DNA of 47,110 nucleotides from a virus, in the IMG/VR virus record IMGVR_UViG_3300020152_000029, positions 1 to 47,110 of that record; one strand, 5' to 3'. The notes under the pieces are model-generated. The model searched no databases, had not been told where the DNA came from, and saw only the letters and a list, made by a program, of their open reading frames with translations. Numbering within the stretch: position 1 is the stretch's first letter; each line of letters starts with the position of its first letter. The translations under genes were made by a program, and so were the position numbers. Below, one piece after another: positions 1 through 47,110 of the stretch.

Positions 1-3000
1 TGGCTTCACCCACCGCCTTCAGCATCACATCGCCGGATTCGTGACCCATGTTGTCGTTGACCCACTTCAGGGAATCGACATCCACGCTTACCTGAACAGG
101 CAGCTTTTCAGATTCGTCATAGGCGCGGCGGTTGCCGAGACCGGTCAAGTCATCGACCAGCAGCGCCTTGCGCATTTCCTCGGAAGACATCTGCTCGACA
201 CGCTTGCGCTGTTCGGTATTGGTGCGGCGGTCTGGTTCTGGAGCAGGATTTGTCAGTCCACGAATAGCATTATTCGCGGCAGCGTCATCCAGATCCATGT
301 AGTAGTAGTCTTCAACGGCCTCGTCAATCTGTGCCTCAGTAACGCCGGCCTTCACTGCCTGCGTGATTAGCTCACGGTCCAGACGGTCATACTTGTTGGC
401 GATTGCCATTTCCGGGTGGTCAATGGCGTTGTTGGCCATGAAGAATCCATACGAGAAACCCTCGGGCGTCGCGCTGCGTGCGTTCTTGGTTGCCAGACTC
501 TTGCCGCCGTACTTCTGGTGCATCTTGCTGCCCTCGGTAGGCTCAACCGGGGCAATAGGCAGGTCGGCATTGAATCGGCCCCACAGCAAGGTTTTCTTGG
601 TGTACGGGTCGCCAATATGATTCGGGTCGAATGACAGGCGCCATGGTGGCAAACTGCCCAATTCCTCGATACGGCCAACAGGGTTTTCAATCGCCCAGAT
701 GGCGGGCTTGAAGTGTTCAATGGTGGCCTGCGTCATGTGGACCAGCTTCACGCTGGCCGCGGTCCTGCCGTCCTTGTCCTTGGCCTTGAAGTGCCGGGCA
801 CCGCTTACCGCGAAGTCAGTACATGGGCATGCTGCGAGAATGGCATAGACATCATTGCCATCGAAGTGGCCGAACAGATCAGCGAAGTAGTCATGGCTGA
901 AGTTGTTGATGTCACCGATGTTGATTTCCTCACCGTTGACCTCGTTCATTTCCTCGGACTGGATATCAAAGCGATACACCTGATAACCAGCCTCTTCCCA
1001 AGGTTGTGACCACTTGCCGGTCAGGTCGAACAGCGACAGCACGATACGGTCACTATTGGCGCTGCGGCTCTTATCGTCCTTGCCCTGGGCCTTGGCATGC
1101 GCCTTCCACTCGGCAATGCGCGCCTTGGCTTCTTCCACGGTCATCCAGCCGTGGTCTTTGTGGTAGACCTTTACCTTGTCATTGAGGCGAACAATGTCGT
1201 TCTTGGCCGGCGCGTCGAACAGGTGGTGAACCTGCTCTCCACCCTCGAACATCGATTCGTGAGCCGCTTTGAACTCATTGACGATCTGACCTAGTTCGCG
1301 GTCATCAACGCCTAGGTCGGCATGCTCTGGGGCAGTGCTTTCCTTGGCTTTTATTGACTTGTTAATGCCTGCCAGATGCTCTTGAATAGGCACTGCCTCA
1401 TACTTGGCAGTATTGAGCGCATCCACCTTCTTCCGGTCGAAGGTTTCCATGACGACTTCGCCGGTTTCTTTGTTACTGATAACCCAACTGGATGAAGGCT
1501 TTACTTCTGAAGTAGGCTGACTGAACAGGTCACGCGCCCCACGCGCCGCGGCCTGATCAGCTGGCCGGTCACTGCCGGTCAGTACAAAATCATTAACTTG
1601 GGAATCTGCCTCGGCCTTCTTGCTTGCAGTCTCATCAGCCTTGCGCTGATCGGCCTTGGCTTGGTCGCGTGCGGCTAGGTCTTGTTGGCTTTGGGCCGAG
1701 AGGGTAAGTTCATCGCCTGCTGTCTGGACAGGAGGCGCACGAGTTTGAGGCGGCGTTCCTTCGGCATTGCCGCTATCTTCTGCATTGCCGGTGTCTGCAC
1801 CAGTTCCTTGGCTTTCGGCTGCAATTTCGATCTCTTCATTGAGTACCCTCGTGAGCTCTCTTTCAATTTCCGCCTGTGTCTTGCCGGCATTGGCGTCTGC
1901 TACCGTTACGTCTACCTGAGTAACAAACTCTGAACCGAAAATTCGGGTGGCTTCAGTGATGGCCAGATCAAGCGCAGCTTGCTCTTCATCGCTGAGCTCG
2001 TCGTACTCTGCATAATAAGCCTCTGACTTAGCCTGAGCAATGTTTTCAGTGCCTTCTGGGGTGTAGACATCAAACCCGCCCATAGCATCGGATAATGTGT
2101 CTCCGAATGCCGCAACCGTATCACCTACTGGATATCCAAGCTCCAGCAGCTCTTCGCGCATGGTATCCAGGTCTTTGCTGTTCGCCGAATTGTTGAAGCT
2201 GCGCATGATGCCGGAGCCGAATGACTTCATATCCTGCGGATCCAGACCCCATTCTTTCTTGGCCTGATCGAGATTGAGACCGCCGAGTTTGGCCATCGCA
2301 ACCAGAACATCATCCTTGGCGGTATTTACGCGTTTGTTCGCCTGAGCGCGTTCCTTGGCCAGACGACTTCGATTTTCCTTCGCCGCAAGCGCTTCCGGTG
2401 TATTGGTGGCCGCGTCCTGCAGTTGTGTCAACAAGTCATACAAAGACTCGTCACGCTTGAACATATTGGCCCAAGTCTTGAACTTGGATGCGCTGATGGG
2501 CTGACCGTCCATGAGCTTCTTGGCAGCGGCCAATGCGGCATCAAATGTACGTTCCTTGCCAAGCTGTGCAGCTGCGGCGCGACGTTTAACCAATGCCTCT
2601 ACGGTAGGGCGAAGGTCAAGCGATGGTGTTGGCGGAGAATCAGACTCGACAACAGGCTGCAAGAATGCTTTCTCGTCCTGCAGCATTTCCTTGAAGCGCG
2701 GCATCGGCACCGGCACAACACCACCCATGCCCTTCCAGTTCTTGTCGTAATTGCTTCGATACGCGGATTCAGCCTCTTCCTGGCTGGCATAGCCGATATA
2801 CACCTTTGGCTCATCGAACTGACCGGTAGCGGGATCGATCTGGTTCACCACGTAAACATCGCCGTCATAGTCTTCTGCTGTACCGGGCTTCACATTGACA
2901 TCGATATGTTCCTTGTCGGGTGCGCGAGCCTTCACGCCTTTGACATAGCCGTAGTGGCCATTCATCGTGCGCGACCATTCCTTGCCGGACTTATCCTTAC

Positions 3001-4432
3001 CAGAGCGGGTGCTGCCGTCCGGGTTCTCTACACTGATATTCAGACCGCCAACCTTGGCGCGGCCTACCTTGTAGTTACCTGCTTCCTTCTGGGCTGGCGT
3101 CGGTTCAGGAAGATCGTTCTGTGGAGATGTGGCGGCTTCATGCGCACCAGCTTCTAATGCATCGTTGGTGGAGTCTCCCGTTCCAGCAATCTGATTTTCC
3201 TCGCTGCCAGCTGCAGATGGTCCGGTAGAACCCTGACTTCCCCTGTCGGCGTCACTAGGGAGTAAAACGCTATCTCCTGTGCTTCTTGCAGGCTGATCAG
3301 CTTCAAGTCCACTGGTTTCTGTAGCCACTGCGGCAGGCTGTCCAGTTGTGCTGACATCTTGTTCCCCTCTCTTAATGCCGGCCGCTGCCTTGCGCGCTCC
3401 AATTTCTGCGTCCAGGGACTCGGTAAGAATCTCGAATTCGGTTTTTGGTGGAGCGCCGGTTGCTGTGGCTTGTTGAAGCAGTGCATCCTGATCAACAGCG
3501 GTAGCTGGCGCAGGTAGGTCGGCTGGCTGCGCTTGTTCCTCTGCCCTGCCGCGGAATGCACCGCCAGCGAATCCGCCCATGACTCCGCCAGTCAAGAGAC
3601 CCATGGCCGCGGCATTGTCTACTCCATCGAACATGGGGCGGTCCAGAGCGACATTGCTCCAGATCTGTTCCTGTACGGATTGCGGCAATTCCTCGAACAC
3701 ACCTTCAGATATGCCAGCTTCCAGAATGCGACGGCCAACGCCCTTCTTTGCCGCCTCTGCGGCTCCGCCGGCCATGATGGTATCGATATCATTGATGCCG
3801 AGTTTCTGTGCGAGCTTGCCGCCGGCTGCGCCGAGCACTGCGGTACCAACACCAGACCCTGCAGCGGCCAGGCTTTGCTTCGGAGTCAACAGACCGTCAT
3901 CGGTCTCCTGGCGGATTCCTTCAGCTGCAAGACCTGCACCCACTGCACCTTCACCAATGGCACCAGCAAGCACTGGAGACATGCCCGTAGCCGCCTTCAA
4001 GGCGCGAGCTGCCACACCCCCGGCACCCATGGCTGGCAACGATTCAACGACGGTATGAGCGATCGTGCTCGGGTTTTCTACCGCAGTCTTGACGGTATCA
4101 ATGAATCCATCAGCTTCGGCCACCTTGCGGTTGGCTTCTTTCTGTTCCGGGGAATAGTATTCATCGAGGAATTCTTTGGCCTGTTTCGGCTTGAAACCGA
4201 ACCCTTCTTCAGCCACCTTGCCGGCGACGCCACCGGTTGCTATATCTGCCAGACCTACAGCCATTTCAGGGACTGCAACGGCACCCTTCAATGCGGAGAT
4301 AGCGGTATCGCCTACGGCGCGGCGAACTACTCCGCTTTTCTCGTTATCCAGCGAGCCATCAAACGGTTTGAGTTGGGTTGTGGTGCTGACTTCAGGCGAA
4401 TCAAGCTCACCATCGAAAGGTTGAAGTGCCAA
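1..4432 (-). CDS. Giant polyvalent protein (InPase + DNA MTase-like + GGDEF-like), 3' end outside window
   Basis: The frame stays open for 1,477 codons and leaves the window without a stop, so the protein is partial. Domains in order: residues ~20-260 Gly/Ala-rich and helix-prone; ~453-586 a phage inorganic-pyrophosphatase-like (InPase) domain (GHYGYVKG at 492, EHIDVNV, FDEPKVYIGY); ~980-1020 a segment with TGEVVMETFD seen in many phage giant proteins; ~1128-1340 a cytosine-methyltransferase-like domain with ACPCTDFAVSGA (Cys1204) and IENPVGRI (~1248); from ~1420 the first half of a GGDEF-like fold, DDLTGLGNRR (1427) then DVDSLKWVNDNMGH. The start is TTG at 4432 with AGGAG 7 nt upstream. Polyvalent proteins are thought to be packaged and injected to protect or prime the incoming genome; that role is inferred here from domain make-up and from its place beside virion genes. 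Domain calls are by eye. Confidence 0.86.
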   Translation of the reverse strand, partial: MALQPFDGELDSPEVSTTTQLKPFDGSLDNEKSGVVRRAVGDTAISALKGAVAVPEMAVGLADIATGGVAGKVAEEGFGFKPKQAKEFLDEYYSPEQKEANRKVAEADGFIDTVKTAVENPSTIAHTVVESLPAMGAGGVAARALKAATGMSPVLAGAIGEGAVGAGLAAEGIRQETDDGLLTPKQSLAAAGSGVGTAVLGAAGGKLAQKLGINDIDTIMAGGAAEAAKKGVGRRILEAGISEGVFEELPQSVQEQIWSNVALDRPMFDGVDNAAAMGLLTGGVMGGFAGGAFRGRAEEQAQPADLPAPATAVDQDALLQQATATGAPPKTEFEILTESLDAEIGARKAAAGIKRGEQDVSTTGQPAAVATETSGLEADQPARSTGDSVLLPSDADRGSQGSTGPSAAGSEENQIAGTGDSTNDALEAGAHEAATSPQNDLPEPTPAQKEAGNYKVGRAKVGGLNISVENPDGSTRSGKDKSGKEWSRTMNGHYGYVKGVKARAPDKEHIDVNVKPGTAEDYDGDVYVVNQIDPATGQFDEPKVYIGYASQEEAESAYRSNYDKNWKGMGGVVPVPMPRFKEMLQDEKAFLQPVVESDSPPTPSLDLRPTVEALVKRRAAAAQLGKERTFDAALAAAKKLMDGQPISASKFKTWANMFKRDESLYDLLTQLQDAATNTPEALAAKENRSRLAKERAQANKRVNTAKDDVLVAMAKLGGLNLDQAKKEWGLDPQDMKSFGSGIMRSFNNSANSKDLDTMREELLELGYPVGDTVAAFGDTLSDAMGGFDVYTPEGTENIAQAKSEAYYAEYDELSDEEQAALDLAITEATRIFGSEFVTQVDVTVADANAGKTQAEIERELTRVLNEEIEIAAESQGTGADTGNAEDSGNAEGTPPQTRAPPVQTAGDELTLSAQSQQDLAARDQAKADQRKADETASKKAEADSQVNDFVLTGSDRPADQAAARGARDLFSQPTSEVKPSSSWVISNKETGEVVMETFDRKKVDALNTAKYEAVPIQEHLAGINKSIKAKESTAPEHADLGVDDRELGQIVNEFKAAHESMFEGGEQVHHLFDAPAKNDIVRLNDKVKVYHKDHGWMTVEEAKARIAEWKAHAKAQGKDDKSRSANSDRIVLSLFDLTGKWSQPWEEAGYQVYRFDIQSEEMNEVNGEEINIGDINNFSHDYFADLFGHFDGNDVYAILAACPCTDFAVSGARHFKAKDKDGRTAASVKLVHMTQATIEHFKPAIWAIENPVGRIEELGSLPPWRLSFDPNHIGDPYTKKTLLWGRFNADLPIAPVEPTEGSKMHQKYGGKSLATKNARSATPEGFSYGFFMANNAIDHPEMAIANKYDRLDRELITQAVKAGVTEAQIDEAVEDYYYMDLDDAAANNAIRGLTNPAPEPDRRTNTEQRKRVEQMSSEEMRKALLVDDLTGLGNRRAYDESEKLPVQVSVDVDSLKWVNDNMGHESGDVMLKAVGEA

Positions 4433-4456
4433 AATCTGTCTCCTAAAGAGAAAGCG

Positions 4457-4470
4457 ACGCCTCACGGCGT
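4457..4470 (-). repeat. Leader hairpin, copy 1 (GTGA loop)
   Basis: On the minus strand ACGCC-GTGA-GGCGT forms a 5-bp stem with a GNRA-type loop, 25 nt upstream of the polyvalent gene start and followed by CTTTCTCTTTAGGAG. It is one of five related intergenic hairpins in the late region. The spacing and the following pyrimidine-plus-SD stretch closely match the copy at 11660-11674. Confidence 0.55.
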
Positions 4471-4483
4471 TGCGTAGGTAGCC

Positions 4484-5563
4484 TTACTGAATAAAGCGCT
4501 TGCCGTTCGCATCCTCGAATACCGGACGGCCCTGTGATGTGCCTACATATTTCATGCCGGGCGGCGGAGTTGGTGTCTGTGTTGCTGCCGCCTGACCAGG
4601 CTGATTGGTAGCCTCGCCAGTTCTGGAATTGAATGCCCCCAGATATACCGGGTTGCCAACATCATCCTTGCCCATGATGGGCTGGAACTTATCAACCTGA
4701 GCCTTGCCGGTGATTGCAGCAATGGCTGCGGCTGCGGCTTCTTTCTTGGCAGGATCCGTTTCCTTCAGATACTCATCCTGCAGCGTAGCCAGCCGGGCAT
4801 TGAGCGCCAGTTCGCTTTCCTTGGCTTGTACCGTGACGGCACTTTCTGCATCTTCACGATCGGCAGTTCTAAACCGGTCAGCCACCTGGCTTTCAGTATT
4901 GAGCACGGAGTTCCTTGTCGCTTGCTCCTGATTGCCCATATCGGATAACGTCTTCGCCCGATTTGCGATACCGCGTGCTACCAGTGCGCGTCCAACAGAG
5001 TTTTCGCCGGCCGTGAGGCTTTGCCCCTCTGTAGTGACAGATGAGCCGACTTCACTATTCAACAAACGCTGGCTCTCTCCAACAAGCGCTTTTGCCTGCG
5101 CACCATATCCGTCCATAGCTTCAGAATTGGCTGCAACCTGCGGTGCCATGCTGGTACCAGTAGATTGACCACCCACACTGATTTCCTTGCCGGTTGCGTT
5201 ATCGATCACGACACCAGTACCTGCAGGCATATCGGTTGCGTAACGACGACGGGCGCCGGCGGCAACTGGAGTTGCTGGTGCTGGACTATTAGGCTGAGCA
5301 ACCATGTCGGATGCAACGGTCGTGGCCGATGCTGCTGGCTTCATTTCGGCGGCACTGGCCGACGGGATAATATCGGCGCTGCGCTTGGTACCTGCTCCAA
5401 AAATGGCCTCATTCACCGAACCAGGCATTTTGTAGGGTTCCGCGACTGGCCCTTTAGCTTTCACGCCACCCACACCAATGCTCGCGGCGGCGGCATTGGG
5501 CATGAAGCTGTTCGAGCCATCCAGAAACACCTTCTTTTTTGGTTCTTCGGTGACCGTAGCCAT
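4484..5563 (-). CDS. Ala/Thr-rich virion protein, possible ejection protein
   Basis: About 359 aa, rich in Ala, Thr, Ser and Gln, with no recognisable enzyme motif. The N-terminal half is low complexity and probably extended. The middle (~residues 190-285) is strongly helical, with charged heptad-like stretches. The C-terminus is compact, with PPPGMKYVGTSQGRPVF, resembling short C-terminal modules of phage structural proteins. Two ATGs are adjacent; the second (5563) lies 6 nt from AGGAG and is preferred, the first only 3 nt. It is in one transcription unit between the 340-aa virion protein and the polyvalent gene, a place where podoviruses keep internal or ejected proteins. Function is inferred from position and composition only. 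Confidence 0.8.
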   Translation of the reverse strand: MATVTEEPKKKVFLDGSNSFMPNAAAASIGVGGVKAKGPVAEPYKMPGSVNEAIFGAGTKRSADIIPSASAAEMKPAASATTVASDMVAQPNSPAPATPVAAGARRRYATDMPAGTGVVIDNATGKEISVGGQSTGTSMAPQVAANSEAMDGYGAQAKALVGESQRLLNSEVGSSVTTEGQSLTAGENSVGRALVARGIANRAKTLSDMGNQEQATRNSVLNTESQVADRFRTADREDAESAVTVQAKESELALNARLATLQDEYLKETDPAKKEAAAAAIAAITGKAQVDKFQPIMGKDDVGNPVYLGAFNSRTGEATNQPGQAAATQTPTPPPGMKYVGTSQGRPVFEDANGKRFIQ

Positions 5564-5578
5564 CATGTTCTCCTAGAT

Positions 5579-6601
5579 TTAAGGCGCAGCACTGAGGCTG
5601 ACCATAGTGTTGCGGGTAGCAAGGGCACCAGCGGCCACCTTGGCCAGTGTATCTGCTGCCTGAATAGCGGTATTTGCCTGCACCTTGGCGATATCAATTT
5701 CCGAATCCATCATGCTGCTACGACCCTTTACGAACAGGTCCCAATAGCGAGCCTGCACGTTCTGGTTTTCAAGGCCAACGGATGACCTCAGCTTTTCCTC
5801 GTTGATCTTGGCGCTGTAGAGGCTCACGGCGTTCTCATACAGACTGGATTTAGCAGCAAGGATGGTCTTGGCATAGTCCACGGCCTGATTCGGCTGCACC
5901 ATGGCAATCTTGATGAAGTCACCCAGGGCGGCAACGAAGCCGGTTCTCAACGCCACGGCCTGCTGAATGGCGAACTTGGTGTTTTCATTTGCGATGTCGA
6001 AAGCCTTGAGTGCGATTTCTCGATTGATGGTAGTGAGCCGCTTGCTGGTTTCCTGCTGGTTGGCGGAAAGGGTGTAGTTCAATACGCCATTCGGCATGGA
6101 GAATCCGCTGGCGGCACTAGCTTCCCTTACGGACTGCTCGTTGCGCAGCGCTTCCTGAATCTCTCGATCGCGTGCCCGGTCATACAAGGCATTCTCGACC
6201 TCGATCGGCACGAAGCGTCCGCTGGTGATGGTCTCCACAATCCAGTCATCGGACGTGCTTCTGATTGCCTCGGAGATATCTGGGAAGAAGGTGTCCAGGT
6301 AGTTCTGGATCTGTGGCTGGATGTCGTTGTTGAGCTGGCCAAAGGCATAATCGAAAGCCTCGCGGACGTCAGATGAATAATCCGTGGTCGGCATCAGCGG
6401 CTTGGTGAGCCTGCTGCTGTCTATGGTTACGTCATCAGGGTTATATCCTGCGATGGACCAGTCGACATGCAGCCCTGATACGGCTGCTGCGGCCTCATTT
6501 AGAGCAGTGTCGGTAGCAGCAAGTGCATTGTCAGCCAGCTGCTTCGCATCGGCATACGCTGAGGATGCTTCTGTTGCCAGGGTGTCGATTGTCGTAGCCA
6601 T
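5579..6601 (-). CDS. Helical virion protein, possible internal/ejection protein
   Basis: 340 aa, Ala-rich and almost wholly alpha-helical by composition, with long amphipathic runs at residues ~165-330 (NREIALKAFDIANENTKF and after) that could form coiled coils. The N-terminal ~50 residues are Ala/Asp-rich. I do not recognise a catalytic motif. A strong GGAGG stands 5 nt before the ATG. It is the first gene after the promoter at 6625-6666, and the next two genes (Ala-rich protein, polyvalent giant) follow with no terminator between. It could be an inner-core or tail-needle-type component; the family is not certain. Confidence 0.82.
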   Translation of the reverse strand: MATTIDTLATEASSAYADAKQLADNALAATDTALNEAAAAVSGLHVDWSIAGYNPDDVTIDSSRLTKPLMPTTDYSSDVREAFDYAFGQLNNDIQPQIQNYLDTFFPDISEAIRSTSDDWIVETITSGRFVPIEVENALYDRARDREIQEALRNEQSVREASAASGFSMPNGVLNYTLSANQQETSKRLTTINREIALKAFDIANENTKFAIQQAVALRTGFVAALGDFIKIAMVQPNQAVDYAKTILAAKSSLYENAVSLYSAKINEEKLRSSVGLENQNVQARYWDLFVKGRSSMMDSEIDIAKVQANTAIQAADTLAKVAAGALATRNTMVSLSAAP

Positions 6602-6624
6602 GCTCTACCTCCAGTGTTTCGAGG

Positions 6625-6666
6625 ATTTTATTACGCAATATCATGGCAAAACGGAAAACGGGAACG
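6625..6666 (-). promoter_or_regulatory. Late promoter, box type, for the 340-aa/polyvalent unit
   Basis: Read on the minus strand, the box CGTTCCCGTTTTCCG occupies 6666-6652 directly after the stop of the 844-aa gene. A -10-like TAAAAT follows at 6630-6625, 21 nt after the box. The predicted start is near 6618, leaving a leader of under 20 nt with GGAGG. The same box precedes -10 hexamers at three other late sites (17572-17612, 20119-20159, 20286-20326). Confidence 0.6.
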
Positions 6667-6667
6667 G

Positions 6668-9202
6668 TCAGCGGATAGCTTCTTTTACGGCTTTGTACAA
6701 CCTGATCGCTGGTGTTATAAACTCTGATGGAATATCCGGCGTCACTTCTTCCGCAGAAGCTCCAGCCATGAGCTTTTGAAGCTGCTTTGCTTGCTCCTTC
6801 ACGTCCGTCCACACAACTTTCCCTGCGATACATACACAGTTGGTCTCTTCGATCATGTCCCAATCCGTAATGTTGTCTATATATCTGGGCTGTAAGGTAT
6901 AGCGCGTGCCGTCTACCGTCACGGACGTAGGAGTAACTTCGTCGTTGTATTCAGATATTGAGTTATCTGTGATAGTGACCTTACCTTCGGAAACGAACTC
7001 GGTCCACGACACGAACGAGAATGTGCCGGTATCGTAGCTGTAACGGAATTTGGCATACCCTGACAACTTTAGTCTGGAGTACACGTCTGTATTCGTTTCA
7101 TGATCCAACGGGAACATGCCGCGATCATCGCCTTCTGTGGTGACGTATGACAGAGGGATCACCGTAACCACCTCTTTGTCGGCAAGTCGCGATGACAACC
7201 AGTTGGTCGAGGGGGTTTCGCCTTCCTCTACTTCAACCGGCGGGCTTGCAGCGATATAGTCGAGTAAAAACTGCGGAATGGTGGTAGCCACTTCGATCGC
7301 AGAGGGTGAGAATATGGACATCTGATCAAAACCATCCGGTAGATTTGGTGTACCTGTGATTTCGTCGGTTGCGTACCACCCGGTGTTTTTATATATGCCA
7401 GATATCTGCACTAGCATATTGCCGGTTGTCGCGTCAGATAGGAACCTGTTTACCCTATCGAATTGAGGCTGAGGGAGAATATCCTCACCTCGGGTGGCTT
7501 CCTGCAGAGTCGCGAAGTTAGGGAAATCTATATACTCATACTCGTCCCACTGCTTGGTCTCTGGAATGTCAAAATGGAGCCACTCGTCTATGTACTCTCG
7601 TCGTATCTGGCGGCCGTTTATAGTGTAGGTATACACCCCCGCATTCGGACCGGTATCTACGTCATACCTCATGGTTATTGTTACATTGGTTTCCTGTGTC
7701 TCAAGCAAGCCGGGGCCGAATTCATAATCAGGGTTAGTAATTTGCGGGCCCTCTACCCTAGAAAAGTTGATTATTTGCATAGGGTATTTACGTTTTAATA
7801 AAGCGCTGACCGGATGCTGCGTCTTAACGAAATATTCTATCTCTGGCGGTAGAAAACCGCTGCGCAAGTACATCAACTGCCCGTCAGAGCAGCGTTTGCG
7901 GCGTGCATGTTCGCGCTGTAACGCGACTGCTTGTGCTGCGTTCCAGTCAGATATCCACTGCTGCGCGGCTGAAGCCTGCCCTTCAAGCGAGTCAAGCCAC
8001 GCTGCATAGTCCGCGAAATACTGCGCAGGAAACGTGTATGTCTTGTACGTAATAGTCGGCGCTGCAGAAGTACCGTTACGCACTCCATAGTCAAGGGTTC
8101 CTTGCGCCAGATTCGTATTTCGCGTGCTTCCGTCGGGATTGTTGCTATGCGTTGGGGGTCCAGTATCGTTGATCGTTCTTGTGCCTGTATCTATAAAATA
8201 CGATTGCCCGTCGTACTCGAGATACAGTGTGTTTGTGGTAACTGTCCCCGCGCTCTCTGTTTCTAGCCTTGTAGTCGGAGCCTGCGGCGCAGTAGTTGTG
8301 CCGGGATACGGCGGCGGGTCCTGCGGGCTGTAACACACGTCGTCGGGGACGGAAAAAATAAGGTCGGGCCCTCGTACAACAGTGGATCCACCTGCGGTTT
8401 CCTCGTAAGTGAATAGCGGAGCGCGGTCCCCACCGCTGTACGGCATGTCGAAAAATGTAGGCACCCATACTTCCCCGGCAGACACTCCGGAGCGCACTTG
8501 CGGGACACTAGCCAACTCTGTGCCGTCAGTCATGAAGACCGCGGCGCGCTGGTTAGCGGCAGCCGTAAGCGCAGAGACAGCGGCTTCTATAGCCGCATCG
8601 AACGGTGTATTCCATGCCTCGTTATAGCTAGCGACACTCCAAAACGGGCTTTCTGGTGTACCGATATTAGTGTACGACGGGTCCTGTGTGAGCAGCGCGT
8701 ATGGAGTAGGTCGTGGGCCGGAAACAGCTGACGTGACAGCAGCAATGTTAATAGACCTGCGCACTGGGGCGCTTGGTTCCGAGGCAGTACCTCCGGACGA
8801 GGTAAATGAACTATCTACTCTACCTACCTCAACACCATTAACACGCGCGACAATTTGGCTCGTGTAGTTCCGAAACCCAACAATATTCCCTAGCTCTACG
8901 ATGTTTTCTTCTGTGAGTGTCACCGCTATCGACGCGCCCGCTGTCTCCACCAGTTCCACACCACGACAGAAGCAGCGCATGGCGACCTGCGCCCCATATC
9001 CGAAGTACATGCTTATATCGCCTTTGACGAAAGCGATATTCTTGTGTGGGTGGTATTCGACTTCCACTCCAGTAAGCTCGTCCACCTGGCGTATGGTGCC
9101 AAACTTCATTTCTCGGTGTTGTGCTGCCACCCGATAAGCGGATTCCCTCTCTTCTTCCGAAGGAACGCCACCAGTTACGCTGATGACATGCGGTAACGCC
9201 AT
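6668..9202 (-). CDS. Large virion protein of unknown fold (844 aa), probably tail
   Basis: 844 aa, rich in Thr, Ser, Tyr, Pro and Val, a beta-rich profile typical of tail or adhesion proteins, with no transmembrane or coiled-coil segment. Residues ~60-130 hold several short beta-strand-like repeats (EVGRVDSSF region). Residues ~300-370 are Pro/Thr-rich, a likely linker. The C-terminal end (QAKQLQKLMAGAS) is helical. The ATG overlaps the stop of the preceding gene (TGATG), so the two are probably translationally coupled. I do not recognise the family. A tail-spike or tail-hub role is possible from size and position, but no carbohydrate-lyase or peptidase motif is visible. Confidence 0.8.
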   Translation of the reverse strand: MALPHVISVTGGVPSEEERESAYRVAAQHREMKFGTIRQVDELTGVEVEYHPHKNIAFVKGDISMYFGYGAQVAMRCFCRGVELVETAGASIAVTLTEENIVELGNIVGFRNYTSQIVARVNGVEVGRVDSSFTSSGGTASEPSAPVRRSINIAAVTSAVSGPRPTPYALLTQDPSYTNIGTPESPFWSVASYNEAWNTPFDAAIEAAVSALTAAANQRAAVFMTDGTELASVPQVRSGVSAGEVWVPTFFDMPYSGGDRAPLFTYEETAGGSTVVRGPDLIFSVPDDVCYSPQDPPPYPGTTTAPQAPTTRLETESAGTVTTNTLYLEYDGQSYFIDTGTRTINDTGPPTHSNNPDGSTRNTNLAQGTLDYGVRNGTSAAPTITYKTYTFPAQYFADYAAWLDSLEGQASAAQQWISDWNAAQAVALQREHARRKRCSDGQLMYLRSGFLPPEIEYFVKTQHPVSALLKRKYPMQIINFSRVEGPQITNPDYEFGPGLLETQETNVTITMRYDVDTGPNAGVYTYTINGRQIRREYIDEWLHFDIPETKQWDEYEYIDFPNFATLQEATRGEDILPQPQFDRVNRFLSDATTGNMLVQISGIYKNTGWYATDEITGTPNLPDGFDQMSIFSPSAIEVATTIPQFLLDYIAASPPVEVEEGETPSTNWLSSRLADKEVVTVIPLSYVTTEGDDRGMFPLDHETNTDVYSRLKLSGYAKFRYSYDTGTFSFVSWTEFVSEGKVTITDNSISEYNDEVTPTSVTVDGTRYTLQPRYIDNITDWDMIEETNCVCIAGKVVWTDVKEQAKQLQKLMAGASAEEVTPDIPSEFITPAIRLYKAVKEAIR

Positions 9203-10221
9203 CAGACTCTCCGGGATTTGGCTATTACAGGCATATCCAGCGCATCAATCTCGATATCAGCGCCGTTCTGATTGGTGATTTCCAGCTGCCATGTCCGGCC
9301 ATCCAGCCCACGACCAAGCTTGACCCTTGTGGGCACTATGGTGCCGGATGCCTTCTGCGCCTCGGACGATATGAATTGATAGGTGTACTCCTGTCCGTCG
9401 ACTCTCGCTGTCAGGTTTACCAGGCCATCACTACGGATACCGGCATAGATAACCGGCATGGTCTTGAGTGAAGGGTCGCCAAAGTCGGTTTCGCCTGTGG
9501 TGATGACGGTATTGATGTCTGCGCCATCATCATCAGTCCCGGCGATCAGGTAGATACCGTCATCATTGAGACCGAAGTAGCTCTGCCCTATCCTGCCGAA
9601 TGAGTTGAACTTGAACTGCTCATAGAACGATGGTGCACCGGTATTCAGGTTGTAAGCCCATCCGTCCCAATAGTCGCTAACGAAGAGGATTCCGGACAAG
9701 ATATGCCCGATGGATTCCGCATTAAGGTTGTATTCCGCACCGGCAGCAACAGAGACATGAATACTCAGATTACTGGATGCAATAGCCTGGATTGATCTGA
9801 ATGATTCGGCAGCTCCATTGATGATCAAAGAGCTGGTTACAGAGTCATAGAATATCTTCGGAGCTGCAGCTGCACTGGAGAGGACGCCAGATGTATCTAC
9901 ACTGGCATTAACTATCTTTGATCCCATGGCCGAGCCCAGGGCGACAATGGCGCTTTCTACGTCAGCCAGAAGCTCCCACTGGACCAAGGGAATCGATGTG
10001 ATTTGACCAGTTGAATTTACTGCGCCCTGGAAATTCACTGTCACGGCAGCTTGTGAGCTTATCGACCCTCGGGACATGACAACATCAGAAGAGTATTCAC
10101 CTACCAGTATCCCTGGTAACGCAAGCCCGGCCCTGCCATCCTCACCAAGAATGAAAGCCGGTAGCACGAATCCGCCGGCTACGAACTCTCCGGATGCGAA
10201 AACTGGTAATGCGAAGGCCAT
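9202..10221 (-). CDS. Predicted tail/virion protein with N-terminal LP repeats
   Basis: 339 aa. The first ~45 residues contain three imperfect repeats of a short hydrophobic unit (ALPVFASGE, VLPAFILGE, ALPGILVGE), after which the protein is Ser/Ala/Val-rich and beta-like. The C-terminal ~60 residues (VKLGRGLDGRTWQLEITN) look like the closing strands of a beta-sandwich, as in phage tail proteins that describe measured or displayed surfaces. There is no enzyme motif. It abuts the 276-aa gene upstream and overlaps the 844-aa gene downstream by one base. A virion role is inferred from this cluster of tightly packed tail genes. Confidence 0.8.
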   Translation of the reverse strand: MAFALPVFASGEFVAGGFVLPAFILGEDGRAGLALPGILVGEYSSDVVMSRGSISSQAAVTVNFQGAVNSTGQITSIPLVQWELLADVESAIVALGSAMGSKIVNASVDTSGVLSSAAAAPKIFYDSVTSSLIINGAAESFRSIQAIASSNLSIHVSVAAGAEYNLNAESIGHILSGILFVSDYWDGWAYNLNTGAPSFYEQFKFNSFGRIGQSYFGLNDDGIYLIAGTDDDGADINTVITTGETDFGDPSLKTMPVIYAGIRSDGLVNLTARVDGQEYTYQFISSEAQKASGTIVPTRVKLGRGLDGRTWQLEITNQNGADIEIDALDMPVIAKSRRV

Positions 10222-11052
10222 TTACAGCGACACGCTCATGTCGGTGATCGAGAAAGAATCGCCGGTTGTCAGTGACATTGAGCTCAGGATCACATCCTCA
10301 TCTGTATCGCCTACAGATAACTGCAGGACGTAATTATCCTTTACCCATCTTGCGTATCCAGGTACTCCGTCAGCCAGGGCATTCACCGAGAGCGGAGCAA
10401 CGAGATTGCTCACACCGCCAGATGAAGTAGCGAAGGCCTGCGTTCCTGTGGATATGACACCAAGCAATGTACCTGATGCCGGTGACTCGACTGATGCAGG
10501 CGCACTGCCGGTATAGATGAAAATCGCACCGCTTGCCCCCATGCCTGGCATCGTTCCAATATTCCTGACAATGCGATCCAGTACTGCATCCCTGAATGCC
10601 GTATTCATGGAAACCGTATCGAGGGTTTCCGGCCACTTCACAGAGCACGCTTCCAGGGTCTTCGGCACACCGGATGTCAGTGTAGTTGCGCTCACAATAA
10701 AGTCCGCACCTGATCCGCTCAACCCTACAGTGCCTTCAATTACGGCAACGTTGCTGGAGTCGAACCAACGTGCATAACCAATAGCCCCGCTTGCAGATGG
10801 AGAAAAATCTATTGGTTGCACCAAAGGCGCTACTCCCATATTGGATCCAGCCATCAAAGACAGACTGGATGCAAATAACGGGATGGTTGCCAGTAGTGTT
10901 CCGGTAGCAGTGTTGGCAATCCCAGGTGCCGATCCTGTATAGAACTTGATATTGCTGTTAGTGCTGCTGGCTAGCCACTGACTCGTTTGAGCAAAACCAG
11001 TTATCTCATTCAGAATGCGGTTCTTGAAGGCAACACTTAAACTCGCGCTCAT
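10222..11052 (-). CDS. Virion protein made of two tandem copies of one ~130-aa domain
   Basis: 276 aa with a clear internal duplication. Residues ~8-137 and ~150-276 share the same order: AF(K/R)..(I/V)L..I, then (K/I)FYTGSAP or FIYTGSAP, GTLL, (L)VQP or (L)VAPL, GYARW, and a final strand ending in (T)LTSG or SLTTG. Each copy looks like a small beta-sandwich. Such single-domain proteins occur in the tail clusters of many phages; their role is unknown, perhaps fibre or decoration. The ATG is preceded by GAGG, and the gene sits 10 nt after the 190-aa gene. The family name is not certain. Confidence 0.82.
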   Translation of the reverse strand: MSASLSVAFKNRILNEITGFAQTSQWLASSTNSNIKFYTGSAPGIANTATGTLLATIPLFASSLSLMAGSNMGVAPLVQPIDFSPSASGAIGYARWFDSSNVAVIEGTVGLSGSGADFIVSATTLTSGVPKTLEACSVKWPETLDTVSMNTAFRDAVLDRIVRNIGTMPGMGASGAIFIYTGSAPASVESPASGTLLGVISTGTQAFATSSGGVSNLVAPLSVNALADGVPGYARWVKDNYVLQLSVGDTDEDVILSSMSLTTGDSFSITDMSVSL

Positions 11053-11062
11053 GATTAGCCTC

Positions 11063-11635
11063 TTAGCTGCTGGTCAAGGTGATGATGCTGGTGACATTCA
11101 ACACGTCGTCATCGACCACTGATTTAGCCGCGGAAAAACGTGCTGCTGAGACTATGACGCCTGTAGTAGCTGATTTGGCGGATGCTGACAGTTGACCAAG
11201 GCCATAGATCGTCTTGGTCGCATTCATGGTGAATACCGCCTTGCTGGCACTGTTACTGACGATGCCGCCAGAGATAGAGCCTGGCACCCATTCCTGCCGG
11301 GTGGATTCATCATAAGCCGTCGATTCGGTAGCCGCAGATGCGAATGTTGCCGCGGTGAGCCCGGCAACTGGCGTGTAGTTGCCTTCAAATAGTGCGATAT
11401 ACCAGTCGCTGATGGGCGATACACCGGTCAATGCCGCGCCAAGGATATAGTTGATACCTTCGGTAGGTATCAGGTTATGTACCTCTTCGCGCGACAGGAT
11501 CACTGAATCCACGCCATCGAAGTCCTTCCGCTCCAGGCCTTCGATCGACAAGCCCATAGCTTTCATGCGCTGGACCGAGCGAATGTGCTCGACGTTGTAC
11601 TTGAAGCCGGCCTTTAAGTTGCCATTTGTTTGCAT
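11063..11635 (-). CDS. Conserved phage virion protein (190 aa), tail-associated
   Basis: 190 aa. An N-terminal helical segment (residues ~8-45) is followed by a beta-rich domain with WYIALFEGNYTPVAGLTAATF, a TRQEWVPG segment and a C-terminal SAARFSAAKSV-DVLNVTSIITL strand pair. I recall this pattern from uncharacterised phage structural proteins encoded next to the neck and tail genes. The domain resembles one copy of the neighbouring 276-aa protein in layout (YTPV / YTGSAP, then a long beta segment), so the two may be distant paralogues. An AGGGAG site precedes the ATG, and the leader carries a 15-bp perfect palindrome. Confidence 0.8.
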   Translation of the reverse strand: MQTNGNLKAGFKYNVEHIRSVQRMKAMGLSIEGLERKDFDGVDSVILSREEVHNLIPTEGINYILGAALTGVSPISDWYIALFEGNYTPVAGLTAATFASAATESTAYDESTRQEWVPGSISGGIVSNSASKAVFTMNATKTIYGLGQLSASAKSATTGVIVSAARFSAAKSVVDDDVLNVTSIITLTSS

Positions 11636-11659
11636 GATGCTCTCCCTAAGAGAAATGCC

Positions 11660-11674
11660 ACGTCGTCACGACGT
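11660..11674 (-). repeat. Leader hairpin, copy 2 (15-bp palindrome)
   Basis: ACGTC-GTGAC-GACGT is a perfect inverted repeat in the 46-nt gap between the beta-propeller-like gene and the 190-aa gene. It is followed on the minus strand by GGCATTTCTCTTAGGGAG, the ribosome site of the next gene. The same arrangement stands before the polyvalent gene. Confidence 0.6.
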
Positions 11675-11681
11675 TGCTTGA

Positions 11682-12914
11682 TTACCTTGCTCTGCGCGTT
11701 ATTTCTGCTTCCGCATAGCTTCCCGCCTGAAGAATCGAACCCTCAGAATTGTTACCCACTACAACGAACTGCCTGATGCCGTCCTGCTCGCGAACCATGC
11801 TGGCAGCATTGATCATCAGACCTGGCGCCAGCGCCTTTTCTGCAAGAATCTCGGCAGCACCTGCTTCGTGTCCGATCACCGGACCGCGCTCAGACATCCA
11901 GATGTACTCATTCGTCCTCGGGATGATTCTGGCCGTGTTGGCTATGCCGCCGAACTCAAAGACCTCGGTTAACACCGGGCTCATGGTGCCAGCCTGGCCG
12001 ATAAAGCGTGTCTGGTCGGCGCAGACATACAGTCCGCCGCCTTTGGTACCAGCGATTACGGTTACTTCCGCTCCAAACTTGTAATAGTTCTTGCGACGGT
12101 CAACATGGTCATAGTCCAGCGCATTGGTCCGCCATACCACGGTTGGATCCGCAGCATCAATCATGAATATGCAGCCATTGGAATACGTGAGGCCGATAGC
12201 GAAAGGTGGCGGAGACTGGTATGCAGTACGCAGCTCGACACCTACAGGCATGGTCATGATGGTGGTGAACTGGTCCAGCGGGCTCAGTTCCTTGGCCAGA
12301 TAGGGCACTTCACCGTTTGGCGTGCTCATGTAGAGCCGTTTCTTTGCGACATCCGCCGAGTCAGGTACCGGCAATGCCGTAGTCGCAATGCCACCAACAG
12401 AATTCAGGGTGATGCTGGACAACAATGACGCGCCAGATTCGCGGCCGTCAGCCATTACGTAGGTCATTGCCAGATGATATGCGCCCGCCGTGAGCTGACC
12501 CGTAGTGAGCGATAAAGCGGGAGCACTTGCCGGCACCTCGACGCCCCAAGGAATAAGAGCACCATTCCTGATGATGGCCGAGGCTGTTGCGCAGCTCACA
12601 TAGATATCACCATTAAGCGCCAGGAATGATGCGCGATTTGCGCCGGCATTGAATGTGCCGATGATGGTCAGAGTGCCGTCAGCGTTGAACTTCTTGATCT
12701 TGTTGTCATGGACCAGGTATGCATTACCGGCGTTGTCATCCCACATGCTATGAGCGCCTCCCAGCTCAAGCACGCGCTGCCTTCCCTTCCGCATGCGCAG
12801 CTTGCCCGAATCGGTGATATCCATGTTCACGATACGACGTGCGGTATCGCTGCCAAGCTCGTTATCCTGGTGGATGTTATCCATGCCACGCTGGAATCCG
12901 TCGATGCGCGCCAT
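11682..12914 (-). CDS. Beta-propeller-like tail protein, P22 gp10-type candidate
   Basis: 410 aa, rich in short beta strands. The opening ARIDGFQRGMDNIHQDNEL, the RIVNMDITDSGKLRMRKGR segment and repeated blade-like units (HSMWDDNAGNAYLVHDNKI; RASFLALNGDIYVSC; FAIGLTYSNGCIFMID; GGLYVCADQTRFIG; NEYIWMSERGPVIG) fit the class of phage beta-propeller tail proteins to which the packaged-DNA stabilisation protein gp10 of P22 belongs. Length is slightly below P22 gp10. The gene follows the head-tail adaptor gene with a TAATG overlap, the order expected of podovirus neck genes. The structural class is fairly likely; identity with gp10 function is an inference. Confidence 0.75.
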   Translation of the reverse strand: MARIDGFQRGMDNIHQDNELGSDTARRIVNMDITDSGKLRMRKGRQRVLELGGAHSMWDDNAGNAYLVHDNKIKKFNADGTLTIIGTFNAGANRASFLALNGDIYVSCATASAIIRNGALIPWGVEVPASAPALSLTTGQLTAGAYHLAMTYVMADGRESGASLLSSITLNSVGGIATTALPVPDSADVAKKRLYMSTPNGEVPYLAKELSPLDQFTTIMTMPVGVELRTAYQSPPPFAIGLTYSNGCIFMIDAADPTVVWRTNALDYDHVDRRKNYYKFGAEVTVIAGTKGGGLYVCADQTRFIGQAGTMSPVLTEVFEFGGIANTARIIPRTNEYIWMSERGPVIGHEAGAAEILAEKALAPGLMINAASMVREQDGIRQFVVVGNNSEGSILQAGSYAEAEITRRAR

Positions 12915-13579
12915 TACCAGTACGCCTTAGTGCGATGTGGCAGGTTGGCATTCTCATTCCTGCGCTGGTTGGCATCGGGACGAGTACCGAAATACTCTTC
13001 GAACTTGGCCAGTGCCCTGGCGGACTTCTCAGGATTGAGTGTCTCAGAGTCTGGTTTCTCATAGGCGCGATGCAATACCCACTGAACTAGGTGCTTATGA
13101 TGGATTCGGTTGATTTCAGGACAGTCTTTTTCCGCCGCCATGGGTCTACGCGGTAGCCGGAAAACTTCGATATTCAGGGTGTAACTGCCATCCACCACAG
13201 AATCCAGCTCAAGTTTGGTGTCGTAGCGGATGATGCCTGTTGGCCTGCGGGATTCAGTACGCCAGTTCGGACGGATCCGGTCCAGCTCGTGACGGTCGGT
13301 AATGTCCAGCCGATACCTGACACCGGCAGCATCAGTGAGACTGACGTACTCGATTTCATGAATCAGTTCGTGCAATCGATACACGGAGCCATCGGCCTGA
13401 CTGACCGCAATCTGGCAGATGGCTGGATCTTCTTTCTCCGGTATCAGGTTGGCACGGAGACAGGCTTCTTCTTCTGCCTCGTTGAACCAGCCGATAACCT
13501 CGTCACTGCTCCAGAGATACGGTTTAACCGCATCGTCTGCGTCCACACGAAACGAGGCTTCGAGCTGAGAGAGGTTCAT
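12914..13579 (-). CDS. Head-tail adaptor (head completion) protein
   Basis: 221 aa. The N-terminus (LSQLEASFRVDADDAVKPY then WSSDEVIGWFNEAEEEACLRANL) matches the opening of the phage adaptor family that docks below the portal (DUF6682-like): a first helix, a Trp-anchored helix with acidic run, then a beta domain (VYRLHELIHEIEYVSLTDA), and a C-terminal helix with PEINRIHHKHLVQWVLHRAY and an FEEYFG end. It overlaps the RyR gene by ATGA and the propeller gene by TAATG. This position between head and tail genes supports the call. Confidence 0.8.
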   Translation of the reverse strand: MNLSQLEASFRVDADDAVKPYLWSSDEVIGWFNEAEEEACLRANLIPEKEDPAICQIAVSQADGSVYRLHELIHEIEYVSLTDAAGVRYRLDITDRHELDRIRPNWRTESRRPTGIIRYDTKLELDSVVDGSYTLNIEVFRLPRRPMAAEKDCPEINRIHHKHLVQWVLHRAYEKPDSETLNPEKSARALAKFEEYFGTRPDANQRRNENANLPHRTKAYW

Positions 13580-14391
13580 TTCAGGCCGTATTGGTCAATC
13601 AACTGGATGACTTCTTTGCGTGCCGTTTCGGTATTGATGCCGACGGGTAGCTTCCGGCCTGCAAAATGCGTCTTGGCATATTCGCGGCATGCGGCAATGG
13701 TCATGTTGTTCACGGCATCGCGCGCCTGCTGCAAATCTTCCTCAGTGTCCTTGTCCTTGTTGGGATTGGGTGCCGTCGCCTGTGGTGCCTGCGCAGCTTC
13801 ACCGATATCGCCAAGAACATACTGATCAGGATGGCGCAGCAGAAGAACTGCCTTGTCCTCGGGAACCAGCTCAGTGCCGCCTTGGGTGAATTGAATGCGA
13901 GTACCGTAGAGATTCTCAATGTAGGTTTCACGTTTGCCCACATACTTGACAGGCGTGTAACCAATGGGTGTGCCAGATTGCTTGGCGGGCTCGATATTCC
14001 TGCCCTTCTTTGCTGGCTCAGGCTCGACTTCTGCGGGCTTCTCTTCCGGCAGTGACAGAGCAGCCTTTACCGTGCCATAAAACACCTGGTCGCGTGTCTG
14101 CAGCTCTTGGGAAAGCTCGTTGAATGGAAGAATGTTGGGGTGCGTCTTGGCTTCCTCATTCACTTCCTCGCCATACACCCATCCATCAGACTGTTTCTGG
14201 GCAAGCCACTGGTTATGCAATGCATCGAATCCAGCTTCAGGGTTGGCGATCAGGAATTCCACATCCTTCAGCACGCTATCCTTTTTCTCGTCCGGGGCTT
14301 CGTCCCAAGGCGCCTGTGGTTCGGCACCAATAGAAACCGTATAAGCGGCAGTGATGGCATAGGCCAGTATTGCGATGGTTGTAGGCTTCAC
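13576..14391 (-). CDS. RyR-domain protein in the head-neck gene block
   Basis: 271 aa, GTG start with AAGGAG 7 nt upstream. Residues ~5-95 match the RyR (ryanodine-receptor) domain: an N-terminal helix with ILAYAITAAY, PWDEAPDEKKDSVLKDV, HNQWLAQKQSDGWVYGE, then KTHPNILPFNELSQELQTRD. A Pro/Glu/Lys linker follows. Then comes a small beta region (ETYIENLYGTRIQF ... ELVPEDKAVLLLRHPDQY) like those of phage neck proteins, and a basic C-terminal helix. RyR domains in prokaryotes and phages are thought to bind small ligands or proteins, but the role here is unknown. It could be a structural protein or an injected or packaged sensor. Confidence 0.78.
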   Translation of the reverse strand: MKPTTIAILAYAITAAYTVSIGAEPQAPWDEAPDEKKDSVLKDVEFLIANPEAGFDALHNQWLAQKQSDGWVYGEEVNEEAKTHPNILPFNELSQELQTRDQVFYGTVKAALSLPEEKPAEVEPEPAKKGRNIEPAKQSGTPIGYTPVKYVGKRETYIENLYGTRIQFTQGGTELVPEDKAVLLLRHPDQYVLGDIGEAAQAPQATAPNPNKDKDTEEDLQQARDAVNNMTIAACREYAKTHFAGRKLPVGINTETARKEVIQLIDQYGLK

Positions 14392-14414
14392 GTCTTTCTC
14401 CTTTGAATCAACCT

Positions 14415-14444
14415 AAAAAACAGGGCGGGCCGAAGCCAGCCCTG
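14415..14444 (-). terminator. Rho-independent terminator after the decoration gene
   Basis: On the minus strand CAGGGC-T-GGC-TTCG-GCC-C-GCCCTG forms a GC-rich stem with a stable TTCG loop and one mismatch, followed by TTTTTT. It closes the unit ending in the 160-aa head protein and separates it from the RyR gene, whose GTG begins ~25 nt further on. Confidence 0.88.
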
Positions 14445-14464
14445 CTCATTCAGTTGCTGTTACC

Positions 14465-14947
14465 TTATGGGGTGCCAGTGGCAACGCCATACACCAGGAA
14501 GTCAAGCTGACCAGCTGAGGCGTGTGCTGCTACCTCATTGGTTACGATCAGCCATGCGTCTTTTGGCAGCGTTACCGGGGCAACACCGGTATTACCCTGA
14601 CGGGTACGGCCGGCAGTGGCCAGGCTCAGGCTGTTGTTGAAGTAGTCAGCATCCTGGGGCACGTTGGTATCATCGACGCCATCCACATACTCAAAGCCGA
14701 TGTCAGCAGTGATAGTGGCGGTGAAGGCATCGGAAATGATGGCCAGCGAGTCCTGGATGCGGAAGCCGGCAGGGATGATGCCGAGGCGCACTTTGTCGGT
14801 TGCCCCTACAGCGGCTGTGGTATCGCTATCAACGAACACACCGGATGCGTTGGTTTTGAACTGGTAGTCCAGTACGGAGTTATTGCCGTACGGAACACCG
14901 CCATGTTGCTGCAAGTTGCGAGCACGTTTCTTGGTTACGGTAGCCAT
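14465..14947 (-). CDS. Head decoration or capsid-associated protein (160 aa)
   Basis: 160 aa, beta-rich, with an N-terminal basic arm (TVTKKRARNLQQHGG) and a compact domain containing DKVRLGIIPAGFRIQDSLAIISDAF and WLIVTNEVAAHASAGQLDFLVYG. This resembles small decoration-type or stabilising proteins that sit next to the major capsid gene in many phages. There is an AGGAG 6 nt before the ATG. It is followed by a strong terminator and lies just downstream of the capsid gene. The role is inferred from position and size. Confidence 0.78.
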   Translation of the reverse strand: MATVTKKRARNLQQHGGVPYGNNSVLDYQFKTNASGVFVDSDTTAAVGATDKVRLGIIPAGFRIQDSLAIISDAFTATITADIGFEYVDGVDDTNVPQDADYFNNSLSLATAGRTRQGNTGVAPVTLPKDAWLIVTNEVAAHASAGQLDFLVYGVATGTP

Positions 14948-14999
14948 GTCGTTCTCCTAGCTAAAATTGGCAAATCTGGTAGTACGTACATCGAATTAC

Positions 15000-15022
15000 G
15001 AAAGGGGGCGGTTTCCCGCCCC
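15000..15022 (-). terminator. Hairpin terminator after the major capsid gene
   Basis: On the minus strand GGGGCGG-GAAA-CCGCCCC makes a perfect 7-bp stem with a GNRA tetraloop, followed by CTTTCGT. The T-tract is short, so it may act as a partial terminator or as an RNA-stabilising 3' end for the abundant capsid message. Confidence 0.7.
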
Positions 15023-15028
15023 ATTCAC

Positions 15029-16309
15029 TTACCGGCCTGCGATCTTGACGGCGGTATCGATCGCCATCACACCGAAGTCGGTGTATTGGGACTCGTCGCC
15101 GTGGTCGATCAGGAAGCGAACCTTGCTCTTGCCGCCAATCATGCCGATCAGGACTTCCAGCACGTTGTCATGGTCGAGCAGCTTTTCGCTCCAGAAGTAC
15201 GGGTTACCGGTCTTGGTGTTCTTGCCCAAGGCTTCTGCCAGCGCCTGGCCACCCAACAGCAGGGCACGATCAACCGCATGCGTGGTGCCAAAGGATGCTG
15301 GTACCAGGTCGGCAGAGGTTTCATCAGTGCTGGTGTAGGAAGCGCAGTAGCGCAGACTGTCACCGGCATAGAAGCGGATGGGTTTAGGCATCTTCACAAT
15401 CAAGATACCGTTCCACAGACCAGCCTCGCCCATAAAGAGGGGGTTGTTCTTGGCCAACTGAGCACGCGCCATTGCGTTGGATTGCAGGGTGCGGAAGTTG
15501 GTGGACTGTACGAACGAGGTATATTGCTCGCTGGAGACCAGCAGGACGCGCATAGGCGAGTCATCTGCCATCTGGTCATCCTCGTACTTCACTGGTGGAG
15601 GTGGCAATGGCATGCCATCCAGTAGGGTGCGGATACCATCTACAACATCGGCGTTCAGCACGTCGGTGGTAGCGATGGTGATTTCGTTTCCGGATGCCTG
15701 AATATGCTCGATACCGGAACCGGTCGACATATAGTGACGGTTCTTGGTAGGAGCCTTGATGCTGTTCACGCAGATGGTTGCGAAATCAGCGTCAGATGCG
15801 AGAGGCAGAGCCCACTCGATATCGTTGGCAAAACCGCGGGCACCAGCCAGGTGAGCGATGGATAACTGGTCATCCAGACGGCTCATGTAGTTCATGCCAA
15901 GCGCACGCGCCAGCTTACGCAGTTGGTGTGGGGTGCGTTGTTGGGTCATCTTTCCGCCGGCGCTGATTGGGTAACGGCATTGGTCGATGCGCAGACTGTC
16001 TTGCGAGAAGCTCATCTTCTTGCCGAGACCTTCAGCAGTACGGTCACCCATGATTGGCTTACCGCCCAATGGGTTGATCAGGTCAAAGGTGATTTCATCA
16101 CCGGCAACCTTGGTCAAGTCCATGCATCGAACAATCGGCAGATCATTCGAGGACTGGAAGCGCAGCTTTGATTCTGCATCAGACTGTTGCGGCAACTTGC
16201 CGGTCAGTCGGTTAAGGGTAGTCGGACGCTGCATGTTCGAAGCGAACAAGCCAGCGGACTGAATCTGTACGGCCTGTGCTGAACCGTATGGAATGCTTGT
16301 AGCAGACAT
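15029..16309 (-). CDS. Major capsid protein, N4-gp56 family
   Basis: 426 aa. It matches the N4-gp56/DUF4043 major capsid family: KVAGDEITFDLINPLGGKPI near residue 66, the MSFSQDSLRIDQCRYPISAGGKM segment, a long helix QQRTPHQLRKLARALGMNYMSRLDD, and a C-terminal domain with LLLGGQALAEALGK. It builds the HK97-fold procapsid shell around the scaffold. An AAGGAG stands before ATG at 16309, and the leader carries a hairpin of the repeated late type. Scaffold is upstream and decoration downstream, the normal order. Confidence 0.93.
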   Translation of the reverse strand: MSATSIPYGSAQAVQIQSAGLFASNMQRPTTLNRLTGKLPQQSDAESKLRFQSSNDLPIVRCMDLTKVAGDEITFDLINPLGGKPIMGDRTAEGLGKKMSFSQDSLRIDQCRYPISAGGKMTQQRTPHQLRKLARALGMNYMSRLDDQLSIAHLAGARGFANDIEWALPLASDADFATICVNSIKAPTKNRHYMSTGSGIEHIQASGNEITIATTDVLNADVVDGIRTLLDGMPLPPPPVKYEDDQMADDSPMRVLLVSSEQYTSFVQSTNFRTLQSNAMARAQLAKNNPLFMGEAGLWNGILIVKMPKPIRFYAGDSLRYCASYTSTDETSADLVPASFGTTHAVDRALLLGGQALAEALGKNTKTGNPYFWSEKLLDHDNVLEVLIGMIGGKSKVRFLIDHGDESQYTDFGVMAIDTAVKIAGR

Positions 16310-16337
16310 GGTAATTCTCCTTCAATGGGATCAGCGG

Positions 16338-16350
16338 CGTCATCACGACG
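16338..16350 (-). repeat. Leader hairpin, copy 3, before the capsid gene
   Basis: CGTC-GTGAT-GACG on the minus strand, in the 58-nt gap between scaffold and capsid genes, 28 nt before the capsid start. An A/T-rich run precedes it. Same core as copies at 17549 and 20093. Confidence 0.55.
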
Positions 16351-16367
16351 GCGCAAAAATTTAAAAA

Positions 16368-17426
16368 CTAAATCACCTTGGAAGTCATTTCCTCAATCTG
16401 TTTCGGTGTCTTTCCGAGGAAAGTATTCACCAGGGCAAGGCCGTTGGATTCCAGTAGCGCCTCACTTGCATCGTGATGCGCATTGGAGCCTGCCGGTATT
16501 TCAGACAGACTGCCGGGAACCGGTGGCTTTGCTTTAGCAGCTTCTGCCTTGGCCTTGGCCGCTAACTCTTCCTGCGTCAGCTGACCGCCCTTTGTATCCT
16601 TCTGCGCGGTGCCGCCTTTGTAGGTATCAAGTAGCTCGATTACCTGGACCGCAGTTCCTTTATCAAGGATTGCTTGGATACCTGGCTGCGCGAAGCTAGG
16701 CTGGCTTTCCATCCAGTCTTTGAATTCCTTGCTCTCAAAGACCGTTTGGTAGTCCTCATGCTTGCCCGCAATCATGGCGAAATGCTTTTCCTCGGCCGTC
16801 AGCTCTGCGGTCTTCTGCAATGGCTGAATTTTCGATTCAAGCTCCGCCTTCAGGGCTGAAACACGTTCTTCCACACCTTCCTTAATCAAGCTCCCAATCA
16901 AGGGCGCCATCTTTTGGGCCAGGTCAGGAAAATCTTCGTTGAGTGCATCAAGTACAGCCTGTTGCGCCTTGGTATCGCCAGTGCCTTCGTCCTTCTGTTG
17001 AGCCTTCTGCAGGCTCGCGATCAGTTCGTCGCGCTTTAAAAGCTCGTCGTCGCGCTTTTGAATCTCGGCTTCAAGTGCTGTGTTCTTGTTGCGGGCACTC
17101 TCCAATTCAGAATAAGGAATGATGTTCTTGCCATCCTTAGCCTGAACCACAGGCGTGTCATCAACGGTTTCAGTCTTGCCAGTATCCGCATCCGTCTTGG
17201 TTTCGGTTTTGTCCTTATCGGTAGCGGCATCGGGCGCTGCCGCTGTATCCACCTTGTCGTCTATCACTTCCGTGTCGGCAGTGATGTCCTTCTCCGTGGT
17301 ATCGCCCTTTACACTGGCGCCGCCAAACAGCAGTGCAGTGCGTGCCTCTTCAGACATTGCCTCAAACTCTTCAGGATGCTCCATATAATAATCAGCATCT
17401 TTCACTACAACTTCATCACCAGGCAT
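16368..17426 (-). CDS. Scaffolding protein
   Basis: 352 aa, very acidic N-terminal half (ETEVIDDK..DKDKTETKTDADTG) followed by a long charged coiled-coil (~residues 110-215: NKNTALEAEIQKRDDELLKRDELIASLQKA) and a Lys/Ala-rich tail, the usual profile of a phage scaffold. It lies directly upstream of the capsid gene and downstream of the portal. The C-terminal end (TFLGKTPKQIEEMTSKVI) is a helix that could bind coat protein. AGGAG precedes the ATG by 6 nt. Confidence 0.88.
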   Translation of the reverse strand: MPGDEVVVKDADYYMEHPEEFEAMSEEARTALLFGGASVKGDTTEKDITADTEVIDDKVDTAAAPDAATDKDKTETKTDADTGKTETVDDTPVVQAKDGKNIIPYSELESARNKNTALEAEIQKRDDELLKRDELIASLQKAQQKDEGTGDTKAQQAVLDALNEDFPDLAQKMAPLIGSLIKEGVEERVSALKAELESKIQPLQKTAELTAEEKHFAMIAGKHEDYQTVFESKEFKDWMESQPSFAQPGIQAILDKGTAVQVIELLDTYKGGTAQKDTKGGQLTQEELAAKAKAEAAKAKPPVPGSLSEIPAGSNAHHDASEALLESNGLALVNTFLGKTPKQIEEMTSKVI

Positions 17427-17571
17427 TGCATTCTCCTATCTACGGTCATTGACCGCCCACTTATCGCCGTGGCGCGTCAGATAGATAATTACTACTTACA
17501 ACAATGGCTGGCGATGTACTGCCAGCCTCCAGCTGCGGGAACCCAACTGTCATCACGACGTTGGTAGCAGA
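17427..17571 (-). promoter_or_regulatory. Structured leader of the scaffold-capsid transcript
   Basis: A ~140-nt leader runs from the predicted start near 17565 to the scaffold ATG. It holds the fourth late hairpin (GTC-GTGAT-GAC, 17549-17559), a second stem of GGCTGGC/GCCAGCC with an 8-nt loop (17506-17527), and a small CGGTCATTGACCG inverted repeat near 17440. A 30-codon open frame (17461-17553) starts inside the first hairpin but has no ribosome site. The structure suggests RNA-level control. Confidence 0.45.
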
Positions 17572-17612
17572 ATCATTCCACAAAAAAATACCGTGTGCGA
17601 AAAACGTGAACG
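17572..17612 (-). promoter_or_regulatory. Late promoter, box type, for scaffold-capsid
   Basis: Minus-strand box CGTTCACGTTTTTCG at 17612-17598, then AATGAT (-10-like) at 17577-17572, 20 nt after the box. It lies just downstream of the 121-aa head gene. The predicted start is near 17565. The -10 is weak, which suits an activator-dependent promoter. Confidence 0.6.
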
Positions 17613-17630
17613 GTCTGTTATTTATCGCAC

Positions 17631-17996
17631 TTACTTAAATGCCTTCTTGCCATTCAGCCCTACTGAGTAGGTGAAGTTAGTGCCGGCAGAGTGCGTCAGC
17701 ACAACACGCCATGACGACGGCACAATGTCCGCTGCAGCAAGGTTCGCGGCTGCTGCAATGCCCTGCCCTACCTTGAGCACTACGGTACCGACTGCACTGA
17801 TAGCAGAGCCCACAAGCAGGTCGTAATACTTGCCGGATACCGGATCACGACCCTGAATCGATGGGGTCACGGTATCGGTGCCTGGCACTGCAGTAACATC
17901 AACGATGACGTGGATACCATCGAACTGGTCTCCTTCCTGGTCTGGCGTTGAATTGGTGGCCGCTCTCACGGCTGAGGCTAATAGTGTGGCTTGCAT
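17631..17996 (-). CDS. Small head protein, decoration-like (121 aa)
   Basis: 121 aa, beta-rich. It carries a distinctive phage structural segment, VPGTDTVTPSIQGRDPVSG, followed by KYYDLLVGSAISAVGTVVLKVG and a closing strand SWRVVLTHSAGTNFTYSVG. I recall this family from phages, near head genes, without a known function. It sits between the portal and scaffold genes, 10 nt after the portal stop, with AGGAG at 5 nt before the ATG. A capsid cement or minor head role is likely but not shown. Confidence 0.8.
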   Translation of the reverse strand: MQATLLASAVRAATNSTPDQEGDQFDGIHVIVDVTAVPGTDTVTPSIQGRDPVSGKYYDLLVGSAISAVGTVVLKVGQGIAAAANLAAADIVPSSWRVVLTHSAGTNFTYSVGLNGKKAFK

Positions 17997-18005
17997 GGCA
18001 ATCTC

Positions 18006-20075
18006 CTAAGTGGTCGCTGCTGTTTCTTTCTTGGGGGTGTCGGCTGGCTTGTCATCTGCCTTGTCGGCTTCGTGCGCATTGGTTTCTGCGTCGAGCCAGC
18101 GGGCTTCTGCGGTGATGCCCTGATTACGTAGCGTTCCCTTGACCTGCAATTCCTTCAATTCAAGATCGCGCCTCTTGAGATCGATATTGGCCTTGAGTAA
18201 TGCGGCCTCCACGGCCTCATCAATGAGCTGCTGGATCTGTTCGGGCGTCTGCTTGGCCTCGGCTTCGCGGATGGCCATGATGATGTCCTTCTTGTCCGGC
18301 ACATCCATGAGGTTAAGCAGGTATGGCAGCATGAGAATCTGGTATTGCGGCGGCATGGACTTGTAGGCTTCGCTCATGGCGGCGAGCTGCTGCGCCCGGA
18401 ATGTCGGCGTGCTTGGTACATCCTCGAGCACAACCTTGAGCTTGGTGCGCTCAACATCGTTATTCAGGTAGCGGTAACCGTCAGGGTGAATAGTCGGCTG
18501 ATTGAGTGCAATGGAGCGGTCTTCCTTGATGCCATTGCCAGGAATCAGAACTTCCTGCTCCTGCCCGATCATATCTTCGATGATGAGCGACACCAGCAAG
18601 TCGCCTACCTCGGCACGGCCGTACTTGAAGTTGTCATTGATATCGGCAAGGGTCTGGTTGGACTGCTCCACCAGCCCAGAGATAGCGACACCAGACTTGG
18701 CCTGGCCATCCTGTCCCATGAAGCTGTTATAAATGCCGCCGGTACGCTTGATGCCTTCGCGGGCATCAGCAAGACGCTGCGCCTGTTCAGCGTTGAGCTC
18801 GAAGTTATTCTGAACCTCGAACGTGGCGCCCTTCTTGGCCATTTCTTTCTGGTCCAGGATGATATCTGCATCAAGTCGCCCGACTTCACGCCTGAATTGC
18901 TCGTCGGTGCCCTTCACGACTCCATCGGTTCGCACCACACGCACGGCAGACAAGCCCCATTGCATCTTGGAGATACGGGCATTCACTTCGTCCTGCAGGT
19001 ACATCATGCCGCGGATCAGGCCATACGGAATGCCGGTGCGGTCTTCGCGTTTGCCCCAGAAGGCAACATAGGGGAATTTATTGTGGCGGTATGGTGTGGG
19101 TGAATCGTCCAGCTTGTGCGGACCCATGTAATACGCACGGCGCACCTTGCCGATGATGGCCCATTGCGGCTTGATGACACCAGATGCCACAGCCATCAGG
19201 TGGTGTCCGTTCTTGTCGTCGTACTCAACAACACGACCGTCAGGTGACTTCAGGACCATGACGCGCACATAGTTGCGGTACCAGACTTCAAACAGGCAGA
19301 CGCGGTTACTGTATGTATCGCGCCATTCCTGTTCTTCGATGGACCAGCCGCGCTCATCATTAAGCGACATGGCCAGCCCGGTGGAATTACCGCCATCCAG
19401 CGTGATCTGGCTATCGAAATTCCATGCGGTCCAGTTGGTGCCGGCATACCTGATGAGTTCCGCCTTGTCCGGGAACATCAGCTCAGCTAGTTTGCGGTCG
19501 GTCCAGCGGCGGCGCACCAGGTAGCGAGCATCAGAGAGGTCCGGCTTCTTGGCCAGGAAGTCCCAGAACATTTCATTACGGTGAACGAACTCGGTACGGT
19601 ATGGATATTTGAATGGGTCGGTATTGCGGGCTACTTCTACCCAACCGATGCCAACCTTGATCTGGCTGGCATAGGCTTCGGAGCACGAACGGTCGGCATC
19701 TGATTTGGATTCGGCCTGCTTCAGCTTGAAGCTGATGGCCTCGGCTACTTCATCGCCGCCTTTGTCACTATCGGGCACCACGCGCCAGTCGGTTCGCGAT
19801 ACCGCTTCCATGCCCAACACTGCGTCAATCGTGGGGCCAATCAGCGGCTCGATGGCCGGTGGCATGCCTATATCGGCTTGTTTGCGCAGTATCTCGGAGT
19901 CCAGCTGGTTGCCGTCGTAATACTCGGCTTCCTTGTCCGCTTTGGATCTCCAGCGCGGCTGCTCATGAATCTCTTCCATCCATGTGGTAAACATGGACAG
20001 CGTGCATTCGCCATCATCGTTAGCTTGGGGTGTGGCGTAGCCGGACTGGCCAGCCATAACGGCGGTGTGTTCCAT
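18006..20075 (-). CDS. Portal protein, P22 type
   Basis: 689 aa. It has the length and signatures of a P22-like portal: the N-terminal SKADKEAEYYDGNQLD, a VEVARNTDPFKYPY loop, RAYYMGPHKLDDSPTPYRHNKFPYVAFWGKREDRTGIPYGLIRGMMYLQDEVN spread over residues ~310-365, then a helical crown with QIQQLIDEAVEAALLKANIDLKRRDLELKELQ. It forms the dodecameric ring through which DNA is packaged and ejected. The start (ATG, 20075) lies after GGCAGGGAAT. Transcription is likely from the promoter at 20119-20159. Confidence 0.93.
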   Translation of the reverse strand: MEHTAVMAGQSGYATPQANDDGECTLSMFTTWMEEIHEQPRWRSKADKEAEYYDGNQLDSEILRKQADIGMPPAIEPLIGPTIDAVLGMEAVSRTDWRVVPDSDKGGDEVAEAISFKLKQAESKSDADRSCSEAYASQIKVGIGWVEVARNTDPFKYPYRTEFVHRNEMFWDFLAKKPDLSDARYLVRRRWTDRKLAELMFPDKAELIRYAGTNWTAWNFDSQITLDGGNSTGLAMSLNDERGWSIEEQEWRDTYSNRVCLFEVWYRNYVRVMVLKSPDGRVVEYDDKNGHHLMAVASGVIKPQWAIIGKVRRAYYMGPHKLDDSPTPYRHNKFPYVAFWGKREDRTGIPYGLIRGMMYLQDEVNARISKMQWGLSAVRVVRTDGVVKGTDEQFRREVGRLDADIILDQKEMAKKGATFEVQNNFELNAEQAQRLADAREGIKRTGGIYNSFMGQDGQAKSGVAISGLVEQSNQTLADINDNFKYGRAEVGDLLVSLIIEDMIGQEQEVLIPGNGIKEDRSIALNQPTIHPDGYRYLNNDVERTKLKVVLEDVPSTPTFRAQQLAAMSEAYKSMPPQYQILMLPYLLNLMDVPDKKDIIMAIREAEAKQTPEQIQQLIDEAVEAALLKANIDLKRRDLELKELQVKGTLRNQGITAEARWLDAETNAHEADKADDKPADTPKKETAATT

Positions 20076-20092
20076 GTGGGTATTCCCTGCCT

Positions 20093-20103
20093 GTCATCAC
20101 GAC
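20093..20103 (-). repeat. Leader hairpin, copy 5, before the portal gene
   Basis: GTC-GTGAT-GAC on the minus strand, 18 nt before the portal ATG and between it and the -10 of the promoter at 20119-20159. The flanking CTACC(A)(A)CGTCGTGATGACAG is shared with the scaffold leader, so the two leaders look like copies of one element. Confidence 0.55.
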
Positions 20104-20118
20104 GGTAGATGGGAACCG

Positions 20119-20159
20119 ATTCTACATATTTTTAATTTGCGCAACGGAAAACGGGAACG
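20119..20159 (-). promoter_or_regulatory. Late promoter, box type, for the portal
   Basis: Minus-strand box CGTTCCCGTTTTCCG at 20159-20145, followed 20 nt later by TAGAAT (-10) at 20124-20119 with TG two bases before it (ATGTAGAAT, extended -10). The predicted start near 20112 gives the portal a ~37-nt leader. It lies just after the terminator at 20174-20196, so portal transcription begins fresh here. Confidence 0.65.
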
Positions 20160-20173
20160 GGCGCGGATGACAT

Positions 20174-20196
20174 GAAAAAGCCCGCGATGGCGGGCT
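20174..20196 (-). terminator. Rho-independent terminator between terL and portal
   Basis: Minus-strand AGCCCGC-CATC-GCGGGCT, a perfect 7-bp stem, followed by TTTTC. It lies 150 nt after the terL stop and is followed by a separate portal promoter. It would end both terL read-through and the short transcript from the promoter at 20286-20326. Confidence 0.88.
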
Positions 20197-20279
20197 GAAA
20201 GTATCAACACTACAGAGAATTAAAGTGTCCACATAAAGGCTTGCTCCTGGGTTCTAAAGACAAATGGTGTATTGCGCGC
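20174..20279 (-). ncRNA. Candidate ~105-nt terminated RNA
   Basis: The box promoter at 20286-20326 predicts a start near 20279, and a strong terminator ends at 20174, leaving a short transcript with no gene. It contains CCCAGGAG followed 10 nt later by ATG TGG ACA CTT TAA, a four-codon frame (MWTL). It might be a regulatory RNA, a leader whose terminator is read through under antitermination, or a spacer with no role. No known RNA family is recognised; this is a prediction from promoter and terminator signals. Confidence 0.4.
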
Positions 20280-20285
20280 CAGGAA

Positions 20286-20326
20286 AATATAGCACTTGGG
20301 TTAGAGCCAAACGAAAAACGGGAACG
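20286..20326 (-). promoter_or_regulatory. Late promoter, box type, upstream of the candidate RNA
   Basis: Minus-strand box CGTTCCCGTTTTTCG at 20326-20312 followed 20 nt later by TATATT (-10) at 20291-20286, preceded by TG (GTGCTATATT, extended -10). This is the best -10 match of the four box promoters. It sits just after the terL stop, yet a terminator lies ~105 nt downstream. Confidence 0.65.
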
Positions 20327-20346
20327 CTAGCTCAGCAGTACGGCGG

Positions 20347-21915
20347 CTATCTCCAGCTCGGTGGCGGTCTGTTGCCCATGGTTGATGAGTAACCGGACAT
20401 AGTGAGCATTCCGAGTTCCTTTGCCTGTGCCCATTGTCTCAGAGCATCAGCACCTTCGCTATTTCCATCTAGCTTCTCTGGCTCGTTCAGGTATCTGCCA
20501 AACTTGGTGTTGAACTTCCGCTTGTAGTTGTCCAGCCTCTTGAGCCCATCGGCACACAGCATCTCGTCAAAGTAAGCAGACGGGAAGTGTTTCTTGGTCA
20601 GGAAAATGCCTTGGTTGATATCAGCAATGCGCGGCACGATCTCGATATTCTTCATGCCGAGGTCTTCCATCTGTTCCTTGATGGATTTGTTCTCATCATT
20701 GGATAAGCGCTCATGATCCGCGTCGTGCGGGAAAAAATGCTTATTCCAGATATATCCCTTGTCCTGGAGCTGGCCATAATAATGCTGCAGGTCTGCGCCA
20801 TGCTCTTCGTAGTAGCCAATAAACCTGTCTTCCAGTCCAACCGTCTGGTGGAACCAGATAGCGCAACCATCACTATTACCGATATCCCAGAATGTATTGA
20901 CCGGCACGCCGATGATTGGGATACGCAATATACGGCCATTCTTTCTCGCTGCAGTCATCTGGTCAGTGAAGTAGCGACCTTCGCTTGATTGCTCAAACGC
21001 CTCTTGTGGAGTGCTCGGGTATTCTTGCCACATAAGAACCTCGTCCCCTGAAAAGTCTGTTTGTTTGGTTTTGACGTGCCATGCGCGCTGCTCCGGCCTC
21101 AGTACCGTCTTCATCTTTGCTTCAATACTGTCGAAGTATTTGTGTTCCTTGGCAGTGACAACAACCAGTGATGGATCCAGCACGTATTCCGGGGCTTCCC
21201 ACCATGCATAGAAGTGGAACCGATAATCCTTCTTGGTTATCGGCGTCTTCATGTCCTCGCGCTTGATAGATACCTGTGTCATGTCATGGAAATAACCCTC
21301 GGCGCCTTCGGCTGTGCTCTCAACAATCAATATGCCGGACTGTGGGCAAGCCGGTATTGATCCTGTAACAACTTCCTTGGCCTTCTGTGGGAACTTGGCG
21401 CATATCTTCCCGAACTCGGAGATATGCAAGCGATGTGGCGTGCCACCACGATATGAGGTCGCGACGCGGATAGAGCTGTTGTTGTGCTTGAAGTGAATTT
21501 CAGTGGCGCTGTTACCCTTCAGCGGCATCATGGATTTAACGAATTCAGGCAGATTGTCGTAGGCGAACTTCACCTTGTCCCGCAAGATTTCGGCGGCAAC
21601 CTCACGGTGCTGCGCCACGATACCGCAGCGGACATTGTCATTGAACAGCGCATAGTCCAGCCACATGATGGCAACCAGCGTAGTGAACCCTAATTGACGG
21701 GCCTTCAGGATGATATTGCGATGCCACATGCGCTTGATGAAGCGTCTTTGAGCTCGGTTCGGCTTGAATGGAAGCACCAGGTTATCGTCAGGCGTTTCCC
21801 CTTTGACAATGATCTTATACAGCTCACCAGAGAACAGCCGCCACAACGGATCAGACAGCTTTGCTATCAGCTCGGCTGTTGCAACCGCTTGCAGCTCAGA
21901 ATCTGGCGCTCCCAT
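20347..21915 (-). CDS. terL: Large terminase subunit (ATPase-nuclease)
   Basis: 522 aa, P22-like terminase. The N-terminal ATPase shows the atypical Walker A ILKARQLGFTTL (residues ~69-80) and the later LHISEFGKI, a Walker B-like segment. The C-terminal nuclease shows GVPVNTFWDIGNSDGCAIWF, then a DHERLSNDENKSIKEQMED region and GKYFD-like downstream strands typical of the RNase H-fold nuclease. It cuts concatemeric DNA and pumps it into the head. TAATG coupling joins it to terS. The C-terminal tail (SGYSSTMGNRPPPSWR) is extended and probably contacts the portal. Confidence 0.94.
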   Translation of the reverse strand: MGAPDSELQAVATAELIAKLSDPLWRLFSGELYKIIVKGETPDDNLVLPFKPNRAQRRFIKRMWHRNIILKARQLGFTTLVAIMWLDYALFNDNVRCGIVAQHREVAAEILRDKVKFAYDNLPEFVKSMMPLKGNSATEIHFKHNNSSIRVATSYRGGTPHRLHISEFGKICAKFPQKAKEVVTGSIPACPQSGILIVESTAEGAEGYFHDMTQVSIKREDMKTPITKKDYRFHFYAWWEAPEYVLDPSLVVVTAKEHKYFDSIEAKMKTVLRPEQRAWHVKTKQTDFSGDEVLMWQEYPSTPQEAFEQSSEGRYFTDQMTAARKNGRILRIPIIGVPVNTFWDIGNSDGCAIWFHQTVGLEDRFIGYYEEHGADLQHYYGQLQDKGYIWNKHFFPHDADHERLSNDENKSIKEQMEDLGMKNIEIVPRIADINQGIFLTKKHFPSAYFDEMLCADGLKRLDNYKRKFNTKFGRYLNEPEKLDGNSEGADALRQWAQAKELGMLTMSGYSSTMGNRPPPSWR

Positions 21916-22493
21916 TAGTCACGTCCGATCAGCTTCTTATTCTTGGCCGGAGCTGGCTTTACTGGTTTTGTCTCAACCGCATCGGGCTTTGCATCGAAAG
22001 ATATCACTTCACCATCGAACACTTCATTCTCCAGATCTTCGTCTGGTACTACAGGCAGGGTCTTTCCGCTGATCTGCTTATAGAAAAGCAATAACGGATT
22101 CTCTGCGTCAGCGCCATGCAATTGCTTATTGGTGAATACGTTGCCTACTTCCTTGGCCGCTTGTTCCAGCACTGACTGCGCCTGTACGAAGTTCTTCCGG
22201 CTCACATAGTAGTCATGCATTCGCTGCAGGGAGCGCAGCCGGAATATCTTGCTCGCAATGGGTATCTCAAGCGACTCTTCCAGGAAGGCCTTACGGGTAG
22301 CATGGAATACTTCAACCAATTCCTTGGCCAGCGTTTTGCCGCTGATCTTGGTGGGGTCATAGCGCATGACATTCTGGCGCTCGATCTTGACGCCGAATTC
22401 CTCGTTTACAGCTTCCGCTACTTGCGAAGGCGTGTCATGGCATGCAAGTGATTGCACAATGAATAGCTTGATCTCTTTGTTCAGGTCGGCCAT
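21915..22493 (-). CDS. terS: Small terminase subunit, DUF2280-like
   Basis: 192 aa. The N-terminus (LNKEIKLFIVQSLACHDTPSQVAEAVNEEFGVKIERQNVMRYDP) is a helix-turn-helix of the DUF2280 small-terminase type that recognises the packaging site. A central helical oligomerisation segment (RLRSLQRMHDYYVSRKNFVQAQSVLEQAAKEVGNV) and an acidic, Pro/Lys-rich tail follow. It precedes terL with a TAATG overlap, as usual. The packaging initiation site itself cannot be located by eye. Confidence 0.88.
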   Translation of the reverse strand: MADLNKEIKLFIVQSLACHDTPSQVAEAVNEEFGVKIERQNVMRYDPTKISGKTLAKELVEVFHATRKAFLEESLEIPIASKIFRLRSLQRMHDYYVSRKNFVQAQSVLEQAAKEVGNVFTNKQLHGADAENPLLLFYKQISGKTLPVVPDEDLENEVFDGEVISFDAKPDAVETKPVKPAPAKNKKLIGRD

Positions 22494-22520
22494 GTGTAAA
22501 CGATGGTAAATGTTTAGAGG

Positions 22521-22865
22521 CTACTCGATCAGCGTATAACCAGACTCGAACACCGGGGCCGGGCTGTAGCTCTTGTATCCATCTTCGTAGATAACAAAGT
22601 AGCCGCCGACTTCGGCTGGATGCTTAGTCATGTAGCTTGCATCTACGTCGATGACGCCATAGCGCTTATCTTCAGGAACAAGCTTGGCACCATAGGAAGA
22701 TGCGCCAGATTTGCCAGTGCTGTCTGGATTGGTGTTATGGTGAATTTCGGCGATCTTCAGCGCCCAAACCTTCTTATGGCATTGATACTGAGGAAGCGGT
22801 ACTCCATCTAGTGTTAATACGGTCTTGTCTGCGCCTGACTTTGCCAGGTCTATCCCTGTTTCCAT
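22521..22865 (-). CDS. Conserved phage protein (114 aa), HKKVWALKI family
   Basis: 114 aa with ATG at 22865 and AAGGAG 8 nt upstream; a longer in-frame extension exists but overlaps another gene and lacks a ribosome site. The central CHKKVWALKIAEIHHNTNPD and C-terminal KHPAEVGGYFVIYEDGYKSYSPAPVFESGY are conserved blocks I have seen in many phages, often near lysis or packaging genes. No function is known. It is probably a small globular protein of mixed alpha/beta fold. Neighbours are terS and a tiny membrane protein. Confidence 0.85.
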   Translation of the reverse strand: METGIDLAKSGADKTVLTLDGVPLPQYQCHKKVWALKIAEIHHNTNPDSTGKSGASSYGAKLVPEDKRYGVIDVDASYMTKHPAEVGGYFVIYEDGYKSYSPAPVFESGYTLIE

Positions 22866-22878
22866 GCTTATCTCCTTT

Positions 22879-23028
22879 TCAGTGAAGCAATCCAAGTAAT
22901 CCCATCCCAAATAACATTGAGCAAAATCCAATCAGGTTACAGATAAAGTCCGGCAGGCGAATCCATGCGCACAAACCAACGGCACCCAGGGAAACCACCA
23001 GCAACATGATGATCTGCATGAGCTCCAT
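22879..23028 (-). CDS. 49-aa membrane protein
   Basis: Short gene: ATG at 23028, stop TGA at 22879-22881, AGGA before the start. The product is almost entirely hydrophobic, with one transmembrane segment at residues ~5-22 (IIMLLVVSLGAVGLCAW) and a second at ~29-47 (FICNLIGFCSMLFGMGLLGLL), joined by a short IRLPD loop. That topology fits a small holin or a membrane-modifying protein, but no holin motif is specific enough. The next gene begins 13 nt downstream, suggesting co-transcription. Confidence 0.65.
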   Translation of the reverse strand: MELMQIIMLLVVSLGAVGLCAWIRLPDFICNLIGFCSMLFGMGLLGLLH

Positions 23029-23036
23029 GGCTGATC

Positions 23037-23252
23037 CTATATCCGATTAAACGACGTGAGGATTGCTACATCGCTCTCTTCCACTCCAGGAATGCCACTC
23101 TTCAGCTTTTCACCTACGCTTTTCAGGATGTTCTTCTTCTCGAAATCGGGCTTGAACAGGCTCCGAATGGCGACAATGCCATGGACGTGGAACTTGACCT
23201 CGCGATCCTTCGTCTTGATTACTGCAGCTGCAAAGTAGGTGCGTCTGAACAC
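23037..23252 (-). CDS. Hypothetical protein (71 aa)
   Basis: 71 aa from GTG at 23252, which follows AAGGAGAT at a good distance; a longer in-frame extension would cross the neighbouring gene and its ribosome site. The product opens FRRTYFAAAVIKTKDREVKFHVHGIVAIRSLF, a beta-rich start, then a Lys-rich helix (EKKNILKSVGEKLKSG) and a short C-terminal strand (SDVAILTSFNRI). It resembles small conserved phage proteins but I do not recognise the family. Confidence 0.72.
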   Translation of the reverse strand: MFRRTYFAAAVIKTKDREVKFHVHGIVAIRSLFKPDFEKKNILKSVGEKLKSGIPGVEESDVAILTSFNRI

Positions 23253-23254
23253 AA

Positions 23255-23452
23255 CTATCTCCTTTTCTTCCACACGTAGGCACCTATCATCGTGACTGGC
23301 CAGAACAGCGCGGCAGCAACCACAATGACCGATGCGATGAAGCACCATACGGGACCACAATCAGTACAATTCCGCACAATCTTCTTGTCGCTCAGATACA
23401 GGCACAAGTGCCAAAGCACTACAGTGCAATAAATAGCGGCCATGGATTCCAT
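23255..23452 (-). CDS. Small two-TM membrane protein
   Basis: 65 aa. The N-terminal MAAIYCTVVLWHLCLYL is hydrophobic and the second segment, VWCFIASVIVVAAALFWPVTMIGAYVW, is a clear transmembrane helix, ending in KKRR, which suggests a cytoplasmic tail. A CTDCG sits in the loop. ATG at 23452 overlaps the end of the metallopeptidase gene (1 nt), indicating coupling. It may be a holin-like or membrane-docking partner, given the neighbouring tiny membrane and secreted proteins; the role is unknown. Confidence 0.72.
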   Translation of the reverse strand: MESMAAIYCTVVLWHLCLYLSDKKIVRNCTDCGPVWCFIASVIVVAAALFWPVTMIGAYVWKKRR

Positions 23453-24090
23453 TACGCCACCAGCTTCAAACAGGTACCACAGGCATGCGCGATATCCACA
23501 CGGCTGACGGTCGGGCCTTTGTTGGCAGCTCTCACCATCTTGGCCAGGTGCCCATCAGGACTTCCAACACCGTACCGCTCGACCACGCCGACAAATTCCT
23601 CTACGTCATGGCCGCGCATACACAACTTGGGTAAGCCGGTATCCCGGTTGAACTGAGGCATGTCGCCTTTATGCTCATGCCCGATATGGTATAGCTCATG
23701 CTCGACCAGTGCGCAAAACGCGTCATCACTGCATTCGGCACAGTAGCTGGCGTCCAGGGTGATGATGTATTCAGGCAGGTTCATGCCGAACCATTCCATC
23801 ATCTGCTGTTCCTGGCGCCACTTCTGCCACTTGTTGCAGCGGAATACCAGCTCTTCACATTGGCCGGCCACATAGCGCCCTTTTGATTCGTAGCCGCCAG
23901 CCGCCCACAGAAAACCGATCTGGCCATCCATGAAGTCATACAGGTGATAGTGGCCCTGATTGAACAGCTTGGATTTCGGTTCGAGGAAGGTTTGCTTCAC
24001 CCAGAACGGCATATCCAGTGCGGCAGTGAAGTTGATGGGGTAATCCCCATTGAGCTTGCCGATATCGGAAGGCGGCATTGGGCGGTTCAT
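23452..24090 (-). CDS. Putative phage metallopeptidase (HExxH)
   Basis: 212 aa. The zincin-type motif HELYH appears as VEHELYHIGHEHKGD near residue 131, preceded by CAECSDDAFCAL and followed by a GHDVEEFVGVVERYG helix, as in the putative phage metallopeptidase family (PF18894). A beta-rich segment (EYIITLDASYC) precedes the helix that carries the motif. The N-terminal part (ALDMPFWVKQTFLEP) is typical of that family. Its substrate is unknown; anti-defence, lysis or virion maturation are possible. It shares a 1-nt overlap with the next membrane gene and follows the secreted 66-aa gene by 1 nt. Confidence 0.82.
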   Translation of the reverse strand: MNRPMPPSDIGKLNGDYPINFTAALDMPFWVKQTFLEPKSKLFNQGHYHLYDFMDGQIGFLWAAGGYESKGRYVAGQCEELVFRCNKWQKWRQEQQMMEWFGMNLPEYIITLDASYCAECSDDAFCALVEHELYHIGHEHKGDMPQFNRDTGLPKLCMRGHDVEEFVGVVERYGVGSPDGHLAKMVRAANKGPTVSRVDIAHACGTCLKLVA

Positions 24091-24091
24091 A

Positions 24092-24292
24092 CTATTTCCT
24101 ACGCTGTCTACGCTGTGCCCGGTTCATTGGGCGACCGTGGCGCGCCGGATTGTTGATCATCGGCATGCTGTTGTGCTGTGCCTTCTTGGGCGGGTTGTAT
24201 GGTGGGCGCTCTTCAGCAATAACCTCTGCCTGTGCCATTGGTAAGGATGACAGCGCCATGCCTATCGCCATACTCAGCAATATCCGAGACAT
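24092..24292 (-). CDS. Small secreted protein with signal peptide (66 aa)
   Basis: 66 aa with a classical signal peptide: basic start (MSR), hydrophobic core (ILLSMAIGMALSSL), and A-Q-A cleavage at about residue 22. The mature part is Pro- and Arg-rich and ends in MNRAQRRQRRK, strongly basic. No lipobox Cys is present, so it is not Rz1-like. A periplasmic, DNA- or membrane-binding role is conceivable. Its ATG begins 3 nt after the stop of the membrane protein gene upstream. Confidence 0.7.
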   Translation of the reverse strand: MSRILLSMAIGMALSSLPMAQAEVIAEERPPYNPPKKAQHNSMPMINNPARHGRPMNRAQRRQRRK

Positions 24293-24294
24293 GA

Positions 24295-24831
24295 TCAGCG
24301 CTTCCAGGGAAGGTTAGCGATCGCCGCACGTATTCTGCTGCTCACCAGCTTCTTGGGCTTCGCCTTGCGTTGAGGCGGCAGCACATAACCGCCACCTGTG
24401 GTCGACATCCGTTCTACGTGTTCCGGCGTGATGACAAACACCTCCAGCTGCAAGCGGCCACTGAAGAGAAGGCGGATTCTGTCTGCCATGGTGAATGACA
24501 TCAGCACATCGGCACCGCGGACACCCTTGTAGAAATCATTCGGTTCCGGTTCCGGGATATACCTGACCGGGTACAGCCAGCTGATGAGTCTATGTTTCAG
24601 TGCCAGCGTCCGGATAACGGCTGACTTCGTATGGTTGTGCAGTCCACCATAGAAGTTGGACCAGATGATCAGCGGCCATATCAATGGCGCCAGGTTCGCG
24701 GCAAGCTGCGTCGGTGCCTCTTTCAACCATTCAATAATCCATCTGTTCACGTCAACGGCGAGAATCGCCAACATGCCGACGAAGTACCAGACTACCAATG
24801 CCCCCAAGCCCAACAGAATGTCTACAAACAT
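24295..24831 (-). CDS. Membrane-anchored protein (178 aa)
   Basis: 178 aa. Two N-terminal hydrophobic segments (VDILLGLGALVVWYFVGMLAILAV; AANLAPLIWPLIIWSNFYGGL) likely span the inner membrane, followed by a ~110-aa basic cytoplasmic domain (RIRLLFSGRLQLEVFVITPEHVERM) and a Lys/Arg tail. AAGGGAG precedes the ATG, which lies inside the end of the VRR-NUC gene. No family is recognised. The gene heads a run of membrane and secreted genes. Confidence 0.78.
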   Translation of the reverse strand: MFVDILLGLGALVVWYFVGMLAILAVDVNRWIIEWLKEAPTQLAANLAPLIWPLIIWSNFYGGLHNHTKSAVIRTLALKHRLISWLYPVRYIPEPEPNDFYKGVRGADVLMSFTMADRIRLLFSGRLQLEVFVITPEHVERMSTTGGGYVLPPQRKAKPKKLVSSRIRAAIANLPWKR

Positions 24832-25253
24832 GATGCCGCTCTCCCTTTTGAATAATCCTCAGTTACCGACTTTGGCGCTTTCAGGTACTCCACAATTTCC
24901 TTTGCGGCTACTTGCCAGTCATAGCAGACGATGCACAGTCCGCCCTGCCCTTCGATGAATTCCTTGAATTCCTTCTGCTCTTTGGTGAGCTTGTTGTCGC
25001 CGTACTTCATTTCTATCCATAGCGATGTCCAGTGATAGCGCGGTACCGGCAGGGCGATGTCGAATACGCCAGCTTTTACCCCTTCGGCCTTGGCTTTGCC
25101 GGCTGCGGCCTTGCTGCGATGCCCGCCATTGGGTATGGCAAACAGCCATTTCAATTCCGGGTATTTGGCTTCATTGAGCTTGGCCCAATCCATCAGGGCC
25201 ACTTGATGCTGGAATTCGCCATTGGCTTGGTGGATTCGCTTCTGGGTGATCAT
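24822..25253 (-). CDS. VRR-NUC domain nuclease
   Basis: 143 aa. VRR-NUC (PD-(D/E)xK superfamily) pattern: FAIPNGGHRSKAAAGKAKAEG, then a GVFDIALPVPRYHWTSLWIEMKYGDNKLTKEQKEFKE stretch with catalytic Asp and E-x-K (EMK), and the C-terminal CIVCYDWQVAAKEIV helix. Phage members are thought to act in Holliday-junction or flap processing during replication and recombination. ATGA overlap with the following YbcO-like gene. No extra domain. Confidence 0.9.
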   Translation of the reverse strand: MITQKRIHQANGEFQHQVALMDWAKLNEAKYPELKWLFAIPNGGHRSKAAAGKAKAEGVKAGVFDIALPVPRYHWTSLWIEMKYGDNKLTKEQKEFKEFIEGQGGLCIVCYDWQVAAKEIVEYLKAPKSVTEDYSKGRAASCL

Positions 25254-25534
25254 GCCGCCACCTTCAATATCCCGCGCTCGATCATCTGCTGCATGGTCTT
25301 GATGTAAGCCTTATTCCAGTATTCCCGGCGCTCTTCCCGGCTGAAGTTCTTGCCGTTGTCCAGCTCGGTATGGCACCCGTGGCACAGCGAAGCGACCAGG
25401 GCATCACTCACCTTCATGCTCATGCCCTTGCCTTCGTTCCGGTGGGCAGCGCATACCGTGCCGTCTTCCCGACCGCATAACTGGCATGGCAGCAAGCGGC
25501 AGGCTTCGAGTAATTTTGGGGAGCGGAAAATCAC
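25250..25534 (-). CDS. YbcO/DUF1364-like HNH nuclease
   Basis: 94 aa, with a zinc-type layout: LPCQLCGREDGTVCAAHRNEGKGMSMKVSDALVASLCHGCHTELDNG. The CxxC, AHRN, GMSMKVSD and C-x2-CH spacing matches the YbcO/DUF1364 family of phage nucleases, often placed near Nin-region recombination genes. Residues around His in AHRN are probable metal or catalytic ligands. It overlaps the VRR-NUC gene by four bases and the MmcB-like gene by four bases. Confidence 0.85.
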   Translation of the reverse strand: MIFRSPKLLEACRLLPCQLCGREDGTVCAAHRNEGKGMSMKVSDALVASLCHGCHTELDNGKNFSREERREYWNKAYIKTMQQMIERGILKVAA

Positions 25535-26388
25535 AACGTCGCCTCTTCGGGCAGCGTCAGTGGGAACGGCTCTTTAGCTTGCCTCAAGGCGCGCTCTACG
25601 TTGTTGAGCTGGCTTTTAAGGCGCTTTATTTCCTCGTCCTTATCCAGTCTTTGCATAATCTCCCGGCAGCGCCATGAAACATCGAACGGGGTGGCGTCAC
25701 GCGGCAAGCCCAGAACCTCGAAAAGCTTGGCAATCTCAGGCTCAGCTCTTTCGGATAGCTGGCGCTTGATTTCTGCCACTTGCCTATCCCCATCCTCGCG
25801 GATGCGAGTGGCTTTGTTCCTCGCCTCTTCAACCTCGCGCTGAATACGGTATTCCGCTGAAGACAGGTCGCTCAACAGGTCGGCTATGCGGTCGCCATAT
25901 TTACGCCGAATATCTGCCTGAGCTTTGTATTCATTGAGCACTCGCTGTTTGTCCTGCGTGCTTTGCCGGGCGATTCCATCGATCATCAGTTTCATCCAGC
26001 ATTCATGAGGAAGTGACTGAACAATCTGGAGCGTCGGCGCCTTGGCCGTACGCCATATATCTTCGTGACGGACAATCAAGCCGCACCCTTTTGGCACGTC
26101 CTCTTTCGATATCAGCCCTGCAGGAACTGCGAATATCACGCCACACGAAAACTCAAGGTAGCTCTGCCATTTGCCGGTAGTGATGTCGCTCCTGAAATCG
26201 GAAACTGAGACTTTGATTTCGTAGGTCATTGGCCGGAACTTGGAGTAAGACTTAGGCAGTACATACACGTCAGGGCGCGCGCTGCCTGACGGTCCCATTT
26301 GCATGTTTTCCCAAACCACCTTGTCGCCTTGGCCAGCAAGGTGTTGTGCTAGGTCATGCTGCAGCTCGTTATGCCCCCAAGTCTTCAT
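25531..26388 (-). CDS. MmcB-like PD-(D/E)xK protein with coiled coil
   Basis: 285 aa. Residues ~1-125 match the MmcB DNA-repair family: SARPDVYVLPKSYSK, TYEIKVSVSDFRSDI (catalytic D..E-x-K), GVIFAVPAGLISKEDVP and LIVRHEDIW. The second half is a long charged coiled coil (~160-285) containing YRIQREVEEARNKATRIREDG. The combined form looks like a nuclease with a multimerisation or DNA-clamping tail. The family is thought to act in recombination or repair. It overlaps its neighbours by 4 bases on both sides. Confidence 0.82.
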   Translation of the reverse strand: MKTWGHNELQHDLAQHLAGQGDKVVWENMQMGPSGSARPDVYVLPKSYSKFRPMTYEIKVSVSDFRSDITTGKWQSYLEFSCGVIFAVPAGLISKEDVPKGCGLIVRHEDIWRTAKAPTLQIVQSLPHECWMKLMIDGIARQSTQDKQRVLNEYKAQADIRRKYGDRIADLLSDLSSAEYRIQREVEEARNKATRIREDGDRQVAEIKRQLSERAEPEIAKLFEVLGLPRDATPFDVSWRCREIMQRLDKDEEIKRLKSQLNNVERALRQAKEPFPLTLPEEATL

Positions 26389-26969
26389 GCAACCCTCCTA
26401 TCCGGCCGTTGGTGAACCGTTACCCTGTCAGGCGTATGCACTCGCAGCTCAGGGGCTTGCGCAATCTCTTTGGCATGCTCGAGCCAGTATTCTTGGCGCT
26501 CCGCTTCCTTCTGCTGTTCCTCTGCCTTGCGTTGCGCTTCCTGGTCGCGGTAGAAGGCCTTTGCCTCTTCTACGCACACAGCCAGTAATTCAGTTGGTTG
26601 GCGGATCCAGAACTCACGGCTGTAGACGACCATCTGGCGCATCTTGGCCAGTTCTTCCGCGGACATTCCCCACTTGCCGGTCTTCTCCCATCTTGTCTGG
26701 ATGCTTACCAGTACCGGCTTGAAGTGCTTTTCGGCATGGAGCATTGCGTATTTACGGTCTTCGCTGGATTGTCCGGCAATGAGCAATAGATTCAGCATGT
26801 CCTGCAGCGCAAAGAAATCCTCGTCGGTGGGCTTTCCGAATGCGAAGACGTTGACCGCCTTCCATTCCCGCGTTTCGAGCTTGGTACCCTCGATGCCGCG
26901 CATGACCAGAACGGGAGCCTTGGGCCTGATGCCGTAGTTCACGTTGCGTTTCTTGCCTTGCTTTCTCAC
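26385..26969 (-). CDS. Conserved phage protein with charged C-terminal helix (~194 aa)
   Basis: The core (residues ~20-140) reads as a globular domain (LVMRGIEGTKLETREWKAVNVFAFG; MLNLLLIAGQSSEDRKYAMLHAEKHFKPVLVSIQTRW), followed by a long Lys/Glu/Gln helix (RDQEAQRKAEEQQKEAERQEYWLEHAK). I know the core only as an uncharacterised phage protein. GTG at 26969, directly after the stop of the PAPS-reductase gene, is preferred; an ATG at 26993 would add 8 codons but has no ribosome site. It lies between the repair-type and PAPS-reductase-type genes. Confidence 0.75.
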   Translation of the reverse strand: MRKQGKKRNVNYGIRPKAPVLVMRGIEGTKLETREWKAVNVFAFGKPTDEDFFALQDMLNLLLIAGQSSEDRKYAMLHAEKHFKPVLVSIQTRWEKTGKWGMSAEELAKMRQMVVYSREFWIRQPTELLAVCVEEAKAFYRDQEAQRKAEEQQKEAERQEYWLEHAKEIAQAPELRVHTPDRVTVHQRPDRRVA

Positions 26970-26970
26970 A

Positions 26971-27807
26971 TCAATCCCCGCAAAAACATTCAATAGATTC
27001 GTCGGAAAACATATCGGCCTGATCCTGGGTAAAGCTCATCATGTCTTGGTAACTAGGGCGGTCCTGTCTGAACCTTGCGCCTTGGCCTGTGGCCTGCCCG
27101 GATGACTGCACAAGTGTTTCCATCCTTGCCCACCACACGGCACGTTCTGGCTTCTCTGCAATCAGCGATACAACTTGATTGCCGCCCTTCAGAAAGCACA
27201 GGTCACAGTTACCGTGCATGGTCTTGCCATTGATATTTGGAAGCCGTAAATCGAAGGCTTGGGATTTCCAGAACTGGCCGACATGGCTGGCGGTTATGCC
27301 GGACTCAGCAAGCGGAGAACGCTTCTCTTCGTGCTTGCCGTAATCTTGATTCTTCAGCTTGGCTACACGTCGCGGCTCGTCGGCTCTGATGCCAAGGAAT
27401 GATTGCCACTCTGTCCAACCCAATGACTTCAGATAGCGATGGATTGACCGCACCTTCATTTCTACGGTACAGAAGCGGCTTACGGGGTTTGGAAGGAACT
27501 GCCGTTTACGTATGAGTGCCTCAAATGGCTCGCCGTTACGGCTAGCTGTCGTGTAATCTACGACCTCAAATTTCTGCTCGCTGTCGCGGTACTCAATCCA
27601 TGCTATAGGCACGTCCCACCGGGTTGAGCATTCCTGCACAAAATCCAGCGTGGCTTCCTCTTCCTTGCCGGTATTGGCAAAGCAGACAATGGCCTCGTCA
27701 GGCAGTCCGCCATTCGCCTCAAGTACCTGATGCAGCATGTAGGCACTCGTCCTGCCACCGGAGAAGCTGATGCAAGTTGGTTCGGTGATGAGGTATGTCG
27801 ACCTCAT
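26971..27807 (-). CDS. PAPS-reductase/DndC-like sulfur or ATP-pyrophosphatase protein
   Basis: 278 aa from ATG 27807, which overlaps the DUF1367-like gene by ATGA. The PP-loop is SFSGGRTSAYMLHQ (residues ~14-27), followed by IVCFANTGKEEEATLDFV, WIEYRD, and a C-terminal HGNCDLCFLKGG pair of cysteines, the hallmarks of phage PAPS-reductase-like proteins. Substrates may be a sulfur carrier (DNA or tRNA thiolation, phosphorothioation) or a nucleotide. It is unclear which. In phages the class is often linked to DNA modification or to host metabolism; no DndDE partner is seen here. Confidence 0.83.
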   Translation of the reverse strand: MRSTYLITEPTCISFSGGRTSAYMLHQVLEANGGLPDEAIVCFANTGKEEEATLDFVQECSTRWDVPIAWIEYRDSEQKFEVVDYTTASRNGEPFEALIRKRQFLPNPVSRFCTVEMKVRSIHRYLKSLGWTEWQSFLGIRADEPRRVAKLKNQDYGKHEEKRSPLAESGITASHVGQFWKSQAFDLRLPNINGKTMHGNCDLCFLKGGNQVVSLIAEKPERAVWWARMETLVQSSGQATGQGARFRQDRPSYQDMMSFTQDQADMFSDESIECFCGD

Positions 27808-28325
27808 TCGCCAAAACTCCCGAGAATCGTCTCCATCATTTCCGAGCGCATGGCTTCGTCCAGGTGCGCCCACAGGGTTTTTTGTGCATGCTCAGTGCGC
27901 AGGAACTGAATCATGTCGCTATGCAGCTGTTCCATTCCGCCCTGTTCCAGCTGTCCGTAGCTCATGGACTTGGCTACCGGGATAACGCCGCCCCTTGGAC
28001 CAGGGAACCAGTCAACGAAACCGGCGCCGATCTTCAGCCAGATGCGGAATGCCTCGAAGTTATCGAATTTCTCCTGGGCCTCGAACAGCTGCTGCTCCAT
28101 CGCCATGTGCTTGCGGTGATACCAGCCGAGCCGCTCCTGATGGGTCTTGATCTCCACCATTTCGCCGGGCTCGAGCTTGAACAGACGGTTCATGAAGCGA
28201 CGCCATTTCTTTTGCGCACTCTCGCCCAAGCCATCGATATGGCCGAATAGAACACGGCGTGCAGCTTCCTTCTCCTGCTCGGAAACGGCGATGTCATGCT
28301 TGCGGACGAGATTGATTTCAGCCAT
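27804..28325 (-). CDS. DUF1367-like phage protein
   Basis: 173 aa from ATG 28325, which overlaps the upstream stop (TAATG). It shows the pattern expected of DUF1367 phage proteins: INLVRKHDIAVSEQEK, a helical middle (KKWRRFMNRLFKL; QERLGWYHRKHMAMEQQLFEAQE with the conserved HRK) and a C-terminal strand-helix region with SMSYGQLEQGGMEQLHSDMIQFL. The function is unknown; it recurs in phage recombination and Nin-type regions. Confidence is moderate because the match is by recall of short blocks only. Confidence 0.75.
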   Translation of the reverse strand: MAEINLVRKHDIAVSEQEKEAARRVLFGHIDGLGESAQKKWRRFMNRLFKLEPGEMVEIKTHQERLGWYHRKHMAMEQQLFEAQEKFDNFEAFRIWLKIGAGFVDWFPGPRGGVIPVAKSMSYGQLEQGGMEQLHSDMIQFLRTEHAQKTLWAHLDEAMRSEMMETILGSFGE

Positions 28326-28552
28326 TACATCCAATCCGTTCTGTCTTGCCTTTTGGTTTCACGTCGCCTATCCCTCTTGGTGTTGATGGAGTTGCCAATG
28401 TGGTACTGATGGCACAATCCGCACTTGTAAACCTTCTGCCGCCCATTCCTGTCCTTACGCTTCAGCACAGTCTCAGCCTGGGAGCGGCTTTTGAATTCCT
28501 TCTTTCCTTCACAGCCCCAGAAATGCACCCCTGATTTGCCGTCATTGCCCAT
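28325..28552 (-). CDS. Small zinc-ribbon-like phage protein (75 aa)
   Basis: 75 aa from ATG 28552, which comes just after the stop of the previous gene (TGAcATG). It contains VYKCGLCHQYHIGNSIN (C-x2-C-x2-H) in the middle, a probable metal-binding knuckle, and a very basic C-terminus (KRDRRRETKRQDRTDWM). The N-terminal half (VHFWGCEGKKEFKSRSQAETVLKRK) may bind nucleic acid. Short and basic, it could be a DNA- or RNA-binding accessory factor. An earlier start at 28573 or 28627 is possible but overlaps the neighbour. Confidence 0.68.
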   Translation of the reverse strand: MGNDGKSGVHFWGCEGKKEFKSRSQAETVLKRKDRNGRQKVYKCGLCHQYHIGNSINTKRDRRRETKRQDRTDWM

Positions 28553-28553
28553 G

Positions 28554-28775
28554 TCACGGGCCCACCCCGGCATCCAGTAAATCTTGTGCAATCCAGATGT
28601 CTTTGCAGTCCGGGGAATAGACGCCAACGATCACCACGTTCGGCTTCTTCTCTCGCAGGATCCTCGCAGCCTTCTTGGAAGCTGCAGCCATGCACTTCGC
28701 CCGGCCGTTCACCACACAAACGAAAGTCAATTCAGCGTGGCGCTTGATAAAGTTATGTACCCTCTCGAATGACAT
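28554..28775 (-). CDS. Hypothetical protein (73 aa)
   Basis: 73 aa, alpha/beta-like: VHNFIKRHAELTFVCVVNG, then KCMAAASKKAARILREKKPNVVIVGVYSP and a short DIWIAQDLLDAGVGP end. GGGGGTGG precedes the ATG. It is in tight order with the zinc-ribbon gene. It looks like a compact phage accessory protein of unknown family; the small Rossmann-like rhythm (VCVVNG, VVIVGVYSP) is notable but not diagnostic. Confidence 0.7.
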   Translation of the reverse strand: MSFERVHNFIKRHAELTFVCVVNGRAKCMAAASKKAARILREKKPNVVIVGVYSPDCKDIWIAQDLLDAGVGP

Positions 28776-28816
28776 GGCCCACCCCCTTCGTTTTTACCTT
28801 CTTCTTGCAACCCCAA

Positions 28817-28996
28817 CTATGAACCCTGCTTTACCTCATCAATCAGCTGCAACATGGCCGGCTCTCCATGCTTGTCGCGGTACTTCTTGATCCAGTCTCG
28901 GGCATACCAGTACGGCAGGCTTTGCAACCAGCGCACCAGGCATTGCCGGCAATCCATGTTGAAAACGTGAATTTGTTGGCAGCTGGCGCATGTCAC
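28817..28996 (-). CDS. Zinc-knuckle protein (59 aa)
   Basis: 59 aa, GTG at 28996 overlapping the stop of the O-like gene (GTGA), stop TAG at 28817. The sequence is a clear small metal-binding protein: CASCQQIHVF then DCRQCLVRWL (two CxxC pairs), followed by a helix WYARDWIKKYRDKHG and a short acidic tail. It is too short to stand out as a gene on length alone but is supported by its overlap with the preceding gene and by the cysteine pattern. Probably a DNA- or protein-binding replication accessory. Confidence 0.72.
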   Translation of the reverse strand: MTCASCQQIHVFNMDCRQCLVRWLQSLPYWYARDWIKKYRDKHGEPAMLQLIDEVKQGS

Positions 28997-29928
28997 TTCT
29001 TCTGCCCGAAGTCGATGTTGGCTTGCCGAACCATGTCGGGAGTGATGCCGGCAGCTTGGTAGACGCGCACTTTGAAATCTGGAAAGAGTTCGTCCCGTTC
29101 TTTGGTAATACCAAGCTCTACGGCTTTAGCTTCGATGCCAGTCGAGCTGATGTACCAGGGTTTTGTATTGGGGGTGGCGCCGTTTCCGTCGAATATCTCG
29201 TCAGCCCAGCGTCCCTGATTGATGTACGTCATTGGCGCTGGCTCAAAACCGTCTTGCCACTGCTTCGTTTTCTTCATCTGAGTGACGTGCTCGATGATCT
29301 GCTCTGCAATGGCGTCAAGCTCTTTGGTGTTCCACTTCTTTTCACAGGCAGCTTTACCTACCTTGCGTGGTGATTTGGGCCATGTTTCCCAGAACACGTC
29401 GAAGGGTGCGGGCTCTGACCGCACAATGGGTTTACCTTCTGTTCCTGTTTCTGTTCCTGTTTCTGGCTTCAAAGGGACTTGTGAAGGGGCTTTGGAGGGG
29501 CTTGCCTTTTCTTTCTGCTGTTTCAGATGGAAACAATCTTTGTATCTCGCGTAAAAGCCAGTCTTTATGAGGCTCTCAGCTAGGTTGCTGTACTGCTTCT
29601 GGATATCAATGACGCGGTTATCTGTAGGCTTTAATGAGTCACCTATCTGGAATCTGGCCATTTCATGCACCCATACCATTTCGGCATCTTCGTCATAGGT
29701 GCAAAATCCCCCTTCGCATAGCTTTTTGAGGGACTCCGAAGCTCCTTCGAAGGAGCTTCCAATGTCGTGAGCTATGTAGGAAATAGGGCAATAAAACACT
29801 CCAATCATGTTGGAGTGAGGGCTTGTCATCAGATAGAAAGCGATGGTTTGCGAAAGATGATCGCCACGCAGTGACTTGCCAGTTTTTCCAGTCCAGAAGG
29901 CGCCAGATACTTTTGAATAATCACGCAT
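28993..29928 (-). CDS. Replication protein O-like (winged-helix) initiator
   Basis: 311 aa. The N-terminal ~100 residues form a winged-helix region (KSLRGDHLSQTIAFYLMTSPHSNMIGVFYCPISYIAHDIGSS, then VWVHEMARFQIGD), typical of phage replication initiators. A flexible Ser/Pro/Thr linker (~145-175) follows, then the conserved FDVFWETWPKSPRKVGKAACEKKW domain and a WQDGFEPAPMTYINQGRW motif common in phage O-like proteins. It likely binds the origin and recruits the host helicase. No helicase-loader gene is seen nearby. An origin would probably lie within or beside this gene, but no iterons were found by eye. Confidence 0.85.
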   Translation of the reverse strand: MRDYSKVSGAFWTGKTGKSLRGDHLSQTIAFYLMTSPHSNMIGVFYCPISYIAHDIGSSFEGASESLKKLCEGGFCTYDEDAEMVWVHEMARFQIGDSLKPTDNRVIDIQKQYSNLAESLIKTGFYARYKDCFHLKQQKEKASPSKAPSQVPLKPETGTETGTEGKPIVRSEPAPFDVFWETWPKSPRKVGKAACEKKWNTKELDAIAEQIIEHVTQMKKTKQWQDGFEPAPMTYINQGRWADEIFDGNGATPNTKPWYISSTGIEAKAVELGITKERDELFPDFKVRVYQAAGITPDMVRQANIDFGQKK

Positions 29929-29990
29929 CTAATGTGGCCTTCCGCACAAACTAATGTGGCGTACTAGACGAACATGCGGATACTGGTAAG

Positions 29991-30338
29991 TCATGCAGCT
30001 ATCCATACGCTGGCAAAAGCACAATGCGCCTTCGGATTTGTAACCTTCTGGTGACGTACGAAACGGATCAGCTTCTTACGAGAAGCCTTTAGGAAGATTC
30101 CGCCCCAAGCTCTTTCTGAAGGTGGATCAGATAAATCGGAGATTTCCTTCGCATACTTGCGGACGTGCTCGCACATGAATTCTCCCATGTGCGATTTGAC
30201 ATACCCTTCCAGGATTGAGTAGGCCTGTTCTTTCCAGCCGATCTGTTTGATTTCAGCGCTATCCAGTGCGACCTGAATACCGCCGTCACGCAATTCCTCG
30301 CCAGTAAAAGGCAGCAATCCTTGATTAAGATTTGTCAT
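29991..30338 (-). CDS. Hypothetical early protein (115 aa)
   Basis: 115 aa, mixed helix: a polar N-terminus (LPFTGEELRDGGIQ), then WKEQAYSILEGYVKSHMGEFMCEHVRKYAKEISDLSDPPSERAWGGIFLKASRKKLIRF, reminiscent of small phage accessory proteins that contact replication factors. The last 20 residues are hydrophobic. It overlaps the following gene by four bases. I do not recognise the family. It is separated from the O-like gene by a 62-nt gap that holds two copies of CTAATGTGG (29933 and 29955). Confidence 0.72.
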   Translation of the reverse strand: MTNLNQGLLPFTGEELRDGGIQVALDSAEIKQIGWKEQAYSILEGYVKSHMGEFMCEHVRKYAKEISDLSDPPSERAWGGIFLKASRKKLIRFVRHQKVTNPKAHCAFASVWIAA

Positions 30339-30673
30339 CGAGCCCCTTTCTCGCCCTTCGCTGAACTGTTGAGCTTCAGTAAGATGGACTCATGCACAAC
30401 CCCATAGATTGCTCGATGCAGCAGTTTCAAAAGAAACGGCTCCTGAGTTTCTTGCTGCGCGCGCGCCCAAACGATGTCCCGGATATCAGCCGGCACAGCG
30501 CCATAAAGGTATTGGTTAACCACACGGCGCAACTCTTCGCTGTCGGTCGGCATTTCCGTGACGCTTCTAAAGTCTTTCAGCACGTCATCCGGAACCTTCG
30601 TTTTGAGGTCTTCGGTACATTTGCCGGCCGGGTCAGAACGGCCAGAGCGCTGAAATAAAGGTGCGTCTGTCAT
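30335..30673 (-). CDS. Hypothetical early protein (112 aa)
   Basis: 112 aa. N-terminal TDAPLFQRSGRSDPAG is polar; the rest is helical (DVLKDFRSVTEMPTDSEELRRVVNQYLYGAVPADIRDIVWARAQQETQEPFLLKLLHRAIYG). Overlaps the next gene by four bases. The operon position, immediately after cro, suggests an early leftward role such as regulation, antitermination or replication, but no motif supports any of these. Not recognised. Confidence 0.72.
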   Translation of the reverse strand: MTDAPLFQRSGRSDPAGKCTEDLKTKVPDDVLKDFRSVTEMPTDSEELRRVVNQYLYGAVPADIRDIVWARAQQETQEPFLLKLLHRAIYGVVHESILLKLNSSAKGEKGAR

Positions 30674-30731
30674 GAATATCCCCGTTGTTGTCCTGGCTGT
30701 TCCGATGAATAGCGAAAGCCACCATTGGCAC

Positions 30732-30971
30732 CTAGTTGCTCTTCAACTCTTCCTGATCCACGTAACGCTCCGGATAGAGAATTTCCAGTTCGGAGATATC
30801 CCCACCCTTTTCCTTGTAGAACCTGGAGAGCTTTTCTGCGACATCAGGGGTTACCCCCTGTTTACGTCGCTCGATACGTGAGAGGTTTCCGGGATCGAGT
30901 CCAACCGGCACGGCAACATCATGCAAAGTGAACTTGAGCTTTTTCCTAACGATTTGGAGAGGTGTAGCCAT
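30732..30971 (-). CDS. cro: Cro-type helix-turn-helix repressor
   Basis: 79 aa. TPLQIVRKKLKFTLHDVAVPVGLDPGNLSRIERRKQG is a classical HTH of the XRE family (recognition helix PGNLSRIERR), followed by a helical tail with DVAEKLSRFYKEKGGD. The recognition helix shares NLSR(I/F)ER with CI, and the genes diverge. No ribosome site is seen: the -10 (30978-30983) places the start of transcription at or next to this ATG, so the message may be leaderless. The identification as Cro rests on small size, divergent position and leftward operon. Confidence 0.85.
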   Translation of the reverse strand: MATPLQIVRKKLKFTLHDVAVPVGLDPGNLSRIERRKQGVTPDVAEKLSRFYKEKGGDISELEILYPERYVDQEELKSN

Positions 30972-30977
30972 GCGCCG

Positions 30978-31007
30978 ATTATTGCGCACCACGCAATGCG
31001 CAGTCAA
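30978..31007 (-). promoter_or_regulatory. Leftward early promoter for cro
   Basis: Minus strand TTGACT (31007-31002) and AATAAT (30983-30978) separated by 18 nt. The operator half-sites lie between them, and the predicted start coincides with the cro ATG at 30971. Confidence 0.7.
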
Positions 31008-31044
31008 GAAATTTTTGCGCGTGGCGCTTTGCGTGACGTGCAAA
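30981..31044. promoter_or_regulatory. Operator cluster in the cro-cI intergenic region
   Basis: Two sites fit TTGCG-N5-(C/T)GCAA: 30982-30996 (TTGCGCACCACGCAA) and 31029-31043 (TTGCGTGACGTGCAA), and a weaker third, TTGCGCGTGGCGCTT, lies at 31015-31029. The first sits between the -35 and -10 of the cro promoter. The same sequence type appears twice at the early promoter near 33.1 kb. They are the probable CI/Cro sites. Confidence 0.75.
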
Positions 31045-31064
31045 CCAACCGGAAAATGAGTACC

Positions 31065-31712
31065 ATGTATAAACACATGGGGGAAGTCATCAGGGCACTG
31101 CGCTCGCGGGCTAAATTAAGCCTGCAGGCACTGGCTAACGAAGTGGAAAATTATGATGCCGGGAACCTGTCACGCTTCGAGCGTGGCGCTCAGCAGATAG
31201 AACCTGAGAAACTTGCACAACTAGCCAAAGCGCTAGGTAGACGCATGTCCGAACTGTATGCAATGTTGGAAGAAGACCCGCGTGTAAGCCGGGCGAATAC
31301 AGAAGCAGGGCCGTCGATTAAAGGGGAGTATCCGTTGATATCTTGGGTGCAAGCAGGCTCATGGAATTCTATTTCCGATGAGTTCAGTCCGGGTGATGCT
31401 GAATCATATTATGCAGCGCCAAGGAAATGCGGTCCGCGTACTTTTTTATTGCGCGTTCGAGGCCGTAGCATGGAGCCGAAGTACAGTGACGGGGATCTGA
31501 TTTTTGTAGACCCTGCAGTGCAGTATCAGCATGGCAGCAATGTCATCGTAAAGCTACCGGACGAAGAAGAAGGTACTTTCAAGAGGCTTGTCATTGAAGG
31601 TAGCAAGATATGGCTGGAGCCGCTGAACCCTGACTGGCCAGAAAAAGCTATTCAACTATCTGAAGACGCTGTTATTGTTGGCGTCGTGATAGGTAAATGG
31701 GTACCGGATTGA
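31065..31712 (+). CDS. cI: CI-type repressor with S24 self-cleavage domain
   Basis: About 215 aa. N-terminal HTH of the XRE type (GEVIRALRSRAKLSLQALANEVENYDAGNLSRFERG). The C-terminal part is a LexA/S24 peptidase: a cleavage-region GEYPLISWVQAGSW, catalytic Ser in RGRSMEPKYSDGDLIFVDP, and Lys in NVIVKLPDEEEGTFKRL. This is a temperate-phage repressor inactivated by RecA-stimulated self-cleavage. The start is uncertain: ATGs at 31056, 31065 and 31077 are all in frame, and none has a good ribosome site, so the message may be leaderless or weakly translated. The stop is 1 nt before the pseudopilin gene. Confidence 0.92.
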   Translation: MYKHMGEVIRALRSRAKLSLQALANEVENYDAGNLSRFERGAQQIEPEKLAQLAKALGRRMSELYAMLEEDPRVSRANTEAGPSIKGEYPLISWVQAGSWNSISDEFSPGDAESYYAAPRKCGPRTFLLRVRGRSMEPKYSDGDLIFVDPAVQYQHGSNVIVKLPDEEEGTFKRLVIEGSKIWLEPLNPDWPEKAIQLSEDAVIVGVVIGKWVPD

Positions 31713-31713
31713 T

Positions 31714-32823
31714 ATGCGGCCACAGGGCTTTACCCTTGTCGAAATGTCTGTGGTGCTCGTCATTGCAGGCCTTGTGCTCGCAGCGGTAATGACCGCCGGC
31801 ACTGCCCAGATCGCTCAGACAAGAATAATCACCACAAAGTCCAAGGAAGAGGCTGTAAGAACAGCCTTGATCACCTTCATCGCCAGAAATAACCGTCTAC
31901 CCTGCCCTGCCGTACCTACCTTGGAACCGGATGATGACGGCTACGGAGTCGCAGCAGATTCACCTGGTTGCACGAATGTTCCAAGTTACGGAGCTGGCGC
32001 CGATATTGTTTATACCGGCGTTCTACCTTGGTCTTCTCTTGGGCTATCGAGTGAGTCGGCATCGGATGGCTATTACAACCGCTTCACATACATGGTTTCT
32101 GGGACTGCGACCGAGACCAATTCAATTACCGTGTCCGGCTTGGCCGGAAACATAACGATACACACTGATACCCCTGCTCTGCCCGGCAGTCCTGCGGCTG
32201 GCAATCAGTCCAATGAATGCGCCAATGGCCTGACAGTTAACCCATGCGCGGCAGCTGCTGCGATCATATCTCATGGAGCAAATGGCAACGGGGCATATAC
32301 AACAGAGGGCAAAAGGATAGACCTTCCGGGTGGAAATGCAGAATCAGAAAACACTGATGGCGATACCGCTCTGGTCATAAAGGATTTCGTCACTGATAGT
32401 AACGAGCCATACGATGACATCGTGCTGGCCATGCCGGCGTCAGAGCTGCTTGCGCCTTTGACATTTAACGGATCCATCAAGGACTACAACGCCAAGCTGC
32501 AGGATGATTTCAGGAAGATACTTGGCGTCGTAGTTACAGATGCAAGAGTAAAGCGCACCGGCTCGATACCCGAAGACCGTTCTTACCCGCTCCCGTTCGA
32601 CATCAACAGTTTGGGCCTGCAACCAGAATCGTCAATTGACCCATGGGGCACACCTTATGAGTACGACAGAGTGACGGCATCGATCGAAGCCGGTACCACC
32701 AATGTTGGCGCCTATACTGTTACGTCTTATGGTCCCGATAAAGCGGGAGGCGGCGGTGATGATATCGTGCTGACAGTGACGGTCAGCGAACTTAAATCTT
32801 ATTTTCTCAACTACGGATGGTGA
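31714..32823 (+). CDS. Type IV pilin-like pseudopilin encoded by the phage
   Basis: 369 aa. The N-terminus has a class III leader: RPQG/FTLVEM with Gly(-1), Phe(+1) and Glu(+5), followed by a 25-residue hydrophobic helix (SVVLVIAGLVLAAVMTAGTA). The large ectodomain has a Cys pair (PCPAVP..DSPGC) and ends with SSIDPWGTPYEYDRV and SYGPDKAGGGGDDIVLTVTV, reminiscent of the WGxPY and acidic Ca-binding tail of GspG-type major pseudopilins. A host prepilin peptidase would process it. It starts 1 nt after cI, so it is probably expressed in lysogens, and may alter host pili or secretion to block other phages. This role is inferred. Confidence 0.88.
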   Translation: MRPQGFTLVEMSVVLVIAGLVLAAVMTAGTAQIAQTRIITTKSKEEAVRTALITFIARNNRLPCPAVPTLEPDDDGYGVAADSPGCTNVPSYGAGADIVYTGVLPWSSLGLSSESASDGYYNRFTYMVSGTATETNSITVSGLAGNITIHTDTPALPGSPAAGNQSNECANGLTVNPCAAAAAIISHGANGNGAYTTEGKRIDLPGGNAESENTDGDTALVIKDFVTDSNEPYDDIVLAMPASELLAPLTFNGSIKDYNAKLQDDFRKILGVVVTDARVKRTGSIPEDRSYPLPFDINSLGLQPESSIDPWGTPYEYDRVTASIEAGTTNVGAYTVTSYGPDKAGGGGDDIVLTVTVSELKSYFLNYGW

Positions 32824-33053
32824 ATATGCATACTCAACTTCAATCCAGTAGCACTGTTATGGACAAGCTCATCATCGGCGCCCCATTGATGCCGCCAATC
32901 GTTGCTGTCTTAATGTTCATAGGCATTCTCTCTCCTGTCACCTGGAGCGTCAGCGGATATATCTATACAGTGTTCGCGGTTTCGGTAGCAATAAGCGCGG
33001 TCGCCGCATACTGCATTGTCTCGTTTATCGAGAACGTCAAAGAACAAATGTAG
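32817..33053 (+). CDS. Two-TM membrane protein in the lysogeny unit
   Basis: About 78 aa (75 if ATG 32826 is used). Two hydrophobic segments: PLMPPIVAVLMFIGILSPVTW and IYTVFAVSVAISAVAAYCIVSF, with a short loop and a charged tail (IENVKEQM). It overlaps the end of the pseudopilin gene by 7 nt, so it is translated from the same message, and a terminator lies 19 nt after its stop. It might be an inner-membrane partner of the pseudopilin or a small exclusion protein. No family is recognised. Confidence 0.75.
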   Translation: MVNMHTQLQSSSTVMDKLIIGAPLMPPIVAVLMFIGILSPVTWSVSGYIYTVFAVSVAISAVAAYCIVSFIENVKEQM

Positions 33054-33071
33054 TATCACACGCACGACTCC

Positions 33072-33097
33072 AAACCCGCTTCTGCGGGTTTTTCTTC
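33072..33097 (+). terminator. Terminator closing the cI-pseudopilin unit
   Basis: AAACCCGC-TTCT-GCGGGTTT, an 8-bp perfect stem, followed by TTCTTC within a T-rich run. It separates the lysogen-expressed unit from the early promoter that begins 17 nt later. Confidence 0.9.
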
Positions 33098-33107
33098 GCC
33101 CTTCATT

Positions 33108-33147
33108 TTGCGCTTGACGCAATTATATATATTGCGTAGGATGCAAT
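33108..33147 (+). promoter_or_regulatory. Rightward early promoter under two repressor-type operators
   Basis: TTGACG (33114-33119), 17-nt spacer, TAGGAT (33137-33142). Two sites matching TTGCG-N5-(C/T)GCAA overlap it: 33108-33122 over the -35 and 33132-33146 over the -10. A 21-bp perfect palindrome ACGCAAT-TATATAT-ATTGCGT (33117-33137) lies between. This is the likely OL/PL-like counterpart to the cro-cI operators. Confidence 0.8.
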
Positions 33148-33197
33148 TCCATGAGCTGAACGAATGGCTCTGAGCAGTTAAAGCCTCCGAGTGGGGC

Positions 33198-33299
33198 ATG
33201 GTCCCAAGTAGCTGGAATCTCGCAGAACAGCGCGAGGCGCGGAACGGCAGCAATGCACGCAGCACGCGGCGAACGGACAAGGCCTACAGACTGCAATAA
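33198..33299 (+). CDS. Possible small basic leader peptide (33 aa)
   Basis: ATG at 33198 to TAA at 33297-33299 gives MVPSSWNLAEQREARNGSNA and a basic end. GAGTGGGG precedes the ATG. It stands in the ~180-nt leader of the early operon. It could be a real short gene or only part of the leader; codon content and lack of any relative make this doubtful. Confidence 0.3.
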   Translation: MVPSSWNLAEQREARNGSNARSTRRTDKAYRLQ

Positions 33300-33323
33300 C
33301 GAAAACTTCACGAAGGGTATGAC

Positions 33324-33503
33324 ATGAACCTCATGGAAGAAGGCCTGAAAGCCCAGGCCAGGATAGTTGAATCAAACAAGGTGGCAACTCTTTCCGACAG
33401 ACGCGCGCGCAAGCTCAAAGAAGCTGGCAAACGCATCGTTCACAAGCCTGCCGAGCTGGAGCACTTCAACCCAGATCAACCTCAGCCACCCAAGGCAGCG
33501 TAA
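33324..33503 (+). CDS. Small basic early protein (59 aa)
   Basis: 59 aa: NLMEEGLKAQARIVESNKVA, then LSDRRARKLKEAGKRIVHK and a Pro/Gln-rich end. It is the first well-supported gene after the early promoter; AAGGG precedes the ATG and its stop overlaps the next start (TAATG). Highly helical and basic. Such small early phage proteins often bind nucleic acid or RNA polymerase, but no motif supports a role here. Confidence 0.65.
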   Translation: MNLMEEGLKAQARIVESNKVATLSDRRARKLKEAGKRIVHKPAELEHFNPDQPQPPKAA

Positions 33504-33679
33504 TGGGCCTCTTCCGGCGCATCAACGAGCACGACACATCCACCCGCACCGACGACGGCAGGCATGTCGATCAGGTCATGGGGGATTCCACCGGCTATGC
33601 CGAATATAAGCGGCAATACGAGCTGGCAGAGGACAAGTGCGCCTTTAACGCTGAGTTCTTCAGCAAGGATAAGTCATGA
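33503..33679 (+). CDS. Small hypothetical early protein (58 aa)
   Basis: 58 aa: GLFRRINEHDTSTRTDDGRH, then VDQVMGDSTGYAEYKRQYELAEDKCAFNAEFFSKDKS. It overlaps the stop of the preceding gene by one base and the next start by four bases, so translation is coupled along this run. A single helical segment with a Tyr-rich stretch; unknown family. Confidence 0.65.
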   Translation: MGLFRRINEHDTSTRTDDGRHVDQVMGDSTGYAEYKRQYELAEDKCAFNAEFFSKDKS

Positions 33680-33942
33680 GCGCGAAAAGTACAGGTTACT
33701 TTTACGGCCGGAACAAGGGCCATGGAATTGTGATGCAGGGCTTCGAATTGCATTCCTCTCATGTGGCTGACACGGGCACTCCAGAGGGAATGGAAGCCGT
33801 TGTAAGAGCTTTCAAGGAGCGCGACGAGCTGCTGGCATCAATGCGCAGGCTATCCAACCTCAACGCATACGAAGACTACGAGCTGCGTGAGCTGGTGCGA
33901 GAGATTACAGACAGCGCCATCGCCAAGGTTGAATCCAAATGA
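33676..33942 (+). CDS. Hypothetical early protein (88 aa)
   Basis: 88 aa, overlapping both neighbours by ATGA. N-terminal GYFYGRNKGHGIVMQGFELHSSHVADTGTPEGMEAVVRAFKERDELLASMRRLSNLNAYED suggests a compact alpha/beta fold with an amphipathic C-terminal helix. Not recognised; a phage early protein in a coupled operon. Confidence 0.72.
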   Translation: MSAKSTGYFYGRNKGHGIVMQGFELHSSHVADTGTPEGMEAVVRAFKERDELLASMRRLSNLNAYEDYELRELVREITDSAIAKVESK

Positions 33943-34235
33943 GCATCCGCATCCGTGTCATGGGCACCGAGCAGGAGCGCCCAGAGGTCCCTGACGAGCT
34001 GCCCTATCGCCGTCCCAAATCAGTATGCAAAGTTCGTCAGGGCTGGAAGCCATCCATTCAGGCGCCATCCAACGCGCAGGAAGTCATTGCACGAATCGAA
34101 CAAGCTCGCGAGCTGATGAGCTACTTCGAAGGCGCAATTAATTTCATGCGGTCAGAGCATGCCAAAGCGGTAGCCAGCATGAAGTGCCGCCCCCTATTAC
34201 CCATTCGTAAAACCAAATTAGTGAGGATTGCTTAA
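33939..34235 (+). CDS. Hypothetical early protein (98 aa)
   Basis: 98 aa. A Glu/Pro/Arg-rich first half (ERPEVPDELPYRRPKSVCKVRQGWKPS) leads into a helix, VIARIEQARELMSYFEGAINFMRSEHAKAVASM, and a basic end (KTKLVRIA). ATGA overlap with the 88-aa gene and a one-base overlap with the next. No family recognised. Confidence 0.7.
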   Translation: MSIRIRVMGTEQERPEVPDELPYRRPKSVCKVRQGWKPSIQAPSNAQEVIARIEQARELMSYFEGAINFMRSEHAKAVASMKCRPLLPIRKTKLVRIA

Positions 34236-34426
34236 TGGAAGCCCGCGACATCTATCTGAAAACCACGACAGCAAATGGCAAGAGCTCCATTACACGTCAC
34301 CGCGTATGGAATGCTGAGCAGTTCGTGAAAACGCAGCAGGAAGCCGGTAAGAAGGCCGGCGAAAAGAATAAGGCAGAGGGTTACACGGTAGCGCTATCCA
34401 GCGAAGCTGAGTTCAAGAAGCAGTAA
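34235..34426 (+). CDS. Hypothetical early protein (63 aa)
   Basis: 63 aa, basic: YLKTTTANGKSSITRHRVWNAEQFVKTQQEAGKKAGEKNKAEGYTVALSSEAEFKKQ. The order (short N-terminal strand, WNAEQF, Lys-rich helix, closing strand) suggests a small beta-alpha-beta protein. It directly precedes recT with a 26-nt gap holding AGGAG. Its position upstream of recT is shared with small recombination accessory proteins in other phages, but the family is not identified. Confidence 0.68.
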   Translation: MEARDIYLKTTTANGKSSITRHRVWNAEQFVKTQQEAGKKAGEKNKAEGYTVALSSEAEFKKQ

Positions 34427-34452
34427 GCAGCACATCTACAGGAGCCAACAAA

Positions 34453-35427
34453 ATGTCAGACCAACTACAACCGGCAGTCCAGAACATGCCAGCCCTGCAT
34501 GATACATCGCAGCTGGTACTGGATCCTGCTGCAATGAAAAGCATGATGGACTTGGCGAAGTTCATGTCCAGCGCAACCGCCACCCTACCGAAAGCCTACC
34601 AAAACAATCCAGGCGATTGCCTTGCCGTGATCATGCAGGCCCAACAATGGCGCATGAATCCATACGCCGTTGCCCAGAAAACGCATTTCATCAACGGCAC
34701 TGCCGGCTACGAAGCACAGCTGGTAAATGCCGTAATCACTGGCTCTGGCGCCATTGCCGGAAACTTCAAGTATGAATGGTTCGGGCCATGGGAAAACATC
34801 ATCGGAAAGTTCGAGGTCAAGAAGAGTGACAAAGGCGAATATCGCGTTCCAGGCTGGTCCCTGAAGGATGAAGAAGGCCTCGGCATTCGCATTGAAGCCA
34901 CTCTGAAGGGTGAAACTGAGCCACGCAAACTTGAGCTGCTGCTGGCACAGGCACGCACGCGCAATTCAACCCTGTGGGCTGATGACCCGAAGCAACAGCT
35001 GGCATATCTCGCCGTCAAGAAGTGGGGGCGCCTCTACACCCCTGGCGTCATCCTCGGTGTTTATACCCATGACGAGCTGGAAGACTTCGCGCCGCCACCG
35101 GAGAAGGATGTCACCAGCGAATCCACCGTTGAGGTCGAGTATTACACCAATGAGGAATTTGGTGAAAAGAAAGCCTCATGGAAAGAGGCGGTTATCACCG
35201 GCAAGAAGAAGAATGAAGACCTGATTTCCCTTGTGGAGAGCAAGGGCAAGCGCTTCACCGATGCCCAGAAGGCCGAGATTCAGGCATGGAAGTTCAATAC
35301 CAAGCCAGCCGCGACGGCTCCGCAGACTGTGGACCATGAGTCGCCTAAACCAGAAGGGTCCGATGCCGGCGGCAAGTCAGACTTCGTTTCCGAAATGGAA
35401 GCCGCCGAGAAAGGTGGTGCCCAATGA
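34453..35427 (+). CDS. recT: RecT-family single-strand annealing protein
   Basis: 324 aa. Bet/RecT signatures: DCLAVIMQAQQWRMNPYAVAQKTHFINGTAGYEAQLVNAVI, the core EPRKLELLLAQARTRNSTLWADDPKQQLAYLAVKKWGRLYTPGVILGVYT and DELED, with an acidic Pro-rich tail from ~residue 212 onward. It anneals complementary single strands during replication and repair, normally with a partner exonuclease, which is the next gene (ATGA overlap). AGGAG precedes the ATG by 8 nt. The C-terminal tail (DAGGKSDFVSEMEAAEKGGA) is probably disordered. Confidence 0.93.
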   Translation: MSDQLQPAVQNMPALHDTSQLVLDPAAMKSMMDLAKFMSSATATLPKAYQNNPGDCLAVIMQAQQWRMNPYAVAQKTHFINGTAGYEAQLVNAVITGSGAIAGNFKYEWFGPWENIIGKFEVKKSDKGEYRVPGWSLKDEEGLGIRIEATLKGETEPRKLELLLAQARTRNSTLWADDPKQQLAYLAVKKWGRLYTPGVILGVYTHDELEDFAPPPEKDVTSESTVEVEYYTNEEFGEKKASWKEAVITGKKKNEDLISLVESKGKRFTDAQKAEIQAWKFNTKPAATAPQTVDHESPKPEGSDAGGKSDFVSEMEAAEKGGAQ

Positions 35428-37187
35428 TGTCCCAGATGCAGATCCACAACTTTATCCAGGGTTCGGATGAGTGGCTTGCCCATCGTGCGAATTGCTACAA
35501 CGCCAGCGAAGCCGCTGCCATGCTTGGCCTTTGCAAGAAGACGAGCCGTAACGAGCTGATCAAGCTGTATGCCACCGGCACGACCAAGGAATTCAGCGAT
35601 TTCGTCAAGAACGTCATCTTCGAGAAAGGTCACGAGACCGAGAAGAAGATGCGCCCCATTATCGAGGGCATCATTGGCGAGGAGCTGTACCCTGCTTCAG
35701 CCTCGATTGAATCAGGCCTGAGCAGGCGCTATGGCGTGTCCTTCGACGGTATCGACATGCTTTATACGGTCATCTACGAGCACAAGCAATGGAATGAAGA
35801 GCTCGCAGCTCTGGTGCGCGCCGGCATCGTGCCTGATACCCACATGCCTCAGCCGCAGCAGCAGCTCATGGTTTCAGGCGCCTTAAAGGTCATATTCGTC
35901 GTGTCTGATGGCACTCCGGAAAAGATGGTGTCCTGTGATGTGTACCCAGATCAGGCATGGTTCGACCGAATCAAGGCTGGTTGGGCGCAGTTCGAAAAAG
36001 ATGTTGCCGCCTACGTGCCGCAGGAAGTCATCCCCAAGGCTGTAGCCGAAACCATGATGGACCTGCCCGCCCTGTTCATCCAGACCGAGGGCGAGATTGC
36101 TATCCGTTCCAATCTTGATGTATTCGGTGAAAAACTGGATATGTTTGTCCGCGGCCTCAATCTCAAGCCAGTCACCGATCAGGACTTTGCCAACGCAGAT
36201 GCCGCGGTAAAGGTGCTGACGAAGGCAGAAGAAGCCTTGGCTGCAGGCGAGGCGAACGCGCTGGCGCAGGCCTCAGAGATTGATGCGCTACGCCGCACCG
36301 TCGCCGCCTTCAAAAAGACTGCGCGCGACACCAGGCTGATGCTGGAAAAGCTGGTTAAGGAAGAGAAGCAGAACCGCAAGGCGATGATCATAACGATAGG
36401 CCGAGCCGCGTTCACTGCGCACCAGTCCGATCTTGATGAGTCGGTGGCACCTATCCGGCTGAACCTGAAGGATCCTGACTTCGTTGCCGCTACGCACGGA
36501 CTCAAGACCTTAACCAGTATTCAAAACGCGGTTGATACGTGCCTGGCTAACGCCAAGATCGAGGCCGATGCCACCGCCAGAGACATCCGCGCCAAGCTGG
36601 ACTGGTGCAAGGCCAACGCTAATGGCTACGGCATGCTGTTCCCAGACCTGCAGCAGATCATCTTCAAGCCGGCGGAAGACTTCCAACTGGTCATCAATAC
36701 CCGCATCCGAGAGCACAAGGAGGCCGAGGAACACCGGCTTGAGCAAGAGCGTGCGCGCATCCGTGCCGAAGAAGAAGCCAGGGCAAGGGCTGAGGCAGAA
36801 GCCAAGGCAAAAGACCCGGTAGAAGCGGTCAATGACGTTCTCAGCGACACATACAAGGAAGTAGTAACGGCGTCTGTTATGTCATCGGTGGAAACCGGCT
36901 CGGCGGTAGTGGTGCAGCAGTACGAAGGTACGACTATCACAGCTACGCATGTGCCGACACAAGACATCATCGACACCGGCAACAAGCTCAAGCTCGGTGA
37001 AGTCTGCAGCATGCTCGGCTTCACGGTTACCGAGGCTTTCCTGAAGAAGCTCGGCTTCGAGGGCACCCGCGAACGCAACTCCGTGACGTACAGGGAATGC
37101 GACTTCTCGCTGATCTGCTACGGCATCACCAAGCACGTTCAGCAGGTGCATAACGACCACATGAACAAGCTGCAGGCAGCAGCATAG
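35424..37187 (+). CDS. YqaJ-type recombination exonuclease fused to a long C-terminal region
   Basis: 587 aa. Residues ~10-230 match the YqaJ viral recombinase exonuclease: GSDEWLAHRANCYNASEAAAMLG, EKGHETEKKM, YGVSFDGIDMLYTVIYEHKQWNEE (catalytic Asp108 then E-x-K at 119-121), and PQPQQQLMVSGA. The remaining ~350 residues are unusual: a helical region (~250-460) with a Glu/Arg/Ala coiled coil (HRLEQERARIRAEEEARARAEAE) and a C-terminal globular end (KLKLGEVCSMLGFTVTEAFLKKLGFEG). It probably degrades 5' ends for RecT. The added region may bind RecT, DNA or a host factor. The region resembles C-terminal domains found on other phage recombination proteins. Confidence 0.88.
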   Translation: MMSQMQIHNFIQGSDEWLAHRANCYNASEAAAMLGLCKKTSRNELIKLYATGTTKEFSDFVKNVIFEKGHETEKKMRPIIEGIIGEELYPASASIESGLSRRYGVSFDGIDMLYTVIYEHKQWNEELAALVRAGIVPDTHMPQPQQQLMVSGALKVIFVVSDGTPEKMVSCDVYPDQAWFDRIKAGWAQFEKDVAAYVPQEVIPKAVAETMMDLPALFIQTEGEIAIRSNLDVFGEKLDMFVRGLNLKPVTDQDFANADAAVKVLTKAEEALAAGEANALAQASEIDALRRTVAAFKKTARDTRLMLEKLVKEEKQNRKAMIITIGRAAFTAHQSDLDESVAPIRLNLKDPDFVAATHGLKTLTSIQNAVDTCLANAKIEADATARDIRAKLDWCKANANGYGMLFPDLQQIIFKPAEDFQLVINTRIREHKEAEEHRLEQERARIRAEEEARARAEAEAKAKDPVEAVNDVLSDTYKEVVTASVMSSVETGSAVVVQQYEGTTITATHVPTQDIIDTGNKLKLGEVCSMLGFTVTEAFLKKLGFEGTRERNSVTYRECDFSLICYGITKHVQQVHNDHMNKLQAAA

Positions 37188-37279
37188 TTTCGAAGCACGG
37201 CGAGTAGGTTTTGGAGCATATATGAGCGAATCAGGCATCGAGTTAGAACCAGGGTACACGTAGTGCTCTCTCCCCCTTA

Positions 37280-37316
37280 CCGCCCACCCACTCCCCTTGG
37301 AATTGGGCGGCTTTTT
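37280..37316 (+). terminator. Likely terminator after the YqaJ exonuclease
   Basis: CCGCCCA and TGGGCGG pair across a 17-nt loop, followed by CTTTTTC. It lies ~95 nt after the exonuclease stop. The loop is long, so it is less certain than the other terminators and may be read through to the methyltransferase block. Confidence 0.6.
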
Positions 37317-37365
37317 CAAAGGCATTGGCAACAGTGTCTTTGAACAAGCACAAAGGAGAAACGCG

Positions 37366-37662
37366 ATGCGCAGATTGATGACTGTTGAATTGCCAGACGG
37401 CTCGGTATGGGGCGTTCCGGTTGAACTGATAGCACGTAATAGGGCTGCACATTATGCCCATGAGTTCCACGGCGATGTCGAGATAAGCCTGAAGGAAGAC
37501 ACCATTCCGCTTTTTGAAAGTGACGATTACGAGATTCGGGATTGGGCCGTCAACAACATGAATTGGACCGACTTCGACGACCGCCAGGTAAAGGTATCTG
37601 ATGCGCCGGCGCCAGACTTCCAGGAGGCATGGCTGAATGGCGAAAAGGATTTTCAGGATTAA
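37366..37662 (+). CDS. Conserved phage early protein (98 aa)
   Basis: 98 aa from ATG 37366, preceded by AAAGGAG. Beta-rich start (RRLMTVELPDGSVWGVPVELIARNRAAHYAHEF) followed by acidic EVEISLKEDTIPLFESDDYEI and DWAVNNMNWTDF with a helical end. This is a small conserved phage protein whose role is unknown; it may bind a protein partner. In-frame upstream extension is possible but has no ribosome site. Confidence 0.75.
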   Translation: MRRLMTVELPDGSVWGVPVELIARNRAAHYAHEFHGDVEISLKEDTIPLFESDDYEIRDWAVNNMNWTDFDDRQVKVSDAPAPDFQEAWLNGEKDFQD

Positions 37663-37665
37663 GCC

Positions 37666-37752
37666 ATGGCCAAGCACAAGAAAACCAAGGGTTCAAAGCG
37701 CCGCGCACGTCGTGATCTGCGCGAGCGGAAGCGTTACCAACCAACGTACTAA
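37666..37752 (+). CDS. Very small basic protein (28 aa)
   Basis: 28 aa, MAKHKKTKGSKRRARRDLRE and a RKRYQPTY end. AGGAT stands 8 nt before the ATG, and the gene lies 4 nt after the previous stop. Highly basic, like nucleic-acid-binding peptides in phage genomes. The size is borderline, and no relative is recalled, so this remains a moderately supported call. Confidence 0.5.
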   Translation: MAKHKKTKGSKRRARRDLRERKRYQPTY

Positions 37753-37761
37753 GGGGAAGTC

Positions 37762-38016
37762 ATGGAAAAGCAAACAACCGTTGTCGATATCCAGTTAAAG
37801 CCGGTTAAATCTTCGCAGATAGCCGCCATAGGGTATGACGAAACGAGTAAGACCCTGGCGGTCAAGTTCACCAACGGCAAGGCTGAATATCGTTACGCCA
37901 ACGTATCGCCCGATCTTTTTGATGGGCTTCTTAAATCCAAGTCTGCCGGCTCGTTTTTCAACGGCAACATTCGTAACAAGTTCAAGCATACGCTGCTGAC
38001 GCCAGAGACGAAATAA
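37762..38016 (+). CDS. KTSC-domain protein
   Basis: 84 aa. It matches the KTSC domain: VKSSQIAAIGYDETSKTLAVKFTNGKAEYRYANVSPDLFDGLLKSKSAGSFFNGNIRNKFKH, with the VSS...GYD, strand-turn, and SAGSFFN pattern. KTSC domains appear alone or fused to recombination and nuclease-type proteins and may act as small DNA- or protein-binding modules. GGGGAAG precedes the ATG, and the stop overlaps the start of the methyltransferase gene (TAATGA), so it is coupled to it. Confidence 0.88.
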   Translation: MEKQTTVVDIQLKPVKSSQIAAIGYDETSKTLAVKFTNGKAEYRYANVSPDLFDGLLKSKSAGSFFNGNIRNKFKHTLLTPETK

Positions 38017-39920
38017 TGACCACCATACAAAAAGAAATCCGCCACTTCCATCTATTCTGCGGTCTGGGCGGTGGAGCCAAGGGGTTCAATAAGGGCAAGG
38101 CCCGTGTGGGCAACATGGAAGCCAAGTTCCGCTGCATCGGTGGTGTCGATGTGGATCCTGCGGCTATCAGAGACTTCGATAAGTTGGCCGGCGTCCGCGG
38201 CACTGTGCTCGATATGTTCAGCCGTCAGCAGTATGAAGCATTCCACGGCAAGGAACCGCCGGCAGGATGGCGTGAAGCCGGCCCGGCAGACATCCAGCGT
38301 GCTGCAGGCAATGAGCGGCCGCATATCGTGTTCTTGTCGGCGCCCTGCAAGGGCTTCTCCGGCCTGCTCTCAGAGAGCAAGAGTAAGACCGGCAAGTACC
38401 AGGCGCTGAATGAACTCACGCTGCGCGGTGTATGGCTCATGCTGGAAGCCTTCAAGGATGACCCGGTTGAACTCATCGTGTTCGAGAACGTGCCCCGCAT
38501 TCAGAACCGTGGCCGTCATCTTCTGGACCAGATCACCGGACTGTTGCGTAGCTATGGCTATGCGGTCGCTGAAACCACGCATGACTGTGGCGAGCTCGGC
38601 GGTCTAGCACAAAGCCGCAAGCGTTTCTTGCTCGTAGCGCGCCATACCGACAAGGTTCAGCCATTCCTTTATGAGCCGCAGAAGAAATCTTTACGCGCTG
38701 TTGGTGATGTCCTCGGCCGCATGCCTATGCCTGGCGATGCACTGGGCGGTGCCATGCACAGACTTCCGGCCCTGCAGTGGAAAACCTGGGTGCGGCTGGC
38801 TTTCGTTGAAGCGGGGTCGGACTGGCGCAGCCTGAACCGGTTGGCCGTTGAAAACGGCGTACTGCGTGATTACCTCATCGTGCCAGATATGCACGGCGGA
38901 ATGCTCGGCGTACAGGACTGGAACATGCCGTCATCCACCATCACCAGCAAAGGCCGGCCGAATAATGGCAATTTCTCTGTCGCAGACCCACGTTACCATG
39001 GCCAGGAATACAGCCAGTATGGCGTGCTCAGGTTTGACGAATCGATGGGCGCAGTGTCTGGCCAGTCAGCTCCGGGTGGGGGCATGTACTCAGTAGCAGA
39101 TCCCCGACATGCAGGCCCGGAAAAACACTCCAATGAATTCCGTGTGGTTCCGTTCGACCAATCCGCTCAAGCTGTAACCTCGGCACACGGCAGCGGTCAG
39201 GCTGTGGCCGATCCGCGCGGCGGGCTCAATCCAGAAGAACTACACGGCAAATACCCTGTGGCCGGATGGGATGAGGCGAGCCGCACTGTCATCGGTGGCA
39301 ATGTGAATGGTGCCTATGCTGTCGCTGATCCTCGATCGCAAACCGGTTTCGGCGGCAAGGGTAAATACATTGTCACCCGCTTTGACGATCACACCAATAC
39401 GGTTATTGCCGGCAGCACGACCGGTCAAGGCGCCTTCGCTGTTGCAGACCCGCGCAGCGGCATCGACCGAGAAAAAGGCGACCACTATCTAACCGGTGGC
39501 CATTATGGTGTTGTGCCATGGGACCAAGCTACCGGCGCCGTGAGCTCCGCTGCAGGTATCGATAACGGCCGTTGGTCGGTTGCCGATCCGCGCATGCCAG
39601 AACCGAATGAAAAGCTCATCGCCATCATCCGAGCGCTGGACGGCACATGGCATCGACCATTCACCACGCTGGAACTCGCTGCAATCCAGAGCCTTGTGGA
39701 TCCGGAAGACTTTCTTGAGCTGTCAGGGTTATCTGACCAAGCATGGCGCGAACGCATCGGGAATGCAGTGCCACCTGATGCAGCCGAAGCGATTGCCGGC
39801 GTGATGGGCACCACCCTTCTGCTCGCCTGGTCCGGGGAAACATTCGTGCTCAGCGCTCAGCCTATCTGGGTGCAACCGGTAGCGATCGCACTCAGCGTTG
39901 CGCAAGGAGGTGTCCTGTGA
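38016..39920 (+). CDS. DNA cytosine-5 methyltransferase with VADPR repeats
   Basis: 634 aa. C5-methyltransferase motifs: I (FCGLGGGAKGF, ~14), IV with catalytic Cys111 (SAPCKGFSGL), VI (FENVPRI, ~156), VIII (QSRKRFLLVAR, ~199) and X (IGNAVPP, ~581). The space between VIII and X is very long and holds six VADPR elements (at residues 322, 360, 397, 436, 476, 522) that alternate with short beta units such as VVPFDQSAQAV, VAGWDEASRTV, VTRFDDHTNTV and VVPWDQATGAV. The repeats lie where target-recognition domains normally sit. The enzyme probably protects phage DNA from restriction. Product context: KTSC upstream, HAD and Gp37/68 downstream. Confidence 0.93.
   Translation: MTTIQKEIRHFHLFCGLGGGAKGFNKGKARVGNMEAKFRCIGGVDVDPAAIRDFDKLAGVRGTVLDMFSRQQYEAFHGKEPPAGWREAGPADIQRAAGNERPHIVFLSAPCKGFSGLLSESKSKTGKYQALNELTLRGVWLMLEAFKDDPVELIVFENVPRIQNRGRHLLDQITGLLRSYGYAVAETTHDCGELGGLAQSRKRFLLVARHTDKVQPFLYEPQKKSLRAVGDVLGRMPMPGDALGGAMHRLPALQWKTWVRLAFVEAGSDWRSLNRLAVENGVLRDYLIVPDMHGGMLGVQDWNMPSSTITSKGRPNNGNFSVADPRYHGQEYSQYGVLRFDESMGAVSGQSAPGGGMYSVADPRHAGPEKHSNEFRVVPFDQSAQAVTSAHGSGQAVADPRGGLNPEELHGKYPVAGWDEASRTVIGGNVNGAYAVADPRSQTGFGGKGKYIVTRFDDHTNTVIAGSTTGQGAFAVADPRSGIDREKGDHYLTGGHYGVVPWDQATGAVSSAAGIDNGRWSVADPRMPEPNEKLIAIIRALDGTWHRPFTTLELAAIQSLVDPEDFLELSGLSDQAWRERIGNAVPPDAAEAIAGVMGTTLLLAWSGETFVLSAQPIWVQPVAIALSVAQGGVL
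38979..39593 (+). repeat. Six-copy VADPR protein repeat in the MTase
   Basis: Six elements of 37-46 residues, each with a variable loop, a (V)(V)P(F/W)D-type strand, a T/AV turn and a closing VADPR. DNA repeats are diverged, so recombination between them is not obvious. The repeat region equals the usual target-recognition zone and could set site specificity. Confidence 0.85.
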
Positions 39921-40303
39921 GCGGCGGCGGTTGGATCGGCGTCGACTTCGACGGAACCCTAGCCCACTACGAAGGCTGGAACGGTGGCGCGCTAGGTCAG
40001 CCAATTCAGGCAATGGCTGAGCGTGTAAAGAATTGGTTGGCTGCTGGCCATACTGTGAAGATTTTCACTGCGCGCGTCGGCACTACCGGCCTTATCACCA
40101 ATGTTGGCAACAAAGACGACATCGATTTTGCGGAAGAACAGCGGAGGAAGATCCAAGACTGGTGCTTGGAACACATCGGCATCGCGCTTGAAGTTACCGC
40201 TACCAAAGACTTCGCCATGATTGAGCTTTGGGATGACCGGGCAGTACAGGTCAAGGCCAACACAGGCGAACCAGTTGGGTTCTCTACACGGGGGTTGGCA
40301 TGA
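39917..40303 (+). CDS. HAD-like phosphatase or hydrolase (small)
   Basis: 128 aa from GTG, preceded by AAGGAGG and overlapping the methyltransferase stop. HAD motif I is GVDFDGTLA; then GHTVKIFTARV (motif II, Thr) follows, and DFAMIELWDDRAVQV (motif IV-like acid pair) near the end. The cap and length are small, as in phage HAD-like proteins of the 5'-nucleotidase or polynucleotide phosphatase type. The substrate is unknown: nucleotide or DNA end. It is in the same unit as the methyltransferase. Confidence 0.83.
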   Translation: MSGGGWIGVDFDGTLAHYEGWNGGALGQPIQAMAERVKNWLAAGHTVKIFTARVGTTGLITNVGNKDDIDFAEEQRRKIQDWCLEHIGIALEVTATKDFAMIELWDDRAVQVKANTGEPVGFSTRGLA

Positions 40304-41247
40304 GCGATACCACAGGCATTACCTGGGCCGACTCTACTTTCAATCCATGGATGGGCTGTACCAAGGTTTCCCCAGGCTGCGATCACTGTTATGCCGAGCG
40401 AGATACAGCACGGTTCAAGCAGGTTGAATGGGGTCCGGGCGCACCACGCAAGCGCACCAGTGAAGGCAACTGGAAGAAGCCCATGCAGTGGGAGCGCGAG
40501 CACGAGAAGTTCTTTGCTGAGCATGGCCATCGCCGGCGTGTGTTCTGCGCCAGCCTGGCTGATGTGTTCGATAACGAAGTGGATCCGCAGTGGCGCATGG
40601 ATTTATTCAGCCTCATAGCACAAACGCCTAACCTTGACTGGCTGATCCTGACCAAACGAATCGGCAATGTGATTCCCATGTGCTCTGGTGACGGCCTAAT
40701 GTTCGACATGATACGTGAAAGAGTCTGGCTCGGTATCAGCGTGGTCAATCAGGCCGAGGCTGACCGGGACATACCAAAACTGCTGGCAGTGCCTGCAGCA
40801 ATTCGCTGGTTGAGCATGGAGCCGCTTCTTGGGCCGGTTCATATCGGGATGTATCTATCCCGTACCAACATGCCTGGCTTCAACATCATGCCGGGATTCC
40901 GCGACCCGTTGCCCGGGATAGATTGGGTTGTCATCGGCGGCGAGTCCGGCAAAGACGCCCGTCCCATGCACCCTGATTGGGCTCGGAATCTGCGCGACCA
41001 GTGCCAAGCTGCAGCTGTGCCTTTCTTCTTCAAGCAATGGGGTGAATGGGTTCCTACAGAACCGAAAGCCGGCGAGGACCTGGGCGGAGATATGCGCAAA
41101 GGCATAGTCCGCTTTGTGCAAGTCAACCGTGAGCCTGATGGAAGATTCCTCAAAGGCGACGCCATCATGCGTAGAGTCGGCAAGCACGTTGCCGGCGATC
41201 TGCTCGATGGCGTCCAGCATCACGCATTCCCGAAGGTGGCAGCATGA
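40300..41247 (+). CDS. Phage Gp37/Gp68-like protein (DUF5131)
   Basis: 315 aa. The start ITWADSTFNPWMGCTKVSPGCDHCYAE is the hallmark of phage Gp37/Gp68 (DUF5131), whose three Cys residues (C-x6-C-x2-C) may bind an Fe-S cluster as in radical-SAM proteins. It continues with VFCASLADVFDNEVDPQWR, LDWLILTKR, RVWLGISVVNQAEADRDIPKL, WLSMEPLLGPV, and WVVIGGESGKDARPMHPDWARNLRDQC. The reaction is unknown, though a modified-base or nucleotide role is plausible in this context. ATGA overlap with its neighbours. Confidence 0.92.
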   Translation: MSDTTGITWADSTFNPWMGCTKVSPGCDHCYAERDTARFKQVEWGPGAPRKRTSEGNWKKPMQWEREHEKFFAEHGHRRRVFCASLADVFDNEVDPQWRMDLFSLIAQTPNLDWLILTKRIGNVIPMCSGDGLMFDMIRERVWLGISVVNQAEADRDIPKLLAVPAAIRWLSMEPLLGPVHIGMYLSRTNMPGFNIMPGFRDPLPGIDWVVIGGESGKDARPMHPDWARNLRDQCQAAAVPFFFKQWGEWVPTEPKAGEDLGGDMRKGIVRFVQVNREPDGRFLKGDAIMRRVGKHVAGDLLDGVQHHAFPKVAA

Positions 41248-41681
41248 AGCAGCGCAGCAATGAAATCCCCATCGTGACCTGCCCGTACTGCGCGCAGCAG
41301 GCGCAGCTAGTAGACAGCAAGATTATCTATCCGCACTCGGACAGGGACTACGGCAAATTCTGGCACTGCCCTACTGATCAGGCATGGGTTGGCGTGCATA
41401 AAAACAGTTCGCGCTTTGCGCCTCTCGGCAGGTTGGCCAATGCCGAGCTGCGCGACTGGAAGATGAAGGCACATGCCGTATTCGATCCGTTCTGGAAAGG
41501 CGGGCTCATGAATCGCCGCAAGGCATACAAGATGATGCAGCAGATCCTCGGCGTATCAAAAGCGGAAGCTCATATCGGCATGCTGAATGTCGAGCAGTGC
41601 CAGGCACTGATACAAGAGCTCACCACGAACAAGCAGTTCTATATCGACCAGGCAATGCAAGCGAATGGAGCGACAGCATGA
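41244..41681 (+). CDS. DUF3268 zinc-binding phage protein
   Basis: 145 aa. CPYCAQQAQLVDSKIIYPHSDRDYGKFWHCPTDQAWVGVHKNSSRFAPLGRLANAELRDWKMKAHAVFDPFW matches DUF3268: an N-terminal CxxC and later HCP that bind zinc, then a helical block with MNRRKAYKMMQQILGVSKAEAHIGML. It is a small phage early protein of unknown function, perhaps DNA- or RNA-binding. ATGA overlap both sides. Confidence 0.9.
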   Translation: MKQRSNEIPIVTCPYCAQQAQLVDSKIIYPHSDRDYGKFWHCPTDQAWVGVHKNSSRFAPLGRLANAELRDWKMKAHAVFDPFWKGGLMNRRKAYKMMQQILGVSKAEAHIGMLNVEQCQALIQELTTNKQFYIDQAMQANGATA

Positions 41682-42340
41682 GTTACGTATTGAACGAAGA
41701 ATCCTTTTTGAAGGACGTTGCCGCGCACGAAATGACAATCCTTCGTGATGATGGACTTTACCGCCACATACGCTTCAAGCGCCCGGACTCCGGCTGCATG
41801 TACTTTGACCTGGTGACATGGCCAGGCCTGCTCTGCTACACCGGCGACATGGGGACCTACGTTTTCAGCAGGGTGCAAGATATGTTCGAGTTCTTCCGCA
41901 TGGATAAATCAGACTGGAATTTCAACAAGAATGGACTCTCCATCAATCCAGGCTACTGGTCTGAGAAGTTGCAAGCAGTTGATGGGAACCGTCATCAAGC
42001 TAGCTGTATGGAATTCGATGAGGATAGCTTTAAGAGGGCCATCAATCAGTACCGGATTGAATGGATGCGCTCCGGCGATTTGGAAAAGGAAGAAAGGCGG
42101 GAGCTCTGGGAAGCCGTGGAGTCTGAAGTTCTGGGTGAATTGGACAACTCAGGCATGAGGGCCCAGATTGCCGCCAATGATTTTCGATATGAGGTCGGTG
42201 GACGGGAATTCTGTTTCATTGACTTCTGGGACCACAGTTTTACGAAATACACCTCGCATTTTCTTTGGTGCTGCTATGCCCTTGCATGGGGTATCGCGCA
42301 GTACGACAAGCACATGGCAGAACAGGCGGTGTCGGCATGA
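41678..42340 (+). CDS. Conserved phage protein (220 aa)
   Basis: 220 aa from ATG 41678, which overlaps the DUF3268 stop; a longer in-frame start is disfavoured because it would run 82 nt into that gene. The start SYVLNEESFLKDVAAHEMTILRDDGLYRHIRFKRPDSGCMYFDLVTWPGLLCYTGDMGTYVFSRVQDMFEFFR is a block seen in phage early proteins of unknown role. A helical middle and the C-terminal YEVGGREFCFIDFWDHSFTKYTSHFLWCCYALAWGIAQY follow. No enzyme motif. Confidence 0.85.
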   Translation: MSYVLNEESFLKDVAAHEMTILRDDGLYRHIRFKRPDSGCMYFDLVTWPGLLCYTGDMGTYVFSRVQDMFEFFRMDKSDWNFNKNGLSINPGYWSEKLQAVDGNRHQASCMEFDEDSFKRAINQYRIEWMRSGDLEKEERRELWEAVESEVLGELDNSGMRAQIAANDFRYEVGGREFCFIDFWDHSFTKYTSHFLWCCYALAWGIAQYDKHMAEQAVSA

Positions 42341-42918
42341 ATAACGTACAAGCCTACCCGCTGAGCTGGCCAAGAGAGTTTCCACGTGCGAAGAGCCGCG
42401 ACAAGGGCACATTCAAAACTTCCCTATCCGGCGCCATCAGGAACGTGCAGGACAGCCTGCGCCTCTTCTCCCTGGACTCAGGCAAGAAGCTGGATAACAT
42501 CATCATATCCAGCAATGTGAGCCTTGGCGTTTCAAAGCCGGATGACCCTGGCGTATCGGTCTGGTTCACATGGGACAGCATGGACCTCTGCATTGCCGTG
42601 GACCGTTACCAGACCGTAGAAGCCAACCTTCAGGCAATCCATCACATCCTTGAAGCCCGTCGGGTAGAGCTGCGTCACGGCACTCTCGCACTAGTAAGAG
42701 CTACCTTTCAAGGATTCCGCGCGCTGCCGGCGCCATCCAGTGAGAAGTCATGGCGTGAAGTTTTGGGTGTGCCTGCTGACGAGAACGATCTTGAAGTGGT
42801 GAAGCAGGCCTATCGTCGCAAGGTAGCCGAGACACACCCAGACCGTGGCGGCAGTCACGATAAAACGACCGAAATCAACAGGGCATGGGAAGAGGCTCAG
42901 GAGGCACTGAAGGCATGA
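42337..42918 (+). CDS. J-domain (DnaJ-like) phage protein
   Basis: 193 aa from ATG 42337. The C-terminal ~60 residues form a J-domain: SWREVLGVPADENDLEVVKQAYRRKVAETHPDRGGS (HPD motif), then EINRAWEEAQEAL. The N-terminal ~130 residues (YPLSWPREFPRAKSRDKGTFKTSL and on) are a separate unknown domain. A J-domain implies recruitment of host DnaK, e.g. for replication or protein remodelling. The HPD is intact, so interaction with DnaK is plausible. ATGA coupling on both sides. Confidence 0.9.
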   Translation: MNNVQAYPLSWPREFPRAKSRDKGTFKTSLSGAIRNVQDSLRLFSLDSGKKLDNIIISSNVSLGVSKPDDPGVSVWFTWDSMDLCIAVDRYQTVEANLQAIHHILEARRVELRHGTLALVRATFQGFRALPAPSSEKSWREVLGVPADENDLEVVKQAYRRKVAETHPDRGGSHDKTTEINRAWEEAQEALKA

Positions 42919-43193
42919 GCGACCTAACCCTACACCTGAAGGCCGTCTACTTCGACCAGATCAAGAACGGCACCAAGCCATTCGAGTATCGCCTGATAAC
43001 GCCGTATTGGAAAAAACGACTCATCGGGCGTCACTACAACAACGTTGTGTTCTGCCGAGGCTATCCAAAGCGCGGCGATGTTGAGCCTTATCGCGGCTAT
43101 GACGTTCAGACGCTGACGCATCCCCATTTTGGCAACAAGCCAGTGACGGTATTCGCTATCAGGACCATGGCCGTCCAGGAGAAGGCAGCATGA
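42915..43193 (+). CDS. ASCH-domain protein
   Basis: 92 aa. LTLHLKAVYFDQIKNGTKPFEYRLITPYWKKRLIGRHYNNVVFCRGYPKRGDVEPYRGYD matches an ASCH domain, an RNA- or nucleotide-binding fold related to PUA, which in some phages contributes to RNA modification or base hydrolysis. The conserved KxxGxKxxEYR pattern is visible. Neighbours: J-domain and a small unknown, both overlapping by four bases. Confidence 0.85.
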   Translation: MSDLTLHLKAVYFDQIKNGTKPFEYRLITPYWKKRLIGRHYNNVVFCRGYPKRGDVEPYRGYDVQTLTHPHFGNKPVTVFAIRTMAVQEKAA

Positions 43194-43555
43194 CCGATAA
43201 AGAGTTATTGGAGCTGGCGGCAAAGGCGGCTGGTATCGAGATTGATAAGAGCGAGTTCAATGGCGGTGGTGCCGGTAATGATGGTTTTGACATCATGGGT
43301 AATGCTGTACTGGACTGGCACAACGGCACGACATGGAACCCGCTTACCGATGATGGCGACGCGCTGCGACTGGCAGTGAAGATTGGGCTATCTCACGGAT
43401 TAGATGTCATCTTGACAAACAGATCCGCGCATGCGGACTTAGACGGCGCCGGCGTCAGTCAAAACTGGTTTGCCGAAGAACACGACGGCGACCCATTTGC
43501 AGCCACCCGCCGCGCCATTGTCCGTTCTGCAGCTGAGATCGGGAAAGCCGCATGA
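43190..43555 (+). CDS. Conserved phage hypothetical (121 aa)
   Basis: 121 aa. DWHNGTTWNPLTDDGDALRLAVKIGLSHGLDVIL is a block that recurs in many phage early proteins annotated without function. The N-terminal TDKELLELAAKAAGIEIDKSEF is a short helix-rich part; the C-terminal FAATRRAIVRSAAEIGKA ends in a helix. The fold is probably small alpha/beta. ATGA overlaps at both ends place it in the same coupled unit. Confidence 0.82.
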   Translation: MTDKELLELAAKAAGIEIDKSEFNGGGAGNDGFDIMGNAVLDWHNGTTWNPLTDDGDALRLAVKIGLSHGLDVILTNRSAHADLDGAGVSQNWFAEEHDGDPFAATRRAIVRSAAEIGKAA

Positions 43556-43929
43556 CCGAAGAAGCGCAAGAATCCATGTGCATAGCCTGCGGCCACCAAG
43601 CTGCAACTCTCTTATGCGATTTCGTATTAGGGGCTGCTATCGCAGGATATATCCGCGTCGGACCTATCACCAATAACAGGTTCATGGCTGTGAAGTCGGC
43701 CAAGGTGCCTATGTTTACCTGCGATGCTCCGCTATGCGAAGACTGTGCGGTGAACAAGGGACATTTTCATGCTTCAGGCAAAGATGGATTCACCGAATCC
43801 ATTGACCACTGCCCGCTCCATGCCGACCAGGTGCAAAAAATCATGCCGCTGACTTCTGAAGAAATTGAAGCAAAACGGCGCGAGATAAGTGTGTATTACA
43901 GGCGGAAAAGAATAGCGGTGACCTCATGA
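43552..43929 (+). CDS. Cysteine-rich metal-binding phage protein (125 aa)
   Basis: 125 aa. Cys pairs CIACG and CDAPLCEDCAV, plus HCPLH, give a probable zinc-binding protein, with a membrane-like or beta hydrophobic run (FVLGAAIAGYIRVGP) between the first two. The C-terminal end (EEIEAKRREISVYYRRKRIAV) is a basic helix. The family is not recognised. It could bind nucleic acid or a host protein. ATGA overlap on both sides. Confidence 0.78.
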   Translation: MTEEAQESMCIACGHQAATLLCDFVLGAAIAGYIRVGPITNNRFMAVKSAKVPMFTCDAPLCEDCAVNKGHFHASGKDGFTESIDHCPLHADQVQKIMPLTSEEIEAKRREISVYYRRKRIAVTS

Positions 43930-44450
43930 TCAAGCGCGTCCACAAAACACTGTTCCAGGAATCCTACGCGCACTTCTCAGACTGCGACAAATACCGCTTT
44001 CTGCTGTGCCGTACATGGGATGAGGCAAAGCCGGCCATCTGCTACCTGATGTTGAACCCGAGCACAGCTGACGAGAAGGTTAACGATAACACTATCGAAC
44101 TGTGCCAGCGTCGTGCGGCAGTCATGGGCTACGGCTCCATGATCATCGTCAACATCTTCCCCTATCGCCTCACCGATTCCAGGCAGCTAAACAAGGTGCC
44201 GGACCTGATCGGGGATCCAGAGCTGGCGAACCGTGAAATCGTGTACGCAGTAGCCCGCGCGGATATGACTATCTGCGGATGGGGTCGGCACAAACTGGCC
44301 GCGCCCAGGGCAAAGGAAATCATGCAACTGCTGGAATCGGAAGGCCTGCAGCACAAGATTTACTGCCTCAGAACAACCAAAGACGGTAGCCCGCAGCACC
44401 CGCTTTATATCGGGTATTCCGTACAGCCTAAGCCATGGAGACCGCAATGA
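43926..44450 (+). CDS. DUF1643 phage protein
   Basis: 174 aa. RFLLCRTWDEAKPAICYLMLNPSTADEKVNDNTIELCQRRAAVMGYGSMIIVNIFPYRLTD matches DUF1643, a family found in phages and bacteria with an unknown activity, possibly nucleotide- or base-related because of the conserved MLNPSTAD and NIFPYRLT blocks. The C-terminal GSPQHPLYIGYS is part of the same family. ATGA overlap with the preceding gene and with the next. Confidence 0.9.
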   Translation: MIKRVHKTLFQESYAHFSDCDKYRFLLCRTWDEAKPAICYLMLNPSTADEKVNDNTIELCQRRAAVMGYGSMIIVNIFPYRLTDSRQLNKVPDLIGDPELANREIVYAVARADMTICGWGRHKLAAPRAKEIMQLLESEGLQHKIYCLRTTKDGSPQHPLYIGYSVQPKPWRPQ

Positions 44451-45757
44451 GCACCGAAACATGCGAAGACGATATCTTTAAATACGGGGAAAGCCTGGGG
44501 ATGTTCGACATGCCAAAGGAACAGGCCGAGCAGTATTGCAAGGATGAAACCGAGCGCACCGGCTATCAACACGATTGGCACTATGTCGCCGGCAGGGTTC
44601 ATGTCCTAGCCTTAACACCGGCTGCACTGGAACTAATGCCGTTCCAGAAGCGCGTCGCACCATGGATGCAGGTATGTTTTGGCCAGAAGATATCTGCCGA
44701 CATGGCCGAGCGTTGCCATCGGTTCTTTGAAGAGGCCACCGAAAAGGTGCAGGCCCACGGCATGACGCGCAGTGAGTGTTATCAGCTGGTTGATTACACG
44801 TTCAACAGACCAGTCGGGGATCCGGCACAGGAGACCGGCGGCGTCATGGTCACACTCGCAGCTCTGGATCTGGCGGCTGGCATTGATATGCACGCTGCGG
44901 CAGATACTGAATTCCGGCGCATCAATAACCCGGAGACCATCCAGAAGATACGCGCCAAGCAGGCAGCAAAGCCCTGGCACTCACCGTTGCCAGAAGCAGC
45001 CGCCCCACATACTAATCAGGTAGTGCCAGTAGTTCGTGGAGTAGGCAGAGATATAGATAATCCTAAATCCCTCTGCCTATATTTTGACCGTGAGCTTTCA
45101 GATGATGAGCTGGTAATAGTTCACGAGACATTGAAAAGAGCAGCCGCCCCACAGCAGCACGCTCCAGAAGGTTACGTTTCTCATGACGCTTACCGAGGAG
45201 CTATGGAACGAGCTTATCTTGCTGAGAAGAGACTGAAAGCAGCGGAAACCGAATTGGCGGAACTGCGCCAAGCACAGCAGCAGGGTGAGCCGGTGGCGTA
45301 TCTCACCGTTCACAATGATGCAGCTCATAAACCTGGGCAGAAGGAGCTGACTTTCGATAAGCCGCACTCTCGCACTGATTGGGATGTGTTCGCCCTCTTC
45401 ACCCAACCCCTCACCGCTGACGCCAGCTTTAATCAAGGGGTGGAGGAAAGCGTGAACCGCGCTGCCGCCTTTGTAGCAAACAATGAGTGTGAGATTGACT
45501 TGGCTGGACTTGCGCGAGAAATACGCAACGGAAAGCGCCCCACCGATATGCTGACGATGACGCCAATTTGGAACGATGAAGAGTTGCAAGCGCTGTTGAG
45601 ATTCCGCGAAACAACCGAAGATGAAGCCACCTATGATGTGCCCGCTGAAATGATGAAGCGCCTTGCTAGGATTGGCCTAGTGCGCTGGGTAAATCGGGAC
45701 ATATATCAAATTACTAAGTTTGGCGATTTTGTCTCCCGCGCACTGGAGGGGAAGTGA
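44447..45757 (+). CDS. Ea22-like mosaic phage protein
   Basis: 436 aa from ATG 44447 (ATGA with DUF1643). The N-terminal half (KYGESLGMFDMPKEQAEQYCKDETERTGYQHDW and on to ~200) is a globular domain unknown to me. The middle is a coiled coil with YVSHDAYRGAMERAYLAEKRLKAAETELAELRQAQQQGEPVAYLTVHND and the ...DWDVFALFTQPL block that recalls Ea22-type phage proteins. The end (EELQALLRFRETTEDEATYDVPAEMMKRLARIGLVRW) resembles a winged-helix-like module. The composition becomes more AT-rich after ~45.0 kb, and an internal GGCAGAG/CTCTGCC inverted repeat lies there, so this looks like a mosaic or recombination-prone gene. Confidence 0.8.
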   Translation: MSTETCEDDIFKYGESLGMFDMPKEQAEQYCKDETERTGYQHDWHYVAGRVHVLALTPAALELMPFQKRVAPWMQVCFGQKISADMAERCHRFFEEATEKVQAHGMTRSECYQLVDYTFNRPVGDPAQETGGVMVTLAALDLAAGIDMHAAADTEFRRINNPETIQKIRAKQAAKPWHSPLPEAAAPHTNQVVPVVRGVGRDIDNPKSLCLYFDRELSDDELVIVHETLKRAAAPQQHAPEGYVSHDAYRGAMERAYLAEKRLKAAETELAELRQAQQQGEPVAYLTVHNDAAHKPGQKELTFDKPHSRTDWDVFALFTQPLTADASFNQGVEESVNRAAAFVANNECEIDLAGLAREIRNGKRPTDMLTMTPIWNDEELQALLRFRETTEDEATYDVPAEMMKRLARIGLVRWVNRDIYQITKFGDFVSRALEGK

Positions 45758-46047
45758 TGGATTTTCGCGAACGATTAACCGCAAATGCTGAAGACTTCGA
45801 CGGCATCGTTTCTGAAATCCTTGCCGAGAACGAATCTCTTAAAGCCAAAATATTGGCGGCCAATAATGGTGAACTCAACGTATCACCATGGGTTGCTGAA
45901 CTCGCCACATCATTGATGTTTGCCAATGTTTATAAGCATTATGAATTGAGCAGAGACCAACTATTTGAGCTGATGGGAGGAACAGTAAGAGTTGCTTCTA
46001 TTGCCGCATTAGCCCACGACGCCGCCATAGCTAAGGAGAAGGAATGA
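45757..46047 (+). CDS. Hypothetical small phage protein (96 aa)
   Basis: 96 aa from ATG 45757 (GGAGGGG upstream; a GTG three bases earlier would add one codon). DFRERLTANAEDFDGIVSEILAENESLKAKILAANNGELN, then a Trp- and Ala-rich end. Mostly helical, probably dimeric or partner-binding. Lower GC than the genes before 44.5 kb. No family recognised. Confidence 0.72.
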   Translation: MDFRERLTANAEDFDGIVSEILAENESLKAKILAANNGELNVSPWVAELATSLMFANVYKHYELSRDQLFELMGGTVRVASIAALAHDAAIAKEKE

Positions 46048-46265
46048 TGGCTGTTCGGTGCCCAAAATGCCGCAGCACATCGTTTTCCTATTCTGTTGTA
46101 TGTGAGGAAGAGTTTACCAGTGATGTAGTTGATGGACAGCTTACCTTCATGGGGCAAAGTGATTTGCCTGTACCCGTGAGGGCCTGTGCCACTTGTACAA
46201 AGTGCGGACATTACTGGCAGTTCAGGAAAGTCCCTTACACCACTGAAGGTGCGTTGTGCAGATGA
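46044..46265 (+). CDS. Zinc-ribbon phage protein (73 aa)
   Basis: 73 aa with AAGGAG before the two adjacent ATGs. CPKCRSTSFSYSV and CATCTKCGHYW supply three CxxC-type pairs, the zinc-ribbon pattern, separated by an acidic beta region (EEFTSDVVDGQLTFMG). It may bind nucleic acid or regulate transcription. It ends the coupled early operon on this strand; the next two genes are on the opposite strand. Confidence 0.78.
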   Translation: MMAVRCPKCRSTSFSYSVVCEEEFTSDVVDGQLTFMGQSDLPVPVRACATCTKCGHYWQFRKVPYTTEGALCR

Positions 46266-46324
46266 ATTAACCAATGATGACCCTACCCCTTCATCCTACG
46301 AACGCACTCACGGCCAGCGCTGGT

Positions 46325-46513
46325 TTAGGCCAGTTGCCGCACCGTTATGCGTCCGGAAACAGTTGTCATCCAACCTTTGCCGCCGGGCTTGTCCTTGATG
46401 TATTCGAGCCGCTTCAGAGATTCGATAACCCAAGGCTCCATGGTGTGCAACGGCATCTTAAAGTGAATGGCAACAAGGCCCCAGACCTGCTCCTGTCTCA
46501 AGTCAGACTTCAT
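46325..46513 (-). CDS. Small hypothetical protein (62 aa)
   Basis: 62 aa: KSDLRQEQVWGLVAIHFKMPLHTMEPWVIESLKRLEYIKD, then GGKGWMTTVSGRITVRQLA, a short helix-turn-helix-like rhythm with a basic end, which may be a small DNA-binding protein; the fold is not certain. It starts 3 nt after the stop of the 90-aa gene, so both share a transcript. It points against the surrounding early operon. Confidence 0.68.
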   Translation of the reverse strand: MKSDLRQEQVWGLVAIHFKMPLHTMEPWVIESLKRLEYIKDKPGGKGWMTTVSGRITVRQLA

Positions 46514-46516
46514 GGC

Positions 46517-46789
46517 TTATTTGCACAGCTTCGCGCTGGTCAGCCTGTGCACTTCCTGCACGCTGATGCCGGAATCAATGGCCTGCTCGGCTTCCTTGGC
46601 GATGCAGTCCTGGAAATCCTCAAACACGGCCAGGCGATCCAGCGGCTCTGCGCAATCCTCTTCGCTGTAATGCGCGAGGTCCTCCAGCGGCTCGCTCGTC
46701 ACGGCAAAGCGGTAGTCGTGGTCATTCTTGGTGGCGATGAAATGCACCTCTTCGCCAATCACATGCACGTTGGATATTTCGATAGACAT
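46517..46789 (-). CDS. Small DUF1488-like protein (90 aa)
   Basis: 90 aa with AAGGAG 6 nt upstream of ATG 46789. SIEISNVHVIGEEVHFIATKNDHDYRFAVTSEPLEDLAHY then DRLAVFEDFQDCIAKEAEQAID: a short beta hairpin followed by helices, resembling small DUF1488-type proteins by pattern. The match is only suggestive. It heads a two-gene divergent unit facing away from the next plus-strand gene. Confidence 0.75.
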   Translation of the reverse strand: MSIEISNVHVIGEEVHFIATKNDHDYRFAVTSEPLEDLAHYSEEDCAEPLDRLAVFEDFQDCIAKEAEQAIDSGISVQEVHRLTSAKLCK

Positions 46790-46869
46790 ACACTCTCCTT
46801 GTGGTTGGAGGGTAGACAGGTAGCGTATGGGCTTGTTCCGCGGGGAAAAAACACAAAGGAAAGGATTAG

Positions 46870-47049
46870 ATGATGAACGAGTTAGAGCAGAAACGCATGC
46901 AGAAATTACAGGATGCGCTGATCAAGACAGCACTTGACCTGCTGGCCATAGGCGGGGCTCCCTGTATGCGGGTGACTATCCCGAACACCGATCCGCCTGT
47001 CTACATCATGGTGGGCGAGATCAAAGACATTAAATTGTTGGTTGGTTGA
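46870..47049 (+). CDS. Small hypothetical protein (59 aa)
   Basis: 59 aa from ATG 46870 (a second ATG follows at once). GGAAAGGATT precedes it. NELEQKRMQKLQDALIKTALDLLAIGG is a helix, then PCMRVTIPNTDPPVYIMVGEIKDIKLLVG, a beta hairpin. It begins a rightward unit beyond the divergent pair. Not recognised. Confidence 0.65.
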   Translation: MMNELEQKRMQKLQDALIKTALDLLAIGGAPCMRVTIPNTDPPVYIMVGEIKDIKLLVG

Positions 47050-47075
47050 GAAATAGAAAGCAAAGCTGAATAATC

Positions 47076-47110
47076 ATGTCGAGAACAAGGCCGAAAATTA
47101 AGGTCCGCAC
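47076..47110 (+). CDS. Possible start of the next gene, partial
   Basis: ATG at 47076 opens an 11-codon basic frame (MSRTRPKIKVR) that runs off the right edge. No clear ribosome site precedes it, so this is only a likely continuation of the rightward unit. Confidence 0.3.
   Translation, partial: MSRTRPKIKVR

What the first reader, a model, noticed from the sequence alone, without database searches (positions are those of the whole stretch)
1..4432. Packaged-type giant protein joining InPase, cytosine-MTase-like and GGDEF-like domains
Seen: one open frame of at least 1,477 codons next to virion genes, with an InPase block (~453-586), a PC/ENP methyltransferase-like block (~1128-1340) and DLTGLGNRR plus DVDSLKWVNDNMGH at the edge. 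Known: polyvalent proteins carry several effector domains injected with phage DNA. Inferred: this one could both mark or shield DNA and touch nucleotide signalling at entry. The combination is one I have not seen described.
Basis: partly seen in the sequence, partly recalled or inferred. Interest (0 to 1): 0.86.

Follow-up and report, generated by a model that had tools for sequence, protein, structure and literature searches.

The report
Giant injected phage protein with effectors
The end of this phage contig holds a large piece of one giant protein, probably carried in the virus particle and pushed into the host with the DNA, that strings together three enzyme-like parts (a pyrophosphatase, a DNA-cytosine-methylase-like part and the start of a signal-molecule maker); the parts and the general kind are already known, and only this exact trio is new among the records searched.

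Summary
Minus-strand frame 2-4432 (TTG start, 1,477 codons, cut by the contig end) carries InPase (PF18823, E 2.5e-47), a C5-cytosine-methyltransferase-like domain (PHROG 757, E 1e-42) and the first ~75 residues of a GGDEF domain (PHROG 5594, E 7.5e-15). It lies beyond the virion genes of a short-tailed phage. It belongs to the published polyvalent proteins; InPase and GGDEF in that class are in print (Iyer 2017). In relatives the modules are shuffled: InPase in 13 of 23 methylase records and 9 of 37 GGDEF records; this methylase and GGDEF together in 0 of these 60 records. One relative (L002) joins InPase and GGDEF to another methylase, so the trio is new only with the C5 type. The GGDEF part belongs to a compact lineage, found mostly on viral contigs, that reads SGDEF in 27 of 33 complete members and is modelled with high confidence as a diguanylate-cyclase fold. 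Best explanation: an ejection-type protein delivering nucleotide- and DNA-acting enzymes at entry. Packaging is inferred; a 4,515-aa giant in the same place is in virions of phage JC1. The methylase-GGDEF junction rests on one contig, 235 bases from its end. A new member of a known kind.

The parts
2..4432 (-). giant polyvalent-protein gene, 1,477 codons from a TTG start, 3' end beyond the contig; longest frame 2-4465
3563..4348 (-). N-terminal Ala/Gly-rich module (residues 40-301); candidate ejection/translocation part (inference)
   Evidence: PHROG 30335 E 4e-110, vRNAP PHROG 2206 E 2e-7; found in 8 related loci after removing repeats, near the frame's N-terminus in 7, internal in L037, and in none of the GGDEF giants; direct comparison with N4 gp50 not convincing
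2678..3094 (-). InPase domain (residues 458-596)
   Evidence: PF18823 E 2.5e-47; conserved residues
1892..2608 (-). conserved middle region of unknown function (residues 620-858), shared with other giants
   Evidence: no Pfam match at E <= 1
1355..1507 (-). short conserved block (residues 987-1037), PHROG 25603
374..1087 (-). C5-cytosine-methyltransferase-like domain (residues 1127-1364)
   Evidence: PHROG 757 E 1e-42; motif residues 21 of 21; low-confidence model leaning to C5 methylases
251..373 (-). helical tail after the methylase (residues 1365-1405), kept in many relatives
2..235 (-). first 78 residues (from 1411) of the compact GGDEF module, cut by the contig end before the GGDEF motif
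4484..6601 (-). two genes (360 and 340 aa) directly upstream, same strand; the 340-aa protein (5579-6601) has relatives upstream of the giant in L009, L010, L028 and L031
11682..21915 (-). virion and packaging genes: head closure (11682-12914), virion structural (12914-13579, 14465-14947), major head protein (15029-16309), portal (18006-20075), large terminase (20347-21915)

Best explanation
The gene encodes a polyvalent protein of a short-tailed phage. Its place after the virion genes, and that of its relatives, make it most likely an ejection-type protein, packaged in a few copies and moved into the host with or before the DNA. Along the chain sit exchangeable effector domains that would act in the first minutes: an InPase that removes pyrophosphate or splits a nucleotide-like pyrophosphate bond, a compact C5-cytosine-methyltransferase-like domain that probably acts on phage or host DNA, and a GGDEF domain of a phage lineage that probably makes c-di-GMP (or else binds GTP or c-di-GMP). 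Shown here: frame, domains, conserved residues of each family, modular exchange, virion gene context. Inferred: packaging, injection, each activity, and what the signal or mark does.
For: Domains and frame. Terminase, portal, major head protein, head closure and structural genes on the same strand. InPase-bearing frames in the relatives run from 1,392 to 7,177 aa with the same modules in other orders. Of the 40 phage records listed out of 1,382 with a match, 4 call the feature structural protein, 2 internal virion polymerase and most hypothetical protein; in phage 8P it directly follows virion-type genes. JC1 gp69 (4,515 aa, DarB-like, at the end of the virion module) was found in CsCl-purified virions with 51 unique peptides (PMC9144972, passages); PHROG 10089 'DarB-like antirestriction' matches the window protein at 440-950, E 5.8e-48. 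An InPase of this family is part of a solved phage portal, 9b41, E 4.9e-39. InPase E40, R47, Y65, D77, D82, D111, K114 and methylase P88-C89 and E134-N135 are each 21 of 21. GGDEF: SGDEF 27, GGDEF 4, other 2 of 33 complete members; model pLDDT 94.4; best PDB folds are the diguanylate cyclases SiaD and PleD; its profile matches 48 distinct PDB sequences at E <= 0.001, led by the cyclase DosC. Median dN/dS 0.28 (InPase), 0.11 (methylase), 0.34 (GGDEF) over 51 of 66, 56 of 66 and 37 of 55 unsaturated, non-independent pairs from 12, 12 and 11 chosen rows. The SGDEF enzyme ECA3270 is reported active (PMC3974145, passages).
Against: No proteomics of this phage. The protein is incomplete: the GGDEF motif and all that follows are unseen. 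The methylase-GGDEF junction is 235 bases from the contig end and found no second witness: 0 matches for an exact junction pattern, an exact edge pattern and one degenerate core pattern; an assembly chimera is not excluded. The N-terminal module was not found in any of the GGDEF giants, and its similarity to the N4 virion polymerase is weak (PHROG E 2e-7; hhalign probability 25% over 43 columns, E 0.0008 for one comparison, hmmsearch nothing). Only 11 of 35 records searched, the window included, have a portal of the window's family, 6 of them strongly, so the GGDEF giants come from varied phages or from fragments. Serine at the first motif place inactivated VCA0965. The window's InPase has Glu where 18 of 21 have Asp. 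A few copies of a slow enzyme may make little signal (general knowledge).
Confidence: 0.75

Rival explanations
1. The trio is a contig-end artefact: the last 235 bases come from another phage's GGDEF-bearing giant gene joined during metagenome assembly; the real protein carries InPase and the methylase only.
For: The junction lies at the contig edge; this methylase and GGDEF are together in 0 of 23 and 0 of 37 records; no support for the junction.
Against: The join is in frame, with the N-terminal lead of the GGDEF module, where relatives switch to other sequence after the methylase's helical tail. G+C of 1-232 is 0.582 against 0.528 to 0.559 next to it, not decisive. Shuffling of modules is usual in these genes.
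Confidence: 0.12
2. The GGDEF part is not a cyclase but a degenerate GTP- or c-di-GMP-binding or structural domain.
For: SGDEF in 27 of 33 and His for the usual Arg before the motif in 29 of 33; serine at that place inactivated VCA0965.
Against: The D-x-D-S-L-K-W-x-N-D and G-D blocks and the acidic motif residues are kept (roles recalled); ECA3270 with SGDEF is active; four members keep GGDEF.
Confidence: 0.35
3. The protein is made and used only inside the infected cell and is not injected.
For: No proteomics for this phage; PHROG 10089 is filed under moron and host takeover.
Against: Position after the virion genes; JC1 gp69 in virions; InPase inside a solved portal.
Confidence: 0.12
4. InPase and GGDEF form one functional pair, the InPase pulling c-di-GMP synthesis by removing its pyrophosphate.
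For: Cyclase chemistry releases pyrophosphate (general knowledge); InPase lies within about 100 residues of GGDEF in several relatives, e.g. L042, L050, L076.
Against: InPase is commoner with the methylase (13 of 23 records) than with GGDEF (9 of 37), Fisher p 0.015 the other way, records not independent.
Confidence: 0.1

Closest known systems
Polyvalent proteins (Iyer et al. 2017, PMC5512222)
   Same: Giant multi-domain phage proteins, likely packaged, with InPase and GGDEF among their domains and a GGDEF + adenine-methyltransferase + other enzymes example from an Acetonema longum prophage (passages and section 6)
   Different: Here a C5-cytosine-type methylase; 'cytosine' occurs in that main text once, in the reference list. 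Its supplementary files were not seen
JC1 gp69 / Bcep22 DarB-like giant proteins
   Same: Several-thousand-residue protein at the end of a podovirus virion module, in virions by mass spectrometry (passages)
   Different: Its table lists a HepA-type helicase match; sequences not compared directly, as the Bcep22 accessions I tried were not held
N4 gp50 virion RNA polymerase
   Same: Giant ejected protein encoded next to two smaller virion proteins; 4 +/- 1 copies per virion (PMC12633501, preprint, passages)
   Different: No polymerase match in the window part; N-terminal similarity weak
Small phage GGDEF proteins of Vojvodinavirus and Pseudomonas phages
   Same: Same lineage by tblastn, 78 records, E down to 9e-15; hyperbiofilm lysogens reported (PMC8471281, passages)
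   Different: In Bordetella phage CN1 a small separate gene upstream of the terminase genes, not part of a giant
Phage DNA methyltransferases of PHROG 757 and tblastn relatives
   Same: Same domain; 1,312 phage records match the window segment
   Different: In the 30 listed rows only that of phage 8P is called structural protein; sizes of the other genes were not checked
L002 giant (IMG/VR contig)
   Same: GGDEF and InPase in one frame with a DNA methylase
   Different: The methylase is of Eco57I type with helicase domains, not the C5 type

Membership tests
Polyvalent proteins | several unrelated effector domains in one phage or conjugative-element polypeptide | tested here: met
   InPase, methylase-like and GGDEF in one frame
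Polyvalent proteins | domains shared and shuffled with other such proteins | tested here: met
   known polyvalent domains (ART-PolyVal, LPD1, LPD38) in the relative L009
Polyvalent proteins | packaged in the virion and delivered early (phage subset) | not testable with these tools
   only context and relatives
InPase of polyvalent type (PF18823) | profile match above cut-off | tested here: met
   160.5 bits against 26.8
InPase of polyvalent type (PF18823) | four conserved acidic active-site residues | tested here: inconclusive
   E40, D77, D82, D111 21 of 21, but the window has Glu at 79 where 18 of 21 have Asp; which four are meant was not mapped on a solved enzyme
C5-cytosine DNA methyltransferase | catalytic Pro-Cys and Glu-Asn motifs | tested here: met
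   P88, C89, E134, N135 21 of 21; motif names recalled
C5-cytosine DNA methyltransferase | Pfam PF00145 above curated cut-off | tested here: not met
   19.9 bits against 22; PHROG 757 strong; so called C5-methylase-like and not filed as a full member
C5-cytosine DNA methyltransferase | target-recognition domain between motifs VIII and IX | tested here: inconclusive
   33 residues between the KKT..WG block and the RSxTPEGF block; model there has pLDDT under 50
GGDEF / diguanylate cyclase | GGDEF fold | tested here: inconclusive
   window holds the first third only; relative L050 is modelled as a GGDEF fold, pLDDT 94.4, and matches cyclases
GGDEF / diguanylate cyclase | GG(D/E)EF motif and cyclase activity | not testable with these tools
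   motif lies beyond the contig; relatives SGDEF 27, GGDEF 4, other 2 of 33
N4-type ejected virion RNA polymerase | RNA polymerase domain | tested here: inconclusive
   none matched in the 1,488 residues seen; the rest of the protein is not held

The most novel reading that the evidence does not exclude
Phages inject an active diguanylate cyclase: a compact, mostly phage-borne SGDEF lineage, without the usual feedback-inhibition site (RxxD at the usual spacing in 1 of 33), rides inside giant ejection proteins and raises c-di-GMP before any phage gene is read; in this phage it shares one chain with a DNA-cytosine-modifying domain and a pyrophosphatase, so that one molecule marks DNA and changes host signalling at entry.
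Probability: 0.35. Interest if true: 0.72.

Novelty: new member of a known kind. Interest (0 to 1): 0.43.

Why it matters
If such proteins deliver a working diguanylate cyclase, phages can set a global host signal without transcription or translation, which would bear on receptor display, motility and nucleotide-based defence at the moment of entry; the abstract of PMC8669472 reports that c-di-GMP controls N4 infection of E. coli. Iyer 2017 called RelA/SpoT and GGDEF 'not very widespread' in this class; here 33 complete members of one GGDEF lineage were aligned, 32 from viral contigs and one from a genome bin, giving ready material for tests. The exact trio in the window is one of many shuffles and matters less than the lineage.

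Tried and rejected
Homology of the N-terminal module with N4 gp50: hhalign probability 25% over 43 columns, hmmsearch no hit; kept only as a weak lead from PHROG 2206. I had noted early that this module is always N-terminal; the survey does not bear that out (L037 has it inside, GGDEF giants lack it). InPase as dedicated partner of GGDEF: the counts point the other way. A second genome with this methylase and GGDEF together: 0 of 23 and 0 of 37 records; controls matched in 4 of 5 records in each, the fifth being the expected negative. Many records are fragments and several are near-identical pairs; L077-L083 (seven bacterial loci) were not searched for the methylase. Extending the contig to the left: three patterns, 0 matches. 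Methylase model of low confidence (pLDDT 61); Foldseek had no match below 1e-3, best 3g7u at 2.1e-3; VIA-align best Z 8.7 tied between 3g7u and an RNA methyltransferase: the fold says methyltransferase and only leans to C5 type. The methylase profile found nothing convincing among PDB sequences. Paper searches: 'phage-encoded diguanylate cyclase' 0 papers; 'diguanylate cyclase' + 'ejection protein' + 'phage' 0 papers; 'polyvalent protein' + 'cytosine' + 'phage' 6 papers, of which I saw passages of PMC5512222, PMC7824862 and PMC9206674 and the listing of the other three. Of the 116 papers and the 24 I saw the 20 listed each. Passages of PMC10386132, PMC4936722 and PMC9206674 gave no virion evidence for this family of giants.

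Rows dropped before counts: 15 loci on contigs already held, rows identical to another, and matches under 70% of the profile (among them the small phage proteins L074, L075 and bacterial L078-L080, L082, L083). One search's GGDEF counts include two bacterial rows (L077, L081); those do not. The RxxD script caught an earlier GGDEL in L053; read by eye that row has no RxxD either. The finding that L002 joins InPase, GGDEF and another methylase lowered my interest score slightly.

Full report
WHAT IS THERE. The minus strand of window 2-4465 is one frame of 1,488 codons that runs off the contig end. The window is a whole virus record of 47,110 bases, so the rest of the gene is not held. Residue numbers below count from 4465.

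DOMAINS. InPase (PF18823) at 458-596, E 2.5e-47. Methylase-like at 1134-1357 by PHROG 757, E 1e-42; PF00145 at E 5.6e-4 is below its cut-off. GGDEF from about 1416 to the edge: Pfam E 8.3e-5, just below cut-off; PHROG 5594 E 7.5e-15; NCBIfam cyclase models E down to 1.7e-7. Six relatives were scanned whole; the five that carry GGDEF (L002, L003, L005, L014, L018) pass the Pfam cut-off.

SURROUNDINGS. Upstream on the same strand lie terminase, portal, major head protein, virion structural and head-closure genes, then genes of 844, 340 and 360 aa, then the giant. The 340-aa protein has relatives upstream of the giant in L009, L010, L028 and L031; the other window virion genes found no relative in the fetched loci at E <= 1e-4. 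A gene at 30921-31712 reads by eye like a phage repressor, which hints at a temperate phage; not searched. In N4 the giant virion polymerase gp50 likewise lies next to two smaller virion proteins.

RELATIVES. The edge and methylase segments gave 18 and 20 viral loci, 31 distinct contigs. The GGDEF alignment gave 36 viral loci, 8 of them on contigs already held, and 8 loci in genome contigs, found through a single peptide pattern. Of those 8 only L076, from a Phyllobacteriaceae metagenome bin, is a giant with InPase and GGDEF; the other seven frames of 264 to 1,024 aa carry GGDEF alone among the modules searched. Local profiles show the same modules in many giants in different orders; two viral GGDEF frames are shorter, 665 and 968 aa, and L074 and L075 are small separate proteins. 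After the methylase's helical tail relatives go on differently; in L031 InPase follows, here GGDEF. Whole-record searches found GGDEF in 0 of 23 methylase records and the methylase in 0 of 37 GGDEF records; controls behaved. InPase is in 13 of the 23 and 9 of the 37. L002 joins GGDEF, InPase and an Eco57I-type methylase with helicase parts. So the trio with the C5-type methylase is unique among these 60 records, while a trio with another methylase exists. A portal of the window's family is in 11 of 35 records searched, the window included, 6 of them at E below 1e-50.

THE GGDEF LINEAGE. The 33 complete members aligned share D-x-D-S-L-K-W-x-N-D with few exceptions, and the motif reads SGDEF in 27, GGDEF in 4, SGDEL and SGDEY in one each. 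RxxD at its usual spacing is in 1 of 33. The stretch between the NRR block and the next strand is 11 residues shorter than in SiaD as aligned by HMMER. AlphaFold2 on L050 with its relatives gives pLDDT 94.4; the best PDB matches are SiaD and PleD, E about 2e-9, TM about 0.6. Relatives in cultured phages include small separate genes of Vojvodinavirus and Pseudomonas phages, several already annotated as diguanylate cyclase; lysogens of such a Bordetella phage were reported to make more biofilm (PMC8471281, passages). SGDEF can be active (ECA3270), but serine at that place inactivated VCA0965 (PMC3974145, passages). Activity is likely but open.

THE METHYLASE AND INPASE PARTS. The methylase part keeps Pro-Cys and Glu-Asn in 21 of 21; median dN/dS 0.11 over unsaturated pairs of 12 chosen rows. 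There is little room for a target-recognition domain, and the model is weak (pLDDT 61), leaning to C5 methylases. InPase keeps E40, R47, Y65, D77, D82, D111, K114 in 21 of 21; the window has Glu where 18 of 21 have Asp. Its only strong solved relative is part of a phage portal, 9b41.

PACKAGING. Not tested for this phage. For it speak the gene position, annotation of some relatives as structural protein or internal virion polymerase, 6 of the 40 listed, the portal-fused InPase, and phage JC1, whose 4,515-aa gp69 at the end of the virion module was found in CsCl-purified virions with 51 unique peptides (PMC9144972, passages). N4 gp50 is present in 4 +/- 1 copies and is proposed to stay with the ejectosome (PMC12633501, preprint, passages); by analogy several copies would let GGDEF domains pair. 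Homology of the N-terminal modules is weak.

KNOWN OR NEW. Iyer 2017 (PMC5512222; passages and the whole of section 6 read) defined polyvalent proteins, described InPase and GGDEF in them, and gave a GGDEF + adenine-methyltransferase example. 'Cytosine' occurs in its main text once, in the reference list. Its supplements were not seen. In the listings and passages from the searches I met neither this trio nor the SGDEF phage lineage. I file the finding as a new member of a known kind.

WEAK POINTS. The junction that makes the trio lies 235 bases from a contig end and has no second witness (near-identical records may be left out by the tool). The GGDEF motif is not in the window. No activity and no virion presence is shown.

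Noticed in passing
31714-32823 (+): 369-aa protein with a type IV pilin-like N-terminal methylation motif (PF07963, E 2.4e-6, above cut-off) and weak T2SS-G similarity, next to a repressor-like gene; unusual on a phage contig.
   Followed up: no
38016-39920 (+): A second, separate C5-cytosine methyltransferase (PF00145 E 6.1e-15, PHROG 116) whose middle holds a repeated 'VADPR' type unit (read by eye), followed after a 128-aa frame by a DUF5131 gene at 40300-41247.
   Followed up: no
42265-42918 (+): Small protein with a C-terminal DnaJ domain (PF00226 E 1.4e-6).
   Followed up: no
26971-27873 (-): PAPS-reductase-like gene (PF01507 E 8e-8).
   Followed up: no
34453-37187 (+): RecT-like annealing protein and RecE/YqaJ-like exonuclease pair.
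   Followed up: no
L011, L022, L027, L029, L030, N-terminal regions: The N-terminal module matches in two pieces in these five relatives, as if an insertion or repeat split it.
   Followed up: no
L039:4287-8462 and L039:8300-15271: The giant gene is broken within the methylase part into two overlapping frames; may be a frameshift or a sequencing error.
   Followed up: no

Follow-up and report, generated by a model that had tools for sequence, protein, structure and literature searches.

A truncated GGDEF module of a phage clade at the visible end of a polyvalent-protein gene in an uncultured phage

The stretch of DNA analysed here (the window; 47,110 nucleotides) is a whole virus record of IMG/VR (G000:C1:1-47110) and belongs to an uncultured phage. 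At its edge, a giant open reading frame (ORF) runs into the first half of a GGDEF module, which is a new, truncated member of the GGDEF domains of polyvalent proteins. With moderate confidence, we favour the reading that this module is a feedback-insensitive cyclase making c-di-GMP from GTP, which is ejected as part of a virion-packaged polyvalent protein. What we infer in this respect is that the second half is intact in this phage, along with enzymatic activity, GTP specificity, dimerisation and a benefit for the phage. New here appear to be the definition of a phage clade, the conservation of its catalytic residues, the loss of the I-site, a clade-specific tail and the near-absence of the domain from sampled bacterial genomes.

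Results

The giant ORF, P0001 (positions 2 to 4465, minus strand), comprises 1488 visible amino acids. Its exact start codon is uncertain and its C-terminus is cut by the end of the record, where the frame is still open. The N-terminal region (residues 34-307; 3545 to 4366, minus strand) matched phrog_30335 (E 4e-110) and is common to giant phage virion/ejection proteins. Some relatives of this region are annotated as structural proteins, and phrog_2206, virion RNA polymerase, was matched more weakly (E 2e-7). It is followed by an InPase domain of the polyvalent-protein type (residues 458-596; 2678 to 3094, minus strand; PF18823, E 2.5e-47, 160.5 bits compared to a cut-off of 26.8) and by a C5-cytosine-methyltransferase-like domain (residues 1134-1357; 395 to 1066, minus strand; phrog_757, E 1e-42), which contains CPC and ENP motifs and matched PF00145 with a score under the cut-off (E 6e-4). 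The GGDEF module starts at residue 1411 and extends to residue 1488 (2 to 235, minus strand). Judged from its sequence, P0001 is thus a polyvalent protein, uniting InPase, methyltransferase-like and GGDEF domains in one ORF of at least 1488 amino acids. As is typical of polyvalent proteins, it is encoded together with virion genes and its modules are exchanged among orthologues.

The preliminary description of this DNA had recognised the first half of a GGDEF palm at the window's edge, which was borne out by Pfam and profile scores. Both peptides it had relied on were recovered exactly in the ORF running from 4465 to 2, DDLTGLGNRRAYDE at residues 1438-1451 (window 154 down to 113, minus strand) and VDVDSLKWVNDNMGHESGDVML at residues 1461-1482 (window 85 down to 20, minus strand). 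The Pfam GGDEF profile (PF00990) aligned with positions 3-64 of 161 (E 8e-5); the score of 22.8 bits lies just below the cut-off of 23.8 because only about one third of the profile is covered. With a profile made from 57 relatives, the last 94 visible residues of P0001 scored 126 bits, compared to 39.5 bits with a profile of cellular GGDEF domains. The best of 1000 shuffled sequences reached 7.7 bits, and the half-domain is therefore far above chance. Visible in the module are the N-terminal helix of the phage clade, the stretch LTGLGNRRAY, the metal-binding Asp and the guanine-contacting Asn and Asp. As had been stated before, the (S/G)GDEF loop falls past the record end, which is a point against the cyclase reading as regards the window's own gene. 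Since the window is the entire IMG/VR record, the catalytic loop was read in relatives. An exact 24-mer scan of viral contigs for the rest of the gene yielded no overlapping contig; its matches were two contigs only, both distant relatives that were known already.

The genomic context agrees with a virion protein. Upstream of the giant ORF, virion and packaging genes (11682 to 22493, minus strand) code for a small terminase candidate, TerL (phrog_2), a P22-like portal, a scaffold candidate, the major capsid protein and the head closure protein Hc3 (phrog_8040). Pfam matches in this block were PF13252 (E 4e-132) and PF16510 (E 4e-103); the scaffold and small terminase candidates were assigned from their position alone. 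The podoviral virion cassette of the window ends with the polyvalent protein. The virion-type setting described earlier holds for the cassette with its portal, capsid and head-closure genes and for the N-terminus of ejected-protein type. Packaging and ejection themselves are what we infer from gene position and N-terminal homology, P0001 being probably packaged in the virion. The right arm (30921-39920, plus strand) harbours genes for a CI-like repressor, RecT, RecE and a DNA methyltransferase, which suggests a phage of the temperate type. A megablast search with 12 kb of the window did not reveal a close DNA relative among annotated phages; the closest matches among annotated proteins come from Pseudomonas phage 8P and from the F116/H66 group. 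Since little came out of comparing the small virion genes of the window directly with the loci of relatives, PHROGs were used to examine the virion context. Among 20 ORFs tested upstream of giant GGDEF ORFs in relatives, 11 had matches to podoviral families for tail, head closure, internal virion proteins or DNA ejection.

The GGDEF module occupies an exchangeable position. One relative (L002) shows the domain order of the window protein with N-terminus, InPase, middle region and methyltransferase. In the window, L002, L005 and L009, the methyltransferase region ends alike (EDYYYMDxDDxAANxAI), and the sequences beyond this point differ: the slot is filled by GGDEF in the window, by InPase in L005 and by other sequences in L002 and L009. 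The junction behind the methyltransferase-like domain is a clean case of module swapping between near-orthologues. As these near-orthologues lack a GGDEF domain in the slot, the module is dispensable for the giant protein. It is very unlikely that the copy in this phage is broken or truncated past the record end, irrespective of what the clade does. Its second half lies beyond the record and the same slot is devoid of GGDEF in the three near-orthologues, but every functional position that can be seen is intact, the frame stays open up to the record end and no member of the aligned set has an internal stop in the domain.

A detectable InPase was found in 11 of 49 giant GGDEF ORFs, in the stretch examined, and lay within 75 residues of the GGDEF domain in six of the 11. 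In L025, L026, L042, L044, L049 and L067, the two domains are 5-74 residues apart, with InPase on either side. An InPase within the giant protein could clear the pyrophosphate product of the cyclase in place. Because InPase was detected in only 11 of the 49 ORFs, it was rejected as an obligate partner that would pull the cyclase reaction by pyrophosphate removal, and is at most a possible accessory. In another relative, a reverse transcriptase gene (L028:1506-2900, plus strand; phrog_1423, E 2e-106) lies a few genes upstream of a giant ORF with GGDEF; it may belong to a diversity-generating retroelement next to a tail cassette.

Relatives were collected by two scans of viral contigs, one scan of 84,980 species genomes and from annotated Yuavirus and Vojvodinavirus copies. 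With an SLKW pattern, 57 distinct phage-type domains were gathered. On 54 contigs with the domain, it was located 49 times inside an ORF of 665-4435 amino acids and five times in a small protein. Beyond the edge of the window, the continuation in these relatives is not devoid of a palm but carries the full domain. For L010, which shares 65% identity with the window in the half that is visible, AlphaFold2 (52 aligned sequences) gave a model of the domain with a mean pLDDT of 95.2. Searched with Foldseek and VIA-align, it found GGDEF domains throughout the top matches listed, mostly diguanylate cyclases. The best PDB match had a Z of 16.3 and an rmsd of 1.9 over 134 residues; the best viral models were a long protein (48% identity) and the GGDEF protein of Bordetella phage CN1. 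The module is thus of the GGDEF-family palm fold, as predicted for the window half by profiles and for the full domain by the model of its relative.

The preliminary description had asked for the GG(D/E)EF and I-site motifs to be inspected. The metal-binding Asp, the guanine-contacting Asn and the Gly-Asp-Glu core are present in all 57 domains, the Lys near the triphosphate in 56. By its first residue, the motif is SGDEF in 46, GGDEF in eight and AGDEF in three, with the Phe replaced in two. An RxxD I-site in register was missing from all but one of the phage-type domains, compared to its presence in 20 of 27 sampled cellular domains. This inhibitory site is common in diguanylate cyclases but not required; for the window itself, its position falls past the record end. 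On the other hand, a tail of the type K..RE..G.RAxRG..P is near-invariant across the phage-type domains. It had been left open whether the domain is an intact enzyme or a degenerate one that sequesters nucleotides; the former is favoured by the sequences because the catalytic residues are invariant in the 57 relatives.

It is unlikely that the domain is non-catalytic, be it as a trap for bound GTP or cyclic dinucleotides or as a structural or protein-interaction module. As a rule, GGDEF receptors rely on the I-site or have given up residues of the active site; in the phage domains, by contrast, it is the I-site that has gone, and the active site does not vary although the phages are very diverse. 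Degenerate GGDEF receptors are well known (PMC3974145), and the prevalent Ser at the first motif position would agree with such a role. The replacement of the first Gly by Ser is also a point against the cyclase reading itself, as the exchange of Ala for Ser inactivated VCA0965; activity of SGDEF and AGDEF enzymes is, however, possible (PMC3974145).

The base-contacting Asp, associated with GTP specificity where Ser is associated with Hypr enzymes (PMC6456294), is present in the window and in 50 of the 57 domains; six have Asn and one has Thr. A Hypr/cGAMP type was rejected for the window, as the Asp is kept. Ser occurs at this position in no member. Since the Hypr criterion groups Ser and Thr enzymes (PMC6456294), the one domain with Thr is a possible exception. 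Distinct from cellular cyclases are SLKW, a His before the motif, the Ser as its first residue and the RAxRG tail. The change from Phe to Leu-Trp in the DxDSLKW stretch, that from Arg to His before the motif and the RAxRG tail could alter the product, which is a further point against the cyclase reading. It is conceivable, though rather unlikely, that the enzyme is active but does not form 3',3'-c-di-GMP, its product being a linear or mixed cyclic dinucleotide that might, for instance, act as a decoy for defence effectors gated by cyclic nucleotides, or that it transfers nucleotides to another target. The retention of the catalytic residues alongside these deviations is consistent with this, and related palm enzymes yield varied cyclic dinucleotides, with some defences reading or guarding such pools (Panoptes, PMC12657218). 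However, the guanine-contacting Asn is kept throughout, as is mostly the Asp, and the Ser of the Hypr enzymes is not found.

In a maximum-likelihood tree, all 57 phage-type domains fell on one side of a branch with 100/99 support and 27 cellular domains from two genomes on the other. As the SLKW pattern was used to collect the set and few cellular domains were sampled, this result is partly by construction. Without recourse to the pattern, 185 genomes from the class to which the genome of L083 belongs were searched with a profile, at most 18 of up to 60 GGDEF candidates per genome being scored; this revealed only two phage-type matches (E<=1e-25), located in open frames of 1455 and 4954 amino acids. 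The second is an SGDEF domain without SLKW and, thus, the pattern is not the whole basis of the clade. This domain (L122; 3507 bases of the 4954-amino acid frame in a bacterial genome) has DNFK in place of DSLKW and may be an outlying relative that stands between the phage clade and the cyclases of cells. The pattern scan of the 84,980 species genomes confirmed five loci only, among them L086 and L087, which were incomplete or atypical. From these sequences, the phage-type domain would form one phage clade, partly by construction, that is nearly absent from the sampled bacterial genomes. A recently captured host cyclase was rejected in view of the 100/99 branch separating the 27 cellular domains and the two matches in 185 genomes.

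Discussion

The kind of protein described here is already known, since GGDEF domains in polyvalent proteins, e.g. a prophage protein of Acetonema longum, were published by Iyer et al. 2017 (PMC5512222). In the main text of that study, they are called "not very widespread" and are proposed to act as a cyclic-nucleotide weapon upon delivery. P0001 resembles those proteins in its giant size, in its combination of InPase, methyltransferase and GGDEF domains and in being encoded by a phage together with virion genes. Unlike that main text (PMC5512222), analyses of the clade, the I-site and individual residues are given here. Cellular diguanylate cyclases (PleD, SiaD, DgcB, WspR) share the fold and the catalytic core with the phage clade but differ in that they usually have GG(D/E)EF, the RxxD I-site and a partner domain for sensing or dimerisation; with the phage profile, cellular cyclases scored 43-71 bits, compared to 134-257 bits for clade members. 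The Hypr GGDEF enzymes and the mCpol/Cas10 palm polymerases are related palm cyclases with other cyclic nucleotides as products. The former have the Ser at the base position that the phage clade lacks, and mCpol is nearly without the GGDEF motif whose GDE core the phages keep.

According to the cyclase reading, the polyvalent protein would be made late, packaged in the podoviral virion and ejected into the host along with the DNA. In the cell, the GGDEF module would dimerise, bind two GTP via the invariant Asp/Asn/Asp and (S/G)GDEF residues and convert them to c-di-GMP. Because the allosteric I-site is missing, the product would not shut off the enzyme and, thus, c-di-GMP would be raised from the first moments of infection. 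The phage would likely gain an early reprogramming of the host state or an interference with cyclic-nucleotide immunity. Cyclases need to form a dimer, yet the module sits within a giant, presumably ejected protein, which argues against this reading. Bordetella phage LK3 encodes such a cyclase and its lysogens are hyperbiofilm formers, a correlation without a test of the gene (PMC8471281).

A more far-reaching idea is doubtful, namely that the whole phage-restricted clade, podoviral fusions and Yuavirus/Vojvodinavirus single-domain forms alike, evolved as synthases of cyclic dinucleotides that are insensitive to feedback and reach the cell at time zero, with a product directed against cyclic-nucleotide immunity and not towards biofilm control. 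The product might, for example, occupy receptors of CBASS or of the Panoptes type. Most known phage counter-defences against nucleotide signalling work by degrading or sequestering the signal; if the idea were true, a conserved, intact cyclase without I-site carried in with the DNA would follow the opposite strategy and supply it. In the literature searched, which included few subscription papers, no experimental case of a phage-encoded cyclase acting as counter-defence was found.

The single-domain genes of Yuavirus and Vojvodinavirus (YuA gp44, MP1412_43, MW2) belong to the same clade, with SLKW, (S/A)GDEF, the RAxRG tail and no I-site. They differ by their length of approximately 150 amino acids and by their location outside any virion protein, in a region of small genes upstream of the terminase genes. 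As YuA, MP1412 and MW2 are isolated phages, what the polyvalent GGDEF domains produce and what they serve for is directly testable with this 150-residue protein and a laboratory phage. In GenBank, the single-domain forms are labelled 'diguanylate-cyclase GGDEF domain', and in YuA and MP1412 they adjoin a putative anti-restriction gene.

Follow-up and report, generated by a model that had tools for sequence, protein, structure and literature searches.

Four probable activator-dependent late promoters with a common box at fixed distance from the -10 in an F116/Bcep22-type podovirus

Promoters that respond to lambda CII are class II activator-dependent promoters, in which the activator site overlaps the -35 region and the -10 is of the sigma-70 type. 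The MotA box of T4 middle promoters lies ~13 bp from the -10, and the Ogr-dependent late promoters of P2 and P4 carry the site TGTN12ACA near -55. Sigma-54 promoters follow the pattern TGGN9TTGC (-24/-12). Our literature search, which does not cover the F116 genome paper, turned up no description of how F116-type generalized transducing phages control their late genes.

We analysed a viral DNA of 47,110 nucleotides (IMG/VR record IMGVR_UViG_3300020152_000029), referred to here as the window. A preliminary description had placed one 15-bp box at four minus-strand sites and proposed a motif scan as a check. Run on the whole window, the scan finds CGTTCMCGTTTTYCG exactly four times, at those coordinates, all on the minus strand and with 0 mismatches (Table 1); the next-best matches are three in number, each with 3 mismatches, and the reversed pattern has no match in the window. 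The -10-like hexamers TATATT, TAGAAT, AATGAT and TAAAAT follow the boxes after gaps of 20, 20, 20 and 21 nt, as had been described. The reported lack of TTGACA also holds: at spacers of 15-19, the best matches reach 2/6 at the sites 20326, 20159 and 6666, and 4/6 at 17612 (spacer 18). The boxes had further been said to lie just after a gene stop in every case, which does not apply to the 20159 box: this one follows a terminator-like hairpin (20196-20179).

Table 1 Boxes, -10-like hexamers and neighbouring features in the window.
Feature	Position	Strand	Remarks
terminase large subunit (terL)	20347..21915	-	phrog_2, phrog_5989, terL relatives; gene preceding promoters 1 and 2
promoter 1 box CGTTCCCGTTTTTCG	20312..20326	-	20 nt past terL end
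promoter 1 -10-like TATATT	20286..20291	-	gap 20
terminator-like hairpin	20179..20196	-	between promoters 1 and 2
promoter 2 box CGTTCCCGTTTTCCG	20145..20159	-	precedes portal gene
promoter 2 -10-like TAGAAT	20119..20124	-	gap 20
portal protein	18006..20075	-	phrog_156, E 1.8e-160; first gene past promoter 2
promoter 3 box CGTTCACGTTTTTCG	17598..17612	-	precedes scaffold-like and capsid genes
promoter 3 -10-like AATGAT	17572..17577	-	gap 20
scaffold-like gene	16368..17426	-	phrog_479, itself without assigned function; first gene past promoter 3
major head protein	15029..16309	-	phrog_334, E 1.3e-110
promoter 4 box CGTTCCCGTTTTCCG	6652..6666	-	precedes gene 5579-6601
promoter 4 -10-like TAAAAT	6625..6630	-	gap 21
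gene after promoter 4	5579..6601	-	cluster members in F116, 8P, Y11, Y7 and Variovorax-type records

All four boxes lie entirely inside the noncoding gaps of 4484-30673, which amount to 1,090 of its 26,190 bases (4.2%) by an uncurated ORF list made for this analysis. None of the 10 consensus promoters that were predicted falls at a box site, no TGGN9TTGC lies 60 nt or less from any of the four hexamers, and the expected transcription start is not an ATG at any of the four sites. We call the sites late from the genes that lie downstream of them, and the name "scaffold-like" for 16368..17426 presumes a function from its place ahead of the capsid gene. For the 844-aa protein encoded by 6668-9202, the phage records gave no match and viral_contigs no confirmed one. 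If the hairpin between promoters 1 and 2 terminates completely, the RNA from promoter 1 would be ~105 nt long. The hairpin alone says little, because 19 terminator-like sites occur in 4000-23500 where shuffles lead one to expect 16.9; the fold of its region has an overall z of -0.89. Searches with Rfam at the gathering score returned no match in the window or in two further loci (L058 and L010). Below that score, six rows appeared in 4000-22000 of the window, among them Hrs13 at 20171-20243 with 18.3 bits against a required 52, and were disregarded.

We consider it very probable that the four sites are activator-dependent late promoters in a temperate podovirus of the F116/Bcep22 type, with a probability of about 0.75 for the explanation as a whole. 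Each site would pair a sigma-70-type -10 with no good -35. An activator, which we infer to be made by the phage, would bind the 15-bp box, which spans about -47 to -33 with its centre near -40 when the start is taken to lie ~7 nt past the -10, and recruit host RNA polymerase in class II fashion. Transcription would thus restart at module boundaries: between terL and the portal gene, before the scaffold-like and capsid genes, and between 6668-9202 and 5579-6601. In sister phages, the activator would most likely be PHROG 8117 (F116 gp37), with another protein in that role in the window phage.

This arrangement resembles lambda CII-type promoters in layout, with a proposed activator site over the -35 region and a sigma-70 -10. 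As in T4 middle promoters, a box replaces the -35 at fixed distance, but here the distance is 20-21 nt and not that of the MotA box. One phage activator serving several late promoters, as proposed here, recalls the Ogr system, but no Ogr site occurs in the 110 nt that precede each of the four window hexamers. The closest counterparts are the probable late promoters of F116-type relatives, which are alike in their late-gene boundaries, in lying behind stop codons on the late strand, and in the gap of 20-21 nt. They carry a different box, CCCCNNTARGGNT, whose core TARGGNT the window boxes do not fit; the two boxes have little in common beyond the last bases (TCG or CCG in the window, often TCG in the sisters). 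The sister promoters are also linked to PHROG 8117, and at several of them the expected start is an ATG; neither feature was found in the window.

Among 20 records scanned whole, some of them near-duplicates, 12 contain CCCCNNTARGGNT, with 45 matches that are all on the late strand; three of 15 further records add 10 matches, nine of them on the late strand. For a count of spacings, 26 loci were picked as bearing the box or gp37. They gave 59 raw matches, of which two near a locus end were dropped (L082, late strand; L130, other strand), and removal of duplicates (leaving 49) and of near-identical copies left 39. One reverse-strand match in L138, a locus that is not one of the 26, and an opposite-strand match in G018, beyond the part of it that was available, do not enter this count. 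In these chosen loci, 38 of the 39 non-redundant boxes are followed by NANNNT at a gap of 20 or 21 (30/39 and 9/39, respectively, with one box in both counts); each of the remaining gaps between 12 and 30 accounts for only 0-3 of 39. For the F116 box at 22728, the best hexamer is at gap 19. The sister boxes sit at late-gene boundaries, and several appear by eye to stand right behind terminator-like hairpins. An ATG 12-14 nt past the first base of the hexamer, which is where the transcript should begin, is present at 16 of 44 sites of the sisters and Acidovorax phage AP1, including all five in AP1. Other ATG offsets from 0 to 59 occur at two sites at most, except offset 4, which peaks because hexamers end in AT and a G follows. 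The sisters keep this register before a -10-like hexamer with a box of their own, a parallel that gives good support to the earlier reading of the window sites as promoters.

PHROG 8117, a family without known function, is present in 18 of 30 records. Of these, 14 contain the exact sister box, which none of the 12 records without the family does (Fisher p 2e-5, uncorrected for relatedness). Phage AP1 served as a test case, picked solely for its PHROG 8117 protein: across all of its 55,655 bases, the late strand has five TARGGNT sites that are followed by NANNNT at gap 20 or 21, the opposite strand has none, and a control pattern has one match. For PHROG 8117, AlphaFold2 predicts a winged helix and a coiled coil (pLDDT 91-95 for residues 11-60, pTM 0.42). 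A Foldseek search of this model against the PDB gave no match at E <= 0.001, the best being DtxR at 6.3e-3, and VIA-align 2 aligned approximately residues 4-71 to many different winged helices with Z up to 10.8; these structure matches indicate a fold and not a function. We regard it as an even bet that PHROG 8117 is an unrecognised family of late activators, built of a winged helix and a coiled-coil tail, that would bind CCCCNNTARGGNT as a substitute for a -35. Such an activator would work solely at a spacing of 20-21 nt to the -10 and often give rise to leaderless late mRNAs that begin with the start codon. The layout would then be a socket for exchangeable activator-box pairs, in which the window phage has swapped the box, and presumably the activator, and kept the sites and the spacing.

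Alternatively, PHROG 8117 could be some other early protein, for instance an autoregulator, a possibility that we find doubtful but take seriously. A homologue is entered in one record as a putative AbiEi-type antitoxin, two records (G014 and G016, of the 18) carry the gene and no recognisable box, and the co-occurrence may reflect co-inheritance: AP1 and F116 have four virion proteins in common (gp46, gp52, gp57 and gp58; E 5e-31 to 9e-12). Against this, AP1 has no significant match to the F116-type TerS, TerL or portal and at most a weak one to the capsid, yet possesses both the gene and the boxes, and in F116 only 2 nt separate the end of gp37 (22725) from the first box match (22728). Besides gp37, six of the seven box genomes compared share a RecE-like cluster; BcepIL02 and the window, where the sister box is lacking, have this cluster as well.

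The preliminary description had noted no obvious activator gene in the window, and our searches agree: an unfiltered HMM search of this incomplete genome listed no frame as a PHROG 8117 homologue up to E 10, and the best window row in hhalign (37297-37662) has a probability of 21 across 34 columns. Three genes of the window were considered and set aside. The HTH_3 regulator at 30732-31076 and the CI-like repressor at 30921-31712, identified with PHROGs and with Pfam, the latter run on part of the ORFs, are likely lysis-lysogeny switch genes, and 24295-24831, which lies roughly in gp37's place, looks by eye like a membrane-like protein. A host activator reading the box instead of a phage protein would fill this gap. 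We hold that to be unlikely, for the sister box core spans phages of several host genera (Pseudomonas, Shewanella, Pseudoalteromonas and Acidovorax phages, and Variovorax prophages) and co-occurs with a phage gene, as one would expect of a factor made by the phage. The phage activator proposed at about -47 to -33 gains support by analogy with the sisters, whose box is accompanied by a protein family predicted to form a winged helix.

Could the repeat be a by-product of sequence exchange, at ordinary sigma-70 promoters with poor -35s, copied between gene boundaries by recombination? When the whole window is shuffled with its dinucleotides preserved, 34 of 40 shuffles contain a family of four or five 15-mers (<=2 mismatches from the seed), and the real window also contains a larger, unrelated family of five; on the other hand, seeds with families of four or more number 56 in the real window and 0-12 per shuffle. 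Since whole-window shuffles often give families as large, the bare repeat is weak evidence. The 4/6 match to TTGACA at 17612, and CGTCGTGATGACAG, which is common to sites 17612 and 20159 further downstream, would also fit such copying. Other comparisons go against it. When the gaps alone are considered, the real family of four is not approached by 200 shuffles, which reach at most 2 (42/200), or at most 2 in 3/200 if a -10 is required at gap 20 or 21. The distance from box to -10 is kept among the four sites and the sequence between is not, and the sisters have the same distance with another box. We therefore judge recombination-copied ordinary promoters very unlikely. De novo motif discovery with a -10 filter, applied to 21 sequences, gave four sites in the window compared with 2-3 in 10 shuffles, four in Y7 (2-3 in shuffles), three in 8P (1-2) and three in BcepIL02 (1-2), the last with a coding-like motif; a failure of this search is no evidence of absence, because the F116 and AP1 sites went unrecovered. 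Least probable is that the box forms no part of a promoter but serves as an RNA-level, terminator or antitermination element: the sites do follow stop codons or terminator-like hairpins, places where such elements also occur, and the LKA5 record annotates terminators (28358-28384 and 28374-28393) over the box match at 28373-28385, but a hexamer stands at strict distance downstream of the box and the sister ATGs cluster at the start predicted from it.

With activator-dependent late promoters as the preferred reading, the system looks like an undescribed phage late-gene switch, because the relatives keep the layout, and their own, different box co-occurs with the gene of an unstudied putative DNA-binding protein, PHROG 8117. 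We found no description of CCCCNNTARGGNT-type late promoters with PHROG 8117 in the literature searched. A box at fixed spacing together with a named gene makes the idea directly testable in F116 or LKA5 on the laboratory strain PAO1, and if boxes and activators do swap within a fixed layout, these phages would provide a natural series on the co-evolution of activator specificity and promoter sites.

In the viral_contigs collection, CCGTTCMCGTTTTYCGTT occurs in two stretches, and the window box with a correctly spaced NANNNT in 37, one match each. In the DNA available for these 39 loci, no encoded protein matches a window ORF at E 1e-6, and we therefore treated them as chance. The exact box is absent from all 48 capsid relatives and, as far as these sequences go, appears confined to the window phage, with the proviso that viral_contigs may omit its nearest records. 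In the nearest portal relative (L120, 64%), a 165-aa ORF (5501-5998), directly after NinG and approximately at the gp37 position, was considered as an activator and rejected: it has weak matches to several families (best E 0.0018), a poor single-sequence model (mean pLDDT 53.6) and an hhalign probability of 0.6 to PHROG 8117. A second site in L120 has no fitting hexamer. L120 and a capsid relative (L016) do display loosely similar boxes, GTTTCCGTTTATTT and GTTTTTGTTTTTTT, with GACAAT at gap 19, as counted by eye, before the scaffold-like gene, a similarity to the window promoters that is suggestive only.

The preliminary description placed four boxes on the minus strand, each with a -10-like hexamer 20-21 nt further on, and this observation was right: the window contains exactly four perfect matches to CGTTCMCGTTTTYCG, each of them on the minus strand. 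Allowing up to three mismatches added three matches, each with three, and the reversed control pattern had none in the window. The claimed lack of TTGACA also holds at spacers of 15-19 (see table), and the stretch from box to hexamer has no common sequence across the four sites.

Putative late promoters and hairpins of the window
Feature	Position	Strand	Hexamer, gap	Best TTGACA match, spacers 15-19	Setting
Promoter 1 box	20326	-	TATATT, 20 nt	2/6	between terL and portal; separated from promoter 2 by terminator-like hairpin 20196-20179
Promoter 2 box	20159	-	TAGAAT, 20 nt	2/6	between terL and portal
Promoter 3 box	17612	-	AATGAT, 20 nt	4/6	upstream of scaffold-like gene
Promoter 4 box	6666	-	TAAAAT, 21 nt	2/6	between genes 6668-9202 and 5579-6601
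Hairpin, 5-bp stem, loop [GA]GCGANAN	17473-17456	-			upstream of scaffold-like gene
CGTCGTGATGACG-type hairpin (by eye)	about 20105-20090	-			
CGTCGTGATGACG-type hairpin (by eye)	about 17564-17543	-			
CGTCGTGATGACG-type hairpin (by eye)	about 16354-16334	-			
CGTCGTGATGACG-type hairpin (by eye)	about 11672-11657	-			
CGTCGTGATGACG-type hairpin (by eye)	about 4470-4457	-			

Leftward, the window, a 47,110-base virus record from IMG/VR, encodes an HTH regulator, replication and recombination functions, terminase, portal, a scaffold-like protein, the major head protein and virion structural proteins, and the named phages closest to it belong to the F116, Pavtok and Bcep22 types. Antisense ORFs at 363-4477 hit the giant-gene region of phage 8P; a related gene probably extends past the left end, which would make the window genome incomplete. 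The ~105 nt that run from promoter 1 to the terminator-like hairpin (20280-20173, minus strand) could form a small RNA; this stretch does not fold better than shuffles (z -0.89). Gene 31714-32823 (plus strand), which adjoins the CI-like repressor gene, matches Pfam N_methyl (E 2.4e-6), the prokaryotic N-terminal methylation motif of type IV pilin-like proteins, unexpected for a phage.

As a bare repeat the box is weak evidence, because 34 of 40 whole-window dinucleotide shuffles also produced families of four or five 15-mers at most two mismatches from a seed; the real window also contains an unrelated family of five. Seeds with families of at least four numbered 56 in the real window versus 0-12 per shuffle. 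The significance of the repeat comes from its position in gaps: noncoding gaps, as defined by our own ORF list, make up 4.2% of 4484-30673, and all four boxes lie inside them. When only the gaps were shuffled (n = 200), the largest family was two, reached in 42 shuffles, and in three when a -10 at a gap of 20 or 21 was also demanded.

The putative promoter class extends beyond the window, and F116-type relatives (sisters) supply a named, testable candidate activator. The exact window box was in none of 48 viral loci found via the capsid gene. Another box, CCCCNNTARGGNT, occurs at late-gene boundaries in Variovorax-type prophages, F116, LKA5, 8P, USP_18 and Shewanella phage Y11, mostly directly behind stop codons and several times behind a terminator-like hairpin (judged by eye). 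It has 45 matches, all on the late strand, in 12 of 20 records searched whole, a set including fragments and near-duplicates, where its reversed control has three; 15 additional records gave 10 matches in three of them, nine on the late strand. Spacing was scored in 26 chosen loci, which supplied 39 non-redundant copies: NANNNT follows the 15-nt CCCCNNTARGGNTNN at gap 20 in 30 copies and gap 21 in nine (one copy has both), 38 of 39 altogether, and the remaining copy, in F116, has it at gap 19. Other gaps in the 12-30 range gave 0-3 of 39. The boxes of the window share this 20-21 nt register. Ahead of their scaffold-like genes, L120 (the nearest portal relative) and L016 (a capsid relative) carry a loosely similar box followed by GACAAT at gap 19, a weak likeness to the window box. 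The LKA5 record lists many predicted promoters. One without a note starts at 59725, where a box match finishes at 59723; the box match 28373-28385 is overlain by two annotated terminators. Predictions with notes cite general programs and none names a box.

The candidate activator is the family of F116 gp37, PHROG 8117, annotated as of unknown function. In an all-against-all comparison gp37 defined one early-gene cluster present in six of seven box genomes and, among eight others, only in Y7; the seventh member, in 8P, was found by HMM. A RecE-like cluster likewise occurs in six of the seven, but BcepIL02 and the window have it too. The end of gp37 in F116, at 22725, is followed at 22728 by the start of the first box match. 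PHROG 8117 is present in 18 of 30 records, which are not a blind sample, and the exact sister box in 14 of these 18 versus 0 of the 12 without the gene (Fisher p 2e-5, uncorrected for relatedness). Of the four records with the gene but not the exact box, Y7 and G019 carry relaxed, TAAGGTT-containing boxes at unchanged spacing, and no box could be recognised in G014 or G016. In the AlphaFold2 model of the member from locus L057 (pTM 0.42), three helices plus a wing of two strands (pLDDT 91-95 for residues 11-60) are accompanied by a small sheet and, at the C-terminus, a long helix; PDB comparisons matched approximately residues 4-71 to a wide variety of winged helices. Neither an unfiltered HMM search nor hhalign found a PHROG 8117 homologue in the window, which would fit its different box.

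Acidovorax phage AP1 was chosen solely as a gp37 tblastn match, one of 40 among 50,697 phage records. Its capsid similarity to F116 is only weak, and F116 TerS, TerL and portal find no significant match in it, but since four virion proteins are common to both, AP1 is a distant relative rather than an unrelated phage. Across all 55,655 bases, TARGGNT with NANNNT at gap 20/21 occurs five times on the late strand and never on the opposite one; a control pattern matched once. Two of the hexamers lie inside the annotated next gene and one overlaps its start. What looked like a conflict would be answered by in-frame ATGs exactly 13 nt past the hexamer's first base at four of the five sites, three of which lie past the annotated start while one coincides with it; the fifth site has an ATG at 12 nt.

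Over 44 sites (39 sister copies and the five of AP1), an ATG lies 12-14 nt past the hexamer's first base in 16; this comparison was prompted by AP1, which is thus not independent, and 11 of 39 remain without it. Other offsets from 0 to 59 have at most two ATGs each, except offset 4 (eight), explained by hexamers that end in AT and precede a G. ORFs from 13 of the 16 ATGs span at least 100 codons, ORFs at the ends of loci included. These ATGs, among them those at 18338, 32940, 41633 and 45292 of AP1 (L153) and at 11 other sister sites, lie about where a transcript from the -10 would start, so sister late mRNAs may be leaderless; the clustering supports the sister and AP1 hexamers as true -10 elements. 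If AP1 late mRNAs are leaderless, three annotated gene starts would be too far upstream. All four window sites lack an ATG at the expected start.

The proposal of activator-type late promoters is very probably right for the window sites. With the start taken as 7 nt after the -10, the box would lie at about -47 to -33, over the place of a -35. Class II activation would be the simplest reading: an activator dimer on the box would touch RNA polymerase at a set distance, hence the strict gap; a coiled coil would suit the dimeric form. What the sequences show is the boxes, their gaps and locations, and the sister linkage to PHROG 8117; promoter activity, timing, binding and polymerase contact are what we infer. 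Late-promoter activators encoded by phages are already familiar, Mu C and P2 Ogr being examples; the window sites differ from the latter in that the Ogr site is absent from all four, as are sigma-54 elements. In the literature searched, a set apart from the F116 genome and Bcep22 papers, no description of the sister box or of gp37 function was seen.

The late leaders also contain hairpins. One with loop [GA]GCGANAN (search threshold, at least four of five stem pairs) recurs at the corresponding place in 51 of 75 loci, some of them near-duplicates, with many different stem sequences, and in none of 75 shuffled zones (one shuffle each) or 75 opposite strands. The window leader carrying it folds better than shuffles (z -2.46), and Rfam gave no match at gathering score for three sources searched; it appears to be an RNA element, so far undescribed, in the leaders of capsid operons. 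Small CGTCGTGATGACG-type hairpins, seen by eye, lie directly upstream of several late genes. Three close relatives (L009 at ~2599 and 8561, L010 at 5328 and 9970, L029 at 2128 and 7103) each have two gaps, one upstream of the capsid gene, with a hairpin and T-tract followed by GGCCAAAAA(A/T)C. BcepIL02 (L062) and Pavtok (L060), where the search detected no PHROG 8117, show in their late gaps, by eye, strong -10-like elements such as TATAGAAT, TACAAT and TATAAT near GGTGCGA- or GCAACA-like repeats, perhaps another late-promoter class.

What the first reader, a model, noticed from the sequence alone, without database searches (positions are those of the whole stretch)
31714..32823. A type IV pseudopilin expressed from the repressor transcript
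Seen: RPQG/FTLVEM leader, 25-residue hydrophobic helix, Cys pair, WGTPYEY and an acidic GGGGDDI tail like GspG-type Ca sites, starting 1 nt after cI. Known: type IV pili are common phage receptors, and some phages block pili. Inference: lysogens make a phage pilin that could dilute, cap or jam host pili or secretion pseudopili and so exclude other phages or change adhesion.
Basis: partly seen in the sequence, partly recalled or inferred. Interest (0 to 1): 0.87.

Follow-up and report, generated by a model that had tools for sequence, protein, structure and literature searches.

The report
Phage pilin in lysogeny operon
A bacterial virus that can lie dormant carries, right behind the gene that keeps it dormant, a copy of a bacterial surface-fibre (pilus) subunit, and a second, divergent virus has the same arrangement; this suggests that such viruses alter their host's pili while silent, probably to keep other viruses out.

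Summary
ORF 31714-32823 (369 aa) begins 1 nt after the cI stop, has a class III prepilin leader (MRPQG/FTLVE) and is a real, conserved pilin. It is a tandem: pilin helix plus two related GspG-like modules. It sits inside the immunity region: four exact 15-bp operator-like sites, found nowhere else in the window, flank cI-pilin-ORF78, and an intrinsic terminator closes the unit before the PL-like promoter. This is the slot of rexAB in lambda. A second, divergent phage (L059) has the same order (repressor, pilin at 44% identity, terminator, operators, RecE) with different operators; the proteins are under purifying selection. Two more phage contigs carry family members elsewhere; one has a related 2-TM partner gene. 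All four fall in a supported clade with a minor pilin encoded inside MSHA-like type IV pilus loci of Gammaproteobacteria (GTDB sense). F116, among the nearest annotated terminase relatives, adsorbs to type IV pili; F116 and BcepMigl lack the gene at this place. Most likely: a lysogen-expressed minor-pilin mimic that enters or poisons an MSHA/T4P machine and limits superinfection. Identity and position are shown; function is inferred. New variant of a known kind.

The parts
30982..30996 (.). Operator-like site TTGCGCACCACGCAA (OR side)
   Evidence: Exact match of TTGCGYNNNRYGCAA; only four in the window
31029..31043 (.). Operator-like site TTGCGTGACGTGCAA (OR side)
31056..31712 (+). cI-type repressor (HTH + S24 peptidase); start inferred, the longest ORF begins at 30921
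   Evidence: Peptidase_S24 1.7e-25; phrog_4 transcriptional repressor 5e-45
31714..32823 (+). Two-module type IV pilin, 369 aa, leader MRPQG/FTLVE
32817..33053 (+). ORF78 (start 32817 or 32826), small membrane protein overlapping the pilin stop; related 2-TM ORF behind the pilin of L067
33072..33091 (+). Intrinsic terminator: AAACCCGC-TTCT-GCGGGTTT followed by TTCTT
33108..33122 (.). Operator-like site TTGCGCTTGACGCAA (OL side)
33114..33142 (+). PL-like promoter TTGACG-17-TAGGAT of the rightward early genes
33132..33146 (.). Operator-like site TTGCGTAGGATGCAA (OL side)
30732..31076 (-). Divergent Cro-like regulator; the ORF as listed is longer than the likely gene, whose start is probably near 30972
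   Evidence: phrog_7241 transcriptional regulator 4e-4; start inferred

Best explanation
SHOWN: the gene encodes a type IV pilin with a class III leader and two GspG-like modules in tandem, homologous to a minor pilin encoded within MSHA-like type IV pilus loci; it lies directly behind cI, between two pairs of operator-like sites, in a unit closed by an intrinsic terminator, and a second phage has the same arrangement. INFERRED: in the lysogen it is translated from the cI (PRM-like) transcript at a low, minor-pilin-like level, coupled to cI translation. Host prepilin peptidase cleaves after G5, and the subunit enters the inner-membrane pool used by the host's MSHA-like/T4a pilus machine. There it takes the place of, or complexes wrongly with, the cognate minor pilins that prime or cap the filament, so that pili are fewer, shorter, less dynamic or carry another tip. 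Since type IV pili are common phage receptors (for F116, among the nearest annotated terminase relatives, for example), the main benefit is probably superinfection exclusion, with altered adhesion as a side effect. ORF78, which has a related partner gene behind the pilin in another phage, may hold or deliver the pilin in the membrane.
For: Pilin identity. Lysogeny operon anatomy: 1-nt spacing; operators at 30982, 31029, 33108, 33132 only; terminator 33072-33091; promoter TTGACG-17-TAGGAT at 33114-33142 beyond it. Same order in the divergent phage L059 with other operators and a terminator right after the pilin. Protein-level purifying selection. Phage copies fall in a clade (95/89) with chromosomal two-module pilins, of which the three loci read in full lie in pilus loci with MshEN ATPase, T2SSF or secretin genes. 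Tandem modules: hhalign 96.8%, 2.6e-10, AF2 models, top Foldseek hit GspG, prob 0.99 for the homologue. Partner 2-TM ORF in L067, 2 of 3000 block shuffles as good. F116 uses T4P (PMC6024842, PMC12838167); TerL 55.7% identical to F116. Precedent that the minor:major pilin ratio sets pilus dynamics and that T2SS minor pilins can serve a T4aP: PMC13249403. Precedent for prophages blocking T4P: PMC11656802.
Against: No expression or phenotype data. The host is unknown, so whether it has an MSHA-like locus or uses pili as receptor is untested. In L067 the pilin follows a virion gene by 18 nt and no repressor is seen nearby, so late expression is possible there; that phage's lifestyle is unknown. 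L118's copy stands among late genes. The related phage JC1 (Bcep22-like) uses LPS (PMC9144972). L059 lacks the 2-TM partner. AF2 confidence is moderate (pLDDT 66-68).
Confidence: 0.5

Rival explanations
1. Lysogenic conversion for adhesion: the subunit is assembled as a functional minor or tip pilin and gives the lysogen a new binding specificity (surface, particle, partner cell), without exclusion of phages as the selected effect.
For: E5 and the whole helix are kept, as in assembling pilins; the globular part diverges far more than the N-terminus; chromosomal relatives are parts of working-looking pilus loci.
Against: Nothing in the sequence shows a binding function; the rex-like slot is more often linked with exclusion (own knowledge).
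Confidence: 0.25
2. Dominant-negative jamming: the subunit is processed but not assembled; its second module or ORF78 stalls the assembly platform or the alignment complex.
For: Oversized two-module subunit; a membrane partner gene follows it in two phages.
Against: Chromosomal homologues with the same two modules sit in intact-looking pilus loci and so are presumably assembly-competent; L059 has no partner.
Confidence: 0.12
3. Passenger moron: a pilin gene captured from a host with no benefit to the phage.
For: Absent from related F116 and BcepMigl at the corresponding place; lower third-position GC than most phage genes.
Against: Third-position divergence with protein conservation between two phages; same slot in two phages with different operators; four phage contigs.
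Confidence: 0.08
4. A lytic-phase role: the pilin is made late, for instance as a virion-associated or lysis-related membrane protein.
For: In L067 it follows the giant virion gene by 18 nt on the same strand.
Against: In the window and L059 it is on the repressor transcript and cut off by a terminator; in the window it is also on the strand opposite to the late genes.
Confidence: 0.05

Closest known systems
Two-module minor pilins of MSHA-like type IV pilus loci of Gammaproteobacteria (GTDB sense; L071-L076, L012)
   Same: Same leader, helix, PCP...C, GhhPW..LG, SHGxNGxGA and DD motifs, same tandem architecture; one supported clade.
   Different: The loci read in full hold MshEN ATPase, T2SSF and secretin genes; the phage gene stands alone behind a repressor.
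GspG, major pseudopilin of type II secretion
   Same: GFTLVE leader; C-terminal module with DPWG and a DDI loop like the Ca site; best fold match 3g20/5o2y.
   Different: Fails the GspG equivalog cut-off (40.4 vs 88.85 bits); more than twice the size; no T2SS genes beside it.
Lambda rexA-rexB (cI operon exclusion genes)
   Same: Position: behind cI on the repressor transcript, between the two operator regions; a membrane-protein gene follows.
   Different: Pilin instead of RexA; no shared family seen; it would act at the cell surface and not by abortive infection.
Prophage T4P inhibitors Tip/Aqs1, Zip, PfsE of Pseudomonas phages
   Same: Prophage product that would act on type IV pili to limit superinfection (PMC11656802).
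   Different: Tip/Aqs1 bind the motor PilB and Zip binds PilZ (PMC11656802); PfsE is known to act on PilC (own knowledge). This one is itself a pilin.
PHROG 3433 'pilin' (moron category)
   Same: Phage-borne pilin N-terminus.
   Different: Only a weak N-terminal match (E 0.03) to a profile of 127 positions; not the same family over its length.

Membership tests
Type IV pilin superfamily (class III signal peptide) | G/FxxxE cleavage motif, E5, hydrophobic N-terminal helix | tested here: met
   MRPQG/FTLVE; N_methyl 27.3 bits vs cut-off 21.2; TIGR02532 28.3 vs 16.3.
Type IV pilin superfamily (class III signal peptide) | Long helix packed on a beta-sheet globular domain | tested here: inconclusive
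   AF2 models with long helix and two beta modules, pLDDT 66-68; GspG top Foldseek hit, prob 0.66 and 0.99, E 0.33 and 0.022.
Type IV pilin superfamily (class III signal peptide) | Processing and N-methylation by prepilin peptidase | not testable with these tools
   Needs an experiment.
GspG major pseudopilin | Score above the GspG equivalog cut-off | tested here: not met
   40.4 bits vs 88.85.
Two-module MSHA-locus minor pilin family | Groups with the chromosomal members in a tree | tested here: met
   Clade support 95/89; nearest rows L059 and L097 at 89/94.
Two-module MSHA-locus minor pilin family | Second GspG-like module with its own helix | tested here: met
   hhalign of halves 96.8%, 2.6e-10; models.
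Two-module MSHA-locus minor pilin family | Encoded inside a pilus assembly locus | tested here: not met
   The phage gene lies between cI and early genes; no assembly gene among the window ORFs inspected.
rex-like lysogeny exclusion module | Behind the repressor gene, between operator regions, own terminator | tested here: met
rex-like lysogeny exclusion module | Excludes superinfecting phages | not testable with these tools
   Needs a lysogen.
Known defence genes (PADLOC) | Match to a catalogued defence protein | tested here: not met
   No match for P0001 or ORF78 at E <= 1.
Prophage T4P inhibitors (Tip/Aqs1, Zip, PfsE) | Sequence kinship with these proteins | not tested
   Their sequences were not fetched; the prepilin architecture makes kinship unlikely (inference).

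The most novel reading that the evidence does not exclude
Temperate phages carry, as a transferable lysogeny cassette, a two-module minor-pilin mimic (with or without a 2-TM partner) that replaces the host's own minor pilin in an MSHA/T4 pilus and re-sets its tip or dynamics: superinfection exclusion by subunit substitution instead of by an inhibitor of the motor.
Probability: 0.35. Interest if true: 0.82.

Novelty: new variant of a known kind. Interest (0 to 1): 0.66.

Why it matters
Prophages are known to shut type IV pili by small proteins that bind the motor or its partners. A phage that makes a pilin subunit itself, in the repressor operon and in at least two phages with different operators, would be another route: changing the filament from inside. 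It would also link lysogeny directly with pilus-dependent traits (attachment, twitching, DNA uptake), and it gives a defined target machine to test, the MSHA-like pilus.

Tried and rejected
Close relatives among annotated phages and plasmids: none (tblastn). GspG membership: rejected by score. Catalogued defence protein: none. Structured RNA in the region: no Rfam match. A first pattern for the operators (ACGCAA-N9-TTGCGT) was no better than chance over the window with 3 mismatches and was replaced by the 15-bp pattern TTGCGYNNNRYGCAA, which was read off the immunity region itself; what counts is its absence elsewhere, not its total. The RecE-like protein found no relatives in viral contigs; the CI query found only distant S24 repressors. 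More phage copies were sought with two further alignments and with the L067 protein and in the families of genomes G392 and G655: none beyond those listed. L002 and L062-L066 match the N-terminus only and belong to another kind of phage pseudopilin. The viral fold library gave no match. Literature searches with the terms used found no report of a phage-encoded pilin in a repressor operon, in an open-access library only.

Full report
Observation. The ORF at 31714-32823 is real and as described: ATG one nucleotide after the cI stop, leader MRPQG/FTLVEM, E at mature position 5, a hydrophobic helix, and above-cut-off matches to the prepilin N-terminal models. It has four cysteines (64, 86, 169, 178), not one pair.

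Surroundings. The window is a virus record classed as linear with an F116/BcepMigl-type terminase (about 56% identity); the giant virion gene at 2-4465 runs off the left end, so the record is incomplete, and no integrase was identified among the genes annotated here. The repressor gene (S24 peptidase and HTH domains) probably starts at 31056 and not at 30921, because operator-like sites lie at 30982 and 31029 (inference). A small regulator, Cro-like, is divergent on the minus strand. The pattern TTGCGYNNNRYGCAA occurs exactly four times in 47 kb, at 30982, 31029, 33108 and 33132, and at no other place with one mismatch. The last two overlap or adjoin a promoter, TTGACG-17-TAGGAT, that heads the rightward early genes including RecT and RecE. 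Before it stands an intrinsic terminator, 33072-33091. Hence cI, pilin and a 78-aa ORF with hydrophobic segments form one unit between two operator regions, as cI-rexA-rexB does in lambda (own knowledge).

A second phage. An alignment-based scan of viral contigs found L059: an S24 repressor gene whose N-terminal part has no HTH match in Pfam, then after 9 nt a 363-aa pilin 44% identical over the whole length, then a terminator, TTAGYCGRCTAA-like sites on both sides of the unit and a promoter-like TTGACG...TAAGAT, then early genes with RecE. Codon positions 1/2/3 of the two pilin genes agree at 57/63/31%: the proteins are under purifying selection while synonymous sites are near saturation.

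Other phage copies. L067 (the same contig as L060 and L127; L068 is a near-copy) has a 282-aa member 18 nt behind a giant virion gene, followed with an ATGA overlap by a 66-aa ORF with two hydrophobic segments. This ORF resembles ORF78 (27% over 56 residues, E 2e-4 for the single comparison; 2 of 3000 block-wise shuffles score as high), so pilin plus 2-TM partner may be a cassette. L118, a 10-kb contig of a genome in the order of G002 (G392) with portal and major head genes, has a full-length member on the strand opposite to these genes.

Family. In cellular genomes, full-length or near full-length homologues (L071-L076, L012) were found. Of the three loci read in full, L091, L093 and L094, Pfam confirms the MshEN-T2SSE ATPase and T2SSF in L091 and L093 and the secretin in L093 and L094; the pilin sits next to a small conserved periplasmic-protein gene and near classical short pilins. 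This is the layout of an MSHA-type type IV pilus. In a tree of 51 rows the two-module pilins, with all four phage proteins, are one supported group (95/89); window, L059 and the split orphan L097 group at 89/94, while L067 is a long, unsure branch. The phage rows do not form one clade in the best tree, but a single capture is not excluded.

Architecture. Comparing the two halves by profile gives 96.8% probability, 2.6e-10 for the single comparison, over helix and LPW..LG...DPWG..Y. Models (pLDDT 66 and 68) show a long N-terminal helix, a beta module, a second long helix and a second beta module. The best solved structures are GspG/PulG (prob 0.66 for the window protein, 0.99 for L059, E above 0.01 in both). 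The protein is nevertheless not GspG.

Mechanism. Shown: identity, tandem architecture, position, recurrence, selection, kinship with a pilus-locus pilin. Inferred: translation coupled to cI, hence low level; processing by the host's prepilin peptidase; entry into an MSHA-like/T4a machine as a surrogate minor pilin; reduced or altered pili; exclusion of pilus-dependent phages. Support from the literature: F116 adsorbs to type IV pili (PMC6024842, PMC12838167); prophages limit superinfection by acting on T4P (PMC11656802); the minor-to-major pilin ratio sets pilus dynamics and T2SS minor pilins can serve a T4aP (PMC13249403). Against: a Bcep22-like relative uses LPS (PMC9144972), the host is unknown, and L067 suggests late expression there.

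Comparison with related phages. In BcepMigl the repressor gene is followed directly by RecE on the same strand; in F116 the next gene beyond the repressor is on the other strand. Neither has a pilin there, so the gene behaves as a moron in this slot.

Verdict. Observation confirmed; interpretation partly supported; new variant of a known kind (prophage control of type IV pili, from the rex-like slot).

Noticed in passing
L002, L062-L066 (IMG/VR contigs up to 85 kb): A different phage pseudopilin (219-222 aa in the five read, GFTLVEM leader) follows a large repeat-rich secreted-protein gene and precedes several small membrane-protein ORFs, in similar order across contigs.
   Followed up: partly
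window 26971-27873 (-): Phosphoadenosine phosphosulfate reductase-like gene, a common phage moron (phrog_424).
   Followed up: no
L117 9507-10593 (genome G655): The nearest cellular relative of the window and L059 pilins is split over two frames and is not beside pilus assembly genes; it may be a remnant of a mobile copy, or a sequencing error.
   Followed up: partly
L071, L073, L015, L018: A conserved small periplasmic protein (LGRLFTTPxERxxLDxLR-like) and PilO-like genes next to these pilins; those scanned have no Pfam family.
   Followed up: partly
window 2-4465 (-): A giant virion gene runs off the left end of the record; the phage genome is incomplete here.
   Followed up: no
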